From Cytophagales bacterium (lineage in GTDB: Bacteria > Bacteroidota > Bacteroidia > Cytophagales > Cyclobacteriaceae), in contig JAFLBR010000002.1 of the NCBI GenBank assembly GCA_017303795.1, forward strand, positions 62,001 through 126,000: a stretch of 64,000 bases of DNA, written 5' to 3'. Within the stretch, counting starts at the first letter, position 1. Each line of letters starts with the position of its first letter. Position numbers and translations under genes: made by a program. A model generated the notes under the pieces. The model saw nothing but the letters and a program-made list of their open reading frames with translations, had not been told where the DNA came from and made no database searches. Positions 1 through 64,000 of this stretch are shown here, piece by piece.

Positions 1-103
1 TCACCGTAAGGGTATGCACTTCGTACCCTAAATCTTTCGCGAGATAAATCGCACAATATGAAGTGTCTAATCCGCCACTAAATGCTAAAACAACTTTTTT
101 CAT
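1..103 (-). CDS. argG: Argininosuccinate synthase, N-terminal part (runs off the window)
   Basis: Only the first 34 codons lie in the window; the gene continues beyond base 1. The reading from the ATG at 103 gives [20 protein letters not shown], which holds the ATP-binding AFSGGLDTS signature (P-loop of N-type ATP pyrophosphatases) diagnostic of ArgG. The enzyme condenses citrulline and aspartate with ATP to argininosuccinate in cytoplasmic arginine synthesis. It lies 66 bases downstream of a GNAT acetyltransferase on the same strand, the order commonly seen in Bacteroidota arginine operons. Identification is firm despite the short length. Confidence 0.9.
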
Positions 104-133
104 CAATCAACTAAGTTAATAATGGTCTATTTG

Positions 134-154
134 CCCCTCTCCTTTGGAGAGGGG
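134..154. repeat. Short hairpin of a dispersed Bacteroidota-type repeat
   Basis: A perfect 9-bp inverted repeat (CCCCTCTCC, loop TTT, GGAGAGGGG) sits between the acetyltransferase and argG, followed by a G-rich tail. Elements of this form are common intergenic repeats in Bacteroidota genomes (family knowledge). It could act as an attenuating or mRNA-processing hairpin inside the operon; there is no T-run, so it is not a typical terminator. Confidence 0.6.
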
Positions 155-169
155 CCGGGGGTGAGGTCC

Positions 170-922
170 TTACCAGAAGAACAAGAAACTCAGAAAGGAA
201 GACTTCTTCTTACCTTCTTCATTTTGTTGTTGCTTCTTCCAGCTTTTCAGTAACACAAATTGCTTAAAGCGCACCCAGCGTTCAAACAATTTAAAGTTGC
301 CTTTAAACTCGCGCTTCTTAAGTTGTTCCAGTTCGCCATCGGGTGTAACCACCGTTTTGGCTAACTCGGCTTTCTTCTTCGCTTCTTCAACCGGATCGAA
401 CAGCATGGCAGTACACATACAGTTCTTACGACCTTTGGCCATCAGGATTTCAAAGTTCACGCAACTGCGGCAACCTTTCCAGAATTCTTCATCGGTTGTA
501 AGTTCAGAATAGGTTACTGGCTCGTAACCCAGATCGGAATTGATCTTCATTACAGCCAACCCGGTAGTGAGTCCGAAAATTTTGGCATCCGGATATTTCT
601 TCCGTGAAAGCTCAAACACTTTGCGTTTGATTTCGGTGGCCACACCGGTTTTGCGAAATGGTGGCGAAACAATGAGACCCGAGTTGGCCACATATTTTTC
701 GTGTTCCCACGCTTCGATGTAACAGAAGCCTACCCAGGTTCCGTCTTTGGTAATTGCAATTACTGCTTTGCCCTCCTCCATTTTCATTTTTACATAATCG
801 GGAGAGCGTTTGGCAATGCCGGTGCCGCGTGCTTTGGCAGATTCAGCCATCTCCGTAGTGATGGTATCTGCGTAATGGGTGTCATCGGCCGTAGCCGTTC
901 TGACAATTATAGTATTATCCAA
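170..922 (-). CDS. GNAT-family N-acetyltransferase heading the arginine operon
   Basis: A 250-residue protein. Residues about 5-150 form a GNAT domain: an N-terminal RTATADD strand and the acetyl-CoA loop around SPPFRKTGVATEI (R-x-x-G-x-A pattern) near residues 87-99. The C-terminal 100 residues are an extension with a cysteine group (CRSC, then CMC) and a basic, aromatic-ended tail. Its place directly upstream of argG matches the Bacteroidota arginine cluster, where a GNAT protein is thought to supply N-acetylglutamate (or an N-acyl equivalent) in place of classical ArgA. That role is inferred from context, not from residues. The ATG at 922 is used because the domain begins at once. Confidence 0.75.
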   Translation of the reverse strand: MDNTIIVRTATADDTHYADTITTEMAESAKARGTGIAKRSPDYVKMKMEEGKAVIAITKDGTWVGFCYIEAWEHEKYVANSGLIVSPPFRKTGVATEIKRKVFELSRKKYPDAKIFGLTTGLAVMKINSDLGYEPVTYSELTTDEEFWKGCRSCVNFEILMAKGRKNCMCTAMLFDPVEEAKKKAELAKTVVTPDGELEQLKKREFKGNFKLFERWVRFKQFVLLKSWKKQQQNEEGKKKSSFLSFLFFW

Positions 923-1296
923 GGTTGTGAATCGTTAAAATGGTAACAAAAACTGAAATGCATTAAAAGCACTTCAGGCGTAATCCCACATAATGCGGGA
1001 CCGCCATACAATTGTTAGTAGATGAAGGTATCAGATCCTGATTTGCCTTCGAAAGCTTTTGAACCCCGGTCGGAGCAAGCAATCGGTACACATGAGCGTA
1101 ATTGCCGGAGTGGCGGGGCTGAAGGTAAGATCAGCAGGCTCAAAAGGTGTGGTGGTTGTTTTCAATTCAGTGGTTGCGGTTAAATCGTCAGATAAAAGGC
1201 ATTCAAAAAATGTTTTTACAAAATTAATGTAATTGAAAACGAATATTTCAATAGTTGGTTCATTTTTATGCGAAAGTTTTTTAAGCAGCCTAACGA
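923..1296. other. Intergenic stretch without a convincing gene
   Basis: This 374-base gap lies between the divergent acetyltransferase and dedA-like genes and must hold both promoters. An open frame on the minus strand covers part of it but reads into dedA and has no recognisable domain, so it is taken as a shadow. No tRNA-like fold, riboswitch or good terminator was seen. Confidence 0.5.
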
Positions 1297-1857
1297 ATGG
1301 AAAGTTTTTTGGAGCAATACGGATACCTGGCTTTGATAGCGGGCACCTTTCTGGAAGGTGAAACTGCGATACTGGTGGCGTCATCGCTTATAGCGCATGG
1401 CCCGTTTCAGTTTCCACCTACAGTGCTGGCTGCTTTTCTGGGTTCGTTTGTAAGCGATTGGATTTATTACTTCATCGGCAGATTGAACGGTAAATACTTT
1501 TTGGAGAAACGCCCCAAGCTGGCTGCGCGCGTTATGCCTGTAACCGACTTCTTTAAAAAACATAAGCTCCAGATTCTGTTCAGCTACCGTTTCCTTTACG
1601 GATTCAGAGTAATTATTCCGTTAGTGGTGGGCATGAGTGGCATTCGCCCGGCTTCGTATTTGTTTTACAGTACGGTTACGGGTCTGGTTTGGGCAACCGT
1701 AGTAAGCACAACCGGTTATTGGATTGGCAAGCTACTGAATCTGCAAGCTCAGGTGTTTGAAGAGAATCTGCTCTTCATTATGCTGGGCTTTGGATTATTT
1801 GGGTTGCTGGTAGGCTATGCCATCAAACATTTTGCTGTGGGTAAGATGGCAGAGTAG
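1297..1857 (+). CDS. DedA-family membrane protein
   Basis: A 186-residue inner-membrane protein of the DedA/SNARE-associated (VTT) family, slightly shorter than the usual ~200. It has the family re-entrant N-terminal segment (AGTFLEGETAILVASSLIA), an F/YRFLYGFRVIIPLVVGMSG-type core with the conserved arginine and glycines (about residues 98-115) and two C-terminal membrane spans. DedA proteins take part in lipid (undecaprenyl phosphate or phospholipid) flipping and envelope homeostasis. It stands alone, convergent with the permease that ends 10 bases downstream. Substrate cannot be told from the sequence. Confidence 0.85.
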   Translation: MESFLEQYGYLALIAGTFLEGETAILVASSLIAHGPFQFPPTVLAAFLGSFVSDWIYYFIGRLNGKYFLEKRPKLAARVMPVTDFFKKHKLQILFSYRFLYGFRVIIPLVVGMSGIRPASYLFYSTVTGLVWATVVSTTGYWIGKLLNLQAQVFEENLLFIMLGFGLFGLLVGYAIKHFAVGKMAE

Positions 1858-1866
1858 TGTTTCGGG

Positions 1867-4326
1867 TCACTCATATTTTAAAGTTGAGGAAGGATTGGTC
1901 ATAGCTGCCTTAATGGTTTGGCTACTTACCGTAAGCAAGGCCACCAATACCGCAACAATCGCGGCAAGTAGATAAATGGTGACATTCATATTTGTATGAT
2001 AGGCAAAACTGTTTAGCCACTGCTGCATAAAGTACCAGGCCAGTGGCCACGCAATCAGGTTGGCTATTATAATTAAGATTACAATCTCTTTGGAGAGCAA
2101 GCCAAGTATACTTGGCACCGATGCGCCCAATACTTTACGGATGCCGATTTCTTTTACTCGTTGCAATGTGTTAAACGTAGCTAGTCCAAACAAACCAAGA
2201 CAAGCGATGAAGATTGCTAACCCTGAAAAGATGGTGAAGAGTTGATTCTGCTTTTGCTCTTCGAGGTAAAGGCGATGGTAGTCTTCGCTAACGAAGGCAT
2301 AGTTAAACGGACGATCGGGCAGAAACTCTCTCCACACTTTTTCAATGTGCGCCAGGCCTTCCTGTGTTTTGCCGGCAGAAATGCGAATGGACAGATCGCT
2401 GAAAATTCCAGGCCGCGAATAGAATACAATCGGAATAATGGATTGGTGTAACGACTCGAAATGAAAATCTTTAACTATACCTACCAGCTTGCCTTTTATG
2501 TTGGCGTACGAAAAATCTTTATCAAGGCCATCGCTTATGTTGTTCCACCCGTAAGCTTTGGCTGCGGTTTCGTTTATAATGAATGAAAGCGAATCATCAT
2601 TCACAAAGTCTTTCGATAGATCGCGGCCTGCGGCCATCTCCATTCCATATGTATGGAAGAAGGCTTCATCGATGGCTACAAACTTGGTTGTAACGGTGGA
2701 GTTGATCAGGCTATCGCCTTTGGTAATAAGTGGTGGACCGGAACTGTCCAGCAAACGCCCGGTTGGAATACGCGATGAGCGTGTAGCATTTTCAATTACC
2801 GAGGTTTTGGTAAGCTCGTTGTAAAAGGCTTCGTAGTTTTTATCGAGGTCATCGGAGTAATATCCAAATACCACCACCTGATCTTTATCGTAACCCAGTG
2901 TGCGGCTGTTCAAATAATCTAATTGCTGAAAAGTTATGGCGGTAGCTATCAACAAAATGATTGAAATGGAAAACTGCACTACCACCAATGTTTTGCGAAC
3001 CAGCCCTTTGCCTTTGGCAGAACCTTGCTGTCCTTTTAAAACCAATGCGGGTTTAAAACTGGAAATAACAAAGGCTGGATAAAGCCCGGCCATAATTCCC
3101 ACCACAATGGCAAATCCTATAAGCCCAACATACAACGGCCAATTGCTAAGCGGATTAAGCGAAAGCGCTTTACCGGTAAAGGTATTTAACCAAGCAAGAG
3201 AAATCAGCGCAAACCCTATTGCCAACGCTAAACCAAAAAGGGAGATAAGTACCGATTCGCTCAGGTACTGCATTACTAATTGTGCTTTAAAAGCACCCAC
3301 CACTTTGCGCAGGCCCACTTCCTTAAAGCGTTTTGTTGCGCGCGCAGTTGAAAGATTAATGAAGTTGAAGCACGCGATAAGTATAATAAACGCACCAATA
3401 ATGCTCATCATGCGTACGTTGTTGATGTTGCCGTTTACTTCAAGTTCGTCATCTAAGTGGGAGTAAAGGTGTATGTCGGTAAGTTTTTGTAAGAATAAAG
3501 TGGTTGATTGCGAAGCCTTAAAGTCGGGGGCAGCGCCCCAGTTTGAGCGGGCATAAGTGGCAAAATGACGTTCCATGAAATCTGTGAAGCCGGCTTCTAC
3601 TTTTTTGGGATCAACACCTTCTTCCAATAAAAGATAGGTGCCGAAAGCATTGTTGCCCCAGTTTGTTTCCAATGCTTTGCGGCCGTAGATGGCTTCGTCT
3701 TCAAACGTACTGAATGAAACCAACATGGTGGGGTGCCAGTGCGATTGAGCGGGAAAGCTTTTATACGTTCCGGTTACTTCAATATCCAATTGATTGTTTA
3801 CGCGCAGGCGTTTGCCAATTACATCCTGGGTTCCAAAATATTTTTGGGCATACTCTTCAGATAACATAACGGTAAGAGGCCGCACCAATGCTTTGGCAGG
3901 ATCGCCCGATAAAACTTCTATGTCAAAAATTTTGAAGAGGTCGGGTTCAACCACAAAGATATCATTTTCAATAAAGTTCTTTATCTGTTCTCCGTTTTGC
4001 TCAAGGCTAATGTTCAAACTGTAATTAATGGTGCGTGCCATCACTTCTATTTCGCCAAAATCATTTTTGAGCAAGGGCCCAATAGGCGGAGCAACATTAG
4101 CCAAGTGCAGGTTGGGTACACCATCTTTACTTAAGAAGTTACGCGTTACGCGATAAGTTCTGTCGGCCTTTGTGTGATAACGGTCGTAACTCAATTCATC
4201 TACCACAAACAAATAGATCAGCACGCAGCACATCATTGCCAATGCCAGGCCCGCAATATTAATGAAGGCAGTTAGCTTGTTGCGGAAAATAGACCGGATG
4301 GCAACTTTCAGGTAATTACGAATCAT
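1867..4326 (-). CDS. FtsX/MacB-type ABC transporter permease (paralog 1)
   Basis: An 819-residue protein with the double architecture typical of Bacteroidota exporters: an N-terminal membrane anchor (about 20-45), a MacB-like periplasmic domain, an FtsX block of three spans (about 300-440), a second periplasmic domain and a final FtsX block (about 690-810). The motif around RFKEVGLRKVVGA and its repeat VKEIGIRKVLGA mark the two FtsX coupling regions. Such permeases pair with MacB-like ATPases and use mechanotransmission rather than classical import. No ATPase lies beside it; one of the two ATPases in the window could serve it. No enhancer-like site like those near its paralogs was found upstream. 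Confidence 0.85.
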   Translation of the reverse strand: MIRNYLKVAIRSIFRNKLTAFINIAGLALAMMCCVLIYLFVVDELSYDRYHTKADRTYRVTRNFLSKDGVPNLHLANVAPPIGPLLKNDFGEIEVMARTINYSLNISLEQNGEQIKNFIENDIFVVEPDLFKIFDIEVLSGDPAKALVRPLTVMLSEEYAQKYFGTQDVIGKRLRVNNQLDIEVTGTYKSFPAQSHWHPTMLVSFSTFEDEAIYGRKALETNWGNNAFGTYLLLEEGVDPKKVEAGFTDFMERHFATYARSNWGAAPDFKASQSTTLFLQKLTDIHLYSHLDDELEVNGNINNVRMMSIIGAFIILIACFNFINLSTARATKRFKEVGLRKVVGAFKAQLVMQYLSESVLISLFGLALAIGFALISLAWLNTFTGKALSLNPLSNWPLYVGLIGFAIVVGIMAGLYPAFVISSFKPALVLKGQQGSAKGKGLVRKTLVVVQFSISIILLIATAITFQQLDYLNSRTLGYDKDQVVVFGYYSDDLDKNYEAFYNELTKTSVIENATRSSRIPTGRLLDSSGPPLITKGDSLINSTVTTKFVAIDEAFFHTYGMEMAAGRDLSKDFVNDDSLSFIINETAAKAYGWNNISDGLDKDFSYANIKGKLVGIVKDFHFESLHQSIIPIVFYSRPGIFSDLSIRISAGKTQEGLAHIEKVWREFLPDRPFNYAFVSEDYHRLYLEEQKQNQLFTIFSGLAIFIACLGLFGLATFNTLQRVKEIGIRKVLGASVPSILGLLSKEIVILIIIANLIAWPLAWYFMQQWLNSFAYHTNMNVTIYLLAAIVAVLVALLTVSSQTIKAAMTNPSSTLKYE

Positions 4327-4587
4327 ACGGCTAGGGGTTTAAGCTTAGAACTAATTTGAGGTGTAGAGGTTACAACCAAAGACCAGAAAGTAACAGACGG
4401 GTTGCATGTTGTTTAAAAGGTACTTTCTGAACACGAAGACACAGTCACCAGGCAGCACCAAACGCTTCGTGCAACTTCTTGTACTTAGTGCCTTGGTGGT
4501 TTGTTATAAATTATTTCCCTATCGTAGTTGAACTTAACACCTCTGGTGAAAGTTATCTCCGCTTACGATTATATTTGCATTCGATTC

Positions 4588-5820
4588 ATGAACCGCAGCC
4601 GCTACTTTCTTCTGATTCTTATTCTCGGTTCTCTTTCAACCATCAGTCCGTTTTCGATTGATATGTACTTGCCGAGCTTTCCGGCTATAGCCAAAGATTT
4701 ACGTGTAAGCATTTCTCAGGTTCAGTTTTCATTAACTGCTTACCTGATTGGTATCTCCATCGGACAATTATTATACGGGCCATTACTCGATCGCTACGGC
4801 CGAAAAAAACCATTGTACATTGGCTTGTTGATTTATGTGGTGAGCTCTATCGGCTGTGCGTTTTCATTTTCGTTGCAATCGCTGGTGCTGATGCGCTTTC
4901 TCCAGGCTTTGGGCGGATGTGTGGGCATGGTTGCAGCGCAAGCACTGGTGCGCGATTTATTTCCCGTACGAAAAATTGCACAAGCGTTTTCATCTATCAT
5001 ATTGGTAATTGCTGTATCGCCCATGATTGCCCCCACCGTTGGCGGATATTTTACCGTGGCATTTGGATGGGCTTCGGTATTTATTGCATTGGCTGTGGTA
5101 ACATTTCTTATTCTGTTGGCCACTTTCTTTTTATTGCCCGAAGGTAAACCAGCCGATGCCGGCATTTCGTTAAGACCTCGCGCCATCATCAGCAATTTTA
5201 TTTTGGTGTTGAAGCAACCTCAGTTTATTATGTATGCCGTTGCCGGAGGCATTGCCATGTCGGCCCCGTTTGCATACATCGCGGCTTCTGCCGATGTGTT
5301 TCTCAATATCTTTCACGCTACCGAGCAACAATACGGTTGGATCTTCGCCTTTATTGCTTCGGCTATGATTGGCTCTGCACAGTTCAATCATTTGTTGTTG
5401 AAAAAATTTACCAGTCAGCAGTTGGTAAAGTTTGCATTGCGTTATCAGGTAATTGCCGGTGCGGTAATGGTTGCCGGAGTTGCGTTTGATTGGTTTAACC
5501 TGGTAGGCTTAACCGTGGCCATTTTCTTCTTTATGTTGGGACAAGGTTTAACCGGACCAAACAGCTCGGCATTAGCATTGGCTCCGTTTACCAAACATGC
5601 AGGTAGTGCGGCTTCGCTGGTTGGAAGTTTCCGCATGTTGGTAGGTGGTTTAATAACGGCAATTGTAAGTGCTTTGCACAACGGCACTACTATGCCTATG
5701 GTGCTAAGCATGTGGTTAACCGTTGTGGTTTCCATTATCCTGCTCACTTCTGTGAAAGTTGTAATCCGCTACCGCGCCCGCAGACGCGTGGTGCAAGATG
5801 AGCCTGCGGTGTTGCTTTGA
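4588..5820 (+). CDS. Bcr/CflA-type multidrug efflux transporter (MFS)
   Basis: A 410-residue major-facilitator protein with about 12 spans. The DxxGRKKP-type loop (LLDRYGRKKPLYIG) between spans 2 and 3, the DMYLPSFPAIAKDL start and the QALGGCVGMVAAQALVRD segment are typical of the Bcr/CflA drug-proton antiporter group. The ATG at 4588 is preferred: an in-frame upstream start would add 20 residues with no membrane character. It is monocistronic as far as can be seen. The 260 bases before it include a remnant (ctta-gtgccttggtggtt) resembling an intergenic word common in Bacteroidota. Confidence 0.88.
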   Translation: MNRSRYFLLILILGSLSTISPFSIDMYLPSFPAIAKDLRVSISQVQFSLTAYLIGISIGQLLYGPLLDRYGRKKPLYIGLLIYVVSSIGCAFSFSLQSLVLMRFLQALGGCVGMVAAQALVRDLFPVRKIAQAFSSIILVIAVSPMIAPTVGGYFTVAFGWASVFIALAVVTFLILLATFFLLPEGKPADAGISLRPRAIISNFILVLKQPQFIMYAVAGGIAMSAPFAYIAASADVFLNIFHATEQQYGWIFAFIASAMIGSAQFNHLLLKKFTSQQLVKFALRYQVIAGAVMVAGVAFDWFNLVGLTVAIFFFMLGQGLTGPNSSALALAPFTKHAGSAASLVGSFRMLVGGLITAIVSALHNGTTMPMVLSMWLTVVVSIILLTSVKVVIRYRARRRVVQDEPAVLL

Positions 5821-5873
5821 GGGATGTTCCGTATATTTAGTTGTTGGTTCAGCTATTCTTTTACTAAAAAAAT

Positions 5874-6827
5874 ATGAGGCTTTTAGATTTCTTTTTAAGG
5901 GATACAATTGGCATTGATCCTGGAAGTCAGCATTTGAGGATTATCAAAGATGGAAAATTAGTATTTAATGAGCCTTCAAAAATTTCAATAGACACAAATC
6001 AGATTACAGGATTAGGAAATTCAACGAGGTTGACAGAAAAGGATGTTACAATTAAGCCTGTTGACTGTGCAATAGCAGACTTTCACGGATTTGAAATGCT
6101 TCTTAGAGGTGCTATGAAAAAGGGATTTGAATCAACTTCAATAATTCCCAAGTCATGCAAAATTTACTTTTGTATCCCTACCAATACAACCGAAATAGAA
6201 AAAAGAGCGTATCGAGATTCTGCAGAACATGCAGGAGCGGTGGAGGTTTATATGGTTTATCAAAGTTGTTGTGCGGCAATTGGTCTTAATACATTATTTA
6301 CTCAAAAGAATTTTATCATTGTTGACTTCGGTTCAAGTAAAATTGAAATCACTGTCTTTGCTAATAGCCTAATAATTTCGACTGGCTTTGTTCGAATGGG
6401 AACTGATAAAATCTATAGATTAGTAAAAAATCATATCCGAAGAAGACACAATTTACATTTAAGTGATCGCGATGTTGAATTTTTATTAGATGCACTGAAA
6501 GAAAATTTGAAAGTATTGCAAATTCAAGAAGTTTCTATTAAAGCAGATGAAATTAGAGAACTTCTGAGTCATTTTTTTTATTTAGTGAATGATGAACTAG
6601 TTGATATAGTTGAACGCATTTCTAAACATAACGACATTAATAAAATCTTAACAAACGGTATTTATTTTACTGGTGGAGGTTCGTTAAATAATTTCCTTAG
6701 AGAACAAATTAAAATTGGTGACCAATTTAAAAGGACTTTTAGCTCAAATCCATTACTCGATAATATTAACGGGCTAAAAAAGATTTTGAGCGAAAGAGAT
6801 AAATATAAAAGTTACATTTTGGTTTAA
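5874..6827 (+). CDS. Orphan MreB-like actin-family protein
   Basis: A 317-residue protein of the actin/HSP70 ATPase fold, closest in layout to MreB. The phosphate-1 loop reads IGIDPGSQHLRI (near residue 13), the phosphate-2 region reads VDFGSSKIEITVF in place of MreB VDIGGGTTEIAV, and the adenosine motif is FTGGGSLNNFL (near residue 270). The loss of the GGGT glycines suggests altered nucleotide handling. No MreC, MreD, PBP2 or RodA lies nearby, so it is not the shape operon copy. Its DNA, like that of the next gene, is clearly AT-richer than the flanks, which points to transfer or relaxed selection. Function unknown. Confidence 0.75.
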   Translation: MRLLDFFLRDTIGIDPGSQHLRIIKDGKLVFNEPSKISIDTNQITGLGNSTRLTEKDVTIKPVDCAIADFHGFEMLLRGAMKKGFESTSIIPKSCKIYFCIPTNTTEIEKRAYRDSAEHAGAVEVYMVYQSCCAAIGLNTLFTQKNFIIVDFGSSKIEITVFANSLIISTGFVRMGTDKIYRLVKNHIRRRHNLHLSDRDVEFLLDALKENLKVLQIQEVSIKADEIRELLSHFFYLVNDELVDIVERISKHNDINKILTNGIYFTGGGSLNNFLREQIKIGDQFKRTFSSNPLLDNINGLKKILSERDKYKSYILV

Positions 6828-6935
6828 AGCGTAACATAATCTCGGTTAATGAGATTTCTTCTAACTTAACGACTTGGTAAGATTTGAGAAAAAGGTATTT
6901 TTCTAAGTAAATCACACATTTAAAATATCGTGTAA

Positions 6936-7169
6936 ATGAATACTTTAATTTTTCTTCTTGTAGCGCTTGGGTTACTTCTTCAATTTTGGGCCTTAATCGA
7001 TATAGCATTCACTAAGCGGATGCAAAATAAAAGTCTCTGGTTTCTGATTGTTTTTGCATTTCCAGTTATAGGATCAATTTTCTACTTTCAAGGCCGTGAT
7101 AAAATAGTTCGTGAGTTTAATCCAAAGTTTTCAAGCAACACTAACAAGTTTAGCCTTCATCGAAAGTAA
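6936..7169 (+). CDS. Small PLDc_N-type membrane protein
   Basis: A 77-residue protein with two membrane spans (about 3-22 and 35-52) separated by a short polar turn and ending in a basic tail. The pattern (WALIDIAFTKR, then PVIGSIFYFQGRDK) matches the phospholipase D-nuclease N-terminal (PLDc_N) family, whose members are small two-span proteins of unknown function, sometimes linked to antibiotic immunity. It follows the actin-like gene by 108 bases in the same AT-rich block. Confidence 0.7.
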   Translation: MNTLIFLLVALGLLLQFWALIDIAFTKRMQNKSLWFLIVFAFPVIGSIFYFQGRDKIVREFNPKFSSNTNKFSLHRK

Positions 7170-7199
7170 AAACAGTACAGTACTCAACCTATTTGTACC

Positions 7200-7379
7200 T
7201 CAACTCTTACCCGTTTGAAACCCGATACTTGGTCGTTTTGATTTACCCGGCTTAATCTCAAACTCTTTTACATCATCAAAAATAATCGTCTCCATTAATT
7301 CAGGTGTGCGCTCATCTTTTGTCATAGAAGCTAAGCGTAAATGCTGGTTGCGCACCGATTCGCCCACTACTTGCCGCAC
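7200..7379 (-). CDS. Possible 59-residue protein downstream of the sensor kinase
   Basis: A short open frame in the strand of the kinase begins with GTG two bases after the kinase stop and runs to TGA at 7200. It reads VRQVVGESVRNQHLRLASMT at the start and ends KRPSIGFQTGKS. The composition is protein-like (balanced charge, codon use like its neighbours) and the frame is intact, unlike typical noncoding sequence. An internal ATG would give 41 residues. No family is recognised. It could be a translationally coupled partner of the kinase; it could also be chance. Confidence 0.4.
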   Translation of the reverse strand: MRQVVGESVRNQHLRLASMTKDERTPELMETIIFDDVKEFEIKPGKSKRPSIGFQTGKS

Positions 7380-7381
7380 TT

Positions 7382-8728
7382 CTAAAACCTTAATGTAAAA
7401 GTAGTTTGGACATCCGGCTCGGATTGTACCGTTAGTGTGCCGTTATGCATTTGCATGATTTGTCTCGAAAGCGCAAGCCCAATACCTGAACCCGTTTTTT
7501 TGGTTGTGAAGAATGGAACAAACACCCGCTCAATTGCTTCGGGTATAATGCCGGGACCATTGTCGGTAACTTCGATGGTGATGGCATTGTCGATATAAAA
7601 ACCGGTAAGCGTAATCTTTGAATTCGGATTATTATCCACCGCTTCCATGGCATTCTTAACCAGGTTGATTAAAACCTGTTCAATCATTTCGGCATCGGCT
7701 TGTATGGTAATATATTCCGATTCGCATTTGCTGATAAACTGAATGGCATTTTTTTTAATTTCAGGTTTAAGTAACTGTGCTACTTTTTCAATCAAATCTT
7801 TTAAGAAGATCGTTTTTAGTTTTGGTTGCGGAACAGAAGTGTATTCGCGGTAAGCATCAATAAATTTGATTAGCCCTTTACTACGGTTTTCAATTGTAGC
7901 CAGACCTTCACGTAAATCTTCCGCACCTTCTTGCTTTAACTCGTAGTGAGTTTCTTTTTTGGTGAGATCGTAATCCAGAATTTCGCGCAGGGTAGAAGTG
8001 AGCGATGAAATGGGTGTAATGGAATTCATGATCTCATGCCGAAGCACTCTCGTAAGATTTTGCCAGGCTTCCAGTTCCTGTTTCTGCAATTCGGTTTGAA
8101 TGTTTTGCAGCGTAACCAACTTTACATGCCCTCCCCGAATGCGCAACTCGGTAGCTTGCAAGGTGAGCAGCACATCGGCCCCGCCTTTGTATAAAACACT
8201 TTTACCCGATTCAACTTCCATCAATGCTTCGAACAACTTTGCGTTGCGTGCATTTAATTCATTAATATTTTTAATGTTACTTATGCCGATAAACTTGCGG
8301 GCAATTGGGTTAATGAGTTGCACTTCACCCTCAGCATCGAACGAGATAATACCGGTGCGTACTTGTTGAACAATAGTGTTGAGGTATTGCCAATGTTCTT
8401 CTTTTTCGGTGCGTGCTTTGCGAAAGGCTTCCAGTACTTCGTTAAAGGCTGTGTTGAGATCGCGAAAGCTGCGGCCCAGTTTATTATCGTGTGCAAAGCC
8501 CGAAATAAAATCAGAGTATCGAACCGATTCCAGAAATCGCGTAAGCTTGCGATTGGTTTGCGAAGAAAAACGATAAAGCTCAATCAACTGCCCAACAATA
8601 ATTACCAGCATGAGGCCCGCTGCAAAAATCATATTAGGCCGCGTTACCATATAGACAAACAGTGCCATGGTAAGCCCTACCAGCACAACTCTAAACGCAA
8701 CCCTGAATCGAAAATCGTTGAATGCCAT
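7382..8728 (-). CDS. Membrane sensor histidine kinase, NtrY-like
   Basis: A 448-residue kinase. Two spans (about 12-30 and 33-50) are followed by a coiled region, a PAS-like domain (about 115-210), a HisKA helix with phospho-accepting His231 in RVLRHEIMNSITPIS, and a HATPase_c domain with the N box LINLVKNAMEAV, the G1 box DNGPGI and the GSGIGLALSRQIM loop. The lack of a large periplasmic domain suggests sensing in or near the membrane. It lies downstream of the sigma-54 response regulator on the same strand (85-base gap) and is its expected partner. Confidence 0.9.
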   Translation of the reverse strand: MAFNDFRFRVAFRVVLVGLTMALFVYMVTRPNMIFAAGLMLVIIVGQLIELYRFSSQTNRKLTRFLESVRYSDFISGFAHDNKLGRSFRDLNTAFNEVLEAFRKARTEKEEHWQYLNTIVQQVRTGIISFDAEGEVQLINPIARKFIGISNIKNINELNARNAKLFEALMEVESGKSVLYKGGADVLLTLQATELRIRGGHVKLVTLQNIQTELQKQELEAWQNLTRVLRHEIMNSITPISSLTSTLREILDYDLTKKETHYELKQEGAEDLREGLATIENRSKGLIKFIDAYREYTSVPQPKLKTIFLKDLIEKVAQLLKPEIKKNAIQFISKCESEYITIQADAEMIEQVLINLVKNAMEAVDNNPNSKITLTGFYIDNAITIEVTDNGPGIIPEAIERVFVPFFTTKKTGSGIGLALSRQIMQMHNGTLTVQSEPDVQTTFTLRF

Positions 8729-8735
8729 TATTACT

Positions 8736-8796
8736 AATTACGAATTTAGAATGTCGAATTACGAATTTAACTTCTGCCAAATCGAAATTCGTAATT
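8736..8796. repeat. AATTACGAATTT repeats between regulator and kinase
   Basis: The 84-base gap between the two regulatory genes holds AATTACGAATTT twice directly (8736-8747, 8757-8768) and once inverted as AAATTCGTAATT (8785-8796). The outer copies can form a hairpin. Such words are common intergenic filler in Bacteroidota; a role in processing the two-gene message is possible. Confidence 0.6.
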
Positions 8797-8812
8797 CTGA
8801 AATTTTAAATTA

Positions 8813-10198
8813 TTAAAGTCCATGCTTTTCCAACCTTCTGTAAAGTGATGATCGCGTAAGCCCAAGTTCGGCTGCGGCTTGTGTGATGTTACCGTTGTAT
8901 TTTTTCAACACTTTGCGGATAAGTAATTTCTCTACTTCATCCAGGTTAAACTGATCGAGGTTAATTTGTTGATCGCCTTCGCGGGCTGTTGGACTGTTAA
9001 AATTAAAATCTTCAGGTTGTAAAACTGAGCCGTTGCTTAAAATAATGGCCCGCTCCAGGGCGTGTTGTAACTCACGAATATTTCCCGGCCACGGATGTTT
9101 GCTCATGCGTGTCATAGCTGCTTCGCTTATTTTGCTTACAGTTTTTCCGTAGCGTGAAGCATAATGTTTTAAGAAGTGCTGCGCCAGCAAAGGAATATCT
9201 TCAATGCGTTCGCGCAAGGGCGGAATTTCAATTTCGATGGTGTTGATGCGATAGAGTAAATCTTGCCGGAACCTATTTTCTTTTACCATTTCGTAAAGTG
9301 GCATGTTGGTGGCGCAGATTAAACGCAAATCTATAATGGTGTCTTTGTTTGAACCCACCCGGCTTACTCTTTTATTTTGGATCGCGGTAAGCAACTTGGC
9401 TTGCAGTGGCATAGATAAGTTTCCGATCTCATCCAGAAACAAGCTACCTTGATTCGCTAACTCAAAACGTCCGGCCCGATCTTCTTTTGCATCCGTAAAC
9501 GATCCTTTCTTATGGCCAAACAGTTCGCTTTCAAAAAGTGTTTCAGTAATCGAACCCAGATCAACACTTACAAAGGATTCGCTTTTGCGTGCCGAGTTGC
9601 GGTGAATAGCCCGTGCAATTAATTCTTTGCCGGTTCCGTTTTCACCTAAGATTAAAACATTAGCATCGGTTTGGGCAACGCGTTCAATGGTTTGAAAAAT
9701 GCGCAGCATAGCCTGGCTCTGGCCGATGATGTCGCTGTACTTTTCATTTATTGATTGATTGATCTCCTGGTTTTTTGTTTTAAGCGTTTGAATCTGATCG
9801 CGCGATTCGCGTAAGCGCATGGATGAATAAATAGTGGCTAACAGCTTTTCATTTTCCCAAGGTTTTAATACAAAATCAGTTGCCCCGGCTTTAATAGCTT
9901 TAACGGCCATCTGCACATCGCCATAGGCAGTAATTAGTACAACCACAGCCGAGGGATCGATGCTCAGAATTTTTTCGAGCCAATAATATCCTTCGCTGCC
10001 GCTGCTCACATCTTTGGTAAAGTTCATGTCGAGCAGAATTACATCGTACTCTTCATTGCCCATCAGGGCGGGAATGGCTTCAGGATTTTTCTCAATATCA
10101 ACTTGGGCCACGTGCCGCTTCAGGTACATTTTCGCAGCCTTCAACAGATCTTCGTTATCGTCAACAATCAGAATTTTACCGTGTTTCGAATCAGACAT
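8813..10198 (-). CDS. NtrC-family sigma-54-dependent response regulator
   Basis: A 461-residue enhancer-binding protein. The receiver domain (about 7-125) has the acidic pair DDN and phosphoacceptor Asp57 in VILLDMNF; the AAA+ domain (about 155-385) has Walker A GENGTGKE (185-192) and Walker B LFLDEIGN; the C-terminal Fis-type helix-turn-helix spans about 415-461 (NITQAAAELGLTRSSLYRRL). The sigma-54 contact loop reads GSFTDA (232-237) instead of GAFTGA. The ATG at 10198 starts just before the receiver domain; an earlier ATG at 10219 would overlap a palindromic site. It pairs with the kinase downstream and faces the exporter genes, which carry candidate enhancers and sigma-54 promoters. Confidence 0.92.
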   Translation of the reverse strand: MSDSKHGKILIVDDNEDLLKAAKMYLKRHVAQVDIEKNPEAIPALMGNEEYDVILLDMNFTKDVSSGSEGYYWLEKILSIDPSAVVVLITAYGDVQMAVKAIKAGATDFVLKPWENEKLLATIYSSMRLRESRDQIQTLKTKNQEINQSINEKYSDIIGQSQAMLRIFQTIERVAQTDANVLILGENGTGKELIARAIHRNSARKSESFVSVDLGSITETLFESELFGHKKGSFTDAKEDRAGRFELANQGSLFLDEIGNLSMPLQAKLLTAIQNKRVSRVGSNKDTIIDLRLICATNMPLYEMVKENRFRQDLLYRINTIEIEIPPLRERIEDIPLLAQHFLKHYASRYGKTVSKISEAAMTRMSKHPWPGNIRELQHALERAIILSNGSVLQPEDFNFNSPTAREGDQQINLDQFNLDEVEKLLIRKVLKKYNGNITQAAAELGLTRSSLYRRLEKHGL

Positions 10199-10219
10199 AC
10201 AAGAGTGGAGTTTATACAA

Positions 10220-10235
10220 TGTCCGCCAGTGGGCA
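10220..10235. promoter_or_regulatory. Candidate NtrC-type enhancer site 1
   Basis: TGTCCGCCAGTGGGCA, an imperfect palindrome 22 bases upstream of the regulator start, in the divergent gap toward the HlyD gene. It matches the site at 37870-37885 at 13 of 16 positions. A looser related palindrome lies at 10243-10257. Placement suggests autoregulation or cooperative binding with site 2. Confidence 0.6.
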
Positions 10236-10310
10236 ATATTAGTACCGAAATCGGGACGGCCCTGTTTATGGCGTTTTCAAATGTTTTGTGGGTTCAAAGA
10301 TAACAATCTG

Positions 10311-10326
10311 CGTCCGCAATCGGACA
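10311..10326. promoter_or_regulatory. Candidate NtrC-type enhancer site 2
   Basis: CGTCCGCAATCGGACA contains the perfect inverted repeat GTCCG-CAAT-CGGAC. Its end is 74 bases before the TGGCAC element at 10400, the same distance as at the two other loci. This is the best-formed copy of the motif. Confidence 0.7.
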
Positions 10327-10399
10327 TATCCGTTCACATCTGAACTTGATAAATTCTCAAACCAGTGGATAAATGGCGTTTTAGTGGATAGAAACCGGT

Positions 10400-10414
10400 T
10401 GGCACACTTGTTGG
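10400..10414 (+). promoter_or_regulatory. Candidate sigma-54 promoter of the HlyD gene
   Basis: TGGCACACTTGTTGG matches the sigma-54 form TGGCAC-N5-TTGC except for the last base (G for C). The same 15-base form with one change occurs at 12712. It lies 46 bases from the HlyD start, leaving a leader of about 35 bases. Confidence 0.6.
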
Positions 10415-10460
10415 CAACGGAGCAGGGCACAAACTATTTTGACCCCTTTGTTTTAAGCGC

Positions 10461-11708
10461 ATGGACAAGAAAATTGATAAGAAGTTCTGGACTATTAAGC
10501 GAATTGCTACGTACGGAGGTATTGCTTTGCTGGTTGGGTTTATAGCCTACCAGTTTATTTTTGCTGATCGCAGATCAACTTTTAAAACCGATAAAGACAA
10601 ACTGACCATTGCCACGGTGCAACGAGGAGAGTTTAAAGAATTTATTCCACAAACCGGAACCGTAGAACCAGCCCGTACCGTTTTTCTGGATGCCATTGAA
10701 GGGGGTAACATTAAGCGTATTGTTAGCGAAAGCGGTAAGATGTTGAAGAAGGGCGATGTGATTCTGGAACTTACTAACTTAAATCGCGAGCTAACGGTTT
10801 TGCAACAGGAAGCTTCATTTAACGAAAGTATTAACCGTGCGCGTGAAACCAAACTTGTGATTATGCGCAACGATTTGGAGCAGCAACAACAACTTGCGTT
10901 GATTGAGAATCAATTGCAAATACTGGAACCACAGTATCAGCGCCAGAAACAATTGTATGAAAAGAAACTGATTGCCAAGCAGGAGTTTGAGCAAACAGAA
11001 GCTAACTACAAATATAACCTTGAGCGGAAAAAAATTACATACCAGGCATATCGTGCCGATTCAATTGACAGAATTCGTCAGTTAAAGTTTACAGCTGAAT
11101 CGGAACAGAAGATGATGGTGAGTTTAAATAACCTTTCTAAAATTTTGGATAACCTGGAAATAAAAGCCCCGATAGATGGCCAACTTTCTACGCCACATTG
11201 GGAGATAGGACAAGCCGTAACCCAAGGGCAGCGGTTAGGTCAGGTAGATATTGTAGGTAGTTTTAAAGTCCGGGTGCCGATTGACGAATTATATCTGCCT
11301 AAAATTTCGGTAGGACTTCCGGCTTCAACCAGTTTTGCCAATAAAGATTACATGCTGGCTATTACATATATCTATCCCACCATTCAGAACGGACGGTTTG
11401 AAGTGGATATGGAATTTCAAGGCGATACACCACAAGGCATAAGAAGAGGGCAATCGTTGCGCATGCGCATTGAGTTGGGCCAGGCATCGGAAGAATTGTT
11501 GTTGCCTGTTGGAGGATTTTATAAAGACACCGGTGGTAATTGGGTGTTTGTGTTGGATAGCGACAACAAAGCCGTGCGCAGAAATATTAAGCTGGGCCGC
11601 AAGAACAGCGAAAACTTTGAAGTACTGGAAGGATTGCAGCCGGGCGACCGCGTAATTACCTCTTCGTACGAGAATTTTGGAAACAACGAAGTATTAATCT
11701 TAAACTAG
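10461..11708 (+). CDS. HlyD/MacA-type periplasmic adaptor of an ABC exporter
   Basis: A 415-residue membrane-fusion protein: one N-terminal span (about 17-36), a split lipoyl domain, a long alpha-hairpin rich in Gln and Glu (about 110-225), and beta-barrel plus membrane-proximal domains (APIDGQLSTPHWEIGQAVTQGQRLG and the closing GLQPGDRVITSSYENF). It bridges an inner-membrane ABC permease to a TolC channel. The ATPase begins 129 bases downstream. The regulator gene is divergent upstream and the gap holds two enhancer-like sites and a sigma-54-like promoter. Confidence 0.9.
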   Translation: MDKKIDKKFWTIKRIATYGGIALLVGFIAYQFIFADRRSTFKTDKDKLTIATVQRGEFKEFIPQTGTVEPARTVFLDAIEGGNIKRIVSESGKMLKKGDVILELTNLNRELTVLQQEASFNESINRARETKLVIMRNDLEQQQQLALIENQLQILEPQYQRQKQLYEKKLIAKQEFEQTEANYKYNLERKKITYQAYRADSIDRIRQLKFTAESEQKMMVSLNNLSKILDNLEIKAPIDGQLSTPHWEIGQAVTQGQRLGQVDIVGSFKVRVPIDELYLPKISVGLPASTSFANKDYMLAITYIYPTIQNGRFEVDMEFQGDTPQGIRRGQSLRMRIELGQASEELLLPVGGFYKDTGGNWVFVLDSDNKAVRRNIKLGRKNSENFEVLEGLQPGDRVITSSYENFGNNEVLILN

Positions 11709-11837
11709 ATGCAACTATTTAAGATAGTTGGCGTCTAATAGAATGATTTTATAGAAAAGAGTAACTTTTTAAAAAATAGCCAGTATTCAATAAAACTAAT
11801 CCCATAAGCACATCATCTAACACTTAACCCGAACGTC

Positions 11838-12527
11838 ATGATCAAATTAAAAAACTTAGAGAAGGTTTATACAACAGAAGAAGTTGAAACAACCGCCCTC
11901 AATAACATTAACCTGGAAATTAAAGACGGTGAGTTTGTGGCTATCATGGGCCCTTCTGGTTGTGGTAAGTCAACCTTACTTAATATTTTAGGTTTGCTTG
12001 ATAACCCAACCGGTGGCGAATATCACTTTGGCGAAAACGAAGTTGCCAAATATTCAGAACGCCAGCGCGCGCAATTACGCAAAGGTTCTATCGGGTTTGT
12101 ATTTCAAAGCTTTAACCTGATTGATGAGTTAACGGTATTTGAAAATGTTGAATTACCATTATTGTATTTGAAAGTTCCGTCTGACGAACGTAAGAAAAGA
12201 GTAGAAGAAGTGTTGGAGCGCATGAACATCATGCACCGCAGAAATCACTTCCCGCAGCAACTTTCGGGTGGTCAGCAACAACGTGTAGCCATCTCGCGTG
12301 CTATTGTTGCCAAGCCAAAAGTAATTCTGGCCGATGAACCTACGGGTAATTTGGATTCGGCTAATGGCGAAGAGGTAATGAAACTGTTATCGCAATTAAA
12401 TGAAGAAGGCACAACGGTAATCATGGTAACGCACTCGCCTTACGATGCAAACTATGCACACCGTATTGTTAACCTCTTCGATGGTAAAGTGGTTACTGAA
12501 AATATCAAAGAACAGTTTCACGTTTAA
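11838..12527 (+). CDS. MacB/LolD-type ABC transporter ATPase 1
   Basis: A 229-residue ATP-binding subunit with all motifs: Walker A GPSGCGKS (about 39-46), Q-loop VFQSFNLIDELTV, signature LSGGQQQR, Walker B VILADEPTGNLD, and the switch His in VTHSPYDA. This sequence style is that of ATPases serving FtsX/MacB permeases (lipoprotein, peptide or drug export). It follows the adaptor gene and precedes two permeases on the same strand, forming with them an inner-membrane complex. The second ATPase in the window (48712) is a paralog. Confidence 0.92.
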   Translation: MIKLKNLEKVYTTEEVETTALNNINLEIKDGEFVAIMGPSGCGKSTLLNILGLLDNPTGGEYHFGENEVAKYSERQRAQLRKGSIGFVFQSFNLIDELTVFENVELPLLYLKVPSDERKKRVEEVLERMNIMHRRNHFPQQLSGGQQQRVAISRAIVAKPKVILADEPTGNLDSANGEEVMKLLSQLNEEGTTVIMVTHSPYDANYAHRIVNLFDGKVVTENIKEQFHV

Positions 12528-12633
12528 AAATTGATTTAAGATTTCAGGGAACACGCTTCCTTGATTCGTTCTTCATAGTTTAGGTTTAGGTTAAGATAAA
12601 GCTTGTTCCCCACGGAATGGGCTTTATTGTTTT

Positions 12634-12649
12634 CGTACAGTGCTGTACA
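12634..12649. promoter_or_regulatory. Palindrome at enhancer position before permease 2
   Basis: CGTACAGTGCTGTACA is a perfect palindrome with the same half-site spacing as the CGTCCG sites (8 of 16 identical to site 2). It ends 63 bases before the sigma-54-like element at 12712, that is 11 bases (one helical turn) closer than at the other loci. It may bind the same or a related regulator. Confidence 0.45.
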
Positions 12650-12711
12650 TTTTTGAACAAGCACACGTCTTTCGAACATTTAATACGCTTTGATTTCTGC
12701 TTTTTTCCGCA

Positions 12712-12726
12712 TGGCACATTTGTTGG
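12712..12726 (+). promoter_or_regulatory. Candidate sigma-54 promoter of permease 2
   Basis: TGGCACATTTGTTGG differs from the element at 10400 by one base. It lies 59 bases before the permease start in a 257-base gap after the ATPase gene, so the permease probably has its own regulated start. Confidence 0.55.
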
Positions 12727-12784
12727 GTTTTATATGCAACCTCAACACAAACACAATGTCTTTGCCCCATAAATCCCATCACTC

Positions 12785-15187
12785 ATGATTAAGAATTACC
12801 TGCTCATTACCCTGCGCAACCTGGCCAAGAACAAACTTTTTATTTTCATTAATGTATTCGGCATGGGCATAGCAGTTGCCTGCTGTGTAGTTGCGTATGT
12901 AAACTGGGAGTTTGCTGCTAATTGGGATAAAGACCAATTGAACGGCAAACAAATTTATCGGGTACAGTTTCATCGTAATTTTCAAGATAATCATGAACGC
13001 TACGGAACAGCACCTATGGCTTTGGCTGGCCATGTAAAACAAAATTTTAAAGGTGTTTCTGAAGTGGTGCGATACCAAACTTCTTATAGCGACATCCGCA
13101 TTGGCGATGAAGTATTTGGTACACGAATGATTTTTGCCGACTCCGCCTATTTTAAAGTTTTTACGTATAAGCTGAAATACGGAACCTTCGAAAGTTTTTA
13201 TGACAAAGGCAAAGTAATTATTACCGATGAAGTAGCACTTAAATATTTTAATCGTGAAGATGTTGTAGGCGAACCATTAACCCAAATTGTGTTGGGTAAA
13301 GATGGTGTACGCAGACCAAAAGAATACATTATCGGGGCGGTTACTGAAAAATTACCAGCGAATTCAAGTCTTCAATTTGAAGTAATAGCCCTGTTCGATA
13401 ATTTCTGGGATATTAATCTGGACGAGAAGCAACACGAAACCAGTTGGGCCCGGTGGACAACCTTGTTCATGAAGATTGATAATCCGGATGATGTTGCGGG
13501 AATAAATCAACAACTTCAAAATTATGTTGAGCCTCAAAATCTGGCTCGCGAAGATTTTAAAATCACATCTTATTATTTAGAGAATCTGGATGGTATGATG
13601 AAACGCAATCGGGAAAACCCTCGGGTGAATAACGATTGGATGGGAGGCAGTATCCCCAACGAGGCTGTAGTAATACCCGCTGTAATGGCAGTGCTGTTAA
13701 TGTTGCTGGCGTGTTTCAACTTTACCAATACTTCTATTTCTATTGCAAGCCGTAGGTTAAAAGAAATTGGCATTCGCAAGGTAATGGGTAGTATGCGCAG
13801 CCAGTTGGTATTTCAGTTTCTGGGCGAAAATCTTTTATTGTGTGTACTCGGGCTTGCAGCCGGATTATTATTGGCTGAGTGGTTAGTGCCTGCTTATAAT
13901 TCGTTGTGGAGTTGGTTGAAGTTAGATATTAACTATGCCGATAACATTGGGTTTATCTTATTCTTATTCGGACTTTTATTAATTACGGCATTGATTGCCG
14001 GTGGCTACCCATCTTTTTATGTTACTTCATTCGAGCCTGTAAGCATTTTAAAAGGTAAAGCAAAATTCGGAGGTACCAATTGGTTTACGCGTTTTTTACT
14101 TTTTGGTCAGTTTGTTATTTCCTTGCTTTCCATTGTAATGGGCGTAGCATTTTATCGTAACGGAGAGTATCAACGCAATTACGATTTGGGTTTTGCAACC
14201 AGTGGTGCTATCTCGGTTTGGGTAAATAACGAAGCGGGGTATAATACGTATCGGGATGCACTTTCATCGAATAAAGATATACAGGTAATAGCCGGCACAC
14301 GACACCACATGGGCAATGGTTGGTATAACGATCCGGTAAAATTTGAATCGGTTGAACGCGAGGTTGACATATTTGATATTGGCGATAATTATTTTGAAGC
14401 CATGGACATGACCTTGCTCAGTGGCCGAAATTTTGTGAAAGATTCTGAAACTGATCGGAAGGAATCTGTTTTGGTTTCGGAAGAGTTTGTACGCAGATTT
14501 GGTTGGACGGATAACCCAATAGGTAAACGCATTGTGTGGATGGATACCACACAACTTTTTGTAGTAGGTGTAATTAAAGATGTTTACCCCGGTGCGTTGT
14601 GGAGTCCGATTAACCCGGTTATGCTACGGTATGCAGCACCTTCCAAATACCAGCAAGTAGTAGTAAAAGCCGACCCTACCAAGATGGCTGATGTCGATAA
14701 GTTTATGGAGGCGAAGTGGAAAGAAGTTTTTCCGAATACAGTGTATTACGGTCGCTGGGTAGATGAAGAGATGAAAGAAACTAATGAAATCAATGCCAAC
14801 ATTGTTACCATGTTTGGATTTCTGGCAGTATTCTCTACCCTCATGACGTGCATTGGCATGTATTCGCTGGTATCGCTCAACATCGTAAAGAAGATGAAAG
14901 AAATTGGGGTGCGGAAAGTTTTGGGGGCATCATTGCTAAACATTGTAGGTGTAATCAATTTTGAATTTATAATCAATCTGGCTGTGGCAACAATTGCTGG
15001 TGCGGCTGCTGGTTATCTGATGGCTGATATTCTGATGGCCTCTATCTGGAAGTATTACTTGCAGGTAGGATTGCTCAGTCTCGGGCTATCTGCATTGGTG
15101 TTAGTAGTGATTGCCGCGGTTTCAGTAAGCTTTAAAACAGTTTCAACAGCTTCGCTTAATCCTACTAAAACGTTGCGTGACGAATAA
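12785..15187 (+). CDS. FtsX/MacB-type ABC transporter permease (paralog 2)
   Basis: An 800-residue permease with an N-terminal span (about 20-40), large periplasmic domains and two FtsX blocks; the paired motifs RRLKEIGIRKVMGS and KKMKEIGVRKVLGA mark the cytoplasmic coupling helices. It is the first of two permeases downstream of ATPase 1 and its closest functional partner by position. A strong hairpin follows it, so the next permease may be transcribed separately. Start at the ATG at 12785 fits the conserved IKNYLLITLRNL opening. Confidence 0.88.
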   Translation: MIKNYLLITLRNLAKNKLFIFINVFGMGIAVACCVVAYVNWEFAANWDKDQLNGKQIYRVQFHRNFQDNHERYGTAPMALAGHVKQNFKGVSEVVRYQTSYSDIRIGDEVFGTRMIFADSAYFKVFTYKLKYGTFESFYDKGKVIITDEVALKYFNREDVVGEPLTQIVLGKDGVRRPKEYIIGAVTEKLPANSSLQFEVIALFDNFWDINLDEKQHETSWARWTTLFMKIDNPDDVAGINQQLQNYVEPQNLAREDFKITSYYLENLDGMMKRNRENPRVNNDWMGGSIPNEAVVIPAVMAVLLMLLACFNFTNTSISIASRRLKEIGIRKVMGSMRSQLVFQFLGENLLLCVLGLAAGLLLAEWLVPAYNSLWSWLKLDINYADNIGFILFLFGLLLITALIAGGYPSFYVTSFEPVSILKGKAKFGGTNWFTRFLLFGQFVISLLSIVMGVAFYRNGEYQRNYDLGFATSGAISVWVNNEAGYNTYRDALSSNKDIQVIAGTRHHMGNGWYNDPVKFESVEREVDIFDIGDNYFEAMDMTLLSGRNFVKDSETDRKESVLVSEEFVRRFGWTDNPIGKRIVWMDTTQLFVVGVIKDVYPGALWSPINPVMLRYAAPSKYQQVVVKADPTKMADVDKFMEAKWKEVFPNTVYYGRWVDEEMKETNEINANIVTMFGFLAVFSTLMTCIGMYSLVSLNIVKKMKEIGVRKVLGASLLNIVGVINFEFIINLAVATIAGAAAGYLMADILMASIWKYYLQVGLLSLGLSALVLVVIAAVSVSFKTVSTASLNPTKTLRDE

Positions 15188-15208
15188 TTTTTATTCGCTG
15201 TAACATTC

Positions 15209-15243
15209 AGGCAGGTGGCTGCGTCTAAAAGCCACCTGCCTTT
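15209..15243 (+). terminator. Hairpin after permease 2
   Basis: A perfect 12-bp stem (AGGCAGGTGGCT / AGCCACCTGCCT) with a 9-base loop at 15209-15241, followed by only three T residues. Strong stem, weak T-run: a terminator or processing hairpin. Confidence 0.7.
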
Positions 15244-15329
15244 CCAATAAGAAGTTTTGAAAATCGCATCGGGGTTATGCAACCCTACGTGGTTATTCTG
15301 CATCTGCACCATAACAAAACCGCACCGCC

Positions 15330-17735
15330 ATGTTCAAAAATTACGTTACCGTTGCCCTCCGAAATATTCTGAAACACAAGTTTTATTCAGCGCTTAATAT
15401 TGTTGGGCTCGCGTTTGGGCTTACCGCCTGCTTTCTGATCGGCTTGTATATCTACGATGAAGTTTCGTACGATAAGTTTCATATTGACTATCAAAACATT
15501 TACAGCATTGGTCTGCATGGTAAAATAGGAGGGCAGGAAATTTACACAGCATCATCATGCCCACCTTTGGCGCAGGCTATGGTAAGTGATATACCGGGTG
15601 TAGAACAAGCTATTCGGGTTAATAACTGGAGAAACATAGTTATAAAGTATGAGGAAAAAGCCTTTACGGAGTCGAAGGTATTGTTGGCCGACTCAAACTT
15701 TTTTGAATTCTTTAGCTTTAAACTTATTGAAGGCGATGTAAAAACCGCTTTGAAAGAACCGGCCACCGTAGTGATTACCACCGAAACTGCTCGTAAATAT
15801 TTTGGGGACTCACCGGCTGTGGGAAAAATTATTACAGTTGGTAACGACAACGAAGCATTTAAAATAACCGGTATAGCCGAGCCAGCGCCCACCAATTCGC
15901 AAGTGCAATTTGATTTTATTTTGTCAGGCGCTTCTGATGATAATTTGAAAAGCGATAGCTGGACAAATAATGGCTTGTACTCGTTTTACCGAAAAAATCC
16001 CAATACCGATGTGGCTGGTATTGATGCCCGACTGCGCGAACTTACCATAGAACACGTGGGGCCAGAGTTTGAGCAAGGGCTTGGCGTGGATTTTAAACAA
16101 TTTGAAAAGCAAGGCGGAGTGTATGCATACTTCTCTTATCCCATGCACAGCAAACATCTTTACCAGACACAACTGGCTGATGGGCTTACACCTTCAAGCG
16201 ATATAAAATATGTTTATAGTATTGGCGCGGTAGGGCTTTTTATTCTACTCATTGCGTGCATCAACTTTATGAATCTTTCTACTGCCCGATCATCGGGCCG
16301 GGCTAAAGAAGTAGGCTTGCGCAAAACACTTGGTTCTGTGCGCTCCAAACTCATTGCCCAGTTTATGTCAGAATCGCTGGTGTATGTTTTTGCTGCGATG
16401 CTTATTGCCATAGTATCGGTTTACCTGTTGTTGCCTTCTTTTAATTTACTGGCTGGCAAAGCTCTGGGCTTTAGTCTTATGCTACAACCTGTTGTGTTAG
16501 TGAGTGTGATAGTTGTTTTTATAATTGTGGCACTACTCGCTGGTAGTTACCCGGCTTTTTATCTTACCTCATTCAATCCGGTTGAAGTGCTGAAAGGAAA
16601 GGTACGATCAGGTATGAAGAGCAAAGGTATTCGCAGTACACTGGTAGTAGTTCAGTTTGCAATTTCGATCACGCTTATTATAAGCACGTTGGTGGTTTAT
16701 AATCAATTAAACTTTTTGCGTGAACGTAATATTGGTTTAGACAAATCGGGAGTTATTGTAATTCGCAACACCAGCCGCCTGGCCAATAACCGTACTGCTT
16801 TCCGCGAAAGCGTAAACGGGCAAACCGGTATTGTTAAAACAAGTTTTACCAACAATGTATTTCCGGGTGTTAATAATACTACGGTTTTTAGAGCGGAGAG
16901 TGCCGCGCAGGAACGCATTATGGCTACCTATTATGCTGATTACGATCACATGAATGTTTTGAAGATGGAATTAGCATCCGGTAGATTTTTCTCAAAAGAT
17001 TTTCCTTCTGATTCTACTGCATGTGTAATTAATGAAGCAGCTGTGCGCGAATTAGGTTGGGAGAATCCGCTTACGGAAAAGTTGATTAGTTACAATGGTC
17101 CTTCACCAGTGTCCATGCAAGTGGTAGGCGTTATAAAAGATTTTAACTTCGAATCATTCAAAGCCAATGTAAGACCTTTGGTTATCAGGCTTACTAATAC
17201 GGCCAACAATATGTTGGTGCGGTACGATGGCAAACCCAACGATGCAGTGGCAACCCTTGAGCGCGTTTGGAAACAGAATGCAAGTAACGAACCATTTGAA
17301 TACACTTTCCTGGATCAGAACTTTGATACTTTATTTAAAGAAGAGCAACGCCTGGGGCAATTGTTCACAGTGCTCACCAGTGTAGCCATATTTGTGGCTT
17401 GCCTCGGGTTGATGGGCCTGGCTTCATTCACAGCAGAACAACGCACCAAAGAAATCGGAATCCGAAAAGTGATGGGCGCATCGGTGTCATCAGTTAGTGC
17501 ATTGTTATCGAAAGAATTTATGTGGTTGGTAGCAATTGCATTTGTGTTGGCATCGGCTTTGGCGTGGTACCTGATGGATCAATGGCTGGCATCTTTTGCA
17601 TACCGCATAGAATTAAGCGCAGGTTTATTTGTATTAGGTGGAGCGCTGGCTGCTGGTGTAGCAGCATTAACGGTTAGCTTCCATTTTATAAAGGCGGCCC
17701 GGTCTAACCCGGTAAATTCGCTGCGTTACGAATAA
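15330..17735 (+). CDS. FtsX/MacB-type ABC transporter permease (paralog 3)
   Basis: An 801-residue permease of the same layout as its neighbour: FKNYVTVALRNILKHKFYSA at the start, first FtsX block with GRAKEVGLRKTLGS (about residue 330) and second with QRTKEIGIRKVMGA (about 715). It ends with the NPVNSLRYE tail that recurs in all these paralogs (NPSSTLKYE, NPTKTLRDE, NPVKVLKDE), probably a conserved cytoplasmic end. It sits 142 bases after permease 2. No copy of the enhancer/sigma-54 pair was seen in front of it. Confidence 0.88.
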   Translation: MFKNYVTVALRNILKHKFYSALNIVGLAFGLTACFLIGLYIYDEVSYDKFHIDYQNIYSIGLHGKIGGQEIYTASSCPPLAQAMVSDIPGVEQAIRVNNWRNIVIKYEEKAFTESKVLLADSNFFEFFSFKLIEGDVKTALKEPATVVITTETARKYFGDSPAVGKIITVGNDNEAFKITGIAEPAPTNSQVQFDFILSGASDDNLKSDSWTNNGLYSFYRKNPNTDVAGIDARLRELTIEHVGPEFEQGLGVDFKQFEKQGGVYAYFSYPMHSKHLYQTQLADGLTPSSDIKYVYSIGAVGLFILLIACINFMNLSTARSSGRAKEVGLRKTLGSVRSKLIAQFMSESLVYVFAAMLIAIVSVYLLLPSFNLLAGKALGFSLMLQPVVLVSVIVVFIIVALLAGSYPAFYLTSFNPVEVLKGKVRSGMKSKGIRSTLVVVQFAISITLIISTLVVYNQLNFLRERNIGLDKSGVIVIRNTSRLANNRTAFRESVNGQTGIVKTSFTNNVFPGVNNTTVFRAESAAQERIMATYYADYDHMNVLKMELASGRFFSKDFPSDSTACVINEAAVRELGWENPLTEKLISYNGPSPVSMQVVGVIKDFNFESFKANVRPLVIRLTNTANNMLVRYDGKPNDAVATLERVWKQNASNEPFEYTFLDQNFDTLFKEEQRLGQLFTVLTSVAIFVACLGLMGLASFTAEQRTKEIGIRKVMGASVSSVSALLSKEFMWLVAIAFVLASALAWYLMDQWLASFAYRIELSAGLFVLGGALAAGVAALTVSFHFIKAARSNPVNSLRYE

Positions 17736-17749
17736 GATTTAGATTAAAA

Positions 17750-17782
17750 AAAAGCCCAAAATCTATCTGTTTTGGGCTTTTT
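17750..17782 (+). terminator. Rho-independent terminator after permease 3
   Basis: A 12-bp stem AAAAGCCCAAAA / TTTTGGGCTTTT with an 8-base loop, followed by TT; both flanks are A- and T-rich so it could work in both directions. It closes the exporter block. Confidence 0.85.
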
Positions 17783-17861
17783 TATATTCCAATGTTAAGT
17801 TTTTTCAACCGCTTGGTAATGCTGGCGTAACCTGATAATTTGGGTATCTAAATACAGCGTT

Positions 17862-18107
17862 ATGGAAAAATTAGTGCTTAAAGGAAAGAAAGAAATCAGG
17901 ATGTTGCTGGCCGATTCGTTACATCAAACGGTGCAGGCATTGGGTGTAACCAAGTCTAAAAAGAAGGCCGAACGGTTAATAGAAAAATCTTCGAAACGAT
18001 TAGCTGCGGTAGTGGCAGAGCAGATGAAAAAAGAACTGAAGAAATTGAAAGCACCCAAAGCAAAGAAGGAAAAGAAAGTAAAAGAAGCGGAGTTGGTTAC
18101 AGCGTAA
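17862..18107 (+). CDS. Small lysine-rich protein of unknown function
   Basis: An 81-residue, strongly basic protein. The first 50 residues look helical and amphipathic (ADSLHQTVQALGVTKSKKKAERLIEKSSKRLAAVV); the last 25 are a Lys/Ala/Pro tail (KAPKAKKEKKVKEAE) like those of histone-like or ribosome-associated proteins. No family is recognised with certainty. It is isolated between the terminator and the convergent carotenoid operon, ending 19 bases from it. A nucleic-acid-binding role is a guess from charge. Confidence 0.6.
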   Translation: MEKLVLKGKKEIRMLLADSLHQTVQALGVTKSKKKAERLIEKSSKRLAAVVAEQMKKELKKLKAPKAKKEKKVKEAELVTA

Positions 18108-18125
18108 AGCAAATTTCAGAAAAAA

Positions 18126-18833
18126 TCAGGAAGGGGCCATGTGCCCCTTTTTCTTTTGCAGATATTCAAAGAGTGATACATTCATCATCAGCAACAGCAT
18201 GCCATAAAAAGTATCTTCCACGGGAATGGTACCCATGCGGATACCTAAGTTCTCGGCATTGTTATACCAAACCACTTGTTCTTCAATACCCGTGCCGGTA
18301 AGAATACCATTGGTGATGAAGAACGGAATCAGAATAAAGAGAAAGGCAACATAGAATTTGCCGAGGTAGTTCGTTTTCCAAACCCACCGATGAAGCGCCA
18401 AAAAAATAGCAAGCAAAATAAATGTTACAGTGGTGTACCAACGCCCGATATTAATGCCGCCAACAAGTAGCATAGCAAACATCAGCAAATCGGTAATCAG
18501 GTTAGTATATTTTTCATTGAGTCGCCATGTGATCAGGTAGTTCACCGCTTCGTATGTAAATACACAGGCATACGGAATACAGATAAAGAACAAAACTTCT
18601 TCAAGTGGAAGCGAGCCAAGATTTATTCCTGTAAGGTAACGCGGTGTAAAACCCCATACGCCAATCTGCGTAAACCATTCATCCCACACAATAAAAAACA
18701 GAGCCGGAATTAAAATGGCGAGCCACAAGTAACGCCACTTCTTCGAAAAATTATGTTTGGGATAAAAACTAAAAATGAACGGAAAGATGATGGAGAAAAA
18801 ATCAATGGCCAAATAAACAAACTTGTCTTTCAA
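18126..18833 (-). CDS. Lycopene cyclase, CrtYcd/CarR-like fused membrane type
   Basis: A 235-residue membrane protein with about seven spans. It carries duplicated lycopene-cyclase-domain patterns: FFIVWDEWFTQIGVWGFTPRYL with LPLEEVLFFICIPYACVFTYE, and later GTIPVEDTFYGMLLLMMN. The paired PxE(E/D) motifs are the family hallmark. It converts linear lycopene to beta-carotene in the membrane. It is the last gene of the carotenoid operon, 48 bases after the hydroxylase. Confidence 0.85.
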   Translation of the reverse strand: MKDKFVYLAIDFFSIIFPFIFSFYPKHNFSKKWRYLWLAILIPALFFIVWDEWFTQIGVWGFTPRYLTGINLGSLPLEEVLFFICIPYACVFTYEAVNYLITWRLNEKYTNLITDLLMFAMLLVGGINIGRWYTTVTFILLAIFLALHRWVWKTNYLGKFYVAFLFILIPFFITNGILTGTGIEEQVVWYNNAENLGIRMGTIPVEDTFYGMLLLMMNVSLFEYLQKKKGHMAPS

Positions 18834-18881
18834 TTTTAGTAAATTTTATTTTTCTGATTCCAATCTCCAGCTTCGCAAACG

Positions 18882-19376
18882 CTATTGTGTTTCTTGTCTT
18901 TTCTGTTTGAAGACAAACTTACCCGGCTCGTATTTTTTTGGGGCGTATAAAAATCCAAAAGCTTCGCAGTCCTCTTTGGTATGTTTTGCATGGTGAATGT
19001 AATGTGCGTGAATCATGCGTTGCAGATATTTACTTCTTTTTTCAGGACGCCACTTTAAGCGTTGGTGTACAATAATGTCGTGGAAAACCAAATAGAATAA
19101 TCCGTAGCAAAATATTCCCAAGCCAACAGCCAACATGTAGGGATTGTAATCTACCAAACTGAAGTAATAGAATATTCCGATAGATGGAATACTAAACACA
19201 ACGGCAAACCAATCGTTTTTTTCTAATGAATGATCGTGTATGGTATGATGCGATTTATGCCACACCCATAAAAAGCCATGCATAATATATTTATGTGTAA
19301 ACCACGCAATAAACTCCCAAAAGAGAAATGTGCCAATGGTTATTAACGAACAAAAAAGAATCACTTTCCACTCCAT
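18882..19376 (-). CDS. crtZ: Beta-carotene hydroxylase
   Basis: A 164-residue di-iron hydroxylase of the fatty-acid-hydroxylase/sterol-desaturase superfamily. Histidine clusters HKYIMH, HKSHH, FHDIIVH and HAHYIHHAKH supply the metal ligands; four hydrophobic spans surround them. It hydroxylates beta-carotene to zeaxanthin. The ATG at 19376 is chosen: it lies one base after the stop of the preceding gene (TGAGATG), implying translational coupling; the longer start at 19424 would overlap that gene by 47 bases. Confidence 0.88.
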   Translation of the reverse strand: MEWKVILFCSLITIGTFLFWEFIAWFTHKYIMHGFLWVWHKSHHTIHDHSLEKNDWFAVVFSIPSIGIFYYFSLVDYNPYMLAVGLGIFCYGLFYLVFHDIIVHQRLKWRPEKRSKYLQRMIHAHYIHHAKHTKEDCEAFGFLYAPKKYEPGKFVFKQKRQETQ

Positions 19377-19377
19377 C

Positions 19378-19842
19378 TCACTTCGCTTTAAAGTACTCTT
19401 CCAAAATTTTAAATCGATAATCAAAAATACGATTAACCTCTTTGCCTACAAAAATGAAATTTGCTATCCGGCCTAAAACTCCGAATGGAATAGCATAATT
19501 GACTTCGTCAGTCATTTCTACACCACCCGGCACCTCTTTAAAATGATGTTGATGATGCCACAACGCATACGGCCCAAAGCGTTGCTCATCTACAAAAAAC
19601 CTGGGTTCATGCACGTGTGTAATTTCAGTTACCCAATCCATCTTAATTCCAGGAATAACTTGAACCTTGTATCGGATAATTTGCCCCGCATACGTTTTAT
19701 CGCCACCGCTTATGTATTGAATATCAAACCCCATCTCTGCCGGAGTAATTTTAGCAAGATTTTTAGGTGTGGAAAAAAACTCCCAGGCTTCTTGTAAGGT
19801 GATAGGTAAAAATTGTTTTCTCGAAATTGTGTAAACCTTCAT
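19378..19842 (-). CDS. SRPBCC-family (START-like) protein
   Basis: A 154-residue lipid-binding-fold protein, recognised by the pattern RKQFLPITLQEAWEFFSTP at the start, ITPAEMGFDI, GPYALWHHQHHFKEV and the closing amphipathic helix IFDYRFKILEEYF. Homologs with this sequence style regularly sit in Bacteroidota carotenoid/photolyase operons; ligand and activity are unknown. Here it lies between photolyase and the coupled crtZ, so a role in handling carotenoids is plausible. Confidence 0.8.
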   Translation of the reverse strand: MKVYTISRKQFLPITLQEAWEFFSTPKNLAKITPAEMGFDIQYISGGDKTYAGQIIRYKVQVIPGIKMDWVTEITHVHEPRFFVDEQRFGPYALWHHQHHFKEVPGGVEMTDEVNYAIPFGVLGRIANFIFVGKEVNRIFDYRFKILEEYFKAK

Positions 19843-19879
19843 GCTGTAATAACATCCTTATCGGGAAAGAGTTTAAACC

Positions 19880-21217
19880 TTACCCACCCAAACCATCTTT
19901 ATAAGCTTTCAATACGCGCTCGCGGGCAAACTTATGATCCACGATTGGTTTAGGATAGAGGGTTGTTCCCAACTCGGGTACCCATTGTTTAATGTATTTT
20001 AATTCCGGATCAAATTTTTCAGTTTGAAGTTCGGGATTAAACACCCGAAAGTAAGGTGCGGCATCGCAGCCCGAGCCAGCAGCCCATTGCCAGCCACCGT
20101 TGTTGGCAGCCAGATCAAAGTCCAATAATTTCTTAGCGAAGTAAGCTTCGCCCCAGCGCCAGTCGCTTAATAAATGCTTGGTAAGGAAGCTCGCCACAAT
20201 CATGCGCACACGGTTGTGCATAAAGCCGGTAGTGTTCAGTTCGCGCATGCCGGCATCTACAATCGGATAGCCAGTAACACCATCGCACCACGCTTTAAAT
20301 TCCTTAGCATCGTTACGCCATTCAATGTTATCGTAAGCTGGTTTAAAAGCTTTGGTTTCTACCTGTGGAAAGTGCCACAAAATCATGTGGTAGAAATCGC
20401 GCCAGATTAATTCATTAAGCCAGATTTCATTTTTCTTTTTGGCAACCACGGCCAGTTTACGAATGCTTACCGTACCAAATCGCAAATGTACACTCAGTCT
20501 GGTTGTTCCGGCTATAGCCGGAAAGTTGCGTTGTTTATCGTACTTATCAATAACCGATTGCTTGATTACGCGCTCCGGAAATAGTATTCCCGATTTTTCA
20601 AAACCTATTTCAGTCAGTTCCGGAAGTTTTACCGGTTTTAATTTTTTTAGGGAACTAAAATACTTTTCAGTTGGATATGATTTAAGATAAAACGGTTTAA
20701 GCAACGATTTCCACTTGCTACTGTAGGGTGTAAATACGGTGTAAGGCTTTCCATCATCTTTCAAGACTTCACCTTTTTCAAAAATTACCTGGTCTTTAAA
20801 CGTATAGAAGGTTGAGCCTTTTTGTTCTAACAGTTTCCGCACAGCTTCATCGCGCTGTTGGGCGTAAGGTTCATAATCGTGATTGGTATAAACTGCTTTA
20901 GGGTTTAGCTTTTTATAAATCTCAACCGGGCTGCCATGAAATACTATTAAGGAAGTGCCCAGTTCAACCAGTTGGGTTTGAAGATTCTGTAATGCTTCCA
21001 GAATAAATTCTACCCGTGCATCGGTTTTATCTTCCAGTTTGTCGAGGATAGTTGTATCGAAAATAAAAATGCAGACTACGTTTTTGTTGCTCTTAAGTGC
21101 ACGGTAAAGTCCGGCATTATCCTGCAACCGTAAATCGCGCCTGAACCAGAATATAGTGGTTGAAGAATCGATCAGATCAACTTCTGGATTTTTGTAAGTC
21201 TTCAATTTGTTTTTCAA
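19880..21217 (-). CDS. phr: Deoxyribodipyrimidine photolyase
   Basis: A 445-residue photolyase/cryptochrome protein: N-terminal Rossmann antenna domain (TTIFWFRRDLRLQDNAGLYR from about residue 20) and C-terminal FAD domain with ELIWRDFYHMILWHFP, GYPIVDAGMRELNTTGFMHNR and NNGGWQWAAGSGCDAAPYFR. These match class I CPD photolyases, which repair UV dimers using blue light. No ATG is available before the conserved start; the TTG at 21217, inside the preceding small gene (41-base overlap), is the likely start and implies coupled translation. Its position in a carotenoid operon fits a photoprotection regulon. Confidence 0.9.
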   Translation of the reverse strand: MKNKLKTYKNPEVDLIDSSTTIFWFRRDLRLQDNAGLYRALKSNKNVVCIFIFDTTILDKLEDKTDARVEFILEALQNLQTQLVELGTSLIVFHGSPVEIYKKLNPKAVYTNHDYEPYAQQRDEAVRKLLEQKGSTFYTFKDQVIFEKGEVLKDDGKPYTVFTPYSSKWKSLLKPFYLKSYPTEKYFSSLKKLKPVKLPELTEIGFEKSGILFPERVIKQSVIDKYDKQRNFPAIAGTTRLSVHLRFGTVSIRKLAVVAKKKNEIWLNELIWRDFYHMILWHFPQVETKAFKPAYDNIEWRNDAKEFKAWCDGVTGYPIVDAGMRELNTTGFMHNRVRMIVASFLTKHLLSDWRWGEAYFAKKLLDFDLAANNGGWQWAAGSGCDAAPYFRVFNPELQTEKFDPELKYIKQWVPELGTTLYPKPIVDHKFARERVLKAYKDGLGG

Positions 21218-21353
21218 GCTTATCTATTGCCTCCATGTGGAAAGCATATTTTTTCAAATCTCCTGAACGTTGAATCTGCATGGCCTCTTGCAGCATTTTT
21301 GCGCGTTGGCTTTCAAGTTTTTTTATCGGGTCTGATTTAAAGAAAGTAAACAT
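21177..21353 (-). CDS. 58-residue DUF6435/Lacal_2735-like small protein
   Basis: A short gene whose ATG overlaps the idi stop (TGATG) and whose end overlaps the start of photolyase. It reads MFTFFKSDPIKKLESQRAKM at the start and then a charged helix ending in KLEKQIEDLQKSRS. The pattern (short aromatic-hydrophobic start, SDPIKKLE, repeated Lys/Glu/Gln helix) resembles the small Lacal_2735 family of Bacteroidota; that match is from memory. Overlaps on both sides argue strongly that it is translated. Function unknown. Confidence 0.7.
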   Translation of the reverse strand: MFTFFKSDPIKKLESQRAKMLQEAMQIQRSGDLKKYAFHMEAIDKLEKQIEDLQKSRS

Positions 21354-21874
21354 CAGGCAATTTGCAGGTTACTAAGTTCTGGTTGTTGCAAGATCATTTT
21401 AAACCATTTGGTGTAATGCTGTGGATTTTCGGCAACATCTTTTTGTAACGCATCCAGAGCCATAAATTTCCAATTCATAGCTTCGGATGGATTGATTTCA
21501 GGATTGTCATTATAATATCCCACCAGCACGTGATCCCACTCGTGTTCTATAAGGTTATTATCCAACTCAACTTTATAAATAAATTTATGCGAATAGGTGA
21601 GTTCACAATCAAAACCCATCTCCTGAATTAATTTTCTTTTGCCAGCCTCTATGGCAGTTTCACCCGGCCGCGGGTGACTGCAACAGGTGTTGGTCCACAA
21701 CCCACCGCTGTGATATTTATTGGTGGCGCGTTGTTGTAACATCAACTCGCCTTTGCTGTTGAACACCAGAATTGAAAATGCCCTGTGCAGCAAACCTTTC
21801 TGGTGCGCTTCCAGTTTTTCCATGGTGCCGATCTCACGATCGTGTTCATCAACTAAAATTACTGCTTCCATCAA
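21353..21874 (-). CDS. idi: Isopentenyl-diphosphate delta-isomerase, type I
   Basis: A 173-residue Nudix-fold enzyme. It has LHRAFSILVFNSKGELMLQQ, the active-site cysteine in TNTCCSHPRPGE (about residues 64-75), AGKRKLIQEMGF and the catalytic glutamates in ELDNNLIEHEWDHVLVG. It interconverts IPP and DMAPP and so feeds carotenoid synthesis. Its start overlaps the crtB stop by four bases; the second Met (21871) is equally possible. Confidence 0.93.
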   Translation of the reverse strand: MMEAVILVDEHDREIGTMEKLEAHQKGLLHRAFSILVFNSKGELMLQQRATNKYHSGGLWTNTCCSHPRPGETAIEAGKRKLIQEMGFDCELTYSHKFIYKVELDNNLIEHEWDHVLVGYYNDNPEINPSEAMNWKFMALDALQKDVAENPQHYTKWFKMILQQPELSNLQIA

Positions 21875-22710
21875 ATCATATTGAGTTGGTGCTTCACAAA
21901 CGAATAGGCCAGAATAGAGAGTTTATGTCGGTTCCGTACCCGAATGCGATTTTGTAGAACCACGTGACTTGGTGTGTTCCTTATTTTTTCAAACAAAGCA
22001 AGGTAGTACAAGTAAGCCACGTAAACGCCAAACCGGGCGGTGCGCGGAAGTTCTTTTATGCCGAGATAGGCTGCATGAAAATCTTCGGCTATATCCGCTT
22101 CAATTTTACGTTTGCTCTCTTCATCAAATCGGGTAAGGTCAATTCCGGGAAAATAGTTGCGGCCCATACCGTTGAAGTCTGCATTCAAGTCGCGCAAAAA
22201 ATTTATTTTTTGAAATGCCGAACCTAACTTCATGGCTGGTGGTTTCAATTTTTGATACTGCGCTTCATCGCCTTCGCAGAAAACCCGTAAACACATCAGA
22301 CCTACTACTTCGGCTGAGCCGAGAATGTATTCTTCAATTTCTTTCTGATCGTAGGTTTTGAAGTGGAGATCCATCTCCATACTCTTCAAAAACTGATCGG
22401 TAAGTTCGCGTTCAAAATTATATTTGATGGCCGTTTCCTGATAAGCATTCAGAATGGGATTAAGACTGATTCTTTCTTCCAATGCACGGTGAGTATCTTC
22501 TTTGAATCGCTGCAGCAAAGTAGCCTTATCATGATTGTGAAAGGTATCTACAATCTCATCGGCAAAGCGCACAAAACCATATATGGAATAGATGGGGCCT
22601 TGCAATTCTTTTTTCAGGCAATTAATTCCCAACGAAAAGGAAGTACTGTAAGCCCGTGTGGTGAGTTTACTGCACTTTAATGATACCGAATCGAATATTG
22701 CTCTGCTCAT
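21871..22710 (-). CDS. crtB: Phytoene synthase
   Basis: A 279-residue trans-prenyl synthase. The first aspartate motif is in YGFVRFADEIVDTFHNHD (about 45-60) and the second in FLRDLNADFNGMGRNYFP (about 171-188); the latter includes the usual RD..D pattern. It joins two GGPP molecules to 15-cis-phytoene. No GGPP synthase is in the window, so the substrate comes from elsewhere. It follows crtI by 58 bases and overlaps idi. Confidence 0.93.
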   Translation of the reverse strand: MSRAIFDSVSLKCSKLTTRAYSTSFSLGINCLKKELQGPIYSIYGFVRFADEIVDTFHNHDKATLLQRFKEDTHRALEERISLNPILNAYQETAIKYNFERELTDQFLKSMEMDLHFKTYDQKEIEEYILGSAEVVGLMCLRVFCEGDEAQYQKLKPPAMKLGSAFQKINFLRDLNADFNGMGRNYFPGIDLTRFDEESKRKIEADIAEDFHAAYLGIKELPRTARFGVYVAYLYYLALFEKIRNTPSHVVLQNRIRVRNRHKLSILAYSFVKHQLNMI

Positions 22711-22768
22711 ACTTACTGTTCACCAAATTAGTTAAAGTATATGTGTACCGTAACTTTTTAAAAAAAAT

Positions 22769-24241
22769 CTAATCTTTATCGCGCTTGATTAATTCGCGGG
22801 CAACCACTTGTCCGGAAATGAGTGAAGGCGGAACACCCGGCCCCGGTACGGTTAGCTGACCAGTATAAAACAGGTTTGTAACCTTTTTGTTTAAGATACC
22901 GGGCTTAAGATTGGCAGTTTGTTTAAGCGTATTGGCCAGGCCATAGGCATTGCCTTTAAAAGCATGGTAGTCGCCAATAAAATCGTTGTGGGCGTAACTG
23001 CGTTTATACACGATGTGCGGCCGCAGAGGCTGGCCCATCATATGTTCAAACCGATCCATTACCAGATTGAAATATTTTTCGCGGGTTGCCACATCATCTT
23101 TTAAATCGGGGGCAACCGGAATCAGAATAAAAATATTTTCATGGCCAGCAGGCGCAACGGTTGGGTCTGTTTGCGAAGTACATGAAACATAAAACTGTGG
23201 CGCTGTGGGCCACTGCGGATTTTCATAAATCTCGCGGGCATGTAAACCGAAGTCCTCATCAAAAAACAAGGTATGATGTAGCAGACCATCAATTTTCTTA
23301 TTTAAACCCAAATAAAAGATAAGGCTGGATGGCGCCATGCTGCGGCTTTGCCAGTACGATTCGGTGTATTGCCTATGGGTTGGGGGCAAAAGTTTTTGTT
23401 CTACAAAATGGTAATCGGCACCAGCCACCACATAGTCAAACTGATGGTTTTTACCATTTACTATTACTTCGTGTATGGCATTATTCAACAAAGTGAATTG
23501 CGTTACCTCGCTGTTAAAATCAAACTGCACTCCTTGTTCTCGCGCAAGCGTTGTCATGCCCTCTACAATTTTATACATGCCACCTTTTGGATACCAAGTG
23601 CCCAAAGCCATGTCGGCATAGTTCATTAAACTATAAAGTGCAGGAGTTTTTTGTGCGGTAGCCCCCAGAAACAAAACCGGAAACTCCAGCAACTGAATAA
23701 TGCGGGGGTGCTTAAAGAATTTGCGAACGTACTTTGAGATTGATTGAAGTACATGAAGTTTAAAAACTCCTGTCATTAAACGCGTATCCATCAACTCGCT
23801 AATGGAAATGCCCGGCTTATAAACCAGTTCATTAATTCCGATATCGTATTTGTATTTGCCTTCTTCCAGAAAGCGAAGCAATTGCTTCGAACTTCCGGGC
23901 TCCAGTTCATCAAACAATTTGCAAAGTGCTTCTACTCCAGCGGGGATGTCTAAAAAATCATCTTTACCATAAAAAATTCGGTAGGATGGACTCAGGCGCT
24001 CAAGGGTATAATAATCGGATGGTTTTTTACCGAACAGCGCGAAATATTTTTCAAACACATCGGGCATCCAATACCAGCTTGGGCCCATATCGAATGTAAA
24101 ACCATCGGCCTGGAATTTACGCGCCCGCCCACCAGCTGATTCATTTTTTTCGAAGACTGTTACCGCATAGCCTTCTTTGGCCAGGCAAGTAGCCGCTGCA
24201 AGACCCGCAAAACCTGAACCGATAACAGCAATTTTTTTCAT
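22769..24241 (-). CDS. crtI: Phytoene desaturase (lycopene-forming)
   Basis: A 490-residue FAD enzyme. It opens with the dinucleotide motif KKIAVIGSGFAGLAAATCLA and FEKNESAGGRARKF, and closes with LFYTGQLTVPGPGVPPSLISGQV, the CrtI-type C-terminal FAD motif. It dehydrogenates phytoene to lycopene at the membrane. The ATG at 24241 is preferred over one eight codons upstream, because the Rossmann strand starts there. It is the first biosynthetic gene after the sigma factor (66-base gap). Confidence 0.93.
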   Translation of the reverse strand: MKKIAVIGSGFAGLAAATCLAKEGYAVTVFEKNESAGGRARKFQADGFTFDMGPSWYWMPDVFEKYFALFGKKPSDYYTLERLSPSYRIFYGKDDFLDIPAGVEALCKLFDELEPGSSKQLLRFLEEGKYKYDIGINELVYKPGISISELMDTRLMTGVFKLHVLQSISKYVRKFFKHPRIIQLLEFPVLFLGATAQKTPALYSLMNYADMALGTWYPKGGMYKIVEGMTTLAREQGVQFDFNSEVTQFTLLNNAIHEVIVNGKNHQFDYVVAGADYHFVEQKLLPPTHRQYTESYWQSRSMAPSSLIFYLGLNKKIDGLLHHTLFFDEDFGLHAREIYENPQWPTAPQFYVSCTSQTDPTVAPAGHENIFILIPVAPDLKDDVATREKYFNLVMDRFEHMMGQPLRPHIVYKRSYAHNDFIGDYHAFKGNAYGLANTLKQTANLKPGILNKKVTNLFYTGQLTVPGPGVPPSLISGQVVARELIKRDKD

Positions 24242-24307
24242 CGTGTGATTATAAAAAGAAAACACGGTAGTTTGTTACCGTGTTTATCTAAAACATTTCA
24301 AAATTAA

Positions 24308-24811
24308 TTAGGCGTAACCGGTTAATTTTTTCTGTACTTCTTTGCGTGCATGGAAAATTCTATTCTTAACCGTTCCAATGGGTATGTTCAGGTGTTCAGC
24401 AATTTCATGATACTTATAGCCTGTGGTGTGCATCTTAAATGGAATCAGCAATTCGTCTTTTAAATCATTTACGTTTCGCCACACCTCCTTAAACTCTACA
24501 CTTCCTTCGGGCCGGTTGAAGGTGTGGGTGTCTTCCACATTTAAATAATACAATTCTTTGGTGTCGTCATGCGAAGTTTTGGCGCGTTGGTTTTTGCGAT
24601 AGTTGTTGATGTAGGTGTTCCGCATTATGGTAAACAGCCAGCCTTTCAGGTTGGTGTCTTCCCGAAACTTATCGCGATAAGTAAGTGCTTTCAGGATGGT
24701 GTCCTGAACCAGATCCAGACTTTCATCGCGATCGGTCGTGAATTTCCGTGTAAACGTTCTGAGCGTAGGCCTAAGCGTGGCCAGTTGCTTATTGAATTCC
24801 ATCGCTGTCAT
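24308..24811 (-). CDS. ECF-type RNA polymerase sigma factor of the carotenoid operon
   Basis: A 167-residue sigma-70-family factor with region 2 (DESLDLVQDTILKALTYRDKF, GWLFTIMRNTYINNYRK) and region 4 (FKMHTTGYKYHEIAEHLNIPIGTVKNRIFHARKEVQKKL). No anti-sigma gene is adjacent; the gene heads the crt operon, so its control is likely transcriptional. It is downstream of the light-responsive repressor gene. Its targets may include this operon and other photoprotection genes (inference). Start: ATG 24811, with ATG 24802 as alternative. Confidence 0.88.
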   Translation of the reverse strand: MTAMEFNKQLATLRPTLRTFTRKFTTDRDESLDLVQDTILKALTYRDKFREDTNLKGWLFTIMRNTYINNYRKNQRAKTSHDDTKELYYLNVEDTHTFNRPEGSVEFKEVWRNVNDLKDELLIPFKMHTTGYKYHEIAEHLNIPIGTVKNRIFHARKEVQKKLTGYA

Positions 24812-24813
24812 AA

Positions 24814-24843
24814 TGTTTAACGTTTAGTTTTAATTGTTAAACA
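24814..24843. promoter_or_regulatory. Proximal operator of the crt promoter (candidate CarH site)
   Basis: Half-sites TGTTTAAC (24814-24821) and GTTAAACA (24836-24843) face each other with centers 22 bp apart. The second overlaps the -7 element and the first is just before the sigma factor start, so a bound protein would block transcription start. Confidence 0.65.
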
Positions 24844-24872
24844 AATGTAAGAAAGGCGCAGGATTATCCAAA
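24842..24872 (-). promoter_or_regulatory. Bacteroidota-type promoter of the crt operon
   Basis: On the minus strand, -33 TTTG (24869-24872), a 19-base spacer and -7 TACATTTG (24842-24849), an exact fit to TTTG-N19-TAnnTTTG of the Bacteroidota housekeeping sigma factor. It lies ahead of the sigma factor gene and is flanked by inverted repeats. Confidence 0.7.
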
Positions 24873-24876
24873 TTAT

Positions 24877-24906
24877 TGTTTAACTAAATTTATTAATTAT
24901 TAAACA
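24877..24906. promoter_or_regulatory. Distal operator of the crt promoter (candidate CarH site)
   Basis: TGTTTAAC (24877-24884) and ATTAAACA (24899-24906, one mismatch) with the same 22-bp center spacing and orientation as the proximal operator. The two operators are 63 bp apart, six helical turns, so a multimeric repressor could hold both on one DNA face. It lies just upstream of the -33 element. Confidence 0.65.
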
Positions 24907-24912
24907 AAGAAA

Positions 24913-25785
24913 TCAGGAAATCAATGCTTTGAAATCCAGTGCGTTAGCGAATGTTTTGATGTTTGGAAGTGGCTCGAACCGTGCTTTTTTAAGGGCTCCG
25001 CCCGAAATGTAAATTTTAGCATCGGCAAAATCCTGACTTAAGCGGGCCAGGTAATTAGGCATGGCATTAGGCGAAGGGCCACTGGTTAAACTGGTAACCA
25101 GAATGTGCGGCTGATGTTCGGCATAGACCGATTTTAAATCTTTGTGCGGAACCATCTGACCCAAATAATAAGTTCGGGTGCCAGCCTTTTTGGCGATGTA
25201 ATGATAGAAGAGCAAACCCAATTCGTGTAACTCATTTTCGGGCAAGTATAATAACACACGCGTAGATGTTTTAGGCGCAAGCGGCAGGGCATCAATCGCC
25301 ACAATCAATTTTTGGCGAATCAGGTTTGAAATAAAGTGTTCCTGAGCCGGGGTAATGTTATTGGTAAGCCACAGCACGCCAATTTTCTCCAGAAATGGAT
25401 AAACGATTTCTATGATCGTTTTTTCGAATCCAAACTTCAGAATGAGGTCGCCTAAAATTTTCTCAAACTTTTCCTCCTCCATATCAATCATGGCCAGCAC
25501 CAATTGGTCGATATAAATTTCAATGCTGTCTTTGGACTCGCTCAATTCCGAAACTTGCTTATTCAGGTCGTCCAGACTGAGACCTACAATTTTTGAAATT
25601 TTTACGCCATGATTATTGAGTACCGAAACGTTGATAATCTTTTTCAGATCCTCGTCAGAATAAAAGCGAATGTTGGTGTCTGTGCGCTTAGGATTCACCA
25701 ACTGATGGCGCTTTTCCCAAATGCGAATAGTATGGGCTTTTATGCCAGAAAGCTTTTCAAGTTCTTTAATGGAATAGCTGCCCAT
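24913..25785 (-). CDS. CarH/LitR-like B12-dependent MerR photoreceptor-repressor
   Basis: A 290-residue regulator: MerR helix-turn-helix (YSIKELEKLSGIKAHTIRIW, about 4-70), a four-helix cap with the light-sensing W-x9-EH signature (Trp139 to Glu149-His150), and a cobalamin Rossmann domain with E-x-H-x-x-G (Glu185, His187, Gly190) for lower-ligand binding. In CarH, adenosylcobalamin-bound tetramers repress in the dark and fall apart in light. All signature residues are present, so light control is likely. The start at 25785 fits MerR length. It lies just upstream of the crt operon with paired operators between. Confidence 0.9.
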   Translation of the reverse strand: MGSYSIKELEKLSGIKAHTIRIWEKRHQLVNPKRTDTNIRFYSDEDLKKIINVSVLNNHGVKISKIVGLSLDDLNKQVSELSESKDSIEIYIDQLVLAMIDMEEEKFEKILGDLILKFGFEKTIIEIVYPFLEKIGVLWLTNNITPAQEHFISNLIRQKLIVAIDALPLAPKTSTRVLLYLPENELHELGLLFYHYIAKKAGTRTYYLGQMVPHKDLKSVYAEHQPHILVTSLTSGPSPNAMPNYLARLSQDFADAKIYISGGALKKARFEPLPNIKTFANALDFKALIS

Positions 25786-25853
25786 GAATTTTGTTGGTTT
25801 GCAATTTAACACACCAGTGGTCAAAATGTTTTTTATTGCCCTAATTTGTTGCC

Positions 25854-28280
25854 GTGGAAGAAAAGCTTCAAAAAGGCAAAGACTGGTTTAGTGCGCAGGG
25901 CTGGACGCCATTTCCGTTTCAGTTGGAGGCCTGGCAAAACGTGTGGAGCAACTACCACGGCATTGTAAATGCACCTACCGGAAGCGGAAAAACCTATTCG
26001 TTGCTGATTCCGATTTTACTGGAGACTTCATCAACAAAAAAGACAAAAGGCCCCAAAGCCATCTGGATAACACCCATCCGCGCATTGGCCAAAGAAATTG
26101 AACTATCGGCCAACCGCGCAGCAAAAGATTTACAACCAGGCTGGCGCATTGGGGTGCGCAGTGGCGATACGAGTACGCGCGAACGTGCCAAACAAAAAGA
26201 ACAACCGCCCGATTTTTTAATTACTACACCTGAAAGTTTGCACTTGCTCATCTCGCAAAAAGGCTATGCCGAATATTTTGCCGACCTGCGCACCATTGTA
26301 ATTGACGAGTGGCACGAGCTAATGGGCTCCAAGCGAGGCGTAATGATGGAGCTTGCGCTTTCGCGATTAAAAACTATTTCGTCACACCTGCGCATTTGGG
26401 GTATCTCGGCCACCATCGGCAACATGGAACAGTCCATGCAGATTTTGTTGGGTAATTTTTTTACCGAACAGAAAATAAAAGTAGTAAAAGCAAACATTCA
26501 AAAGCAGATAGAAATTGTTTCCATCTTTCCAGATGAAGTGGAGCGCATGCCTTGGTCGGGCCACCTGGGTATTCATTTGCTCGATAAGGTTATCCCGATT
26601 GTAAAGCAGAGCAACAGCACGCTCATCTTCACCAATACCAGATCATTTGCCGAAATCTGGTATCAGAAAATGTTGGATGCAGCACCGGAGTTGTCGGGAT
26701 TGATTGCTATGCATCATGGCTCTATCAGCAAAGAACTTCGCGATTGGGTTGAAGATCAACTGCAAGCCGGAAAGCTGAAGGCGGTGGTGTGTACTTCCAG
26801 TTTAGATCTGGGTGTAGATTTTCGTCCTGTAGAAACGGTAATACAAGTGGGCAGCCCGAAAGGTGTTGCGCGATTTTTACAACGCGCGGGTAGGAGTGGC
26901 CACCAGCCCGGTGCCGTTAGCCGGATATATTTTTTGCCCACTAATACACTTGAGTTAACCGAAGGCGCAGCTTTGCGCGAAGCCATGCAGCGCAACATCG
27001 TGGAAGATAGATTGCCTTATCTGCGATCGTTCGATGTGTTGATTCAATACCTGATTACACTCGCGGTATCAGATGGTTTCCGGCAAGAAGAAATTTTACA
27101 GGAAGTACGCAGCACGGTGAGTTATGCTTCCATTACTGATGATGAGTGGAATTGGCTGCTTGGTTTTATTACTACCGGTGGCGAAGCGTTAACCGCATAC
27201 AACGAGTATAGAAAAGTGGTGGTGGACAATGGATTGTTTAAAGTGGAGAATAAACGCATTGCTTTTAAACATCGCTTATCCATTGGCGCCATTGTAGGCG
27301 ATAGCTTGTTGTATGTAAAATATGTAAGTGGAAAATTTCTGGGTACTATCGAAGAATATTTTATTTCCAGTTTAAAGATTGGCGATGTGTTTTGGTTTGC
27401 CGGCCAAAGTCTGGAGTTGGTGCGCATCAAAGAAATGGAAGCCCATGTGCGCAAGTCAAAGAAGAAAACTGGTAAAGTGCCTTCGTGGCAAGGCGGACGC
27501 ATGCCGCTGTCATCGCAAATGAGTGAGATGATCCGACTAAAGATTGACGAAGCGGCTACTAGTACTGAATCGGATGATGAAATGAAATTTCTAAAGCCGT
27601 TAATGCAGTTGCAACGCGAACGATCTCATTTGCCAAAGAAGAATGAATTTCTGGTGGAGTATTTTCATACCAATGAGGGGTATCATGTGCTGATGTATCC
27701 GTTTGAAGGCCGGGCCGTACACGAAGGCATGGCGGCCTTGATTGCGTATCGCATGGCGCAGATTCAACCCATTACATTTTCCATTGCCATGAATGATTAT
27801 GGTTTTGAATTGTTATCCGATCAGGAAATACCCATATACGAAGCCATTGAAACCAATGTATTGGGTGTGGATGCGTTGATGAAAGACATACAGGCCAGCA
27901 TCAATTCAACTGAAATGGCCAAACGCAAGTTTCGCGATATAGCGGCTATTTCAGGGTTGATTTTTAAAGGCTTACCGGGACAAAAAATAAAAGAGCGCCA
28001 TCTGCAATCATCTTCGCAATTGTTCTTCAATGTGTTTCATGAATATGAATCGCACAACTTGTTATTGTTACAGGCATTTGAAGAAGTAATGGATTTTCAG
28101 TTGGAAGAAGCACGGCTGCGCACAGCATTGGACAGGATAGCTCATCAGAAAATTATTATTACCGAACCCGAAAAACCCACGCCTTTTGCATTTCCGATTA
28201 TGGTAGATCGCACCCGCGAAAAACTTACTTCAGAGAAATTGGAAGATAGGATAAGAAAGATGCGGATTGCGTTTCAGTAA
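25854..28280 (+). CDS. Lhr-Core-type DEXH helicase (ligase-associated DNA repair type)
   Basis: An 808-residue SF2 helicase: Walker A APTGSGKT (40-47), DEWHELMGSKRG as motif II, ISATIGN as motif III, HHGSISKELRDWVEDQL, TSSLDLGVDFRPV and QRAGRSGHQPG as motifs IV-VI, then the winged-helix and Lhr-specific domains. The length and DEWH box match the ligase-associated DEXH helicase usually grouped with an ATP-dependent ligase, an exonuclease and a PdeM-like phosphoesterase; none is adjacent here. It starts with GTG at 25854, divergent from the carH gene with a short gap. It probably acts in DNA repair. Confidence 0.88.
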   Translation: MEEKLQKGKDWFSAQGWTPFPFQLEAWQNVWSNYHGIVNAPTGSGKTYSLLIPILLETSSTKKTKGPKAIWITPIRALAKEIELSANRAAKDLQPGWRIGVRSGDTSTRERAKQKEQPPDFLITTPESLHLLISQKGYAEYFADLRTIVIDEWHELMGSKRGVMMELALSRLKTISSHLRIWGISATIGNMEQSMQILLGNFFTEQKIKVVKANIQKQIEIVSIFPDEVERMPWSGHLGIHLLDKVIPIVKQSNSTLIFTNTRSFAEIWYQKMLDAAPELSGLIAMHHGSISKELRDWVEDQLQAGKLKAVVCTSSLDLGVDFRPVETVIQVGSPKGVARFLQRAGRSGHQPGAVSRIYFLPTNTLELTEGAALREAMQRNIVEDRLPYLRSFDVLIQYLITLAVSDGFRQEEILQEVRSTVSYASITDDEWNWLLGFITTGGEALTAYNEYRKVVVDNGLFKVENKRIAFKHRLSIGAIVGDSLLYVKYVSGKFLGTIEEYFISSLKIGDVFWFAGQSLELVRIKEMEAHVRKSKKKTGKVPSWQGGRMPLSSQMSEMIRLKIDEAATSTESDDEMKFLKPLMQLQRERSHLPKKNEFLVEYFHTNEGYHVLMYPFEGRAVHEGMAALIAYRMAQIQPITFSIAMNDYGFELLSDQEIPIYEAIETNVLGVDALMKDIQASINSTEMAKRKFRDIAAISGLIFKGLPGQKIKERHLQSSSQLFFNVFHEYESHNLLLLQAFEEVMDFQLEEARLRTALDRIAHQKIIITEPEKPTPFAFPIMVDRTREKLTSEKLEDRIRKMRIAFQ

Positions 28281-28330
28281 TGATGAGCCGGGGTTTGTCT
28301 CGCGATATGCTGGGAGGTGAGGTCGGTAGA

Positions 28331-28570
28331 TCACCCACCACTCACAGGCGGAATCAACGCCACTTCATCTTTTTCGGTCAGCACAAATTCATCGGCTGCG
28401 TATTCCAGATTAATGGCAATAAAAAGTGAGTTTAATTTTTTAAGTTCAGGATAAGCCGTGTAAAGTTGATTGCGCAAATCTCCTACCGAATTACCGTTCA
28501 ACACCAGATCTACTTCCCGTCCGCCTAAGAGATCGCGTGCAATGCCGAAGTTTTTGATTTTTACTTTCAT
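28331..28570 (-). CDS. moaD: Molybdopterin synthase sulfur-carrier subunit
   Basis: A 79-residue ubiquitin-fold protein ending in the required double glycine (LIPPVSGG), where the thiocarboxylate is formed and then donated to precursor Z by MoaE. The AIN core motif (LFIAINLEY) is typical. It is divergent from moaA with a 72-base gap. MoaE, MoaC and MoeA are not in the window. Confidence 0.9.
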   Translation of the reverse strand: MKVKIKNFGIARDLLGGREVDLVLNGNSVGDLRNQLYTAYPELKKLNSLFIAINLEYAADEFVLTEKDEVALIPPVSGG

Positions 28571-28642
28571 TTAACAAATATAAAAGATGTTGGCATTCGT
28601 TAAATTTAACTTACTGTTCTAACTTTCGATATTGAAATTTAA

Positions 28643-29641
28643 ATGAAGAAGCAAGTATTATACGACAACCACGGCCGCCCAATCAATTACCTGCGATTGG
28701 CGGTAACCGATCGGTGTAACCTGCGCTGCTTCTATTGCATGCCTGAAGAAGGCATCAAATATCTGCCTAAGAAACAGTTATTAACCTTTGAAGAAATTGA
28801 GCGCTTGATTCAGGTGTTGGCTTCGTTGGGCGTTTCCAAAATCCGGTTAACGGGTGGCGAACCGTTTGTGCGTACCGACCTGATGCAGTTGATTCGTAAA
28901 ATTGTTTCGATTGAAGGCGTGGAGCAAGTACACCTTACCACCAATGGTATTTTAACTGCACCTCATATTCACGAACTGAAAGAACTGGGCATTGCTTCTG
29001 TTAATCTAAGTTTAGATACGTTAGATCGCGAACGTTTTAAAACCATTACGCGCAGAGATGAATTTGAAAGTACCTGGAGTACGTTGCAACAATTAATCGT
29101 GAGTGAGATTCCGGTTAAGATCAATACCGTGGTAATGGAAGGAAAAAATATTGATGATCTCATCCCGATGGTAGAATTAACCCGCACACACAACGTGTCG
29201 GTACGATTTATTGAAGAGATGCCTTTTAATGGCGAGGGAAATCATTATGCAAAACTGACATGGACGTATAAAAAAATTCTGGAGTGGATTAAAAGCGAAT
29301 ATCCTGCGCTTGAAAAACTAGTGGATGAACCACATGCTACTGCATATCAGTATCAGGTGCCGGGCTATCGGGGTAAAGTTGGTGTAATAGCGGCATTCAG
29401 TCGCACGTTTTGCGGAACGTGTAACCGCATTCGCGTGACGGCACAAGGCACCTTAAAAACTTGCTTGTACGATGATGGAGTGTTAAACACCCGCGACTTA
29501 ATGCGTGGCGGTGCCAGCGATGAAGTGTTGAAAGAAAATCTGATTCAGGCATTTTCTTCCCGTTCGCGGGATGGCTTTGAAGCAGAATCAAAACGGAAAA
29601 ATTTAGTTGTTAGTGAATCGATGTCAACAATTGGTGGTTAA
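28643..29641 (+). CDS. moaA: GTP 3',8-cyclase, molybdenum cofactor synthesis
   Basis: A 332-residue radical-SAM enzyme. The N-terminal cluster motif is CNLRCFYC (about residues 26-33, CxxxCxxC form), followed by LTGGEPFVR; the second cluster is carried by FCGTCNRIRVTAQGTLKTC near the C-terminus. It ends in MSTIGG, the catalytic GG tail. It turns GTP into the cyclic intermediate of the molybdopterin pathway. Upstream, TTCG-N20-TAACTTTC (28596-28627) resembles a degenerate TTTG/TAnnTTTG promoter. Confidence 0.95.
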   Translation: MKKQVLYDNHGRPINYLRLAVTDRCNLRCFYCMPEEGIKYLPKKQLLTFEEIERLIQVLASLGVSKIRLTGGEPFVRTDLMQLIRKIVSIEGVEQVHLTTNGILTAPHIHELKELGIASVNLSLDTLDRERFKTITRRDEFESTWSTLQQLIVSEIPVKINTVVMEGKNIDDLIPMVELTRTHNVSVRFIEEMPFNGEGNHYAKLTWTYKKILEWIKSEYPALEKLVDEPHATAYQYQVPGYRGKVGVIAAFSRTFCGTCNRIRVTAQGTLKTCLYDDGVLNTRDLMRGGASDEVLKENLIQAFSSRSRDGFEAESKRKNLVVSESMSTIGG

Positions 29642-29678
29642 ACCGTAAGTAGCATTTGCATTTGAAAATCTGAATCAT

Positions 29679-29790
29679 GAAACTCAAGTGCGTTGGACAG
29701 ACAAAAAGGTGAGGGTGTGAAGGCAAGTGCGCGGAAGCATCTTTTTGTCTTGACTTTTTTGGGTACTTTTTGTGTCAAGACAAAAAGTAC
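29679..29790. repeat. Dispersed intergenic repeat, copy 1
   Basis: A 112-base sequence nearly identical to 43402-43515. Both share GCGTTGG, GACAAAAAGG, GAGGGTGTG, GCATCTTTTTGTCTTGAC and end in a hairpin made of TTTTTGTCTTGAC and its inverted copy GTCAAGACAAAAA with a GGTACTTTTTG inner part. It sits between moaA and the next gene. No open frame fits it; it looks like a non-autonomous or REP-like element. Confidence 0.75.
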
Positions 29791-29839
29791 CAACTTTAAT
29801 AGATGAATTTGATTTAAGTCGTATAGTGATAGGATAGAT

Positions 29840-30352
29840 ATGAAAATATTTTCTTTGATACTGCTTCTGCTTATTACCAGCTCAGCCGTTGCCCAGAAAA
29901 AATCCGAACAAACTAAATCGTTTCGTGTTACAGGTGAAGTAAAAGAAGAAAAGAAAATCACCATTGATGATTTCCCCAAATACCGCGAATCATCGCTTGG
30001 TGATGTGGTAATCACCAATCATGCAGGCGAAGTAAAAAGCACGCAGCGAAAACTTAAAGGTATTCTATTACGCGATGTGCTGGAGAAAGTCGAAATCAAA
30101 AGTGAAAGCCCAAGAGCATTAAGCGAGTTTTATATTGTGTGCAAAGCCAGCGATGGCTATACCATAGTTTTTTCGTGGAATGAAATTTTTAACAATCCGG
30201 CAGGCGAATCGGTTTATCTGATTACTTCTAAAGATGGCGTTACCGTTGCCGATCTCGATGAATCAATTCTCATGACTTCGCCCCGTGATTATAAAACCGG
30301 AAGAAGATACCTGAAGGGATTAACAATAGTTGAAATCAAGCGGATACAGTAG
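29840..30352 (+). CDS. Secreted protein with a sulfite-oxidase-like molybdopterin domain
   Basis: A 170-residue protein with a clear signal peptide (MKIFSLILLLLITSSAVAQ). The body (FRVTGEVKEEKKITIDDFPK, later KLKGILLRDVLEKV, DGYTIVFSWNEIF, RYLKGLTIVEIK) follows the layout of small oxidoreductase molybdopterin-binding domains. The usual metal-binding Cys is not in its normal context (only VCKASDG), so it may have lost Mo binding and serve as a binding or electron-transfer-less relative. It is downstream of moaA and two bases before a TauE/SafE exporter gene. Confidence 0.6.
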   Translation: MKIFSLILLLLITSSAVAQKKSEQTKSFRVTGEVKEEKKITIDDFPKYRESSLGDVVITNHAGEVKSTQRKLKGILLRDVLEKVEIKSESPRALSEFYIVCKASDGYTIVFSWNEIFNNPAGESVYLITSKDGVTVADLDESILMTSPRDYKTGRRYLKGLTIVEIKRIQ

Positions 30353-30354
30353 GC

Positions 30355-31095
30355 ATGGAGTCGTATATTCTGATCACTTCATTTTTTATTATTGCGCTTG
30401 TTTATTCTTCGGTTGGTTTTGGAGGTGGTTCTAGTTACCTCGCTTTGTTAGCTCAACCGTTCTTTACTTTGCTACCCGAGACGATTAAACCAGTGGCGTT
30501 GCTTTGCAACATTATAGTGGTTACGGGTGGAACAATTGTTTTTTATCGACAGGGTGAATTAAAGTGTAAAGAAATCTGGCCGTTTCTGGTACTCAGTGTT
30601 CCGGCAGCTTTTCTGGGTGGTTATTGGCAATTGAAAGAAAGTACTTTCTTTATTTTATTGGGTGTTACACTTTTATTTGCAGCCGGGTTTCTTTGGTTAA
30701 AACCAAAAGCATCGCCATCAAAAGAGTTATCAGTTACAACACAATTGGGATTAGGCGGTGGCATTGGTTTACTATCCGGCCTGGTAAGTATTGGTGGAGG
30801 AATTTTTTTAGCGCCTGTTTTGCATTTGATGAATTGGTCAACTGCAAAAAAGATTTCTGCGTTAGCCAGTGCATTTATTCTGGTTAACTCCATCAGCGGA
30901 CTTGTAGGTCATTTTTCGGCAGGTGGCCGCGCGGTGGACTGGCGGTTTGCCTTGCCTTTGCTTGTAGCTGTTTTTGTTGGCGGACAAATTGGTTCGCGGT
31001 TGGGTTCGCAGGTGTTTAATGCACTTTACATTCGCAGAATAACCGCAGTGGTAATCCTGGTTGCGGCCATTAATATTTTAAGAGATCACTTATAA
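30355..31095 (+). CDS. TauE/SafE-family anion (sulfite) exporter
   Basis: A 246-residue membrane protein with about eight spans and the internal repeat of the family: VYSSVGFGGGSSYLALLAQPF at the start and GGGIGLLSGLVSIGGGIFLAPVL in the middle. Members move sulfite, sulfoacetate or similar organosulfur anions outward. It is tightly linked to the molybdopterin-domain gene (2-base gap) and a DsrE gene (12-base gap), which supports a sulfur-anion role. Confidence 0.85.
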   Translation: MESYILITSFFIIALVYSSVGFGGGSSYLALLAQPFFTLLPETIKPVALLCNIIVVTGGTIVFYRQGELKCKEIWPFLVLSVPAAFLGGYWQLKESTFFILLGVTLLFAAGFLWLKPKASPSKELSVTTQLGLGGGIGLLSGLVSIGGGIFLAPVLHLMNWSTAKKISALASAFILVNSISGLVGHFSAGGRAVDWRFALPLLVAVFVGGQIGSRLGSQVFNALYIRRITAVVILVAAINILRDHL

Positions 31096-31107
31096 AATTT
31101 TATTCTT

Positions 31108-31638
31108 ATGAAGTTTCTAATCACGGTTTGTCTGCTTGTATTTGCAACAACTGCCTTTGCTCAAACCAGAGTAAATCCGGTTATCAAAAGGTATGGTGGT
31201 ATTTTTCCAGTTCCCGATGCGGTTGAAAAACCTGATCCTAATCTGGAGTATAACATAGTAATTGAGATAGAACGTGCAAGCGAAAAACCAGATACTCTTA
31301 GTTGGGCGCTTAACAATGTAGCTCGGTTGCTCAACCTGCATGTTTCGGGTGGGGTACCGAAAGAGAAGTTACACGTGGTGCTAGCCATTCATGGTGGTGC
31401 TGCTTATACGGTAATGAATAATGATGCCCATCGCTCGAAGTATGGTGTAGATAATCCCAACCTCAAACTTTATCAGGAATTAAGTGCAGCCGGTGTAAAG
31501 ATTTATGTGTGCGGTCAATCACTCATTGCACGCAACATAGATCGCACTAAAATGCTGCCGCAGGTAAAAATCGCGACCTCTATGCTTACCACACTCACTA
31601 CCTACCAGCTAAAAGGTTATGCTCCTCTAAAATTCTAA
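31108..31638 (+). CDS. Secreted DsrE-family protein
   Basis: A 176-residue protein with a signal peptide (cleavage after TTAFAQ) and a DsrE/DsrF-like fold: VVLAIHGGAAYTVMNND and LSAAGVKIYVCGQSLIARN, the latter with the single conserved Cys that in related proteins carries sulfur. It is the last gene of the three-gene unit. Export to the periplasm sets it apart from cytoplasmic TusD/DsrE; sulfur carriage is an inference from the family. Confidence 0.8.
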   Translation: MKFLITVCLLVFATTAFAQTRVNPVIKRYGGIFPVPDAVEKPDPNLEYNIVIEIERASEKPDTLSWALNNVARLLNLHVSGGVPKEKLHVVLAIHGGAAYTVMNNDAHRSKYGVDNPNLKLYQELSAAGVKIYVCGQSLIARNIDRTKMLPQVKIATSMLTTLTTYQLKGYAPLKF

Positions 31639-31710
31639 ATTTATTACCTCGATACCGATTACTGATCACTGATCACTTATCACTTAATACTGTCCACCGA
31701 TTACCGATAA

Positions 31711-32138
31711 TCAACTCGTATGATCATACACAATCACCCATTCATTGTTCTTCTTTCTAAGGATTAAAGTAAACGGCCCACTGGGTTGGTCGCTTTCGCG
31801 GAAGAGTGTGTATTGGCCGGTTAATAAGTAAGCATCGGGCGCTAAGGGCACAAGTTGCCAGATGTCGAACTGCAACCGTCCCATCAATTCGCGCGTGGAA
31901 TAATTCTTTTTGTAATTATCAAGTGTTGGTTGCCAGCCATAGCAATGGAAGACCCGATAAACTGCAATGAATCGGATTTCCAGTAACCTTCCATAAATTT
32001 TTCAAGGTTGCCTTCGTTCCAGGCAGTTTGTTGTTGGGTTAACACTTCCCTGATTTTTGATTCCGCAGTCGGGTCAAGACTTTGTTTAGGCGCGCAGGCC
32101 GCAAGCCCAGCAAACGCAAATAGTATCAGGTATTTCAT
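31711..32138 (-). pseudogene. Frameshifted DUF4440/NTF2-like lipoprotein
   Basis: The reading from ATG 32138 gives a lipoprotein start (FAGLAACAPK, lipobox Cys) and SKIREVLTQQQTAWNEGNLE, then loses the family pattern after LQFIGSS and stops at 31884. In another frame the pattern resumes (YGWQPTLDNYKKNYSTRELM, then RKKNNEWVIVYDHTS) down to TGA at 31711. A single missing base near 31950 (ATTGCTATGG instead of ATTGCCTATGG would restore it) explains the break. Either a recent mutation or a sequencing error. It should be a periplasmic NTF2-fold protein of ~142 residues when intact. Confidence 0.75.
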
Positions 32139-32143
32139 TTTAT

Positions 32144-32160
32144 AAAGGTTGATAACCTTT
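32144..32160. repeat. Small palindrome AAAGGTTGATAACCTTT
   Basis: A near-perfect palindrome upstream of the DUF4440-like gene, related to the tandem pair at 39757-39805. Its position next to a start codon would suit an operator, but the recurrence suggests a dispersed repeat. Confidence 0.45.
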
Positions 32161-32233
32161 TACAGCTTCGCAAGTAAAGATTGGTAGCCTTTTGGCAAAA
32201 CCTTCCTATTTTGCACCTCAAATTATTCCGGAA

Positions 32234-34681
32234 ATGCGACAAATTAATTTCTCTCAACACGTATTACCACATGTACTTGCCGTGTGTGTTTTCTTGTTGG
32301 TAACCATACTTTTTTTCAGACCTGTTTTCTTCGAGAATAAATCGTTGGGTCAACATGATATTCAACAATGGAGCGGCTCCTCAAAAGAACTGCGCGATTA
32401 TCGGGATAAAACCGGTGAAGAAGGTTTGTGGGCCGGTACCATGTTTTCAGGTATGCCAGCTTACCTGGTAAATATTAAGTGGAGCGATGGCATTGTGCTG
32501 GGCATGAAGAAAGTGTTGTCGTTTTTTCTGCCGCATCCAGTGTCGCATATTTTTCTGGCCTTCATCTGCTATTATCTAATGTTGCTCTCGTTTAAGGTGC
32601 GACCGTGGTTGGCTATAGCCGGAGCGTTGGCATTTGGGTTATCGAGTTATGTCATTATCGGATTATCGGCAGGGCATAATGCACGCATTGGTGCAATCGC
32701 GTATATGCCGTTGGTGTTTGCGGGTATTCATCTTGCCTTTTCAGGAAAACGTATTTTGGGTTTTGGAGTAACGGCTGCCGGTATGGCGTTGCACTTGCGT
32801 GAGAATCACTTGCAGATTACGTATTACCTTGTGTTGATAGTAGCGGGTTATGGTTTAATGCAACTGATACTCGCCATCCGCGCAAAGCAGATAGGAGAGT
32901 TCTTCAAAACGTTAGCAATTCTTATTCCGGCAGTAGTCATTGCAGTGGGTACTTTCTTCGGACAATTTTGGTCGATAAGTGAATACACTCGCTATTCTAT
33001 TCGTGGCCCTTCTGAGATTGCTACCAAAACAAACATTGATGCATCGGGTTTATCGAAAGAATATGCCTTTGCCTACAAGTATGGAGTTTGGGAACCCATG
33101 ACTTTGTTCCTGCCTAATTTTTATGGTGGCAGCAGTCGCCAGCTTTTTGTGCAAGATCAGAATAGCGAATCGTACAAGGCATTGGTTCAATCGGGCGATA
33201 ATGAAATGGCGAACCGGTTAGCAAATAATACATCCGCTTATTGGGGGCCACAGGATTTTACGGTTGGGCCGTATTATGCCGGAGTGTTAGTTTGTTTCTT
33301 GTTTGTATTAGGAATTGTATTTGCCGATAAAAAATATGTGTGGTGGTTGGTACCCTTAAGTGCATTGAGTTTAATGCTGAGCTGGGGCGATAGTTTCTCT
33401 ACCTTCAATTATTTTATGTTTGATTATTTTCCGGGCTACAATAAGTTTCGCTCGGTAAACTTTGCTTTGGTAATCATTTTATTTTCAATGCCTTTGTTGG
33501 GATTGATTGGCTTGGAAAAACTCTTGAAGGAAGGCTGGAATAAGACAACGCAAAAAAAATTGATTTGGCCGGTAGCAACAGTATTGGGCCTGATTTTCAT
33601 TTTTATAATGGTTGGAAATTTTGGCTCTTACCTCAAGCCAGAAGAAAATCAATTACCTGACTGGTTTAAGATTGCTCTGAAAAAAGATAGAATAGCGTTG
33701 TTACGCGCTGATGCGTGGCGTGCGCTATGGATGGTGCTGATATTTTCATTCGGAATTTTTGCATTGCTGAAAAATTTCCTCAAGCCTGCAATTGTGTACA
33801 CGGTGTTGATTGTATTAATCTGGGCTGATCTGGCATTGGTGAACAGCCGTTATTTCAGCAAAGACAATTATGTGCGTAAGCGCGATAACAGTGTACTAGT
33901 AGCAACTGCTGCCGATGAAGTTATACTGCAAGACAAGGATTATTATCGCGTGTACAATTTGCAAGGTGCAATGGCCGAGGCCCGCACTTCTTATTTTCAT
34001 CAGTCGTTGGGTGGCTACCATGGTGCTAAACTCAGACGCTATCAGGATTTGTATGATTCAGCCATTGCGAAAGACACACAAAAACTATATGAAGATTTTC
34101 AGGCGGGTACACCAAAATTTGCGCAATACCATGTGCTCAACATGCTTAACGCAAAGTACTTTACCTATGGCCCTGATCGCGATAACGTAATTCTTAATCC
34201 GGCAGCCAATGGCCCAGCCTGGTTTGTAAAAGAAATCCTAAAAGCAAACTCACCAGCCGAAGAACTTCGGTTAACAAGCCTTACCAACACCAAAGAAGTT
34301 GCTGTGGTTAATGCAAACTTGAAAGTGGAATACGGTCAATCCACTATCGATACCATCGCGAACATCAAATTGGTAGAGCACACACCGCCTTATCTGAAGT
34401 ACGAGTCGGAGTCAACTTTAAATGGGCTGGCCGTATTCTCTGAAATTTATTATCCAAAAGGTTGGCATGCATTTATTGATGGCAATGAAGTGCCGTTACT
34501 TCGCGTCAATTATGCATTGCGTGCGTTGGAAGTGCCTGCAGGTAAACATACCATTGAGTTTAAGTTTGAACCTAAGCCTTACACAATAGGGAACAAGGTG
34601 ACAATGGCTTCCGGTTGGTTGCTATTGTTGGTGGTGTTAGGAACAATTGGCTGGAGTTTGAAAAAGCAGGAGGCTAATTAA
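32234..34681 (+). CDS. YfhO-family large membrane protein
   Basis: An 815-residue protein with about 12-14 spans in the first two thirds (PHVLAVCVFLLVTILFFRPV, then HPVSHIFLAFICYYLMLL and so on), a soluble part (about 560-770) and a last span near the C-terminus. This is the bacterial YfhO layout, related to GT-C glycosyltransferases; Bacteroidota members are common and of unconfirmed substrate (in Gram-positives YfhO glycosylates lipoteichoic acid). The ATG at 32234 is preferred to a TTG 14 codons upstream. Its stop overlaps the stop of the convergent Uma2 gene. Confidence 0.85.
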   Translation: MRQINFSQHVLPHVLAVCVFLLVTILFFRPVFFENKSLGQHDIQQWSGSSKELRDYRDKTGEEGLWAGTMFSGMPAYLVNIKWSDGIVLGMKKVLSFFLPHPVSHIFLAFICYYLMLLSFKVRPWLAIAGALAFGLSSYVIIGLSAGHNARIGAIAYMPLVFAGIHLAFSGKRILGFGVTAAGMALHLRENHLQITYYLVLIVAGYGLMQLILAIRAKQIGEFFKTLAILIPAVVIAVGTFFGQFWSISEYTRYSIRGPSEIATKTNIDASGLSKEYAFAYKYGVWEPMTLFLPNFYGGSSRQLFVQDQNSESYKALVQSGDNEMANRLANNTSAYWGPQDFTVGPYYAGVLVCFLFVLGIVFADKKYVWWLVPLSALSLMLSWGDSFSTFNYFMFDYFPGYNKFRSVNFALVIILFSMPLLGLIGLEKLLKEGWNKTTQKKLIWPVATVLGLIFIFIMVGNFGSYLKPEENQLPDWFKIALKKDRIALLRADAWRALWMVLIFSFGIFALLKNFLKPAIVYTVLIVLIWADLALVNSRYFSKDNYVRKRDNSVLVATAADEVILQDKDYYRVYNLQGAMAEARTSYFHQSLGGYHGAKLRRYQDLYDSAIAKDTQKLYEDFQAGTPKFAQYHVLNMLNAKYFTYGPDRDNVILNPAANGPAWFVKEILKANSPAEELRLTSLTNTKEVAVVNANLKVEYGQSTIDTIANIKLVEHTPPYLKYESESTLNGLAVFSEIYYPKGWHAFIDGNEVPLLRVNYALRALEVPAGKHTIEFKFEPKPYTIGNKVTMASGWLLLLVVLGTIGWSLKKQEAN

Positions 34682-35229
34682 AAAACCTGTTTCAATTTAA
34701 CAGTTAGTTCTGAATAAAGAACTGACTTTACTTCGCCTTCTACGGAAGCAAAAAACTCGGGTACAGCAGAACCGCCTGAGGGTGTGTAGATTTCTATGGT
34801 TTTATTTCCAGGGTCAACAATCCAATACTCACCCACTTTAAATTTCAGATACAAATCTTTTTTCTGATTGCGATCCGTATAACTATTTGATGGTGAAATA
34901 ATCTCAACCACTATTTCGACAGGTCCTTCAATACCTCTTTCAGTGATAACATTTTTGTTATGATTGGCGATGAAGATAAGGTCCGGTTGAAACACATTTC
35001 GATTATCTACATACAAATCGATTGGCGAAAAGAAAACCTCACCCTTGTTACTCAAAACCTGATCAAACAATTTAAAGAGTATTCGGGCAACGCGCTGATG
35101 TTTGGGGGTTGGGGCTGGACTCATAATTAATTCTCCGTTAATCAACTGACAGGGCATATTGCTTTCTCCTAATAGAAGATAATCTTCAATTGTCCATTCT
35201 TTAGTTTTATCGATAGTAAGTGTCCTCAT
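34678..35229 (-). CDS. Uma2-family (DUF820) putative nuclease
   Basis: A 183-residue protein with PD-(D/E)XK-fold features: FQPDLIFIANH (catalytic Asp), PVEIVVEIISPSNSYTDRNQKKDLYLKFKVGEYWIVDP with the E-x-x-SPS pattern and the lysine. Members are common in Cyanobacteria and Bacteroidota and are presumed endonucleases, often of mobile origin. No partner gene is adjacent. Confidence 0.85.
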   Translation of the reverse strand: MRTLTIDKTKEWTIEDYLLLGESNMPCQLINGELIMSPAPTPKHQRVARILFKLFDQVLSNKGEVFFSPIDLYVDNRNVFQPDLIFIANHNKNVITERGIEGPVEIVVEIISPSNSYTDRNQKKDLYLKFKVGEYWIVDPGNKTIEIYTPSGGSAVPEFFASVEGEVKSVLYSELTVKLKQVF

Positions 35230-35282
35230 GAGCTTAACGTTCGATAAAGATAGTAAATTAAACGATTGGTTTATTCTGAAGG

Positions 35283-37757
35283 CTACTCGTCCTTCAACAC
35301 CTTAACGGGATTAGTTAACGCAGCTTTTACCGAATGATAACTTGTAATCAGTATCGCGATAAGCAATGTACCAAGTCCTACACCAAAGAATATCCACACC
35401 GAAGGTGTAATGCGATAGGCAAAATCCTGTAACCATTGTTCCATCAGCCAATAGGCGAGTGGCGCTCCAATTATAAAAGCAATAATTACCAGCATAGTAA
35501 AATTCCGGGTAATGAGGGTAAGTATATCCAACACGCTGGCACCAGAAACTTTCCGGATACCAATCTCTTTGGTGCGTTGTTCCAAGGTGTAAACAATCAT
35601 ACCCAGTAAGCCTAAGGCAGCAATCAAAATGGCAAGCGATGCCATTACAGTAAGTATTCCGCCAAAGCGCTGTTGCGTTTTAAAAGTATCAGCAAAGGCA
35701 TCGTCCACAAATTCATATTGCAGGGGTGTATCGCCAGCATGTATTTTCCAGAGTGTATTTAATTCGGCAAATGTTTTATCCCAGCCTTCAGTGCCTTGTG
35801 GATTAATTCGCAACAGGATGTATTTTTTATCGCCAAGGCCAAACAGGTTAGCCGATTTGTTATGGAATACAGCCATGGGCTCGATCGGGCTCTCTAACGA
35901 CCAGAAATTGAAATCGGCCATAATACCGATCACTTCAAATTTTATTTCGCCTCCGGGCGCTTCTATCTTTTTGCCAATGGCAGTTTCATCTACGGCCCAG
36001 CCAATCCGTTTTACAGCCGTTTCGTTTAAGATAACACGTTCGTAATCGCCACCATTGTCGGCAATAAAATTGCGACCATATTTTATTTTAATACTCATAG
36101 TGGGAATGAAGGCTTCATCGCCACTGGTATAGTTAAGGGCAAACGTCTGGCTGTTCATACCATCGGCACTAAACTTATCGCCACCCCACACGCGTGGTGG
36201 TACCGAAGTACAAGCACTGGCGTTGATAACACCACTTACCTGTTCAGTTGCCTTTACAAGTGTTTCCGGATCTTTAACCAGATTTACATGATTCAGCACC
36301 AATAAGTTTTCTTTATCGAAGCCAAGTTCTTTTTCGGTTACGTAATTCAATTGTTGAAACACAATGGCCGTGCATGCTACCAGTATAATGGAAACACTGA
36401 ATTGAAACACAACTAATCCATTGCGAAATGCTTTACCCTTGGTACCGGCTTTCAGTTTTCCTTTCATTCCTTCTACCGGATGAAATCCCGTAAGGAAATA
36501 AGTGGGATAGCTGCTGGCCACAATAGCCATAACAACCACAAGTGCAACAATAGAGAGAACCAGTCCGCCATCGCTAAACAGATTGAAAGAAATCTGTTGA
36601 CCCGTTAAGATATTAAACGCGGGCATTGCCAACTGAATAAGTGCAAGCGCAGCAACCAGGGCAATGCCACAAAAGGCGAGTGCTTCCAGAAAATAATTAA
36701 GGCTTAATTCTTTTCGGCCTAAGCCTAAGATTTTCCGAACGCTTGCTTCTTTAACCCTGCGTGTAAATTGTGCGGTAGATAAATTCATAAAGTTGATGCA
36801 CGCCAGCAGCAGAATAAAAATGGCAATGCCCATCATGGCATATACCATCTTTTTATTGCCGGGTTCATTCAATCGATTATAAACTACTTGTTCAGGCAAA
36901 TGAATGCTTAACATCGGTTGCAGAAACAAATCCCACTTCTTTCCGGATTTGATGTATTCATCATACGACACGTTCATAATCCGCTGCAGCGTTTCTTCTG
37001 CATACTTGCGTGGAATAGTTGTCAGCTTGTTTTTTGTATTAGCTATGTCTGTGCCTTCGCGCAAGCGCACATAGGTTTCCAGTTGTGTAAATACCCAGCT
37101 CCAATGTAATCGGGCAATGGTTGGAAAGCTGCTCATGGAAAGCAAAACATCAAACTCGATATAAGAATTATCGGGTGTATCTTTTACTATGCCGGTAACT
37201 TCATACGTTTGCTGATTATCGAACGTACCCAATCGCACCAATTTGCCGATTGGGTTTTCATCGCCAAAATATTTTTTGGCTGTGGATTCGCTCATCACCA
37301 TCGTATTGGCTTGCTTCAATACATGGTTTGGTTCGCCATGAATTAACGGAAAGCTAAACATGGCAAAGAAGTTGGTGTCGGCAGCCAGAATTTTATCTTC
37401 TTCAAATACCAGTACTTCGCCTTTGGCATTGGTATAACTGATAATAAAATTGCCGGGTGTGTGAATGCTGGTTAGCAACTCAGCTTCCGGAAGTTCGGCC
37501 CGCAGGGCAGTAGCCACGCCTGGCCCGGTAGATGAAAACTGATTGTTGTCGTTCTCGCCCCAGATAAAAGTTTGATTGATCCGGTAAATGCGTTCGGCAT
37601 GGTTGTGAAAGCTGTCGTAGCTCATCTCGTGCCGCACATACAAGTAAATCAGCACTGCGCTGGAAATACTTACGGTTAAGCCAAGCAGGTTAATAATACT
37701 AAAGAGCTTTTGGCGACTTAGGTTTCGAAGAAACAGCAGCACGTAATTCCGGATCAT
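35283..37757 (-). CDS. FtsX/MacB-type ABC transporter permease (paralog 4)
   Basis: An 824-residue permease with the same double FtsX layout: RRVKEASVRKILGL (first block, about 335) and QRTKEIGIRKVSGA (second, about 735), tail NPVKVLKDE. No ATPase is next to it. Upstream it carries both an enhancer-like palindrome (37870) and a sigma-54-like element (37783-37797) at the spacing seen ahead of the HlyD and ATPase 2 genes, which links it to the NtrC-type regulator 25 kb away. Confidence 0.88.
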   Translation of the reverse strand: MIRNYVLLFLRNLSRQKLFSIINLLGLTVSISSAVLIYLYVRHEMSYDSFHNHAERIYRINQTFIWGENDNNQFSSTGPGVATALRAELPEAELLTSIHTPGNFIISYTNAKGEVLVFEEDKILAADTNFFAMFSFPLIHGEPNHVLKQANTMVMSESTAKKYFGDENPIGKLVRLGTFDNQQTYEVTGIVKDTPDNSYIEFDVLLSMSSFPTIARLHWSWVFTQLETYVRLREGTDIANTKNKLTTIPRKYAEETLQRIMNVSYDEYIKSGKKWDLFLQPMLSIHLPEQVVYNRLNEPGNKKMVYAMMGIAIFILLLACINFMNLSTAQFTRRVKEASVRKILGLGRKELSLNYFLEALAFCGIALVAALALIQLAMPAFNILTGQQISFNLFSDGGLVLSIVALVVVMAIVASSYPTYFLTGFHPVEGMKGKLKAGTKGKAFRNGLVVFQFSVSIILVACTAIVFQQLNYVTEKELGFDKENLLVLNHVNLVKDPETLVKATEQVSGVINASACTSVPPRVWGGDKFSADGMNSQTFALNYTSGDEAFIPTMSIKIKYGRNFIADNGGDYERVILNETAVKRIGWAVDETAIGKKIEAPGGEIKFEVIGIMADFNFWSLESPIEPMAVFHNKSANLFGLGDKKYILLRINPQGTEGWDKTFAELNTLWKIHAGDTPLQYEFVDDAFADTFKTQQRFGGILTVMASLAILIAALGLLGMIVYTLEQRTKEIGIRKVSGASVLDILTLITRNFTMLVIIAFIIGAPLAYWLMEQWLQDFAYRITPSVWIFFGVGLGTLLIAILITSYHSVKAALTNPVKVLKDE

Positions 37758-37782
37758 AGGTTGGTATTTGTTGCATGCAGTT

Positions 37783-37797
37783 TCAAAGGCTGTACCA
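37783..37797 (-). promoter_or_regulatory. Candidate sigma-54 promoter of permease 4
   Basis: On the minus strand TGGTACAGCCTTTGA, a TGGYAC-N5-TTG element 26 bases before the start. The -12 part is weaker than usual (TTGA for TTGC). Support comes mainly from the 73-base distance to the palindrome upstream. Confidence 0.5.
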
Positions 37798-37869
37798 GTA
37801 CCTAATCAATTGAATTTATACGGGTTACGTGGTTTTGAAATTGCGTGGTGTTCATTTCAGTTATGCAAC

Positions 37870-37885
37870 CGTCCGCCAGCGGGCG
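37870..37885. promoter_or_regulatory. Candidate NtrC-type enhancer of permease 4
   Basis: CGTCCGCCAGCGGGCG, 13 of 16 identical to the site at 10220. It lies 113 bases upstream of the permease start and 73 bases from the sigma-54-like element, in a 317-base gap shared with the divergent symporter gene. The rest of the gap shows no gene. Confidence 0.6.
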
Positions 37886-38074
37886 AGCATCAGGCTTACA
37901 ACTGTTAACCATGGAAGGCTGATAAATCGCAACGCCATTCAAAAAATAATAGCAGGTAGTTAAGCCACGGTAGTTGCTACTTTCAAAAAAGAACCTGATT
38001 TTTATTCAGAAAACCATTGCGGAAAGCGCTCTTGGTACAGATCAATTTAAGCATTACTAACCTACACCTTCTAC

Positions 38075-39739
38075 ATGGAACCTAAAGATTATTATGTATT
38101 CATTATCTACTTCATTATTGTAGCCGGATATGGGTACTGGATTTACCAACGAAAAAAGAAAGCCACTGCCGATTCAAAAGATTTCTTTCTGGCCGAAGGT
38201 TCCCTTACCTGGTGGGCTATCGGTGCCTCGCTGATTGCCTCCAACATTTCTGCCGAGCAGATGATTGGGATGTCGGGCAATGGATTTAGTATGGGGCTTG
38301 CCATTGCTACTTACGAGTGGATGGCTGCAGCAACCTTGATTGTAGTGGGTGTATTTTTTCTCCCGATTTATCTGAAGAATAAAATTTATACCATGCCTCA
38401 GTTTTTGCGGCAGCGGTACAATCCGCAAGTGGCCAACATCATGGCTATCTTCTGGCTATCGCTTTACATTATTGTAAACCTTACGTCCATTTTGTTTTTG
38501 GGTGCCTTGGCTATCAGCACAGTATCAGGTATCAACTTTACGTTGGCTATGTTATTCCTTGCGGGATTTGCCATTATAATTACACTGGGCGGTATGAAGG
38601 TTATTGGTTATACCGATGTAATTCAGGTATTCTTTCTGATACTCGGTGGTCTGGCTACAACTTATCTGGCGCTTAACCTCGTGTCCGAACAATTTGGTAC
38701 AACGGGTGTATGGAATGGTCTCTCGTTACTTTCAGAAAAAGCTTCCGACCATTTTGATATGGTGTTTACACAAGAAAATCAACACTTCATTAGTTTGCCT
38801 GGTATTACTATTATGTTGGGCGGGATGTGGATTGTGAACCTGAACTATTGGGGCTGTAATCAATACATTACCCAACGGGCTTTGGGTGCCGATTTAAATA
38901 CTGCACGCAACGGACTTTTGTTTGCGGCTTATCTAAAAATGTTAATGCCTGTTATTGTTGTGTTGCCGGGCATAGCGGCTTATGTGCTTTGGAAGAATGG
39001 CATGTTCCAAACCGAAATGCTTAAAGATGGTGAGCTGATGCAGGACAATGCCTATCCGGTGCTGCTTAATTTATTACCTGCCGGATTGAAAGGATTATCA
39101 TTTGCGGCACTTACGGCTGCGGTGGTGGCTTCGCTTGCCGGAAAAGCCAATAGTATCTCTACCATTTTTACATTGGATATTTATAAGAACACCATCAACA
39201 AAAATGCTTCGGAAAAAAATCTGGTGTGGGTTGGTCGGATTGCCGTTGTGGTTTCTATGATCTTAGCTTTAATCATCGCACCCTTTCTGGGAATTGATAA
39301 GAAAGGTGGTTTTGAATTTATTCAGGAATATACCGGCTTTGTATCACCTGGTATTTTTGCCATGTTTATTTTCGGGTTCTTCTGGAAGCGCACCACATCT
39401 GCGGCAGCCATGTTTGCCATTATCGGTGGATTTGCCTGCTCGGTAATCTTTAAAGTTTTACCCGATTATGTGGATGTTTCCTTCTTGCAGCCTTTTGGTT
39501 TTGCAGCATTAAACCCAGCCACCGGCATCATTGAAATTCCATTTTTGGATAGGATGGGCTTTGTGTTTGTAATCTGCGTAATCGGCATGATCCTGATTAG
39601 TTTAGCAACACCGGCACACAAACGACCAACCAATACCATTGAAGTGGATGTGAAAATGTTCAAGACCACACCGGGTTTTGCCATAGGTGCAATTATTGTG
39701 TTGATTGCATTGGCGGTATTGTATTATACATTCTGGTAG
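38075..39739 (+). CDS. Sodium/solute symporter (SSS family, SGLT-like)
   Basis: A 554-residue transporter with about 14 spans. Family motifs: FFLAEGSLTWWAIGASLIASNISAEQMIGMSG (Na-binding first helix region), MPQFLRQRYN, WIVNLNYWGCNQYITQRALGA and FAALTAAVVASLAGKANSISTIFTLDIY. The last matches sugar and inositol transporters of the SGLT subgroup in Bacteroidota. Substrate probably a sugar. It is monocistronic; no catabolic genes are adjacent. Confidence 0.88.
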   Translation: MEPKDYYVFIIYFIIVAGYGYWIYQRKKKATADSKDFFLAEGSLTWWAIGASLIASNISAEQMIGMSGNGFSMGLAIATYEWMAAATLIVVGVFFLPIYLKNKIYTMPQFLRQRYNPQVANIMAIFWLSLYIIVNLTSILFLGALAISTVSGINFTLAMLFLAGFAIIITLGGMKVIGYTDVIQVFFLILGGLATTYLALNLVSEQFGTTGVWNGLSLLSEKASDHFDMVFTQENQHFISLPGITIMLGGMWIVNLNYWGCNQYITQRALGADLNTARNGLLFAAYLKMLMPVIVVLPGIAAYVLWKNGMFQTEMLKDGELMQDNAYPVLLNLLPAGLKGLSFAALTAAVVASLAGKANSISTIFTLDIYKNTINKNASEKNLVWVGRIAVVVSMILALIIAPFLGIDKKGGFEFIQEYTGFVSPGIFAMFIFGFFWKRTTSAAAMFAIIGGFACSVIFKVLPDYVDVSFLQPFGFAALNPATGIIEIPFLDRMGFVFVICVIGMILISLATPAHKRPTNTIEVDVKMFKTTPGFAIGAIIVLIALAVLYYTFW

Positions 39740-39756
39740 GGCAAGATTGGCGTTAC

Positions 39757-39805
39757 AAGGTTGACAACCTTTTAATAGTAAGAAGCAAAAGGTTGTCAAC
39801 CTTTT
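39757..39805. repeat. Two tandem palindromes after the symporter gene
   Basis: AAGGTTGACAACCTTTT (39757-39773) and AAAAGGTTGTCAACCTTTT (39787-39805), each palindromic and similar to 32144-32160. Together they can fold into one long hairpin with a T-run, so they may also end the symporter transcript. Confidence 0.6.
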
Positions 39806-39895
39806 GATAATTAAACAGATTTTGGCACTGCTGAAATCTGTTTTTTTTATTTTGAGTATAAACTCAATCAACAAGATAGCATTAAATTTACTTCA

Positions 39896-40861
39896 ATGAA
39901 CCGCATCGACCGCCTTACTGCTATTCTCATTCATCTGCAAACCAAACGTGTGGTGAAAGCGGAAGAAATTGCCGAGCGTTTTGGTATGAGTCTGCGCACG
40001 GTTTATCGCGATGTAAAAGCGCTGATGGAAGCCGGAGTGCCGATTGGCTCAGAAGCCGGTAAGGGTTATTTTATTGTAGATGGATTTCATCTGCCTCCCG
40101 TCATGTTTACACAAGACGAAGCCAACTCCATGATACTGGCCGGCAAATTAGTAGAACAGATTGCTGATAAGTCGGTGCGCCAAGCGTTTAGCTCTGCACT
40201 ATACAAAATTAAATCGGTGTTGAGCGATGATGATAAAGATGGTGTTGAGAATCTGGATTCTAACATTCAGGTTTATTTCCGTGGACGAACCAACGAAAAT
40301 CAAGATCATTCATTTCCCGATCATTTTATGACCGAGATTCAACGTGCGGTAGCGCGAAAGCAGGTTTTAAAATTAGATTATGTAAATCAAGCCGGTGAAG
40401 TATCGCAGCGACATATTGAACCCGCTGGAATTTTTTTCTACAGTTTGGCCTGGCATCTTATTGGGTGGTGCCGATTACGAAACGGTTATCGCGATTTTCG
40501 TTCCGACAGAATAAAAAATCTGACAAATACAGGTGAAGAGTTTAGCGAGCGCAGTACGGTTTCGCTTAAAGAATATTTTAAAGCAATGTATGCCGCAAAC
40601 GAAAACCTTGCCCCGGCTGTGGTTATTTTCGAAAAGAAAGCTTTGCATGGCCGCGCGTTAAGTTCAACCACCACTCAAACCGATTTAGGCGATCGTATCC
40701 GGGCCGAATTTGTGATGGACAGTATTGATTTTATAGCACGCTGGTTATTGATGTATGGCAAAGGTGTAGAAATAGAATCACCCGATAGCTTGCGCGAACG
40801 CGTGGCTGAATTGGCAGAAGAACTTCATGCGCATTACAACCTGAGTAAGGTTGATACCTGA
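39896..40861 (+). CDS. YafY-type transcriptional regulator (HTH + WYL)
   Basis: A 321-residue regulator: N-terminal HTH_11 winged helix (MNRIDRLTAILIHLQTKRVV, then AEEIAERFGMSLRTVYRDV) and a WYL domain (about 140-225) with LDYVNQAGEVSQRHIEPAGIFFYSLAWHLIGWCRLRNGYRDFR, followed by the WCX extension. WYL domains sense nucleic acid or small ligands. Two palindromes lie just downstream, before a GyrI-like gene; they are plausible targets. Confidence 0.88.
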   Translation: MNRIDRLTAILIHLQTKRVVKAEEIAERFGMSLRTVYRDVKALMEAGVPIGSEAGKGYFIVDGFHLPPVMFTQDEANSMILAGKLVEQIADKSVRQAFSSALYKIKSVLSDDDKDGVENLDSNIQVYFRGRTNENQDHSFPDHFMTEIQRAVARKQVLKLDYVNQAGEVSQRHIEPAGIFFYSLAWHLIGWCRLRNGYRDFRSDRIKNLTNTGEEFSERSTVSLKEYFKAMYAANENLAPAVVIFEKKALHGRALSSTTTQTDLGDRIRAEFVMDSIDFIARWLLMYGKGVEIESPDSLRERVAELAEELHAHYNLSKVDT

Positions 40862-40870
40862 TACCTTCTC

Positions 40871-40888
40871 CTGACATAACCTTGTCAG
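40871..40888. promoter_or_regulatory. Palindromic operator candidate 1
   Basis: CTGACATAACCTTGTCAG: inverted CTGACA / TGTCAG with a 6-base center, ten bases after the WYL regulator stop. A second copy of the pattern follows 53 bp downstream (center to center). Confidence 0.6.
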
Positions 40889-40922
40889 TGCTTTTAAAAA
40901 AAACTTAAAATTTATTTTTTCT

Positions 40923-40942
40923 GGTGACATAGGGCTGTCACC
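40923..40942. promoter_or_regulatory. Palindromic operator candidate 2
   Basis: GGTGACATAGGGCTGTCACC: same TGACA-N6-TGTCA core as candidate 1, with longer arms, 35 bases before the GyrI-like start. Five helical turns separate the two sites, fitting cooperative binding by the upstream regulator. Confidence 0.62.
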
Positions 40943-40976
40943 TGCGTGGGCGTGATTAGCATAAAAATTAATCGCC

Positions 40977-41441
40977 ATGCAAACCTCAACGCCAGTTCTT
41001 AAAATCGTTAAGCCTATCAATTTCTTGTTTTACCGTACCGAAACAACGGTCGATAAACTCAATACATTGTTTTGGGTAGCGCCAGAACTTTTTCAGGAAG
41101 CCGTTCTTAACCGACTTACCATTACAGGCCCCGTTCATTGGCACTACATTGGGTTTACCGACCTATCAAAGCCATTTACTTTAGAGATTGCGTTACCGGT
41201 AGGCGAGGTGCTGGCCGATTACGATGGCAAGTTCCATTTTAAACGCACCGAAGAGTTTAAGTGCTTAACAGCAACCCATGAAGGTAACTGGCTAGAGATA
41301 CCAAACAGCTACCAAAAGTTAATGCAGGTGGTACAGGAACAGCAGTTGCAACCCCGTGGTATTAATCGCGAGTTGTATGTGAACGTAGATTTTAATTTTC
41401 CGGAAGCCAATACAACCGAATTACAATTGGGCTTATTATGA
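40977..41441 (+). CDS. GyrI-like/SOUL-fold effector-binding protein
   Basis: A 154-residue protein without a DNA-binding domain. The layout (FYRTETTVDKLNTLFWVAPELFQEAVLNRL, HWHYIGFTDLSKPFTLEIALPV, CLTATHEGNWLEIPNSYQKLMQVVQ, NRELYVNVDFNFPEANTTELQLGL) matches GyrI-like small-molecule-binding domains, with the typical E-x-Y and closing strand. It may bind a hydrophobic or cationic ligand. Palindromes ahead point to control by the WYL regulator. Its stop overlaps a 32-codon frame. Confidence 0.7.
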   Translation: MQTSTPVLKIVKPINFLFYRTETTVDKLNTLFWVAPELFQEAVLNRLTITGPVHWHYIGFTDLSKPFTLEIALPVGEVLADYDGKFHFKRTEEFKCLTATHEGNWLEIPNSYQKLMQVVQEQQLQPRGINRELYVNVDFNFPEANTTELQLGLL

Positions 41442-41536
41442 ACCGCAGTCGCTTATTCGTTTTGTTGGCCGGATTAGTTATAGCAGCATTGTCAATCTTT
41501 ATAATTGTTTTGGGTTATGGAAGTGTTGGTATTTAA
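41438..41536 (+). CDS. 32-residue single-span microprotein
   Basis: The ATG overlaps the previous stop (ATGA), and the frame ends inside the next gene (20-base overlap). It encodes MNRSRLFVLLAGLVIAALSI, then FIIVLGYGSVGI: a basic start and one membrane span with almost no soluble part. Coupled overlaps on both sides make chance less likely. Small size and lack of known family leave the function open. Confidence 0.5.
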   Translation: MNRSRLFVLLAGLVIAALSIFIIVLGYGSVGI

Positions 41537-41723
41537 AACCTCGGTTCAATCGGCAGATCATATATTGCGACTAACGCCTTTGCTAAATCAGTTGGCTGGC
41601 ACTAACTGGAATTTTGCTTTAGATGATTGCGATCGTATTTTAAGGATTGTAGCACCTGTCGAATCAGATGCAGCCGTTCGGTTGTTGACTGCACACGGTT
41701 TTGATTGCGAAGAGCTGGAATAA
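41517..41723 (+). CDS. Small HMA-fold-like protein without the metal motif
   Basis: A 68-residue protein (MEVLVFKTSVQSADHILRLT at the start, ending TAHGFDCEELE). The predicted beta-alpha-beta pattern and size resemble ferredoxin-like HMA domains, but the CxxC metal site is absent (SVQSAD in its place). Such proteins are common in Bacteroidota; function unknown. ATG 41517 is used rather than the TTG four codons earlier. It overlaps the microprotein. Confidence 0.6.
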   Translation: MEVLVFKTSVQSADHILRLTPLLNQLAGTNWNFALDDCDRILRIVAPVESDAAVRLLTAHGFDCEELE

Positions 41724-41741
41724 ATATAAATGTTTACAGAA

Positions 41742-42260
41742 ATGAGAAAAATAATTTTGGGTCTTGCCGTTAGCCTCGATGGTTTTATTGAAGGCCCTAA
41801 TGGAGAATATGATTGGTGCTTTATCGATCAGGATTATGGACTTACAGAATTTTCAACACACATAGATGCGTTGGTGATGGGCCGAAAGACCTATGACATG
41901 ATGAAGGGTTATGAGGGTGCGAATCCGTGGAGTCATGCAAAAACATACGTATTCTCGCGCACGTTAAAGCCCGAATCAGGTTTTGAATTACTGAACGGGG
42001 ATCTGGTTGAAACCATAAATCAATTAAAGCAACAACCGGGTAAGAACATCTGGTTGTTTGACGGAGCCGATCTTACTATGCAGTTCATTAATCATAACCT
42101 GATTGACGAGTACTGGCTTTCTATTCACCCGATTTTGTTAGGCGCGGGCAAACCGTTGTTTCATGGAATAACAGATCGCAAAAAGCTTAAACTGGTTGAA
42201 AGCAAAGTATATGAAACTGGTTTGGTTTCAGTGAAGTATCAGCCGGAAGTTGGTGTCTGA
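41742..42260 (+). CDS. RibD C-terminal/DHFR-like reductase family protein
   Basis: A 172-residue protein of the dihydrofolate-reductase fold: ILGLAVSLDGFIEGPNGEYDW at the start, IDALVMGRKTYDMM, and LFDGADLTMQFINHNLIDEYWLSIHPILLGAGKPLF. This is the YwjB/YyaP-type group, NADPH-binding proteins of unknown substrate. The ATG at 41742 gives the conserved start. It lies in a close run of same-strand genes. Confidence 0.85.
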   Translation: MRKIILGLAVSLDGFIEGPNGEYDWCFIDQDYGLTEFSTHIDALVMGRKTYDMMKGYEGANPWSHAKTYVFSRTLKPESGFELLNGDLVETINQLKQQPGKNIWLFDGADLTMQFINHNLIDEYWLSIHPILLGAGKPLFHGITDRKKLKLVESKVYETGLVSVKYQPEVGV

Positions 42261-42293
42261 CTTTTATGTTAACTTCACTTTAACATCATCACA

Positions 42294-42746
42294 ATGAAAA
42301 AAATAGCCACGCTTAAGAAAGTTGTTAAGAAGTCAACTCAGAAATCCTGGGCCGATAGAATGGAAAAGGATCATTCAGTAGTAAAAAAGTTGGATAAAGA
42401 CTTTGCTGATATGAAGGCCGGTAGCCTGATGTACATCTCCAATCCCAAAACAATTGAAGCCTACATTCGCAATATCCCGAAAGGCAAAGCGGTAAATTTA
42501 AAAACTATGCGCAAAGATCTGGCGTTTGAACATGCCGCTGAAGTTACGTGTCCGGTTACAACCGGAATTTTTCTGCGCATTGTAGCCGAAGCAGCAAACG
42601 AACAACTTGAGCAAGGAAAATCTATTGGTAGAATAACGCCCTTCTGGCGTGTGATTGATACAAAGATGCCGTTGGCAAAGAAATTAACCTTCGGAACAAA
42701 ACTTATCCGCGAACAGCGCAAAAAAGAAAAGTTGGATTTACTATAA
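42294..42746 (+). CDS. MGMT-like (alkyltransferase-like) protein lacking the active Cys
   Basis: A 150-residue basic protein. GSLMYISNPKTIEAYIRNIPKGKAVNLKTMRKDLA, then CPVTTGIFLRIVAEAANEQ and ITPFWRVIDTKMPL, follows the DNA-binding fold of O6-methylguanine methyltransferases; the PCHR active site is replaced by TPFWR, so alkyl transfer is not expected. Proteins of this form are annotated as MGMT-family in Bacteroidota (from memory). It may bind damaged DNA like alkyltransferase-like proteins. Confidence 0.55.
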   Translation: MKKIATLKKVVKKSTQKSWADRMEKDHSVVKKLDKDFADMKAGSLMYISNPKTIEAYIRNIPKGKAVNLKTMRKDLAFEHAAEVTCPVTTGIFLRIVAEAANEQLEQGKSIGRITPFWRVIDTKMPLAKKLTFGTKLIREQRKKEKLDLL

Positions 42747-42772
42747 GAGTTTAAGACTGTGTAAATTTGGCA

Positions 42773-43345
42773 ATGACAGTACCCGAAAAGGCCCACGCAG
42801 TAGCCGAAGTTTTTGATGAACTGGATGCACGCATCACGGCTTTTCAGGCCAATACAACCCTGCATTGCAAATTTGGGTGTGGCAAATGTTGTTTTAAACC
42901 CGATATAGAAGCGAGTGTGCTGGAGTTTCTTCCATTTGCATTGTACTTACATCAAAACAAACTGGCCGAACAATGGCTTGAAAAATTAGAAAGTACGAGC
43001 GATCCTTTATGTTTAATTCTCAATCCTACGCAAGCGGGCGCGGGTTTGTGTTCTGAGTATAAACATCGTGGTTTGATTTGTCGTTTGTTTGGTTACTCGG
43101 CCCGCACCAACAAGTATGGAAAGAAAGAACTGGTAACGTGTCAGATTATTAAAACCGAACAAGCCGAAGCGTACCAATCAGCAACAGCAAAAATTGAAAC
43201 CGAAATAGAAGTGCCGGTTATGAACCAGGTGTATATGCAACTGCACGCCATTGATTTCGATCTGGCCCAGAAATTTTACCCGATCAATCAGGCCATCCGC
43301 CACGCCATAGAAACCGTATTACAGTATTATGCTTACCGCGATTAA
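42773..43345 (+). CDS. YkgJ-family cysteine-cluster (Zn/Fe-chelating) protein
   Basis: A 190-residue protein with the family ligands: CKFGCGKCCFKPDIEASVLE (CxxxCGxCC, about 34-53), LCSEYKHRGLICRLFGY and VTCQIIK. Members hold a metal, perhaps a Fe-S cluster, and are of uncertain role. ATG 42773 is taken; a TTG two codons earlier is possible. It closes the run of small genes that begins at 40977. Confidence 0.85.
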   Translation: MTVPEKAHAVAEVFDELDARITAFQANTTLHCKFGCGKCCFKPDIEASVLEFLPFALYLHQNKLAEQWLEKLESTSDPLCLILNPTQAGAGLCSEYKHRGLICRLFGYSARTNKYGKKELVTCQIIKTEQAEAYQSATAKIETEIEVPVMNQVYMQLHAIDFDLAQKFYPINQAIRHAIETVLQYYAYRD

Positions 43346-43401
43346 GGCACGAGACAGATAGAGTACTAGCCGATCTTTATAATTAAACAGCATTTAATTT
43401 T

Positions 43402-43515
43402 GAAACTGAAGAGCGTTGGCAAGACAAAAAGGCGAGGGTGTGGTGGCTTGAGCGTTGAAGCATCTTTTTGTCTTGACTTTTTTTGGTACTTTTTTGTGTC
43501 AAGACAAAAAAGTAC
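43402..43515. repeat. Dispersed intergenic repeat, copy 2
   Basis: A 114-base near-copy of 29679-29790 in the same orientation, with scattered substitutions and two extra T/A in the homopolymer runs. It ends in the same hairpin. It follows the YkgJ gene; the surrounding 195 bases have no convincing gene. Confidence 0.75.
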
Positions 43516-43540
43516 AAGAAGAGGCCCTGAACTCAGGAAT

Positions 43541-43810
43541 TTAAAATCTATCAATAATAACCTTCCCAATCTTACTTAAAACCCCTGTTGAAAACTTGGG
43601 TTGAAGTAACAACTGCTGCGATTCGCTTTGCGATGAATTATCCAGCATCCAGGTAGTAATGGCAATAATCATGGCTACCAGAATACCAGCCACCAGAGTC
43701 AGGTCTTTATGTGTGATTTTAAACTGCACCGCCTGCTGGTTTCCAAAACCAGTGCCATTAGCCGCAAGGCTCGGTTTTTCTGATTTTTTGAGGTTTTGGG
43801 TTGGTTTCAT
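43541..43810 (-). CDS. Small single-span membrane protein, unknown
   Basis: An 89-residue protein with a polar N-terminus (SEKPSLAANGTGFGNQQ), one membrane span (LVAGILVAMIIAITTWML, about 39-56) and a short outer tail. No family is recognised. It is divergent from the thioredoxin-like gene, whose promoter must lie in the shared 132-base gap. Confidence 0.6.
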   Translation of the reverse strand: MKPTQNLKKSEKPSLAANGTGFGNQQAVQFKITHKDLTLVAGILVAMIIAITTWMLDNSSQSESQQLLLQPKFSTGVLSKIGKVIIDRF

Positions 43811-43942
43811 GTTCAGTTTTGTACAATTCTGTTGGTCTTATGCGGACAGCCGGTTACAGCGGCCCGGTGTTTGTTAATTAAACCAGCGGAACTTGTTTTC
43901 TTTTTACATTTGTTACAAGGTTTGACTCATAATTACAGATTT

Positions 43943-44518
43943 ATGAAAAAATATTTGTCGGTTTTGCTTTTCGCGATGGTTGGCCAGGTGTGGGCGCAAG
44001 AAAAAACAGAATCTTCCGTAAAGTGGATAACGTTTGAAGAAGCGGTTGAGAAATCGAAAACTGAAAAACGCAAGATTTTTATTGATGTCTATACCGATTG
44101 GTGTGGCTGGTGTAAGGTGATGGATAAAAACACTTTTACCGATCCGAAGATTGCCGCGCTCCTGAACGAAAAATTCTATGCGGTGAAGTTCGATGCCGAG
44201 CAAACTGCCGATGTAGTTTTCAAGGGTACAACTTTTAAGTTTGTGCCTTACGGGAATAAAGGCTCGCACCAATTAGCGATGGCATTACTGAACAACCAGA
44301 TGAGCTATCCCAATTTTGTATTTCTGGACGAAGAGTTTCGGATTATTCCGGTTATTCAAGGCTACCAATCATTGCCAGGTTATCGCAAGCCAGAAGACTT
44401 CCACATTTTTGTAAACTTTGTGGGTGGCGATTTTTATAAAGCCAAGTTGTTTCAGGATTATCAGAAGGAATATAAATCTCCTTATGGAGCTCCAACTACT
44501 TCCTCCGTAGGAAAGTGA
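43943..44518 (+). CDS. Secreted thioredoxin-family protein
   Basis: A 191-residue protein with signal peptide MKKYLSVLLFAMVGQVWAQ and a thioredoxin fold: FIDVYTDWCGWCKVMDKNTF carries the active CGWC pair (about residues 53-56), then YPNFVFLDEEFRIIPVIQGY. This DUF255-like type is common in the Bacteroidota periplasm, probably as a disulfide reductase. ATG 43943 begins the signal peptide; an earlier in-frame start would add an unlikely 49 residues. Confidence 0.88.
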   Translation: MKKYLSVLLFAMVGQVWAQEKTESSVKWITFEEAVEKSKTEKRKIFIDVYTDWCGWCKVMDKNTFTDPKIAALLNEKFYAVKFDAEQTADVVFKGTTFKFVPYGNKGSHQLAMALLNNQMSYPNFVFLDEEFRIIPVIQGYQSLPGYRKPEDFHIFVNFVGGDFYKAKLFQDYQKEYKSPYGAPTTSSVGK

Positions 44519-44540
44519 TTCTCAAGTAATAAGCCAATAA

Positions 44541-44567
44541 AAAAGCCACGCAATTTGCGTGGCTTTT
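44541..44567. terminator. Bidirectional terminator
   Basis: A stem of AAAAGCCACGCA / TGCGTGGCTTTT with a 3-base loop, A-run on the left and T-run on the right. It separates the convergent thioredoxin-like gene and the 44-residue gene. Confidence 0.9.
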
Positions 44568-44591
44568 CTTTTATAGATTTAAGGTTAGGTA

Positions 44592-44726
44592 TTAATCGTG
44601 CTTCTTCTCGTTTTTAGAGGTCTTTGCTTTATCGAGGTAGCCTACGGCTGCAACAAAGCCAATGATTACGGCTACAATAATTACAAACAGGTTAGCTCCG
44701 TCTCCTACATTTTGTTCGAAAAACAT
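44592..44726 (-). CDS. 44-residue single-span membrane protein
   Basis: MFFEQNVGDGANLFVIIVAV begins a protein with one span (about 13-30) and a basic, Lys-rich tail ending KNEKKHD. It is well spaced from its neighbours and flanked by a terminator, as a real gene would be. The charge pattern suits a respiratory or cytochrome-oxidase-associated small subunit (CcoQ-like), but no such genes are adjacent and this is only a resemblance. Confidence 0.6.
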   Translation of the reverse strand: MFFEQNVGDGANLFVIIVAVIIGFVAAVGYLDKAKTSKNEKKHD

Positions 44727-44806
44727 AATCGTTTGGTGTTAAATTCTAAGGTCAAATGTAAGGGTTCTGAGTAAAAATTCAATACCAAATTCAGGAGTTG
44801 TTGTTA

Positions 44807-45349
44807 TTAAATTCCCAACTCCACTTTATTCGCCCTGAGTACTTCAATTATAAAGGCAATATGCTCAGTAAGATCTACCTCCAGCAACTCTACGCCCTTA
44901 TAAACCTCATCGCGTTCTACCTTGGCGGCAAAACCTTTGTCTTTCAGTTTCTTAATGACTGATTTGGTTTCTAATGTGGCAATGCCTTCAGGGCGTACCT
45001 GTGCGCAGGCTACAATAAAACCGGTTAGTTCATCGCAGGCTAATAAGGCTTTGTCTAAACGTGTTTCGTAGGGCACATTCCATTTGGTATAATGGGCAGA
45101 AATGGCATGTGCAATTTCTGTTTCACCCATGGCAGTAAGCTTTTCAACAATAACCTGCGGATGTTTTTCCGGGTAGGCTTCGTAGTCGGCATCGTGCAGC
45201 AAGCCGGCAATGGCCCAAGCTTCTTTGTCTTCACCAAATTTCTCTGCATAAGCTTCCATCACCAACTCGATGGTGCGCATATGGCGAAGTAAACTTTGGC
45301 TTTGGGTAAGGCTGCTCAGAATACTACGGGCTTCGGTACGGTTGATCAT
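44807..45349 (-). CDS. HD-domain phosphohydrolase-like protein
   Basis: A 180-residue HD-domain protein: RHMRTIELVMEAYA, then the metal motif in AIAGLLHDADYEAYPEKHPQ and HAISAHYTKWNVPYETRLDKALLACDELTGFI. This is the HDIG/YfbR-like single-domain type acting on small phosphorylated substrates. Its start overlaps the stop of the TPR gene by four bases, so they are co-translated. Confidence 0.85.
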   Translation of the reverse strand: MINRTEARSILSSLTQSQSLLRHMRTIELVMEAYAEKFGEDKEAWAIAGLLHDADYEAYPEKHPQVIVEKLTAMGETEIAHAISAHYTKWNVPYETRLDKALLACDELTGFIVACAQVRPEGIATLETKSVIKKLKDKGFAAKVERDEVYKGVELLEVDLTEHIAFIIEVLRANKVELGI

Positions 45350-46500
45350 TTGCGTCTAACTGCAGTAATAGATTTTCTTTTTGAATAAAACAGGTTGAAG
45401 CCCCCAAGTACCAGGCCTAAGCCGAGTATTACAATTGTAATGATCATTCTGGTTTTCTGTAGTTCAAGCGCATTGATTTCGGCTTCTGTTTTTAGTGATT
45501 CCATTTCACGCTCTTTCTCCTGCAAATCCATCGCTATTTCCATCTGGGCAATTTTACGACTACTCTCTTCTCCATAAATTTTTTCTTTCACTACATCATA
45601 ACGCAGCATGGTTTCGTAGGCTTCTTTCATTTTGCCTTGCTTGGAATAATTAAGAGCCATGCTTTTAAGAATGTTTGGCTCAAAAATGAATGCTTGCATC
45701 TCCCCACTCATCGTCATGGCACTGTCCAGGTAGGCTTGTGCAGTTTTAAACTGACCAGCTCGTGCATATACTTCCCCTAAACTGCTCAGCACATTTAAGG
45801 TTAGCAAATTGTCGTTTTCCTTGCGGGCAAGTTTTAAGGTGCGTTCATAATATTCTGCTGCCCGCTGCAAGTTGCCTTGCTTAAAATAAATATTGCCAAT
45901 GTTGTTGATAGGATCGGCAAACGGTTGACCTTTTCTTTCTGCAAGTTGAAAGGCTTCAGTATAATATTTAAGTGCCTGCTCTTGTTCCTGCACATTATTA
46001 TGAAGGTTACCCAGGTTATTCAACGACCTGATCAGGTTGGAGGAGTCACCTATTTCCATAAAGTGCTTGTGTGCATCTTCATAATATTTCATGGCCTGGC
46101 CATGATCCTTTTTGAAGGAATAAATATTTCCAATATTACTCTTGGTAGCGGCAATGCCTTCCTTGTTATCCAATTTGGTATAAATCTGAAGGCTGATGAG
46201 ATAGTACTCCAGTGATTTATCCAACGCACCCTGATTACGGTATGCCACCCCTAAATTGTTGTACGAGGCGGCCATTCCTTTTTGATCGTCAATTTCAGTG
46301 GCCAGGGCCAATGCCTGTCGGGTGTATTCAATTGCTTTTACCGGATCGGAATTGATGTAGGCCCGAAAGAATTCATTCAGGGTTTTAACTTTCAGATCGC
46401 CCTTGGCAGTTTCAAGCGCTCTTTCAAGACTATCGATTTTAGTTTGGGCCACGGCAACCGAAACACTAAAAGCCAGTAATACAATGTAAATACCCTTCAT
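45346..46500 (-). CDS. Tetratricopeptide-repeat protein with signal peptide and C-terminal span
   Basis: A 384-residue protein: signal peptide (YIVLLAFSVSVAVAQ), about seven TPR units (for example SYNNLGVAYRNQGALDKSLE and SLNNLGNLHNNVQEQEQALK), a coiled coil (EEKIYGEESSRKIAQMEIAMDLQEKEREME) and a span near residues 355-373 with a basic end. This is the sensor half of Bacteroidota TPR histidine kinases or LuxR proteins, but it ends after the membrane anchor without a kinase. Probably a scaffold. Shares an operon with the HD gene. Confidence 0.85.
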   Translation of the reverse strand: MKGIYIVLLAFSVSVAVAQTKIDSLERALETAKGDLKVKTLNEFFRAYINSDPVKAIEYTRQALALATEIDDQKGMAASYNNLGVAYRNQGALDKSLEYYLISLQIYTKLDNKEGIAATKSNIGNIYSFKKDHGQAMKYYEDAHKHFMEIGDSSNLIRSLNNLGNLHNNVQEQEQALKYYTEAFQLAERKGQPFADPINNIGNIYFKQGNLQRAAEYYERTLKLARKENDNLLTLNVLSSLGEVYARAGQFKTAQAYLDSAMTMSGEMQAFIFEPNILKSMALNYSKQGKMKEAYETMLRYDVVKEKIYGEESSRKIAQMEIAMDLQEKEREMESLKTEAEINALELQKTRMIITIVILGLGLVLGGFNLFYSKRKSITAVRRK

Positions 46501-46621
46501 AAAGCTAAATTATCTGCTAAAATTAAGAATTATCTACTAACCCGTATTCAGGCCGTTCGTATAGGGGTATATTGAACTTTCAATTTTGTTAAGCATCTTT
46601 CAACTTTCAATCCTTTACCCT

Positions 46622-47113
46622 ATGCGCACACTCACTCTTTTTATCTGTGGATTTCTTGGAATTGTTGCCACTCAGGCCCAATCTCAACAAAATGAACAAG
46701 CCGTTATGGAGCCTATTGTAAAGTTGTTTACCGGCATGAATAAAGGCGACAGCGCAATGGTGCACAGCGCTTTTGCCAAAGAGATAACGATGGCTACTGT
46801 TACTAAAGATAAAGCCGGTAATGTGGTGGTGAGACGTGAAAATTCGTTGGCTGGTTTTTTAAAAGCTATTGCCACGCCTCGTGCTGAGCCGTTGAACGAA
46901 CCAATCTGGAATACCAAAATTGAAGTGGATGGAAATTTTGCGCAGGTGTGGACGGACTATGCATTTTACATCGGCAAAAAATTTAGCCACTGCGGGGTAG
47001 ATGCATTTCAATTGGTAAACAATGGCTTGGGTTGGAAGATTATTCACCTGGCCGATACCAGACGCACAGCAGATTGTAATATCCCGACAACAGTTTCAGA
47101 TCAGTTTAAATAA
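46622..47113 (+). CDS. Secreted NTF2-like (SnoaL/DUF4440) protein
   Basis: A 163-residue protein with a signal peptide (LFICGFLGIVATQAQS) and an NTF2 fold: IVKLFTGMNKGDSAMVHSAFA, IEVDGNFAQVWTDYAFYIG and VDAFQLVNNGLGWKIIHLADTRR. Family members are ligand-binding or isomerase-like. ATG 46622 begins the signal peptide. Its stop overlaps the next start (TAATG), so both are coupled. Confidence 0.82.
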   Translation: MRTLTLFICGFLGIVATQAQSQQNEQAVMEPIVKLFTGMNKGDSAMVHSAFAKEITMATVTKDKAGNVVVRRENSLAGFLKAIATPRAEPLNEPIWNTKIEVDGNFAQVWTDYAFYIGKKFSHCGVDAFQLVNNGLGWKIIHLADTRRTADCNIPTTVSDQFK

Positions 47114-47613
47114 TGCAGGCAATGAAATATCTTGTAATACTTTTCTTTCTTACGCTAAGTGTTGTGGCAGGTGCGCAAACTATAACTACCGTAATTCTGG
47201 TTCGCCATGCTGAGAAAGGAACCGATGATCCTAAAGATCCTGAACTATCTGAAGCGGGTAAACAACGTGCGCAGCATCTGGCTCAAGTATTAAAAGAAAT
47301 CAAAGTTGATGCAATCTATTCAACGCCTTACAAGCGTACTCGTAATACAGTCACACCATTAGCCGAAGCAAAAGGAGTTTCTGTCTTAAATTATAATCCC
47401 TCCAAAAAGGAAGAGATAGATCAGATGCTGCAAAAATTTGCTGGCGGAACAATTGTAATAGCAGGTCATTCCAACACGGTGCCGGACCTTGCCAATTACC
47501 TTACCGGCAAAACCGAGTTTCATAATTTTGACGACAGCGATTATGATAACTTGTTGGTTGTAACGGTGGTTGAAAAAGGAAAGAATGCGAAAGTGATTTG
47601 GTTAACGTACTAA
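47113..47613 (+). CDS. Secreted histidine phosphatase (SixA/PGAM-like)
   Basis: A 166-residue protein with a signal peptide and a phosphoglycerate-mutase-like fold: catalytic VILVRHAEKG (RHA/G motif), IYSTPYKRTRNTVTPLAE and IVIAGHSNTVPDL with the second His. It is truncated like SixA-type enzymes. Start at 47113 overlaps the previous stop; the ATG at 47122 also fits. The substrate is unknown, likely periplasmic. Confidence 0.88.
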   Translation: MQAMKYLVILFFLTLSVVAGAQTITTVILVRHAEKGTDDPKDPELSEAGKQRAQHLAQVLKEIKVDAIYSTPYKRTRNTVTPLAEAKGVSVLNYNPSKKEEIDQMLQKFAGGTIVIAGHSNTVPDLANYLTGKTEFHNFDDSDYDNLLVVTVVEKGKNAKVIWLTY

Positions 47614-47618
47614 TAGCA

Positions 47619-48026
47619 TTACAGATTCTTTTTGTACTTCACTAGCGTAGCTTTAATCATCTGGCCTTTGGTGTACTTGGTTTTGGAACCAAAAATTCCG
47701 AGAAAGCCCCGCCTTCTTCCGGCACCAGCCGCAGCACCACCAGTTGAACTCCCGGTATTTGTCAATGCTATTTCATCGAACAAAATCGCATCGGCACCTT
47801 TTTCTTTTACGCGCGTTACAATTTTATTCTGCACCTTATCAGAATTACGTCTTGCTGTAACCTCGTAAGTAGCTTTGCCCATAATTTCATTCGCCTCACT
47901 TATATCGCTTTCGCGGAAGTAAATTTCTACAGTATCCGTTGGCGGATAGGTGCGGCCGTAATAGATTATTTTATTAGCGCACGAAGCCATACTTAAAAGA
48001 ATACCAAGAAATACAAATGATTTCAT
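47619..48026 (-). CDS. Lipoprotein of unknown function
   Basis: A 135-residue lipoprotein: MKSFVFLGILLSMASCANKI has the lipobox with Cys16. The body (YPPTDTVEIYFRESDI, YEVTARRNSDKVQNKIVTRVKEKGADAILFDEI) looks like a YbjQ/DUF4156-type heavy-metal or envelope-stress small domain, followed by a Gly/Ser/Arg-rich linker and a basic end. The ATG at 48026 is used; the 44-residue upstream extension overlaps the divergent gene. Confidence 0.75.
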   Translation of the reverse strand: MKSFVFLGILLSMASCANKIIYYGRTYPPTDTVEIYFRESDISEANEIMGKATYEVTARRNSDKVQNKIVTRVKEKGADAILFDEIALTNTGSSTGGAAAGAGRRRGFLGIFGSKTKYTKGQMIKATLVKYKKNL

Positions 48027-48092
48027 TTTACAGATTTTAAAATGCGAATGTAAGGGCTTTCTTTTTTCCAGCCATAACGCTAAATTCGAAAC

Positions 48093-48509
48093 ATGACAGC
48101 CAGCCGTTTGATTTTCGGTTTTTGTTTGCTGTTGTGTGCAGAGGTATTTGCACAACAACCGGAAGAACTTCGTAAAAGCATTTACTTTAATGGGGGTAGT
48201 TTCGATATCGATGAGTTTCAGGTTGAAATGCTTTCCGATTGGCTCGATTCGATTCCCAATCTTTTAGATAAATATCAGATTCAACTTATAAGCCACACCG
48301 ATCCGATAGGAGGTAAGGAATACAACCAATGGCTTTCGCAGATGCGCAGCCAGGAAGTCTTTCAGTTGTTACTCGATAAAGACATTCCCGAACAATCCAT
48401 CTCCATAAAAGACTGGGGCCTCGAGAATCCGGTTTACACCAATCAAACCTATCGCGGCATGCGGTTAAACCGAAGAGTGGATGTTATTCTACATCCGTTG
48501 GTTTATTGA
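48093..48509 (+). CDS. Short OmpA-family periplasmic protein
   Basis: A 138-residue protein with a signal peptide (LIFGFCLLLCAEVFAQ) and an OmpA-like peptidoglycan-binding domain: SIYFNGGSFDIDEFQ, IQLISHTDPIGGKEYNQWLSQMR and NRRVDVI (with the NxRR pattern). No outer-membrane barrel precedes it, so it is a stand-alone domain. It is divergent from the lipoprotein gene. Confidence 0.85.
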   Translation: MTASRLIFGFCLLLCAEVFAQQPEELRKSIYFNGGSFDIDEFQVEMLSDWLDSIPNLLDKYQIQLISHTDPIGGKEYNQWLSQMRSQEVFQLLLDKDIPEQSISIKDWGLENPVYTNQTYRGMRLNRRVDVILHPLVY

Positions 48510-48559
48510 GACTATGAGATTTAATTTCAGGCTTCTTCCTTAAAAAACATCAGGCCAGC

Positions 48560-48575
48560 CGGTCGCTTTCGGACA
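48560..48575. promoter_or_regulatory. Candidate NtrC-type enhancer of ATPase 2
   Basis: CGGTCGCTTTCGGACA, 12 of 16 identical to the site at 10311 (CG..CGC..TCGGACA). It ends 74 bases before the sigma-54-like element at 48649, exactly as site 2 relates to the promoter at 10400. A half-site (ACGGACGT) follows at 48589. Confidence 0.6.
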
Positions 48576-48648
48576 CCTTTTTTCAGTTACGGACGTGATT
48601 TTGTGCAACTAATCGCGTATTTGCGCGTCTAAATCAACATTACGGTCT

Positions 48649-48663
48649 TGGCATGTTATTGGC
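48649..48663 (+). promoter_or_regulatory. Candidate sigma-54 promoter of ATPase 2-TolC
   Basis: TGGCATGTTATTGGC has GG and GC separated by exactly ten bases, the strict sigma-54 spacing. It lies 49 bases before the ATPase start. The 200-base gap after the OmpA-like gene is otherwise empty. Confidence 0.65.
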
Positions 48664-48711
48664 CAATAGCGGTCAGGCTGGCAAGACTTCCACAAACAAA
48701 AGCCAAAATTC

Positions 48712-49389
48712 ATGATTGTTTTAAAGAACATCGACAAGTACATCGACTCTCGTTTTCAGCGCACATTCATTCTTAAGGGCATTGACCTGGAAGTAAAGCA
48801 AGGCGAATTTTTAACCATTATGGGGCCCAGCGGTTCGGGCAAATCTACTTTAATGAATATTGTAGGTATGCTGGATGAACCCTCGGCCGGTGAGTATTAC
48901 TTTTTTGATGAACCCGTGCACAAAATGCGCGAGAAGCAAAAGAGTGAGATGCATAAGAACTACATCGGCTTCATTTTTCAAGCCTACCATCTTATAGATG
49001 AACTTACGGTGTATGAAAACATAGAAACGCCATTGTTGTATAAAGGCGTAAGTGGCAGCCAACGCAAAAGCATGGTAGCCGAAATGCTGGATCGCTTTAA
49101 CATGGTTGCCAAGAAAGATTTGTTTCCAGAACAACTTTCGGGTGGGCAGCAGCAATTGGTGGGTATTGCTCGCGCCATTGTGGGGCAACCCAAATTATTA
49201 CTGGCCGATGAGCCTACAGGTAATCTGCATTCTGAGCAAGGCAAACAGATTATGGATATTTTTCAAAAGCTGAATGAAGAAGGTATAACCATCATTCAGG
49301 TTACACACTCAGAAGAAAATGCCAGACGCGGCAAACGCATTGTACAAATAGCCGATGGAGCAGTTGAATCAGACGAAAAGGTTAGTTAA
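48712..49389 (+). CDS. MacB/LolD-type ABC transporter ATPase 2
   Basis: A 225-residue ATPase: Walker A GPSGSGKS, Q-loop IFQAYHLIDELTV, signature LSGGQQQL, Walker B LLLADEPTGNLH and switch VTHSEENA. It resembles ATPase 1 (11838) closely, but has QQQLVG where the other has QQQRVA. It is paired with TolC (8-base gap) and lacks a neighbouring permease or adaptor, so it must work with products of other loci; the shared regulatory signals support this. Confidence 0.92.
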   Translation: MIVLKNIDKYIDSRFQRTFILKGIDLEVKQGEFLTIMGPSGSGKSTLMNIVGMLDEPSAGEYYFFDEPVHKMREKQKSEMHKNYIGFIFQAYHLIDELTVYENIETPLLYKGVSGSQRKSMVAEMLDRFNMVAKKDLFPEQLSGGQQQLVGIARAIVGQPKLLLADEPTGNLHSEQGKQIMDIFQKLNEEGITIIQVTHSEENARRGKRIVQIADGAVESDEKVS

Positions 49390-49397
49390 TAATAATT

Positions 49398-50735
49398 ATG
49401 AATTACACGGTTACGATTTTATTGATCTTAGTTGGTATTAGTTCTGGCCACGCACAGCAAACGCTTACGTTTAAGAATGCGATTAAAATGGGGTTGGAGA
49501 ATAACCTGTTACTTAATCAACAGAAAAATCTTTTGATAAGTACAGGAGTAAACCGCACCTCGGCATTATTACAAATGACCCCAAGTGTTTCGGCTGGAGG
49601 AAGTGCCGGTAGATTTGATGGTAATTCTTTTAACCAACAACGTGGCGAGGTTGTAAACGGCCAGGTTGATTTTATTAACGGTGGCTTATCAGCCAGTGTA
49701 CCCATCTTTAATGGGTTTAATCAGATTAATGCATACAAGCAGGCTGCCAGCCAAAATGAAGCCCAGTTAAATTTTGTGGTGCGTACAAAACAAGATGTAA
49801 TCCGTAATGTGGCATTTCAATATCTAACTTGTTTGCTCGACCAGCAGTTGTTAAAGATTGATCAACAAAATCTGGAAACTCAAAAAGCACAACTTGATCA
49901 GATAAAGCAGCAGGTTGACTTGGGTGGTCGGGCAGAAGCGGATTTATACAACCAGGAATTTCAGATGCGGAATGCCGAGTTGTTGGTAGTACGTTCGTCT
50001 AACCGACTTAAAAATGATAAGGCATTACTTGCTCAAACACTCATGATAGATCCAATTGTTTCGTTTGAACTTGAAGAAGTTAATTGGGGTGCTGAAGATT
50101 ATCTGGTTGAAGATCTACCCGTGGAAAACCTCAACACAACTGCGCTTCAAAGCCGTGCTGATTTAAAGCAAGCCTCTAACACAGAGAGAGCAGCACAATT
50201 AAGTTATCTTTCCAGACGTGGCCGGTATTTTCCTAACCTTTCTGGCTTTGCTGAAATGAACTCTCGTTATAATTTTATTCACGGTGCTCCAGACAACCGC
50301 ACATTCGACCAACAGTTCAGATCGGATAACCGCCAATTTAATTATGGGGTGTCCTTGCAAGTACCAATTTTCAGTGGGTTTGCTAATCGTGCACAGGTTA
50401 CTCAACAGCGCGTACTATTTGAAAATGCAAAACTTAATACTACAAATATGGAGGTTCGGGTAAAGTCAGATGTGCTGATTGCCCACCAGAATTATCAGGA
50501 TGCGCGGGCAAGTTTTTCATCTGCGGAAGCGCAACTAAAATCAGGCGAGCTGTCGTATAAAATGGAAAAGGAACGCTATGATCTGGGTATCTCCAACATT
50601 GTGCAATTAACCACTGCGCAGCAATCCTTTGTGCGGGCACAATCCGATTTTGCCAGCGCTCAGTTTACGCTTATGTTTCAGAAATTATTGATCAATTACG
50701 CCACAGGTACCCTGCAAGAGGAGGATATTCCCTAA
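49398..50735 (+). CDS. TolC-family outer-membrane efflux protein
   Basis: A 445-residue protein with signal peptide (VTILLILVGISSGHAQ), two OEP repeats of long coiled helices (LSASVPIFNGFNQINAYKQA and its repeat LQVPIFSGFANRAQVTQQRV) and the ISNIVQLTTAQQSFVRAQSD closing helix. It forms the outer-membrane channel of an exporter. It is co-transcribed with ATPase 2 and followed by a strong hairpin. Confidence 0.92.
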   Translation: MNYTVTILLILVGISSGHAQQTLTFKNAIKMGLENNLLLNQQKNLLISTGVNRTSALLQMTPSVSAGGSAGRFDGNSFNQQRGEVVNGQVDFINGGLSASVPIFNGFNQINAYKQAASQNEAQLNFVVRTKQDVIRNVAFQYLTCLLDQQLLKIDQQNLETQKAQLDQIKQQVDLGGRAEADLYNQEFQMRNAELLVVRSSNRLKNDKALLAQTLMIDPIVSFELEEVNWGAEDYLVEDLPVENLNTTALQSRADLKQASNTERAAQLSYLSRRGRYFPNLSGFAEMNSRYNFIHGAPDNRTFDQQFRSDNRQFNYGVSLQVPIFSGFANRAQVTQQRVLFENAKLNTTNMEVRVKSDVLIAHQNYQDARASFSSAEAQLKSGELSYKMEKERYDLGISNIVQLTTAQQSFVRAQSDFASAQFTLMFQKLLINYATGTLQEEDIP

Positions 50736-50777
50736 AGGGCTTTAACGGTCAATTTTCAGATATTTTGCTACATTTGC

Positions 50778-50806
50778 AGCCCCATCGGTTGATGGGGCTT
50801 GTTTTT
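50778..50806 (+). terminator. Terminator after the TolC gene (possibly rpsA leader hairpin)
   Basis: AGCCCCATC / GATGGGGCT, a 9-bp stem with a 4-base loop, then TGTTTTT. It ends the exporter transcript; TACATTTG at 50768-50775 could instead start an rpsA transcript whose leader contains this hairpin. Confidence 0.8.
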
Positions 50807-50879
50807 GTACCAAAAACTCGCTTTTAAAAACAAATTTGCAGTCACCCGCCCGCTGGCTGCATATAAACCGGGCAAGATT

Positions 50880-52895
50880 ATGGCGAAAGTCCAGAAAGAA
50901 AAAAACGAAGAATCTAAAGCTAAAACAGCAAAGCCGGTAATTGACGATGCTCCCGTAAAGAAGGCTGTTAAAGGCGCTGCTGCCGAAGAACTCTTCGAAA
51001 AAGACGAGCTAACCGAATTCAAAAAGGCCAAGAAAGCCGAAGAGGAAGAAGGTATAAGCCGTATGATTAAAGATGTAACAGCACGCAAGGCTGCTACAGA
51101 ATCAAGCATTTCAACCGAAAATTTTGACTGGGATGCTTACGATCGCAAAGGTTTTGGCGAAGGTTATTCTTCTAAAGACCGCGAGGCATTACTTAAAAAA
51201 TACGAAGGAACAGTAACCACCATTAACGAAAGTGAACTGGTGGTAGGAACCGTTGTGGGTATTAACGACCGCGATGTAATCCTGAACATCGGTTTCAAAT
51301 CGGATGGTCTTGTGCCATTGGCCGAATTCAAAGACATGCCAAGTCTTAAGATTGGAGATGTAGTTGATCTTTTTATTGAAGAACGCGAAAACCTGATGGG
51401 TCAGTTAATTCTGAGCCGCAGAAAAGCCAAGTTGTTGAAAGGCTGGGAAAATGTGCAGAAGGCTTTGGATAACGATTCAGTTATTGAAGGCTTTGTGAAG
51501 CGCAGAACCAAAGGTGGTTTGATTGTAGATGTATTTGGAATTGAAGCATTCTTGCCAGGTTCTCAAATTGATGTGAAGCCTATCCGCGATTTCGATGTGT
51601 ATGTAAACAAGAACATCGAAGTGAAGGTGGTGAAAATCAACTACACCAACGATAACGTAGTAGTATCGCACAAAGTGTTGATCGAGAAGGATCTTGAACA
51701 ACAGAAAGCAGTTATCCTTACTAATCTTGAAAAAGGTCAGGTGTTGGAAGGTGTAATCAAGAACATGACCAACTTTGGTGTATTCATCGACCTAGGTGGT
51801 GTAGATGGATTACTTCATATCACAGATATTTCATGGGGTCGCATCAGCCATCCGGAAGAGTTGTTGAAACTTGACCAGACTGTAAAAGTGGTGGTATTGG
51901 ATTTTGATGGCGATAAGAAACGTATATCATTAGGTATGAAACAACTTACCCCTCATCCTTGGGAATCGTTGGCTGCTGAAATAGCAGTAGGTTCTAAGGT
52001 GAAAGGTAAAATTGTAAACGTAGCCGATTACGGTGCATTCCTGGAATTGCAACCGGGTGTTGAAGGCTTGATCCACGTAAGTGAAATGAGCTGGAGCCAA
52101 CACCTGCGCAATCCTCAGGATTTCATTAAAGTAGGAGACGAGTTGGAAGCAGTTGTGTTGACTATCGATCGCGAAGAGCGCAAGATGTCACTCGGCATCA
52201 AACAACTTACCGAAGATCCTTGGACTCGCCAGGATGTATTAGGTAAGTATGCTGTGGGTACCCGCCACAAAGGTGTGGTACGTAACCTTACCAACTTCGG
52301 TTTGTTCATCGAACTGGAAGAAGGTATTGATGGTTTGGTTCACGTTTCAGACTTAAGCTGGACTAAAAAGATCAAGCATCCTTCTGAGTTTACCAAAGTA
52401 GGAGAGTCTTTGGAAGTACAAGTATTGGAGTTGGATGCTACCAACCGCAGACTGGCCCTGAGCCATAAGCATTTGGAAGAAAATCCTTGGGATACTTTCG
52501 AAACCATCTTTACCGTGGGTTCAGTACACAAGAGCACCATCATCAGCAAGAACGATAAAGGCGCAGTACTTGAATTACCATATGGTATTGAAGGTTTCTG
52601 TTCGGCCAAAAATCTGGTGAAGCAAGACGAAAGCAAAGTAGAAGTAGGCGAAGCTTACGACTTCAAAGTGCTTGAGTTTTCGAAAGAAGAGCGCAGAATT
52701 GTGTTGAGTCTTAAAGCAACCTGGTCAACCGAAGTTGAAAAGACCGAGCAACCTGCAGCTAAGAAGAAAGCCACTCCTAAAGGCAAGAGCATTGATAAGA
52801 TTAACCAGGAAGCAGAGAAATCTACTTTGGGTGATATCGAAGCATTGAGCGCGCTGAAGGAGAAAATGAGTGCTGCTAAAAAGCCAACCGAATAA
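50880..52895 (+). CDS. rpsA: 30S ribosomal protein S1
   Basis: A 671-residue S1 with about six S1/OB repeats from residue 105 on; repeated signs are GVFIDLGGVDGLLHITDISW, GAFLELQPGVEGLIHVSEMSW and GLFIELEEGIDGLVHVSDLSW. The first 100 residues are acidic and Lys/Glu-rich and the last 70 are basic and low-complexity, both typical of Bacteroidota S1. It binds mRNA at the small subunit and, in this phylum, largely replaces Shine-Dalgarno guidance. ATG 50880 (MAKVQKEK) is preferred to an in-frame extension of 27 residues. A terminator follows. Confidence 0.95.
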   Translation: MAKVQKEKNEESKAKTAKPVIDDAPVKKAVKGAAAEELFEKDELTEFKKAKKAEEEEGISRMIKDVTARKAATESSISTENFDWDAYDRKGFGEGYSSKDREALLKKYEGTVTTINESELVVGTVVGINDRDVILNIGFKSDGLVPLAEFKDMPSLKIGDVVDLFIEERENLMGQLILSRRKAKLLKGWENVQKALDNDSVIEGFVKRRTKGGLIVDVFGIEAFLPGSQIDVKPIRDFDVYVNKNIEVKVVKINYTNDNVVVSHKVLIEKDLEQQKAVILTNLEKGQVLEGVIKNMTNFGVFIDLGGVDGLLHITDISWGRISHPEELLKLDQTVKVVVLDFDGDKKRISLGMKQLTPHPWESLAAEIAVGSKVKGKIVNVADYGAFLELQPGVEGLIHVSEMSWSQHLRNPQDFIKVGDELEAVVLTIDREERKMSLGIKQLTEDPWTRQDVLGKYAVGTRHKGVVRNLTNFGLFIELEEGIDGLVHVSDLSWTKKIKHPSEFTKVGESLEVQVLELDATNRRLALSHKHLEENPWDTFETIFTVGSVHKSTIISKNDKGAVLELPYGIEGFCSAKNLVKQDESKVEVGEAYDFKVLEFSKEERRIVLSLKATWSTEVEKTEQPAAKKKATPKGKSIDKINQEAEKSTLGDIEALSALKEKMSAAKKPTE

Positions 52896-52915
52896 CTCGA
52901 CCGGCTTAATTAATA

Positions 52916-52952
52916 GAGAAGGTGGCTGCTTAAATAGCCACCTTCTTTTTTT
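52916..52952 (+). terminator. Terminator of rpsA
   Basis: GAAGGTGGCT / AGCCACCTTC, a perfect 10-bp stem with an 8-base loop and eight T residues. A classic rho-independent terminator. Confidence 0.93.
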
Positions 52953-52958
52953 AAGTTG

Positions 52959-52989
52959 GTTGTAAAGCGAGGCGTTTTTTATAGTTTTG
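52959..52989 (+). promoter_or_regulatory. Promoter of tRNA-Cys
   Basis: GTTG at 52959-52962, 19 bases, then TAGTTTTG at 52982-52989 fits the Bacteroidota TTTG-N19-TAnnTTTG form with one change in the -33 box. It places the transcript start a few bases before the tRNA. Confidence 0.65.
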
Positions 52990-53001
52990 TAATTCAAATA
53001 A

Positions 53002-53072
53002 GGTTCCGTGGCCGAGTGGCTAGGCTGAGCTCTGCAAAAGCTCCTACAGCGGTTCGAATCCGCTCGGAACCT
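53002..53072 (+). tRNA. tRNA-Cys (anticodon GCA)
   Basis: A 71-base cloverleaf: acceptor GGTTCCG / CGGAACC with discriminator T, D-arm GCC...GGC, anticodon arm GAGCT-CTGCAAA-AGCTC with GCA, and T-arm AGCGG-TTCGAAT-CCGCT. The U73 discriminator and GCA anticodon both identify cysteine. CCA is not encoded. Confidence 0.96.
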
Positions 53073-53080
53073 CCGGAAAG

Positions 53081-53112
53081 CCGCCAAATTCAAGATATTT
53101 GGCGGTTTTTTT
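53081..53112 (+). terminator. Terminator of tRNA-Cys
   Basis: CCGCCAAAT / ATTTGGCGG, a 9-bp stem with a 7-base loop and a T-run, immediately after the tRNA. Confidence 0.88.
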
Positions 53113-53118
53113 ATGTCT

Positions 53119-53138
53119 TGGTACACCAATGGTACACC
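53119..53138. repeat. Direct repeat TGGTACACC after tRNA-Cys
   Basis: TGGTACACC occurs twice, separated by AA. The remaining 167 bases up to the next gene have no gene. Such words after a tRNA can be remnants of an integration site, but no integrase is present; low certainty. Confidence 0.4.
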
Positions 53139-53305
53139 TTTGAAAATGATAGCGCTCTCTCTTGCTATAAGTGTGTAACGACATGCATCGTTGGGAAGTC
53201 TGAGAACAATAATCTTTCATTCATGTTGTAAAACATCTTACTGAATGCCACCGTTTGGTTGCAACTGGAATCGAAAACGTAAATACCTATGAGTCCTGGG
53301 CTGCT

Positions 53306-54766
53306 TTAATACTGAACTTCGATATTCCCTGTACTGCCCTGCATATCTGTTCCTTTTACCACAAGCTTGAGTGTTCTCGCTCCGGAGTCATAAGAGCTAA
53401 AATTTATTTTCAGATTTTCAGATTTTGAAAGCACTCGCTTCGGCTGATCGCATTTGATAGTTAAGGATTGCTCCCCATAAATTCTGATCTTTAATTGAAC
53501 GTAGCCTGATCTGACTGTTAGATCATATATGTTGCTTGTCTCGCTATGATTAACATAGAGCGGCAACAGGTTGCCGCTCATAAAGTATGTCAATGAATAT
53601 CTTTTCTTCTCTAACGGTGGTAAATACAAGAATCCAAATCCCTGATCTTCAAAATAAGCTGGTATTGGTACGCCATTAAGAAGTGCTGAAGATAAATGCT
53701 GGCCTTTTTCAAGTTTAACTTTCAATACCATATTACCAAGCAGATGGTGTGTATACGCCTTTTCATTCATTCGCGTATTGTCAATTTCCAAAGATCCATT
53801 TGGCATCTCAGTTACGGTAGTATAAGCCTTATACAACCACTGCGAATGAAATTGTTCTGTGTTTTTAGCAATGTAGCGATCGGGCATTCTTTGAACTGAT
53901 TTATAATAATCAATCCATCGGGCATTCGTCTCCGCTTGTAGAAAATCATCTTGCGCCAGCCAGTTTGGCCAATGACTTTCGATTATATCGCTATCTTGAT
54001 CCTGTATCGGAACAGTGGGTAGTTTATCCAATTGATACCAACTGTTTCCATAGTTGATTCGATTAACCACATGGGTGCCAAAATCAAACCCACCACCGTT
54101 TAATTCTTTTGGTGGATTCAATTCAGGTATTTGACTGAAATCTGTATTAGCGTACTTCACGCCAACTTCCGACAGCAATTTACCAAGACTATACGCACCG
54201 GTCGGATTCCAATAATAGCTATACGCACAGGGTACAAAGCTCTCCGGAAAGGAATGCCCGTTTTCTTTTGTAAAGCCATATTGGCTCATTATTTTTTTGA
54301 AGCACTCAAGATGTTCGCGTAATGATTGTTCAGGCCAGGGTTTCTTATCGGTCAAGTTGTACCATTCCGCGCGTTTCTGTGGTTCTCCAGGTGCCCAATA
54401 TTCATGGCCCGTACCGTGTAAGCCAAACTCCATGTAAGCGGCCTGATCGCGTACATAATTCATAATTTCGACTTGATCAGGATTTACTCGATTCGAGTTG
54501 TTCCACTTATCGCGTAAGTAGGTGGTGGTAGGAAATTTAGCCAGTACATTTTCTCTGTCCATTTCGCTTAGAATGAACAAGCATTGAATACGCGTACCAA
54601 CAGCCTTACCAACTGCAACCATGCTTTGGTAATCATGAATATCAAAAACCCGTTTTACTCCAGCGCGGTGTGGTCCTTGTATCTGATTCTGCGAAAGATC
54701 GCTTCCCTCATTCCATCCAAGGTCGTCAACAGCAAAAGCAAAAGGGCGTGGAAATAGTATTGGCAT
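53306..54766 (-). CDS. Deacetylase-fold carbohydrate enzyme, family not recognised
   Basis: A 486-residue cytoplasmic protein (no signal peptide). FAFAVDDLGWNEGSD near the start carries an acidic pair like the metal-binding DD of polysaccharide deacetylases; MEFGLHGTGHEYW gives the H-x-x-x-H pair (about residues 115-119), and further conserved-looking aromatics follow. From about residue 330 the sequence is beta-rich and may be a sandwich domain. It is the last gene of the amino-sugar operon (6 bases after the aldolase). Since no classical GalNAc-6-phosphate deacetylase is present, it may remove the acetyl group (inference). Confidence 0.6.
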   Translation of the reverse strand: MPILFPRPFAFAVDDLGWNEGSDLSQNQIQGPHRAGVKRVFDIHDYQSMVAVGKAVGTRIQCLFILSEMDRENVLAKFPTTTYLRDKWNNSNRVNPDQVEIMNYVRDQAAYMEFGLHGTGHEYWAPGEPQKRAEWYNLTDKKPWPEQSLREHLECFKKIMSQYGFTKENGHSFPESFVPCAYSYYWNPTGAYSLGKLLSEVGVKYANTDFSQIPELNPPKELNGGGFDFGTHVVNRINYGNSWYQLDKLPTVPIQDQDSDIIESHWPNWLAQDDFLQAETNARWIDYYKSVQRMPDRYIAKNTEQFHSQWLYKAYTTVTEMPNGSLEIDNTRMNEKAYTHHLLGNMVLKVKLEKGQHLSSALLNGVPIPAYFEDQGFGFLYLPPLEKKRYSLTYFMSGNLLPLYVNHSETSNIYDLTVRSGYVQLKIRIYGEQSLTIKCDQPKRVLSKSENLKINFSSYDSGARTLKLVVKGTDMQGSTGNIEVQY

Positions 54767-54772
54767 TTAAAT

Positions 54773-55600
54773 TCAGCTTTTGCCAACTCGTGCAATAACA
54801 TCCAACTTTTCTTCAATCAGCTTAACCACTGAGGCCGTAGCCACAGGAAAAACCTTTCTGAGATCTATCTCATCATTGTCGCGTAAGGTTGCCTGAAGCG
54901 TTTTCATAAAAATATTCTTCGTTTCCGTAGCAAGATTTATTTTGCAAATCCCTCTGCGAATGGCCGCCTGCAATTGATCGTTTGGAATGCCCGAACTTCC
55001 ATGAAGCACCAACGCTGCCGGTGTTACGGTATGAATCCCCGATAACAATTCGAGTTGCAGTTGGGGCGTCTCCTTGTAAAAACCATGGGCTGATCCAATA
55101 GCAATAGCCAGTGCGTTCACACCGGTTTCATGAACAAACTTTTGGGCCTCATCGGGCTGAGTGTAAAGATGTGTTTGCTGCTGGCCCAACTTGGCTACAT
55201 AACCTAACTCGGCTTCCACATTTGCATGGTATCGTTCGGCAAGCCTAACTACTTGCTGAGAAATTTTTACATTTTCAGTAAAAGATTTTTCACTGGCGTC
55301 AATCATTACGGAATCGAATCCGGCATCCAAGCACTTGTGCACAATTTCAACAGAACTTCCATGATCCAAATGTACCCAACCTTCCACATCGTGAAGCTTA
55401 AGGGCCGCCCGCGCCATCGCAATGGCAACTTCTATTCCCAAATAATGCAGTGAGCTTTCCGAAAGTTGAAGGATTATAGACTGGTTCTTATTTTTTGCGC
55501 CTTGCAAAACCCCTGACAAGGTCTCGAAATTGTAAAAGTTAGTGGCCAATAAGGCTTTACCTTCACGATTACATTCACTCAATTTATTTTGTAACGTCAT
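54773..55600 (-). CDS. Class II tagatose/fructose-bisphosphate aldolase, GatY/KbaY type
   Basis: A 275-residue zinc aldolase: WVHLDHGSSVEIVHKCLDAG (zinc-binding His and catalytic Asp), VEAELGYVAKLG, AIAIGSAHGFYK and LVLHGSSGIPNDQLQAAIRRGICKINLATE with the phosphate loop. It cleaves tagatose-1,6-bisphosphate (or fructose-1,6-bisphosphate) to DHAP and glyceraldehyde-3-phosphate. The partner GatZ/KbaZ-type gene is two genes upstream, which favours tagatose. Confidence 0.88.
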   Translation of the reverse strand: MTLQNKLSECNREGKALLATNFYNFETLSGVLQGAKNKNQSIILQLSESSLHYLGIEVAIAMARAALKLHDVEGWVHLDHGSSVEIVHKCLDAGFDSVMIDASEKSFTENVKISQQVVRLAERYHANVEAELGYVAKLGQQQTHLYTQPDEAQKFVHETGVNALAIAIGSAHGFYKETPQLQLELLSGIHTVTPAALVLHGSSGIPNDQLQAAIRRGICKINLATETKNIFMKTLQATLRDNDEIDLRKVFPVATASVVKLIEEKLDVIARVGKS

Positions 55601-55611
55601 GCCTGTTTCAC

Positions 55612-56574
55612 TTAAAAGATATAGTTAAACGATGATTGCGCAATAGCCTTCACCATAGCCAGGTTTTCAAACGCCCCCGTACCTCCTGGTCGGGTAGTAT
55701 TAATAGCACCGGTCAAAGCACCAAATCTCAGACATTCTTCATCCGGTTTACCCAGCAGAAACTGATGAATGAATCCGGCATCAAAACTATCTCCGGCACC
55801 AATGCTATCTACTACTTCCTGGTTCAGAAAAGAAGGTTGATGAATAAGCGTATTTTCTTGCCACAAGTAGGCTCCGTTACTCCCGTTCTTTACCACTATC
55901 TTATTAGCTATGGGTTGAAGTTTACTTAAACCGGAAGCTAAATCCACGCACTTTGTTAATGCTTTAAGTTCTGTCATGTTTGGCATAAATACATCAACAA
56001 AAGGAAGTAGCTCGCTTAAGTTAAGCTCCCATTTCTCAGCTGGGTCCCATTGAGGGTCTAATGAAGTAGAGAGGCCAAGTTGCTTTGCTTTCTTGAATAA
56101 TGCTACGATGTCGGGTGCTAAACCCGATTGCAGAAAGATGGAACTCAGGTGGAGGTGTTTGGCCTGATGGAGTGCTTGATCCGGTATGTCCTTTATAGTA
56201 AGGTATTTCATGGCACCGGGATAGGTTACCATAGCGCGATCTTCATCAAAGTTGAGTACGATAGTAGCTCCGGTATTTTGTTTGACTGAACGATTGATGA
56301 AGATTGTGGAAACACCCTTTGCCTTCAAACTGGAAAGTATATGATCGCCAAAATTATCGTGACCAAGGTTGCCGGCAAAAGTTACGCGCGAGCCTAACGT
56401 ACTCAGATTGCTTGCAAAAATAGCCGAACTGCTACCCAGGGTTAAGGTCATATGTCCGGCCAGCATTTCTTTACCCATTTCCGGAAACTTATTGATTTGA
56501 TTCAGAATCAAATCAACATTCAATTCACCAACTACCAATACGTCAAATTCTTTTTCCAACTGCTTTGCGATCAA
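55612..56574 (-). CDS. PfkB-family sugar kinase (candidate tagatose-6-phosphate kinase)
   Basis: A 320-residue ribokinase-like enzyme. VLVVGELNVDLILNQINKFPEMGKEML is the N-terminal signature and VVDSIGAGDSFDAGFIHQFLLG holds the anion hole and catalytic Asp (about 252-273). In this operon, between GatZ/KbaZ and GatY/KbaY genes, phosphorylation of tagatose-6-phosphate at C1 is the expected step. The substrate is inferred from context only. Confidence 0.85.
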   Translation of the reverse strand: MIAKQLEKEFDVLVVGELNVDLILNQINKFPEMGKEMLAGHMTLTLGSSSAIFASNLSTLGSRVTFAGNLGHDNFGDHILSSLKAKGVSTIFINRSVKQNTGATIVLNFDEDRAMVTYPGAMKYLTIKDIPDQALHQAKHLHLSSIFLQSGLAPDIVALFKKAKQLGLSTSLDPQWDPAEKWELNLSELLPFVDVFMPNMTELKALTKCVDLASGLSKLQPIANKIVVKNGSNGAYLWQENTLIHQPSFLNQEVVDSIGAGDSFDAGFIHQFLLGKPDEECLRFGALTGAINTTRPGGTGAFENLAMVKAIAQSSFNYIF

Positions 56575-56610
56575 GATTAATAAATTTTATAGCAGGATAG
56601 AGTTTCATTA

Positions 56611-57900
56611 TCAAACTGTAATTAACTCATCTGCTTCCAGTAACACGTTCAAATCAACCAGGTTAAATTTATTGAAATATTTATCCATGGCTTTTTCAAT
56701 GTGCGAAAGCAGAATTTCTTCGGCATCAATTCCATTGAGTTCCATATTCCTGTAAAGCTTACCCCGTGCAGCAAGAACCTCTGGATTTTCCCAGATGTAG
56801 CGGCATCCGGTTTTTACAAGCCATTCCTGCCGTACGTGGCCGTTGGCATAAAAATCAGAATCAGACTCGCCTTCCTGAATCCATTTCTTCCACCGCCCGG
56901 AAGCAATTACTGCACTCCACAAGGTATCTTTTAGATTAGAGGTCTTAGGAATTTTTCCAGCATTCAAAAATTTATCTTCCAACGAACACAGTTCCAGCAA
57001 GCCTTCATACTCTCGTTCTGTAAACTCCGGGCCTACGTTAGCCGCGCCCATACCAGAGGCTGGATAGTCTTCAGGATTGGAAACATTATCTGAATAGTGA
57101 CCCTTAATCACACTTCCGTATTGGCCAACAGTTTGTGATAGTTCGCGGGCAACTTTTGGATCGAAGGTGGCAGTGTGTAAATCTGTACCCACCTTACCAA
57201 CTACAAAGCAAGGCCAAACATCGTTTAAGTTGTTATCAGCTAAACCCTGCTTTAACAAATCCAAAAACCGGTTAAAAACTTTCATATCGGCCAGACCACC
57301 GTGAACCTCTTCAGTGCCAACTTCATAAGCGATAGGCGGAAAGTGATTTTGGATTCTGAATTTTTCAGAGTGTACTATCAAATCGATTGTACGCTTAGCC
57401 ACCACATCAATGTTAATAATCTCGCCTTTAGGCAAGGTTATGTCAATTGTAGGATCCACATGAATAAGATCATATCCGGCTTCAATAGCGGCCTCAAAGG
57501 ACTTCTTTACTGCATTCATGGCCCGATCGAAGCTCCACCTTTCTTTGGTTTGAATATCTTTTAACCAAGGGCCACCATGATCAATTGCGATGATAACCGG
57601 CCCTGTGAAATTAATTGCGTTTGCCTCCTGGCGGATGGTTTTTACAAATTGCTTTTGTGTAAGCCCGGTATATCCACCATCCAGATCAACTTGATTTAAT
57701 GTGGCCGCAAATTTTATGGGCGCATTATTTCTTTTTGCCGCGCGCAAGGAAGCTTTAATAACTGCGAGGGAATTAGGGCAGGCTGCAAATATAGTTCGGG
57801 GTATTTTGGTTTCAGTTTCAATCCGCTTTATCTCATGTAAGATAAAATCCATTAGCGACTGGTTATTGAGCAAAGCTCTTTCGCGCAGAGAAGCATTCAT
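56611..57900 (-). CDS. D-tagatose-bisphosphate aldolase accessory subunit, GatZ/KbaZ type
   Basis: A 429-residue TIM-barrel-like protein of the GatZ/KbaZ family: FAACPNSLAVIKASLRAAKRNNAPIKFAATLNQVD, GPVIIAIDHGGPW and AAIEAGYDLIHVDPTIDI are its marks, and AYEVGTEEVHGGL follows. It supports or stabilises the class II aldolase and may act as a chaperone-like subunit. It follows the SIS gene by 17 bases. Confidence 0.9.
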   Translation of the reverse strand: MNASLRERALLNNQSLMDFILHEIKRIETETKIPRTIFAACPNSLAVIKASLRAAKRNNAPIKFAATLNQVDLDGGYTGLTQKQFVKTIRQEANAINFTGPVIIAIDHGGPWLKDIQTKERWSFDRAMNAVKKSFEAAIEAGYDLIHVDPTIDITLPKGEIINIDVVAKRTIDLIVHSEKFRIQNHFPPIAYEVGTEEVHGGLADMKVFNRFLDLLKQGLADNNLNDVWPCFVVGKVGTDLHTATFDPKVARELSQTVGQYGSVIKGHYSDNVSNPEDYPASGMGAANVGPEFTEREYEGLLELCSLEDKFLNAGKIPKTSNLKDTLWSAVIASGRWKKWIQEGESDSDFYANGHVRQEWLVKTGCRYIWENPEVLAARGKLYRNMELNGIDAEEILLSHIEKAMDKYFNKFNLVDLNVLLEADELITV

Positions 57901-57917
57901 GTAACAGGATTTTAAGT

Positions 57918-59069
57918 TTATAAGGAATAGATATTTACACCTTCCACAACACGGGTTATTGCACCAGTTTCTGATGGTGCATCGGGTTTAAGCCCAAGTT
58001 GCAGCGATTTATAAAACCCGAGTATCTGAGCCGGCACTATACTACAAATAGCTAAAAACTCTTCATCCAACTTAATACCATTCTCTGAAAAAGTGAACGC
58101 AGTATTGAGTGTGATTCCCGCTACGCGTGATTCCGAAATTCCAATTTCTGCCAGTGGTCGTTTTCCTTTTTTCATAGAACCTACCAAGTCTCGCTCGTAT
58201 TGTATGGAGTAAGCATTGTTTGAAAACAAATAGACCACTAATGTTGTCTCATCAATCACCGCCTTTGGGCCATGTCGAAAGCCCAAAAAGGAATCGCTCT
58301 TACAAATAATTTTTCCATCGGTAAGTTCTTGTAATTTAAGATGCGCTTCGGTAGCGGTTCCCAGAAATGTTCCGGCTCCCAGAAACACAGCCCGCTTAAA
58401 ATCTAATGCCGCTATTTGTTTTATATCTTCTGCAAAAAAAGCGATAGATTTTTCTGCGTACTTCGTGATAACAGGTATACTTCTTTGCAAAACTTCTGAC
58501 GTACGTAAACCAGAGATGAGTTTTCCGGCAAGCAACATCCCGGAATAACTACTGGTCATGGCAAGACTTCTATCATTAGCTTCCGGTGGTAGCGCAAAAA
58601 TGAACTTGGGATTTTTTGTTACATGCTTGGCTAGTAAACCCTCCTCATTACAGGTAATAACCAGGTGATAACACTCCTTACAAAACTCATCGGCAAGCGT
58701 TACGGCTGCTACACTTTCCGGACTGTTACCAGAGCGAGCAAAAGAAATTAAAAGCGTAGCAACCTCGGATTGGAAATAATCTTTTGGATGAGATACCAAA
58801 TCAGTTGTTGATATTGCTTCTGCAAGTACTTTAAAATTACGCTGAAACGCCCCTCGAAGGGAAAGTCCAATGAAAGCACTTGTGCCAGCACCAGTTAAGA
58901 TTATCCGGTCATACTTTATTGCATTAAGAAAACTCTGAATGGAAGGCAACTCTGTCTCAAATTGCCGGGCTATTTTAAGCCAGAGGCGCGGTTGTTGCGA
59001 TATTTCTCTAGCCGTATGAATAGCACCATTTTTTTCCAACTCGATTGTGCTTATGCCTAGATATTTCAT
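57918..59069 (-). CDS. agaS: AgaS-type SIS-domain sugar isomerase/deaminase
   Basis: A 383-residue protein with two SIS domains: IILTGAGTSAFIGLSLRGAFQ (about 54-74), LLISFARSGNSPESVAAVTLAD and a second unit with FLGAGTFLGTATEAHLKLQELTDGK, CKSDSFLGFRHGPKAVIDE. AgaS converts galactosamine-6-phosphate to tagatose-6-phosphate with release of ammonia. As the first gene of the operon it faces the AgaR-like repressor gene, with operator-like sequence between. Confidence 0.9.
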   Translation of the reverse strand: MKYLGISTIELEKNGAIHTAREISQQPRLWLKIARQFETELPSIQSFLNAIKYDRIILTGAGTSAFIGLSLRGAFQRNFKVLAEAISTTDLVSHPKDYFQSEVATLLISFARSGNSPESVAAVTLADEFCKECYHLVITCNEEGLLAKHVTKNPKFIFALPPEANDRSLAMTSSYSGMLLAGKLISGLRTSEVLQRSIPVITKYAEKSIAFFAEDIKQIAALDFKRAVFLGAGTFLGTATEAHLKLQELTDGKIICKSDSFLGFRHGPKAVIDETTLVVYLFSNNAYSIQYERDLVGSMKKGKRPLAEIGISESRVAGITLNTAFTFSENGIKLDEEFLAICSIVPAQILGFYKSLQLGLKPDAPSETGAITRVVEGVNIYSL

Positions 59070-59154
59070 GGATTCTTAAATTTTTAGGGTAGGGTTAGCT
59101 CCAGCTTTATTCAGCAATAAAATACAAGCCAAAAATAGGTAAATTGTTATAATA

Positions 59155-59211
59155 ATACTTTCATTTCGTTTCTTTTTAGTAAATAAAATCTTTCTTTTAG
59201 CTTTCTTTATC
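59155..59211. promoter_or_regulatory. AgaR-type operator region
   Basis: TTTCATTTCGTTTCTTTTTA at 59159-59178 has the TTTC-R-TTTY-R-TTTY-N-YTTK form of the E. coli AgaR operator (recalled consensus). A second, looser array (CTTTCTTTTAGCTTTCTTTA) lies at 59190-59209. Both are in the gap between the divergent agaS operon and repressor gene. Confidence 0.65.
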
Positions 59212-59302
59212 TTACCGCCCTTAGTCAAATTACCCTTACTTCTGGAAAAACGAGTACATTTTTTAACTTTAAGCATTCAAAACCTTATCTAAGCTACCTT
59301 TT

Positions 59303-60082
59303 ATGTCAAGAAATCAGGATTCAACAGTTAGTAGAAGGAAAGAAATCCTTCAAATGCTTTCGGAAAAGGGGGAGGTTTTTGTGGAACAACTTAGCGAGAA
59401 TTTTAAGGTAAGTGAAGTTACCATTAGAAACGATTTGGACCAACTTGAGAAGAAAAGCATGTTGATTCGGGCCCGTGGAGGTGCACTAAAAATGGAGACC
59501 GGAGTTGGAATTGATCAAAGACTTGCTGACAAAAATCGAATCAATTTTCCGGAGAAATCAAAAATAGGGCGTAAAGCTGCGGAGTTAGTTGGGGAATCGG
59601 AGACCATAATCATTGACTCAGGCTCAACAACTGCCGAGATGGTGCGTAATCTTCCTGAGTTGCAAGACTTAACGGTTATTACCAATGCCATGAATATTGC
59701 TAATCAGCTTGTATCGAGGCCTAACATCAACGTTATTATACCTGGTGGCTACCTACGAAAAAATTCTATTTCGCTGGTGGGTCCACTGGCCGAAAAGAGT
59801 TTACGAAATTTTAATGTGGACAAAGCTTTTCTTGGTGTGGATGGCTTTGATCCGCGCAAAGGTGTGTATACTCCTAACGTGGAGGAGGCTCGCCTCAACG
59901 AGATCATGATTGAGGTTTCCAGAGAGGTAATTTTACTTACCGATTCAAGTAAGTTTAACAAACGTAGTTTTGCTTTTATTTGTGCGGTGTCTGAAATAGA
60001 CAAAGTGATAACCGATAATAAAATAAAAGATGAAGACCGCAAGAAGTTAGAGGATGAAGGGGTTGAGGTAATTATAGTATGA
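59303..60082 (+). CDS. DeoR-family repressor, AgaR-like
   Basis: A 259-residue regulator: N-terminal DeoR helix-turn-helix (RRKEILQMLSEKGEVFVEQLSENFKVSEVTIRNDLDQLEK) with the IRARGGA linker, and the C-terminal DeoRC effector domain (ETIIIDSGSTTAEMVRNLP, VDKAFLGVDGFDPRKGVYTP). The ligand is probably a phosphorylated amino sugar. Divergent from agaS by 233 bases, with a matching operator in between. Confidence 0.9.
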   Translation: MSRNQDSTVSRRKEILQMLSEKGEVFVEQLSENFKVSEVTIRNDLDQLEKKSMLIRARGGALKMETGVGIDQRLADKNRINFPEKSKIGRKAAELVGESETIIIDSGSTTAEMVRNLPELQDLTVITNAMNIANQLVSRPNINVIIPGGYLRKNSISLVGPLAEKSLRNFNVDKAFLGVDGFDPRKGVYTPNVEEARLNEIMIEVSREVILLTDSSKFNKRSFAFICAVSEIDKVITDNKIKDEDRKKLEDEGVEVIIV

Positions 60083-60088
60083 CCCAAC

Positions 60089-61201
60089 TTAGAGTTTAAA
60101 GAAAATTTTCTTCTGATAGAGAAACCAACAGAGCCACCACTCCAGTCCAAATACTACACACGATCCAACAACCAGAAGCCATGCATGTGGCCACGGCAGC
60201 CATCCGGTTATTCCTGTTACAATTGTAAAAACATATTCATTAAACCATCGGGCACCCACAATTTCAAAAAAGAGATAGATAAAGATAGAGTTTATGCCCA
60301 CCACGCTGAAGAAGGTTATGTATCGGGCATGCTTCCTAATATCGATCCACCAAAAGAAAAAAGCCAGCAAGAGCAAACTCCAACCGCCAGAGGCTAAAAC
60401 AAATGACGATGTACTGATTCTCTTTATTATAGGAATACCTAACCATCCTAACGCATAGCCAGCTAACAAACTGAGCAAACCAAAGCCAAGCAGGTATTTA
60501 ATTTTTGTGTCATTCGCGCGACTACTCATTAGAAGTTTACCCACTACAGCTCCCCAAATGGTATGTGCGGCTGTTGGCAAACAATTAATAGCAACCCATC
60601 CATCGGAATTCATCTGACCCATCAAGATCAAATCCATAAAGCTGCCAAAGTTATGCTTATTGGTAAAAGGCTGGTCGAAACCTGGTATATGGGCATACCG
60701 ATATAATAATTCGGTTACAAGCAAAAGCACCAAACTGAGTACAAGTTGCTTTGTTATGCTCCAATCAAAAATAAGGAACGCAACTAATAAAGTAAACGAA
60801 AGTTGAGTAAGTACATTCCACAGTTCAAAAGAGAGATGATCGCCACGCACCGCATAGTTAAGCACGCCCCAGAAAAACAGCCAGCCACATCGCTTTAACA
60901 TTTTTGAAAAAGATTGTTGCCAGGTAACTCCTGCCTGCTGTTGGCGGACAACAGAATAGGCCATGCTTGTGCCTGCAATAAACATAAAAGCGGGTTGAAT
61001 CAAATCCCAGAAGTAAAGGCCATTCCACGGATGATGGAAAAACTGACCTAAGAGAAAATTGTCAGGCCAGATTTCAGACAAGTGATCGTAAAACCGGGCT
61101 CCTTCTAGCATGAGTAAAACCATGATTGCACCACGGAAGAAATCAAGGGAACTTAACCGCTGATTAGAAATACTATCTTGTTCCACAAAGTTGGCAATCA
61201 A
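60089..61201 (-). CDS. NagX-like membrane acyltransferase (HGSNAT family)
   Basis: A 370-residue protein with about ten spans: RLSSLDFFRGAIMVLLMLEGARFYD at the start, PAFMFIAGTSMAYSV, and LPTAAHTIWGAVVGKLLMS in the middle, the marks of heparan-alpha-glucosaminide N-acetyltransferase-like proteins (DUF5009). In other bacteria, NagX is found with GlcNAc and chitin utilisation genes. It converges on the repressor gene; its start overlaps the preceding lipoprotein stop (ATGA). Confidence 0.85.
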   Translation of the reverse strand: MIANFVEQDSISNQRLSSLDFFRGAIMVLLMLEGARFYDHLSEIWPDNFLLGQFFHHPWNGLYFWDLIQPAFMFIAGTSMAYSVVRQQQAGVTWQQSFSKMLKRCGWLFFWGVLNYAVRGDHLSFELWNVLTQLSFTLLVAFLIFDWSITKQLVLSLVLLLVTELLYRYAHIPGFDQPFTNKHNFGSFMDLILMGQMNSDGWVAINCLPTAAHTIWGAVVGKLLMSSRANDTKIKYLLGFGLLSLLAGYALGWLGIPIIKRISTSSFVLASGGWSLLLLAFFFWWIDIRKHARYITFFSVVGINSIFIYLFFEIVGARWFNEYVFTIVTGITGWLPWPHAWLLVVGSCVVFGLEWWLCWFLYQKKIFFKL

Positions 61202-61947
61202 TTGCCACGGTATTCGAGTTCAAAAGCAAAATCATTATAACCTGATGTCCATAAACCATCTTCATTATACTTGAAAAAAGAACTCCAATCGAAAACTGGT
61301 GGCTGGCTGTAATAAGGTGAGACAATCGAGTAGCGTAGTGCATTATTAGTACTAAAATAGTCTATCTCTACCATTGAAAAACCTTCTGGAGGAAAGATAA
61401 AGAAGTTTCCTTTAAATGGGTTCGGCTTGTTGTCATAATCCAAGAAAATTGTTTTGCTTATCTCAACACCGTTAAAAACTACTGCTTTAGTAGTCAAATT
61501 ACCGGAAACATCATAGGTAAATAAACATGTCTTACTACCTTCCTCAGCTTTATACAAGCGGTTATCATCGTTATAATAATATTTTCTCTCCATCAATTGT
61601 GGATTTCTAAACTCATTATAATCATTGCATTGAATGAGGTTGCCTCGTTCATCATATAAAAAAGTTATCTCTGATCCTTCTATAGATGAAATCTGACCAT
61701 TGGAATTGTAAATAAATGTCGCGGTATCCCTTCCCAAGGTAATCACTCCATCTTCTGAATCATAAAATGCATGTGCAGTCCTTTGGTCTAGTCTTCCATC
61801 GGGATGGTAGGTGAACCAATTGTCAAACTCATTGTAAATTGAATATGACATTCTGGAGATTTTGGCTATTTTATTAGGCTGTATATCGTTGTCGCTGCAA
61901 GCCAGTAGCAAAGCGAACATCATAAATGCAGAAACGGAAAATTTCAT
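61198..61947 (-). CDS. YD-repeat-like surface lipoprotein
   Basis: A 249-residue lipoprotein: MKFSVSAFMMFALLLACSDN with the lipobox LLAC. The body is made of repeated Tyr/Asp/Gly strands (FTYHPDGRLDQRT, FIYNSNGQISSIEG, FLYDERGNLIQCND, FTYDVSGNLTTKA), a YD/RHS-like or DUF4595-type pattern. It lies between the SusD and NagX-like genes, a position often taken by surface glycan-binding lipoproteins; a binding role is an inference. Confidence 0.75.
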   Translation of the reverse strand: MKFSVSAFMMFALLLACSDNDIQPNKIAKISRMSYSIYNEFDNWFTYHPDGRLDQRTAHAFYDSEDGVITLGRDTATFIYNSNGQISSIEGSEITFLYDERGNLIQCNDYNEFRNPQLMERKYYYNDDNRLYKAEEGSKTCLFTYDVSGNLTTKAVVFNGVEISKTIFLDYDNKPNPFKGNFFIFPPEGFSMVEIDYFSTNNALRYSIVSPYYSQPPVFDWSSFFKYNEDGLWTSGYNDFAFELEYRGN

Positions 61948-62025
61948 TTTTATACGTTTAAAATTTTAGCTACCACACTACTAACTTGAAAATAAAATAG
62001 GAATACCCGTTCTAATTCCAAAACC

Positions 62026-63483
62026 TCAATCATTTTGCTCACAAAGTTTATTGGCAAACAATTCGTCCTGTGGAATAAAATAAATATTACGATCATCATT
62101 CCACTCTACTACGACTGAAGGTTGAACCCCAGGAAAAGTTCTGTCCATCGAAAGTTTGTTGCGGTACAAATCAATTGCACGATGCCCCTCATAGGCCAGT
62201 TCAAGTCTCCGCTCCTGCAATACTGCTCCAAGCACGGTGGTTGCCCCTTGCAAATTGGCAAGCGTGTAAAGCGATGCGCTTAATCCGGCACGCGTCCGAA
62301 TGACATTTATATCATCCAATGCTTTTTGATTTTGACCATCTTTTGCATACGCTTCCGCGCGGTTCAAATACATTTCAGCAAGCCGCAATACATGTGGCGA
62401 ACTTAATGTGATTATATCATCCTGATACGAAAATTTAGTAATAAAGTACTTAGGAATTCCATTACGCGTAACAACGGTAACGCCATCGTTGGCCAACTGC
62501 GGCACCACTAATGTGCTACGCACGTCTTGTGAATGTTGAGACATCAGGTTGCGCAGCGGTTCGGATTGATATACTTCACCCCAACCAATCAGATCAGTCA
62601 AATACATTGAACCGATGGAAGCCAACCCTTTATCATCAGGAAGTAAATGTTTCATCACTAATATAGATTCATTTGAAGTATAAGTATTATGAAAGAGTTC
62701 CAAATAGTTGGCTGTTGTTTCCAACTGGAAGTTTGGCGACTCAATAGCAAGGGTGGCATATTCAATAGTCTTCGCGTGATTTTCCATGTACAAATAAGCC
62801 CGCGATAACAATGCCCACGCTGCTTCTTTGGAGGCATATTCATTACCACGGCTCGTTCCGTTAGCCATTAATTGTGCTGCTTTCAATAAATCGGCAACAA
62901 CTTGATCGTACGATTCGCCCACGGTGGCGCGCGCCTGAAGGTCAGGTGAAGCGCTATTAAGGCGTAATATGATACCTTTATTATCTGTTCCGTGCGAATA
63001 GGGCTTCGCAAACAAACGCAACAAATCAAATTGCGCTAAAGCCCGCATAAAATAGTTCTCTCCTAACAGATAATCATTAGCAGCACTCGATCCTTCTTCG
63101 GCAGACTCAATATTCTGGTTGGCTGCGTTGATCATTTTGTATGCGATGTACCATACATACGTAGCATTTTCCATAGCAGGAAAATGTTGCCTTGTTGCTG
63201 CAAAGAAAAGCGGATCGGTAGTGGTGCCACTTAGTGTAACATTATCGCTGGCATACTCTAACATTTGATGCATGTTCCGTGCATATGAACTTCGGAAATC
63301 ATCACGCCCTTTGTACGGTAACCTATCTTTCATGAGGGAGTATACACCATTGGTAGCATACAATAACGCATTGGGCACGTCCGCCAGATTTTCTCGCGTT
63401 ACACCATCAAACGGGTCAATCTCCAGATTACAAGAAGTTGATAGCGTGATAAACAAGACGATGATACTAGTTTTGATCTTCAT
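62026..63483 (-). CDS. SusD/RagB-family glycan-binding lipoprotein
   Basis: A 485-residue outer-membrane lipoprotein: signal and lipobox LSTSC, then the SusD pattern (ENYFMRALAQFDLLRLFAKPYSH, EAAWALLSRAYLYMENH, AEMYLNRAEAYAKDGQNQKALDDINVIRTRAGL, LELAYEGHRAIDLYRN). It caps the SusC transporter and binds an oligosaccharide. It directly follows susC (12-base gap). Confidence 0.93.
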   Translation of the reverse strand: MKIKTSIIVLFITLSTSCNLEIDPFDGVTRENLADVPNALLYATNGVYSLMKDRLPYKGRDDFRSSYARNMHQMLEYASDNVTLSGTTTDPLFFAATRQHFPAMENATYVWYIAYKMINAANQNIESAEEGSSAANDYLLGENYFMRALAQFDLLRLFAKPYSHGTDNKGIILRLNSASPDLQARATVGESYDQVVADLLKAAQLMANGTSRGNEYASKEAAWALLSRAYLYMENHAKTIEYATLAIESPNFQLETTANYLELFHNTYTSNESILVMKHLLPDDKGLASIGSMYLTDLIGWGEVYQSEPLRNLMSQHSQDVRSTLVVPQLANDGVTVVTRNGIPKYFITKFSYQDDIITLSSPHVLRLAEMYLNRAEAYAKDGQNQKALDDINVIRTRAGLSASLYTLANLQGATTVLGAVLQERRLELAYEGHRAIDLYRNKLSMDRTFPGVQPSVVVEWNDDRNIYFIPQDELFANKLCEQND

Positions 63484-63495
63484 ATCGAAAATGTT

Positions 63496-64000
63496 TTAGA
63501 AGCTGATTTGAATTCCAAAAAGATATTGTTTGCTGATGGGGTATTTAAAATCGTTCATACCGGCAATTCCAAACGAAGGCGACTCTGGATCCAAGCCCGA
63601 AAATTTCGTAAAGGTGAACAGGTTATCAGCAGAAACGAATAAGTTAGCCTGCGTCATCTTAACTTTTCTCAACCAATCATTTGGCAGATTATAGTTAAGT
63701 GTAATGTTCCGGATTCTCCAAAAACTTCCATCCTCTAAAAACCGGGATGAAGGTTTGTTGGATTGTAAGTTGCCACCATAAACAGGCTTTGGGTGTGTTG
63801 TTTTATCACCCGCAGTCTGCCATCTACTCCAACCATCTGCTAATTGCATCAAATTGAAGTTGAAGTTTGCACCATCGGCATCAATAAACTCGCGGGTGCG
63901 ATGGTAAACCATATTACCATATTGAAATGAAGAAGAGACCGTGAGCGTAAATCTTTCGTAGGTAAATGCTGAATTTAAACCGCCAAAAAACTTAGGCGTG
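63496..64000 (-). CDS. SusC/RagA-family TonB-dependent transporter, C-terminal part
   Basis: The last 167 codons of a SusC; the gene continues beyond base 64000. DGSFWRIRNITLNYNLP and the closing strands VSADNLFTFTKFSGLDPESPS and KQYLFGIQISF (terminal aromatic) are SusC hallmarks. It imports the oligosaccharide captured by SusD, using TonB energy. The in-frame ATG at 63912 is internal, not the start. Confidence 0.92.
   Translation of the reverse strand, partial: TPKFFGGLNSAFTYERFTLTVSSSFQYGNMVYHRTREFIDADGANFNFNLMQLADGWSRWQTAGDKTTHPKPVYGGNLQSNKPSSRFLEDGSFWRIRNITLNYNLPNDWLRKVKMTQANLFVSADNLFTFTKFSGLDPESPSFGIAGMNDFKYPISKQYLFGIQISF

Follow-up and report, generated by a model that had tools for sequence, protein, structure and literature searches.

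Genes for the dispersed parts of a tripartite exporter in a Cytophagales bacterium probably form a single sigma-54 regulon, run by a response regulator (RR) and a histidine kinase (HK) at tandem DNA dyads. Because the exporter genes share a two-part DNA switch that is conserved in dozens of related species, they are probably co-activated. The DNA analysed is a stretch of 64,000 nucleotides, here termed the window (table 1), and the comparison of its sequence with the rest of the genome and with relatives supports the interpretation reached in an earlier sequence-only reading. Sharing of a conserved switch suggests, for a given permease, the ATPase, adaptor and channel that go with it, which similarity alone cannot do, and the motif can be used to find targets in other Cytophagales.

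Table 1. Genes and putative regulatory elements of the exporter regulon in the window.
Feature	Position	Strand	Remarks
HK, sensor histidine kinase	7382..8728	-	PF02518 E=1.7e-24
RR, response regulator with sigma-54-type AAA+ and Fis-type HTH	8813..10198	-	PF00072, PF00158 E=1.3e-66, PF02954
Divergent promoter-like element for RR-HK	10233..10247	-	CGGTAC-N5-TTGC
hlyD enhancer dyad 1	10311..10326	+	CGTCCGCAATCGGACA, 5-bp arms perfect
hlyD enhancer dyad 2	10331..10346	+	20 bp downstream of dyad 1; missed in the sequence-only reading
Sigma-54 type promoter of hlyD	10399..10417	+	TTGGCACACTTGTTGGCAA
HlyD-type periplasmic adaptor	10461..11708	+	nearest DarC; above RND_mfp subfamily cut-off
ABC ATPase 1 (ABC1)	11838..12527	+	nearest DarD
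Permease 2 dyad	12644..12659	+	TGTACATTTTTGAACA; TGTACA-N4-TGAACA; 53 bp gap to promoter
Sigma-54 type promoter of permease 2	12711..12728	+	ATGGCACATTTGTTGGGT; genome profile match E=8.6e-5
Permease 2	12785..15187	+	MacB_PCD and FtsX domains, twice each
Permease 3	15330..17735	+	without a site of its own
Permease 4	35283..37757	-	
Sigma-54 type promoter of permease 4	37783..37798	-	CTGGTACAGCCTTTGA
Permease 4 enhancer dyad 2, weak	37849..37864	-	21 bp on from dyad 1; missed in the sequence-only reading
Permease 4 enhancer dyad 1	37870..37885	-	CGCCCGCTGGCGGACG, one arm pair mismatched
ABC2-TolC enhancer dyad 1	48560..48575	+	CGGTCGCTTTCGGACA, two arm pairs mismatched
ABC2-TolC enhancer dyad 2	48580..48595	+	20 bp after dyad 1; missed in the sequence-only reading
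Sigma-54 type promoter of ABC2-TolC	48648..48664	+	TTGGCATGTTATTGGCC, GG-N10-GC
ABC ATPase 2 (ABC2)	48712..49389	+	nearest DarD
TolC-family outer membrane channel	49398..50735	+	

Architecture and conservation of the putative enhancers

The sequence-only reading described a 16-bp palindrome upstream of hlyD, permease 4 and ABC2-TolC, followed at 74, 73 and 74 bp by a TGG element; palindromes and promoter sites lie where it placed them, at those distances. Each palindrome is only half of a tandem double dyad, with the second dyad 20-21 bp on, and the enhancer consensus reads GTYCR-N4-YGRAC, 6 bp, GTYCR-N4-YGRAC. The promoter, given as TGGYAY-N5/6-TTG, is at 48649 in fact TGGCAT-N4-TTG, and all four window promoters have equal spacing when counted as GG-N10-G; TGGYAY-N5-TTG occurs five times in the window. 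The permease 2 dyad, which overlaps the palindrome noted there, does not lie one helical turn closer to its promoter as had been proposed, since the gap is 53 bp against 54 bp at hlyD when measured from the promoter-nearest dyad.

The double dyad precedes TGGCAY-N5-TTGG in 77/77 hlyD upstreams (76 related loci and the window), scoring 20/20 against the consensus in 75 of them and 19/20 in the other two. Gaps between dyad and promoter are 43 bp (six upstreams), 51-55 bp (70) or 65 bp (one) and so sit on helical steps of about 43, 53 and 64 bp; sequence comparison thus finds the upstream, helix-phased dyads of an NtrC-type enhancer. The operon-internal upstreams of ABC1 served as a control, and 0/76 score above 15 with the hlyD-trained matrix.

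The layout is likewise conserved before other orthologous genes in relatives. At ABC2-TolC the combined score of double dyad and promoter beats 99.5% of the null in 21/21 loci; the null of random stretches is conservative, since it was drawn from the window and loci L121-L140, which themselves contain regulon sites. Permease 4 reaches at least the 99% null in 11 of 16 loci (48-100% identity), and homologues at 33-38% identity do so in 0/8. The window's own permease 4 upstream is a weak match (9.5, under the 99% null of 11.9), and its second dyad is weak; some orthologues, L222 and L234 among them, have a stronger one.

Downstream of ABC1, TGGYAY-N5-TTG is found in 35/68 regions, compared with 0/68 in the antisense control, and a dyad (loose pattern) lies upstream of the promoter in 33 of the 35 promoter-bearing regions. 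For 34 permease 2 rows, which are related by descent, the gap between the two is phased at 10.5 bp with R=0.88; just 19/68 permease-2-type upstreams score above 15 with the hlyD-trained matrix. Permeases 1 and 3 were ruled out as direct targets for want of sites, and permease 3 is probably read from upstream.

Distribution of sites across the genome

Weight matrices were built on hlyD upstreams only, and a profile was trained on orthologues of hlyD, ABC2 and permease 4, using 46 sites: 18 out of the 69 eligible at hlyD, together with 28 from ABC2 and permease 4, chosen by score above 14 and gap 51-55. Searching the whole genome with this profile gave eight matches with E<0.004, six of them absent from the training set. 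All eight lie upstream of exporter genes or of PadR-type regulators that stand first in a permease unit, and they include permeases on three other contigs, bearing out the prediction that further sites would be enriched before MacB/FtsX permeases elsewhere in the genome. Out of 1670 first-look candidates 150 were scored, which means that weaker sites could have escaped the search, and it recovered neither the window permease 4 nor the C20 permease. A match at 43740-43833 of the window (minus strand, E=0.048) was discounted because no convincing gene follows on that strand, and those on C5 and at C21:127225 (E 0.2-0.3) were treated in the same way.

Permeases of about 800 aa score in 5/21 cases, compared with 0/33 for the classes of about 870 aa (0/25) and 400 aa (0/8) (Fisher P=0.006); the remaining 16 of the 21 examined have no strong site. 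In the related genome G024, 5/15 fetched permeases of 700-830 aa reach the 99% null against 0/5 others, and the orthologues of permeases 2 and 4 are two of these five. The 4.87-Mb genome has 41 separate matches to a looser dyad pattern, GNYCG-N4-CGRAC; ORF scoring assigns 29 of them to coding and 12 to intergenic sequence. Seven of the 12 intergenic places precede exporter genes, an enrichment that, like the accompanying binomial values, is not independent because the pattern was written after some permease sites had been seen; the hlyD-only matrices and the profile from hlyD, ABC2 and permease 4 orthologues are independent of those permease matches. The promoter half alone was rejected as evidence: TGGCAY-N5-TTG occurs 57 times in the genome, and its reversed control 90 times.

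The permeases are paralogous, three PadR upstreams within one array resemble copies of each other, and ABC2 upstreams conserve blocks outside the motifs too, all of which would fit shared upstreams left by recent duplication of one promoter-gene unit, with no maintained regulon. We regard this as extremely improbable: hlyD upstreams conserve the motif columns but not the spacers, site-bearing permeases on other contigs are only 28-36% identical to window permeases, and the adaptor and ATPase-TolC genes carry the same sites yet are not permease paralogues.

Putative sigma-54 promoters and the candidate regulator

The genome has a single rpoN match (PF04552, E=1.8e-56) containing ARRTVAKYRE, which we take to be the RpoN box. 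GG-N10-G is present in 46/46 aligned sites from three gene families, an outcome that selection by matrix score favours, and in comparison with the sigma-54 core GG-N10-GC (TGGCAC...TTGC) the final C at the -12 element is often replaced by G, A or T (GG, GA or GT versus GC). Beside the first site, as the sequence-only reading had it, lies a gene for a receiver-AAA+-Fis protein. This protein, RR, has the PF00158 AAA+ domain, Fis-type HTH and regulatory domain of a sigma-54 enhancer-binding protein. Its probable start is the ATG at 10198, in a frame open from 10219, and NCBIfam cut-offs are reached by none of the matches listed for it (25 of 91). RR has a GENGTGK motif, and GSFTDA where GAFTGA is expected; among 81 RR frames at no less than 70% identity, 43 have GSFTDA, 38 have GAFTDA and none has exact GAFTGA. 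The GAFTGA motif is called invariant in passages of a 2025 survey (PMC12316311), and the variants that passages of PMC4641369 expect to retain activity include GAFTDA, not GSFTDA. With GAFTGA absent, though GAFTDA is on that expected-active list, RR is a predicted sigma-54 activator, probable rather than proven.

An alternative in which some other regulator, such as a repressor, uses the dyads as operators, and in which the TGGYAY elements do not serve as sigma-54 promoters, is very unlikely. Dyads of such size are also common operators, RR lacks exact GAFTGA and the -12 element is often without its C; against this stand GG-N10-G in all 46 aligned sites, gaps of 43, 53 and 64 bp, the position of tandem dyads upstream of the promoter, and a PF00158 regulator encoded next to the best site.

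HK has two predicted transmembrane helices separated by about four residues (hydropathy and sequence, residues 1-65), followed by a cytoplasmic kinase. By definition an intramembrane-sensing kinase has two N-terminal transmembrane helices joined by fewer than about 25 residues, and the predicted layout of HK fits. The enhancer lies at most 260 bp from the RR start in 76/78 RR upstreams, and GG[CT]A[CT]-N5-TTG is found on the RR side in 75 of the 76 that have it. In G034, from another family, the RR side carries TTGGCACTCTTATTGGG, a TTGGCAC version, and at its locus L254 a single enhancer is flanked by two divergent promoters of sigma-54 type, one for RR and one for hlyD, at distances of 54 and 55 bp. 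A Bacteroidetes sigma-A promoter was considered for the RR-side element; GG-N10-G and the TTGGCAC of G034 favour sigma-54, without proving it.

A paralogous regulator at C6:46664, RR2, is about 62% identical to RR. That RR2, or both regulators, read the scattered sites of the same regulon is unlikely. RR2-type proteins (60-63%) do accompany RR (at least 81%) in 17 of 19 RR-bearing genomes of the genus, this one included, the recognition helices are nearly identical (ELGLTRSSLYRRLEKHGL in RR, ELGLTRASLYRRMEKYGL in RR2), and upstream of RR2 lies TGTTCATTTTTGAACA, which resembles the permease 2 dyad. The drafts G004, G006, G014 and G019 have ABC2 sites and an RR2 type, with no intact RR above 62% identity, which reflects gaps in the drafts or else hints at RR2; the absence is insecure, as these assemblies consist of 200-690 contigs and their completeness is 77-87%. 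The RR2 upstream is itself a weak profile match (E 0.4-0.5), and the enhancer's closeness to the RR start favours RR.

A model for exporter co-induction

With RR as the regulator, HK would phosphorylate RR, which would bind the tandem GTYCR-N4-YGRAC dyads two helical turns apart. The RR AAA+ ring would then remodel sigma-54 polymerase at TGGYAY-N5-TTG, which lies about 43, 53 or 64 bp past the dyads on the same helix face. The adaptor-ATPase-permease operon, ABC2 with TolC and several permeases on other contigs would be turned on, and RR-HK may activate itself through the divergent promoter. Co-induction would supply adaptor, ATPase and channel alongside permeases that have no ATPase gene nearby: ABC1 and ABC2 are the only frames of their kind found in the window, both more than 10 kb from permease 4, and the 10-19 kb retrieved with the four newly identified permeases that carry sites yielded no ABC1-like frame. 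MacB_PCD permease genes number 59 in the genome, counted as first-domain matches.

A further proposal, which we consider rather unlikely, is a mix-and-match exporter in which the scattered permeases are interchangeable, all of them relying on one common adaptor, two ATPases and a single TolC under sigma-54 co-induction, and HK reads the working state of these FtsX-type permeases. Bce-like flux sensing would there run in a Gram-negative bacterium through an NtrC-type regulator. Under the same proposal, the GSFTDA/GAFTDA activator loop and the unusual TTGG of the -12 element may have evolved together.

Comparison with known systems

The likeness to MacAB-TolC that had been suggested, and to the darobactin exporter DarBCD, holds for the parts list (an adaptor, an ATPase, a permease that is duplicated or of MacB type, and a TolC-type channel), and the matches fall below the curated cut-offs for these families. 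Scores against cut-offs, in bits, are 189.5 of 450 for DarC, 290.9 and 240.1 of 375 for DarD, 71.5 and 119.3 of 700 for DarB, 242 of 966 for MacB and 41.1 of 342 for MacA; the adaptor does pass the RND_mfp subfamily cut-off (143.3 versus 94.9). The permeases resemble ADOP (TIGR03434) in their length of about 800 aa, permease 2 matching over residues 9-800, but permeases 2 and 4 score 223.5 and 285.2 bits, under the cut-off of 622.3. By these matches they are nearest to duplicated (ADOP/DarB-like) permeases, under curated cut-offs.

BceS-type intramembrane-sensing kinases are linked to FtsX-family transporters, and BceR belongs to the OmpR type and is not known to depend on sigma-54. HK resembles BceS in its two transmembrane helices with a tiny loop and its genetic link to FtsX-type permeases; RR, in contrast to BceR, is of the sigma-54 type. 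With the NtrC, ZraR and AtoC regulons the system shares a receiver-AAA+-Fis regulator, a tandem dyad enhancer, a putative -24/-12 type promoter and, on the divergent side, a promoter-like element for the regulator genes. It differs from NtrC-type regulons in that the targets are scattered exporter parts, the activator loop is GSFTDA/GAFTDA, the -12 element is often GG and the kinase is nearly without a periplasmic loop.

The sequence-only reading knew of no described regulon with this motif. Published statistics already link sigma-54 to permeases of the FtsX type: in several classes, including Bacteroidia, predicted targets of sigma-54 are enriched in COG0577 (PMC12316311). The passages concerned name no regulator, enhancer or scattered machine for this enrichment, and state that activator specificities are available for some organisms only. 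The system described here offers a candidate regulator and enhancer for that link.

A predicted enhancer and promoter upstream of hlyD

Around relatives of the response regulator (RR), 80 loci were fetched; 76 have a usable hlyD start, giving, with the window, 77 hlyD upstreams. All 77 contain TGGCAY-N5-TTGG, 42 to 147 bases 5′ of the ATG. When the 130 bases before this promoter are read, the palindrome of an earlier sequence-only reading proves to belong to two tandem dyads, GTCCG-N4-CGGAC and, six bases on, GTTCA-N4-TGAAC. The consensus GTYCR-N4-YGRAC-N6-GTYCR-N4-YGRAC is matched at 20 of 20 positions in 75 upstreams and at 19 of 20 in the other two, while the spacers between dyads and promoter are visibly less conserved than the elements themselves. 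From the second dyad to TGG the gap is 43 bases (6 cases), 51–55 (70) or 65 (1), which are steps of approximately one helical turn.

The sequence-only reading had placed palindromes and sigma-54-like TGGYAY elements before hlyD, permease 4 and ABC2-TolC, 74, 73 and 74 bp apart; both are present where it put them, and the distances are correct. Its TGGYAY-N5/6-TTG at 48649 also exists, with four bases rather than five or six between TGGCAT and TTG. Invariant in 46 aligned sites, which were picked by score so that selection favours such columns, are TGG, an A, and a G separated from GG by exactly ten bases; this fixed GG-to-G distance accounts for the N4/N5 difference. GG-N10-G is the spacing of a predicted sigma-54 promoter, and at the base after the −12 G, C often gives way to G, A or T. 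The window occupies C12:62001-126000 of the source genome (G000; 4.87 Mb, 24 contigs), which has one rpoN match, with ARRTVAKYRE, which we take to be the RpoN box.

Regulator, kinase and probable divergent promoters

RR comprises a receiver, a PF00158 AAA+ domain and a Fis-type HTH, and its sigma-54-contact motif is GSFTDA. All 81 RR frames of at least 70% identity carry GSFTDA (43) or GAFTDA (38), and order-wide relatives beside such exporters mostly have GAFTDA, GSFTDA or GAYTDA. As excerpted, PMC4641369 counts GAFTDA among the variants expected to retain activity, in a list that lacks GSFTDA, and gives a GAFTDA regulator with target operons; the excerpt of PMC10714721 leaves the activity of a GAFTDA variant undecided. 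The kinase (HK) has two predicted TM helices approximately four residues apart.

The enhancer lies within 260 bp of the RR start in 76 of 78 RR upstreams, 75 of which carry GG[CT]A[CT]-N5-TTG on the RR side (followed by C in 43), at 54–56 (6), 63–66 (61) or 97–110 (8) bases from the enhancer. In G034, a genome from another family, TTGGCACTCTTATTGGG on the RR side and CTGGCACGGGTATTGGCAG on the hlyD side stand 54 and 55 bases from one common enhancer. With promoter-like elements on both sides, a single enhancer is thus likely to serve both directions of transcription, and RR would be autoregulated.

A paralogous regulator, RR2, is approximately 62% identical to RR with a nearly identical recognition helix, and occurs in 17 of 19 genus genomes with RR. 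Four drafts (G004, G006, G014 and G019; 77–87% complete) hold ABC2 sites and no intact RR. The distant sites may be read by RR or RR2, their sequence being compatible with either. The RR2 upstream itself contains TGTTCATTTTTGAACA with TGTACGC and TGGCATAATTTTTCC, and is much alike in G008 and G024.

Sites before separate exporter genes

A weight matrix was trained on hlyD upstreams alone, with 3000 random stretches as null (99% level 11.9, 99.5% level 17.6). TolC was sought in 39 genomes, and at 21 loci ABC2 precedes it and the ABC2 upstream was available, G000 included in both; all 21 upstreams score at least 23.4, with gaps of 52–55. Many of those from relatives share further blocks between enhancer and promoter, TGCAACTAAT and CGTCTAA (alignment A1), which hlyD upstreams lack. 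Permease 4 loci at 48–100% identity reach the 99% level in 11 of 16 cases, those falling short being the window's (9.5) and four others; among homologues at 33–38% identity none of eight does.

Downstream of ABC1, at the permease 2 start, TGGYAY-N5-TTG occurs in 35 of 68 regions versus 0 of 68 on the opposite strand. Upstream of the element, a loose pattern that had no separate control finds a dyad in 33 of the 35. Gaps cluster at 41–43, 51–54, 63–64 and 71–73 and, at 10.5 bp, give R=0.88 (n=34, the rows being phylogenetically related). With the stricter hlyD matrix, 19/68 permease-2-type upstreams exceed 15, as do 0/76 ABC1 upstreams.

Distribution across genomes

First-domain matches (MacB_PCD) give 59 permease genes in G000, and 54 upstreams were scanned. 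Five of 21 in the ~800-aa class exceed 17.6, leaving 16 without a strong site; none of 25 in the ~870-aa class or of eight in the ~400-aa class reaches even 11.9. In the single-contig relative G024 (26 matches, 20 upstreams fetched), 5/15 permeases of 700–830 aa reach the 99% level, two being the permease 2 and permease 4 orthologues, and 0/5 outside that range.

The sequence-only reading had proposed a whole-genome scan for the motif. A profile of 46 sites (18 hlyD, 21 ABC2, 7 permease 4) gives 13 matches in G000 at E<=10; the eight with E<0.004 precede exporter genes or PadR-type genes of a permease array, and the next stands at 0.048.

Features of the window and of genome G000 (window positions unless a contig, C, or fetched locus, L, is named)
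Feature	Location (strand)	Profile E	Remark
HK	7382..8728 (-)		
RR	8813..10198 (-)		
hlyD	10461..11708 (+)	<0.004	in training set
ABC1	11838..12527 (+)		
Permease 2	12785..15187 (+)	8.6e-5	matrix >17.6
Permease 4	35283..37757 (-)		missed by profile
Weak match	43740-43833 (-)	0.048	TGGCACTGGTTTTGG; no clear gene downstream on that strand
Further blocks	48600-48645		
ABC2	48712..49389 (+)	<0.004	in training set, with TolC
TolC	49398..50735 (+)		
RR2 upstream	L134:10494-10619 (C6:46493-46618)		
Permease	C21	3.6e-5	matrix >17.6
Permease	C18	3.0e-4	matrix >17.6; first of row of four
Permease	C22	0.0026	matrix >17.6
Permease	C20		matrix >17.6; missed by profile
PadR-type genes	L139:7286-7368 (C24:103285); L291:1501-1598 (C24:125160)	0.0022, 0.0030	head 870-aa permease units

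Both PadR-type genes have a single dyad and, 53 bp on, a TGGCAYAATTATTA element, which recurs at a third PadR gene of the C24 array and is absent from the remaining 8 of the 11 PadR-like upstreams that were scanned. These sites possibly link the sigma-54 regulon to a second permease class.

A looser dyad pattern, illustrative because it was written after the permease scan, has 45 matches in G000 (41 distinct places) against 128 for the reversed control; the promoter pattern is likewise rarer than its control (57 versus 90). By ORF scoring 29 places are coding and 12 intergenic, seven of the latter preceding hlyD, ABC2, permease 4 and a further four permeases.

Taxonomic reach and relation to known systems

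The closest named records in the RR-relative search are Cyclobacteriaceae/Cytophagales MAGs. In 10 of 14 fetched stretches (L250–L263), drawn largely from further families in the order, the RR relative has HlyD, ABC or FtsX-type genes beside it, and the local module is thus widespread; within these stretches L251 has no HlyD/ABC beside the RR relative and L256–L258 no HlyD, ABC or FtsX-type neighbour. Scattered targets are shown in genomes that the database labels assign to the same genus as the window. A natural contrast is G016, a genome of the same genus (2.8 Mb, 95% complete). Neither RR nor RR2 has a match there at E<=1e-100, its TolC relatives reach 5.7e-27 at best, and of its only four MacB_PCD matches none belongs to the 800-aa class.

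In the excerpted literature, PMC12316311 reports, as first evidence, an enrichment of COG0577 FtsX-type permeases in predicted sigma-54 target sets, with Bacteroidia among the groups concerned, and PMC9723704 describes a sigma-54 regulon in Flavobacterium whose genes serve protein quality control, the response to envelope stress, and gliding. Neither such a regulator nor such an enhancer appears among the open-licence matches listed. The HlyD-type adaptor passes the broad NCBIfam model RND_mfp; for the exporter parts DarB/C/D and ADOP are the nearest NCBIfam models, whose cut-offs the parts do not reach. Judged by its sequence, we rate the system a putative NtrC-type sigma-54 regulon, of the same kind as those known, with an unusual set of targets.
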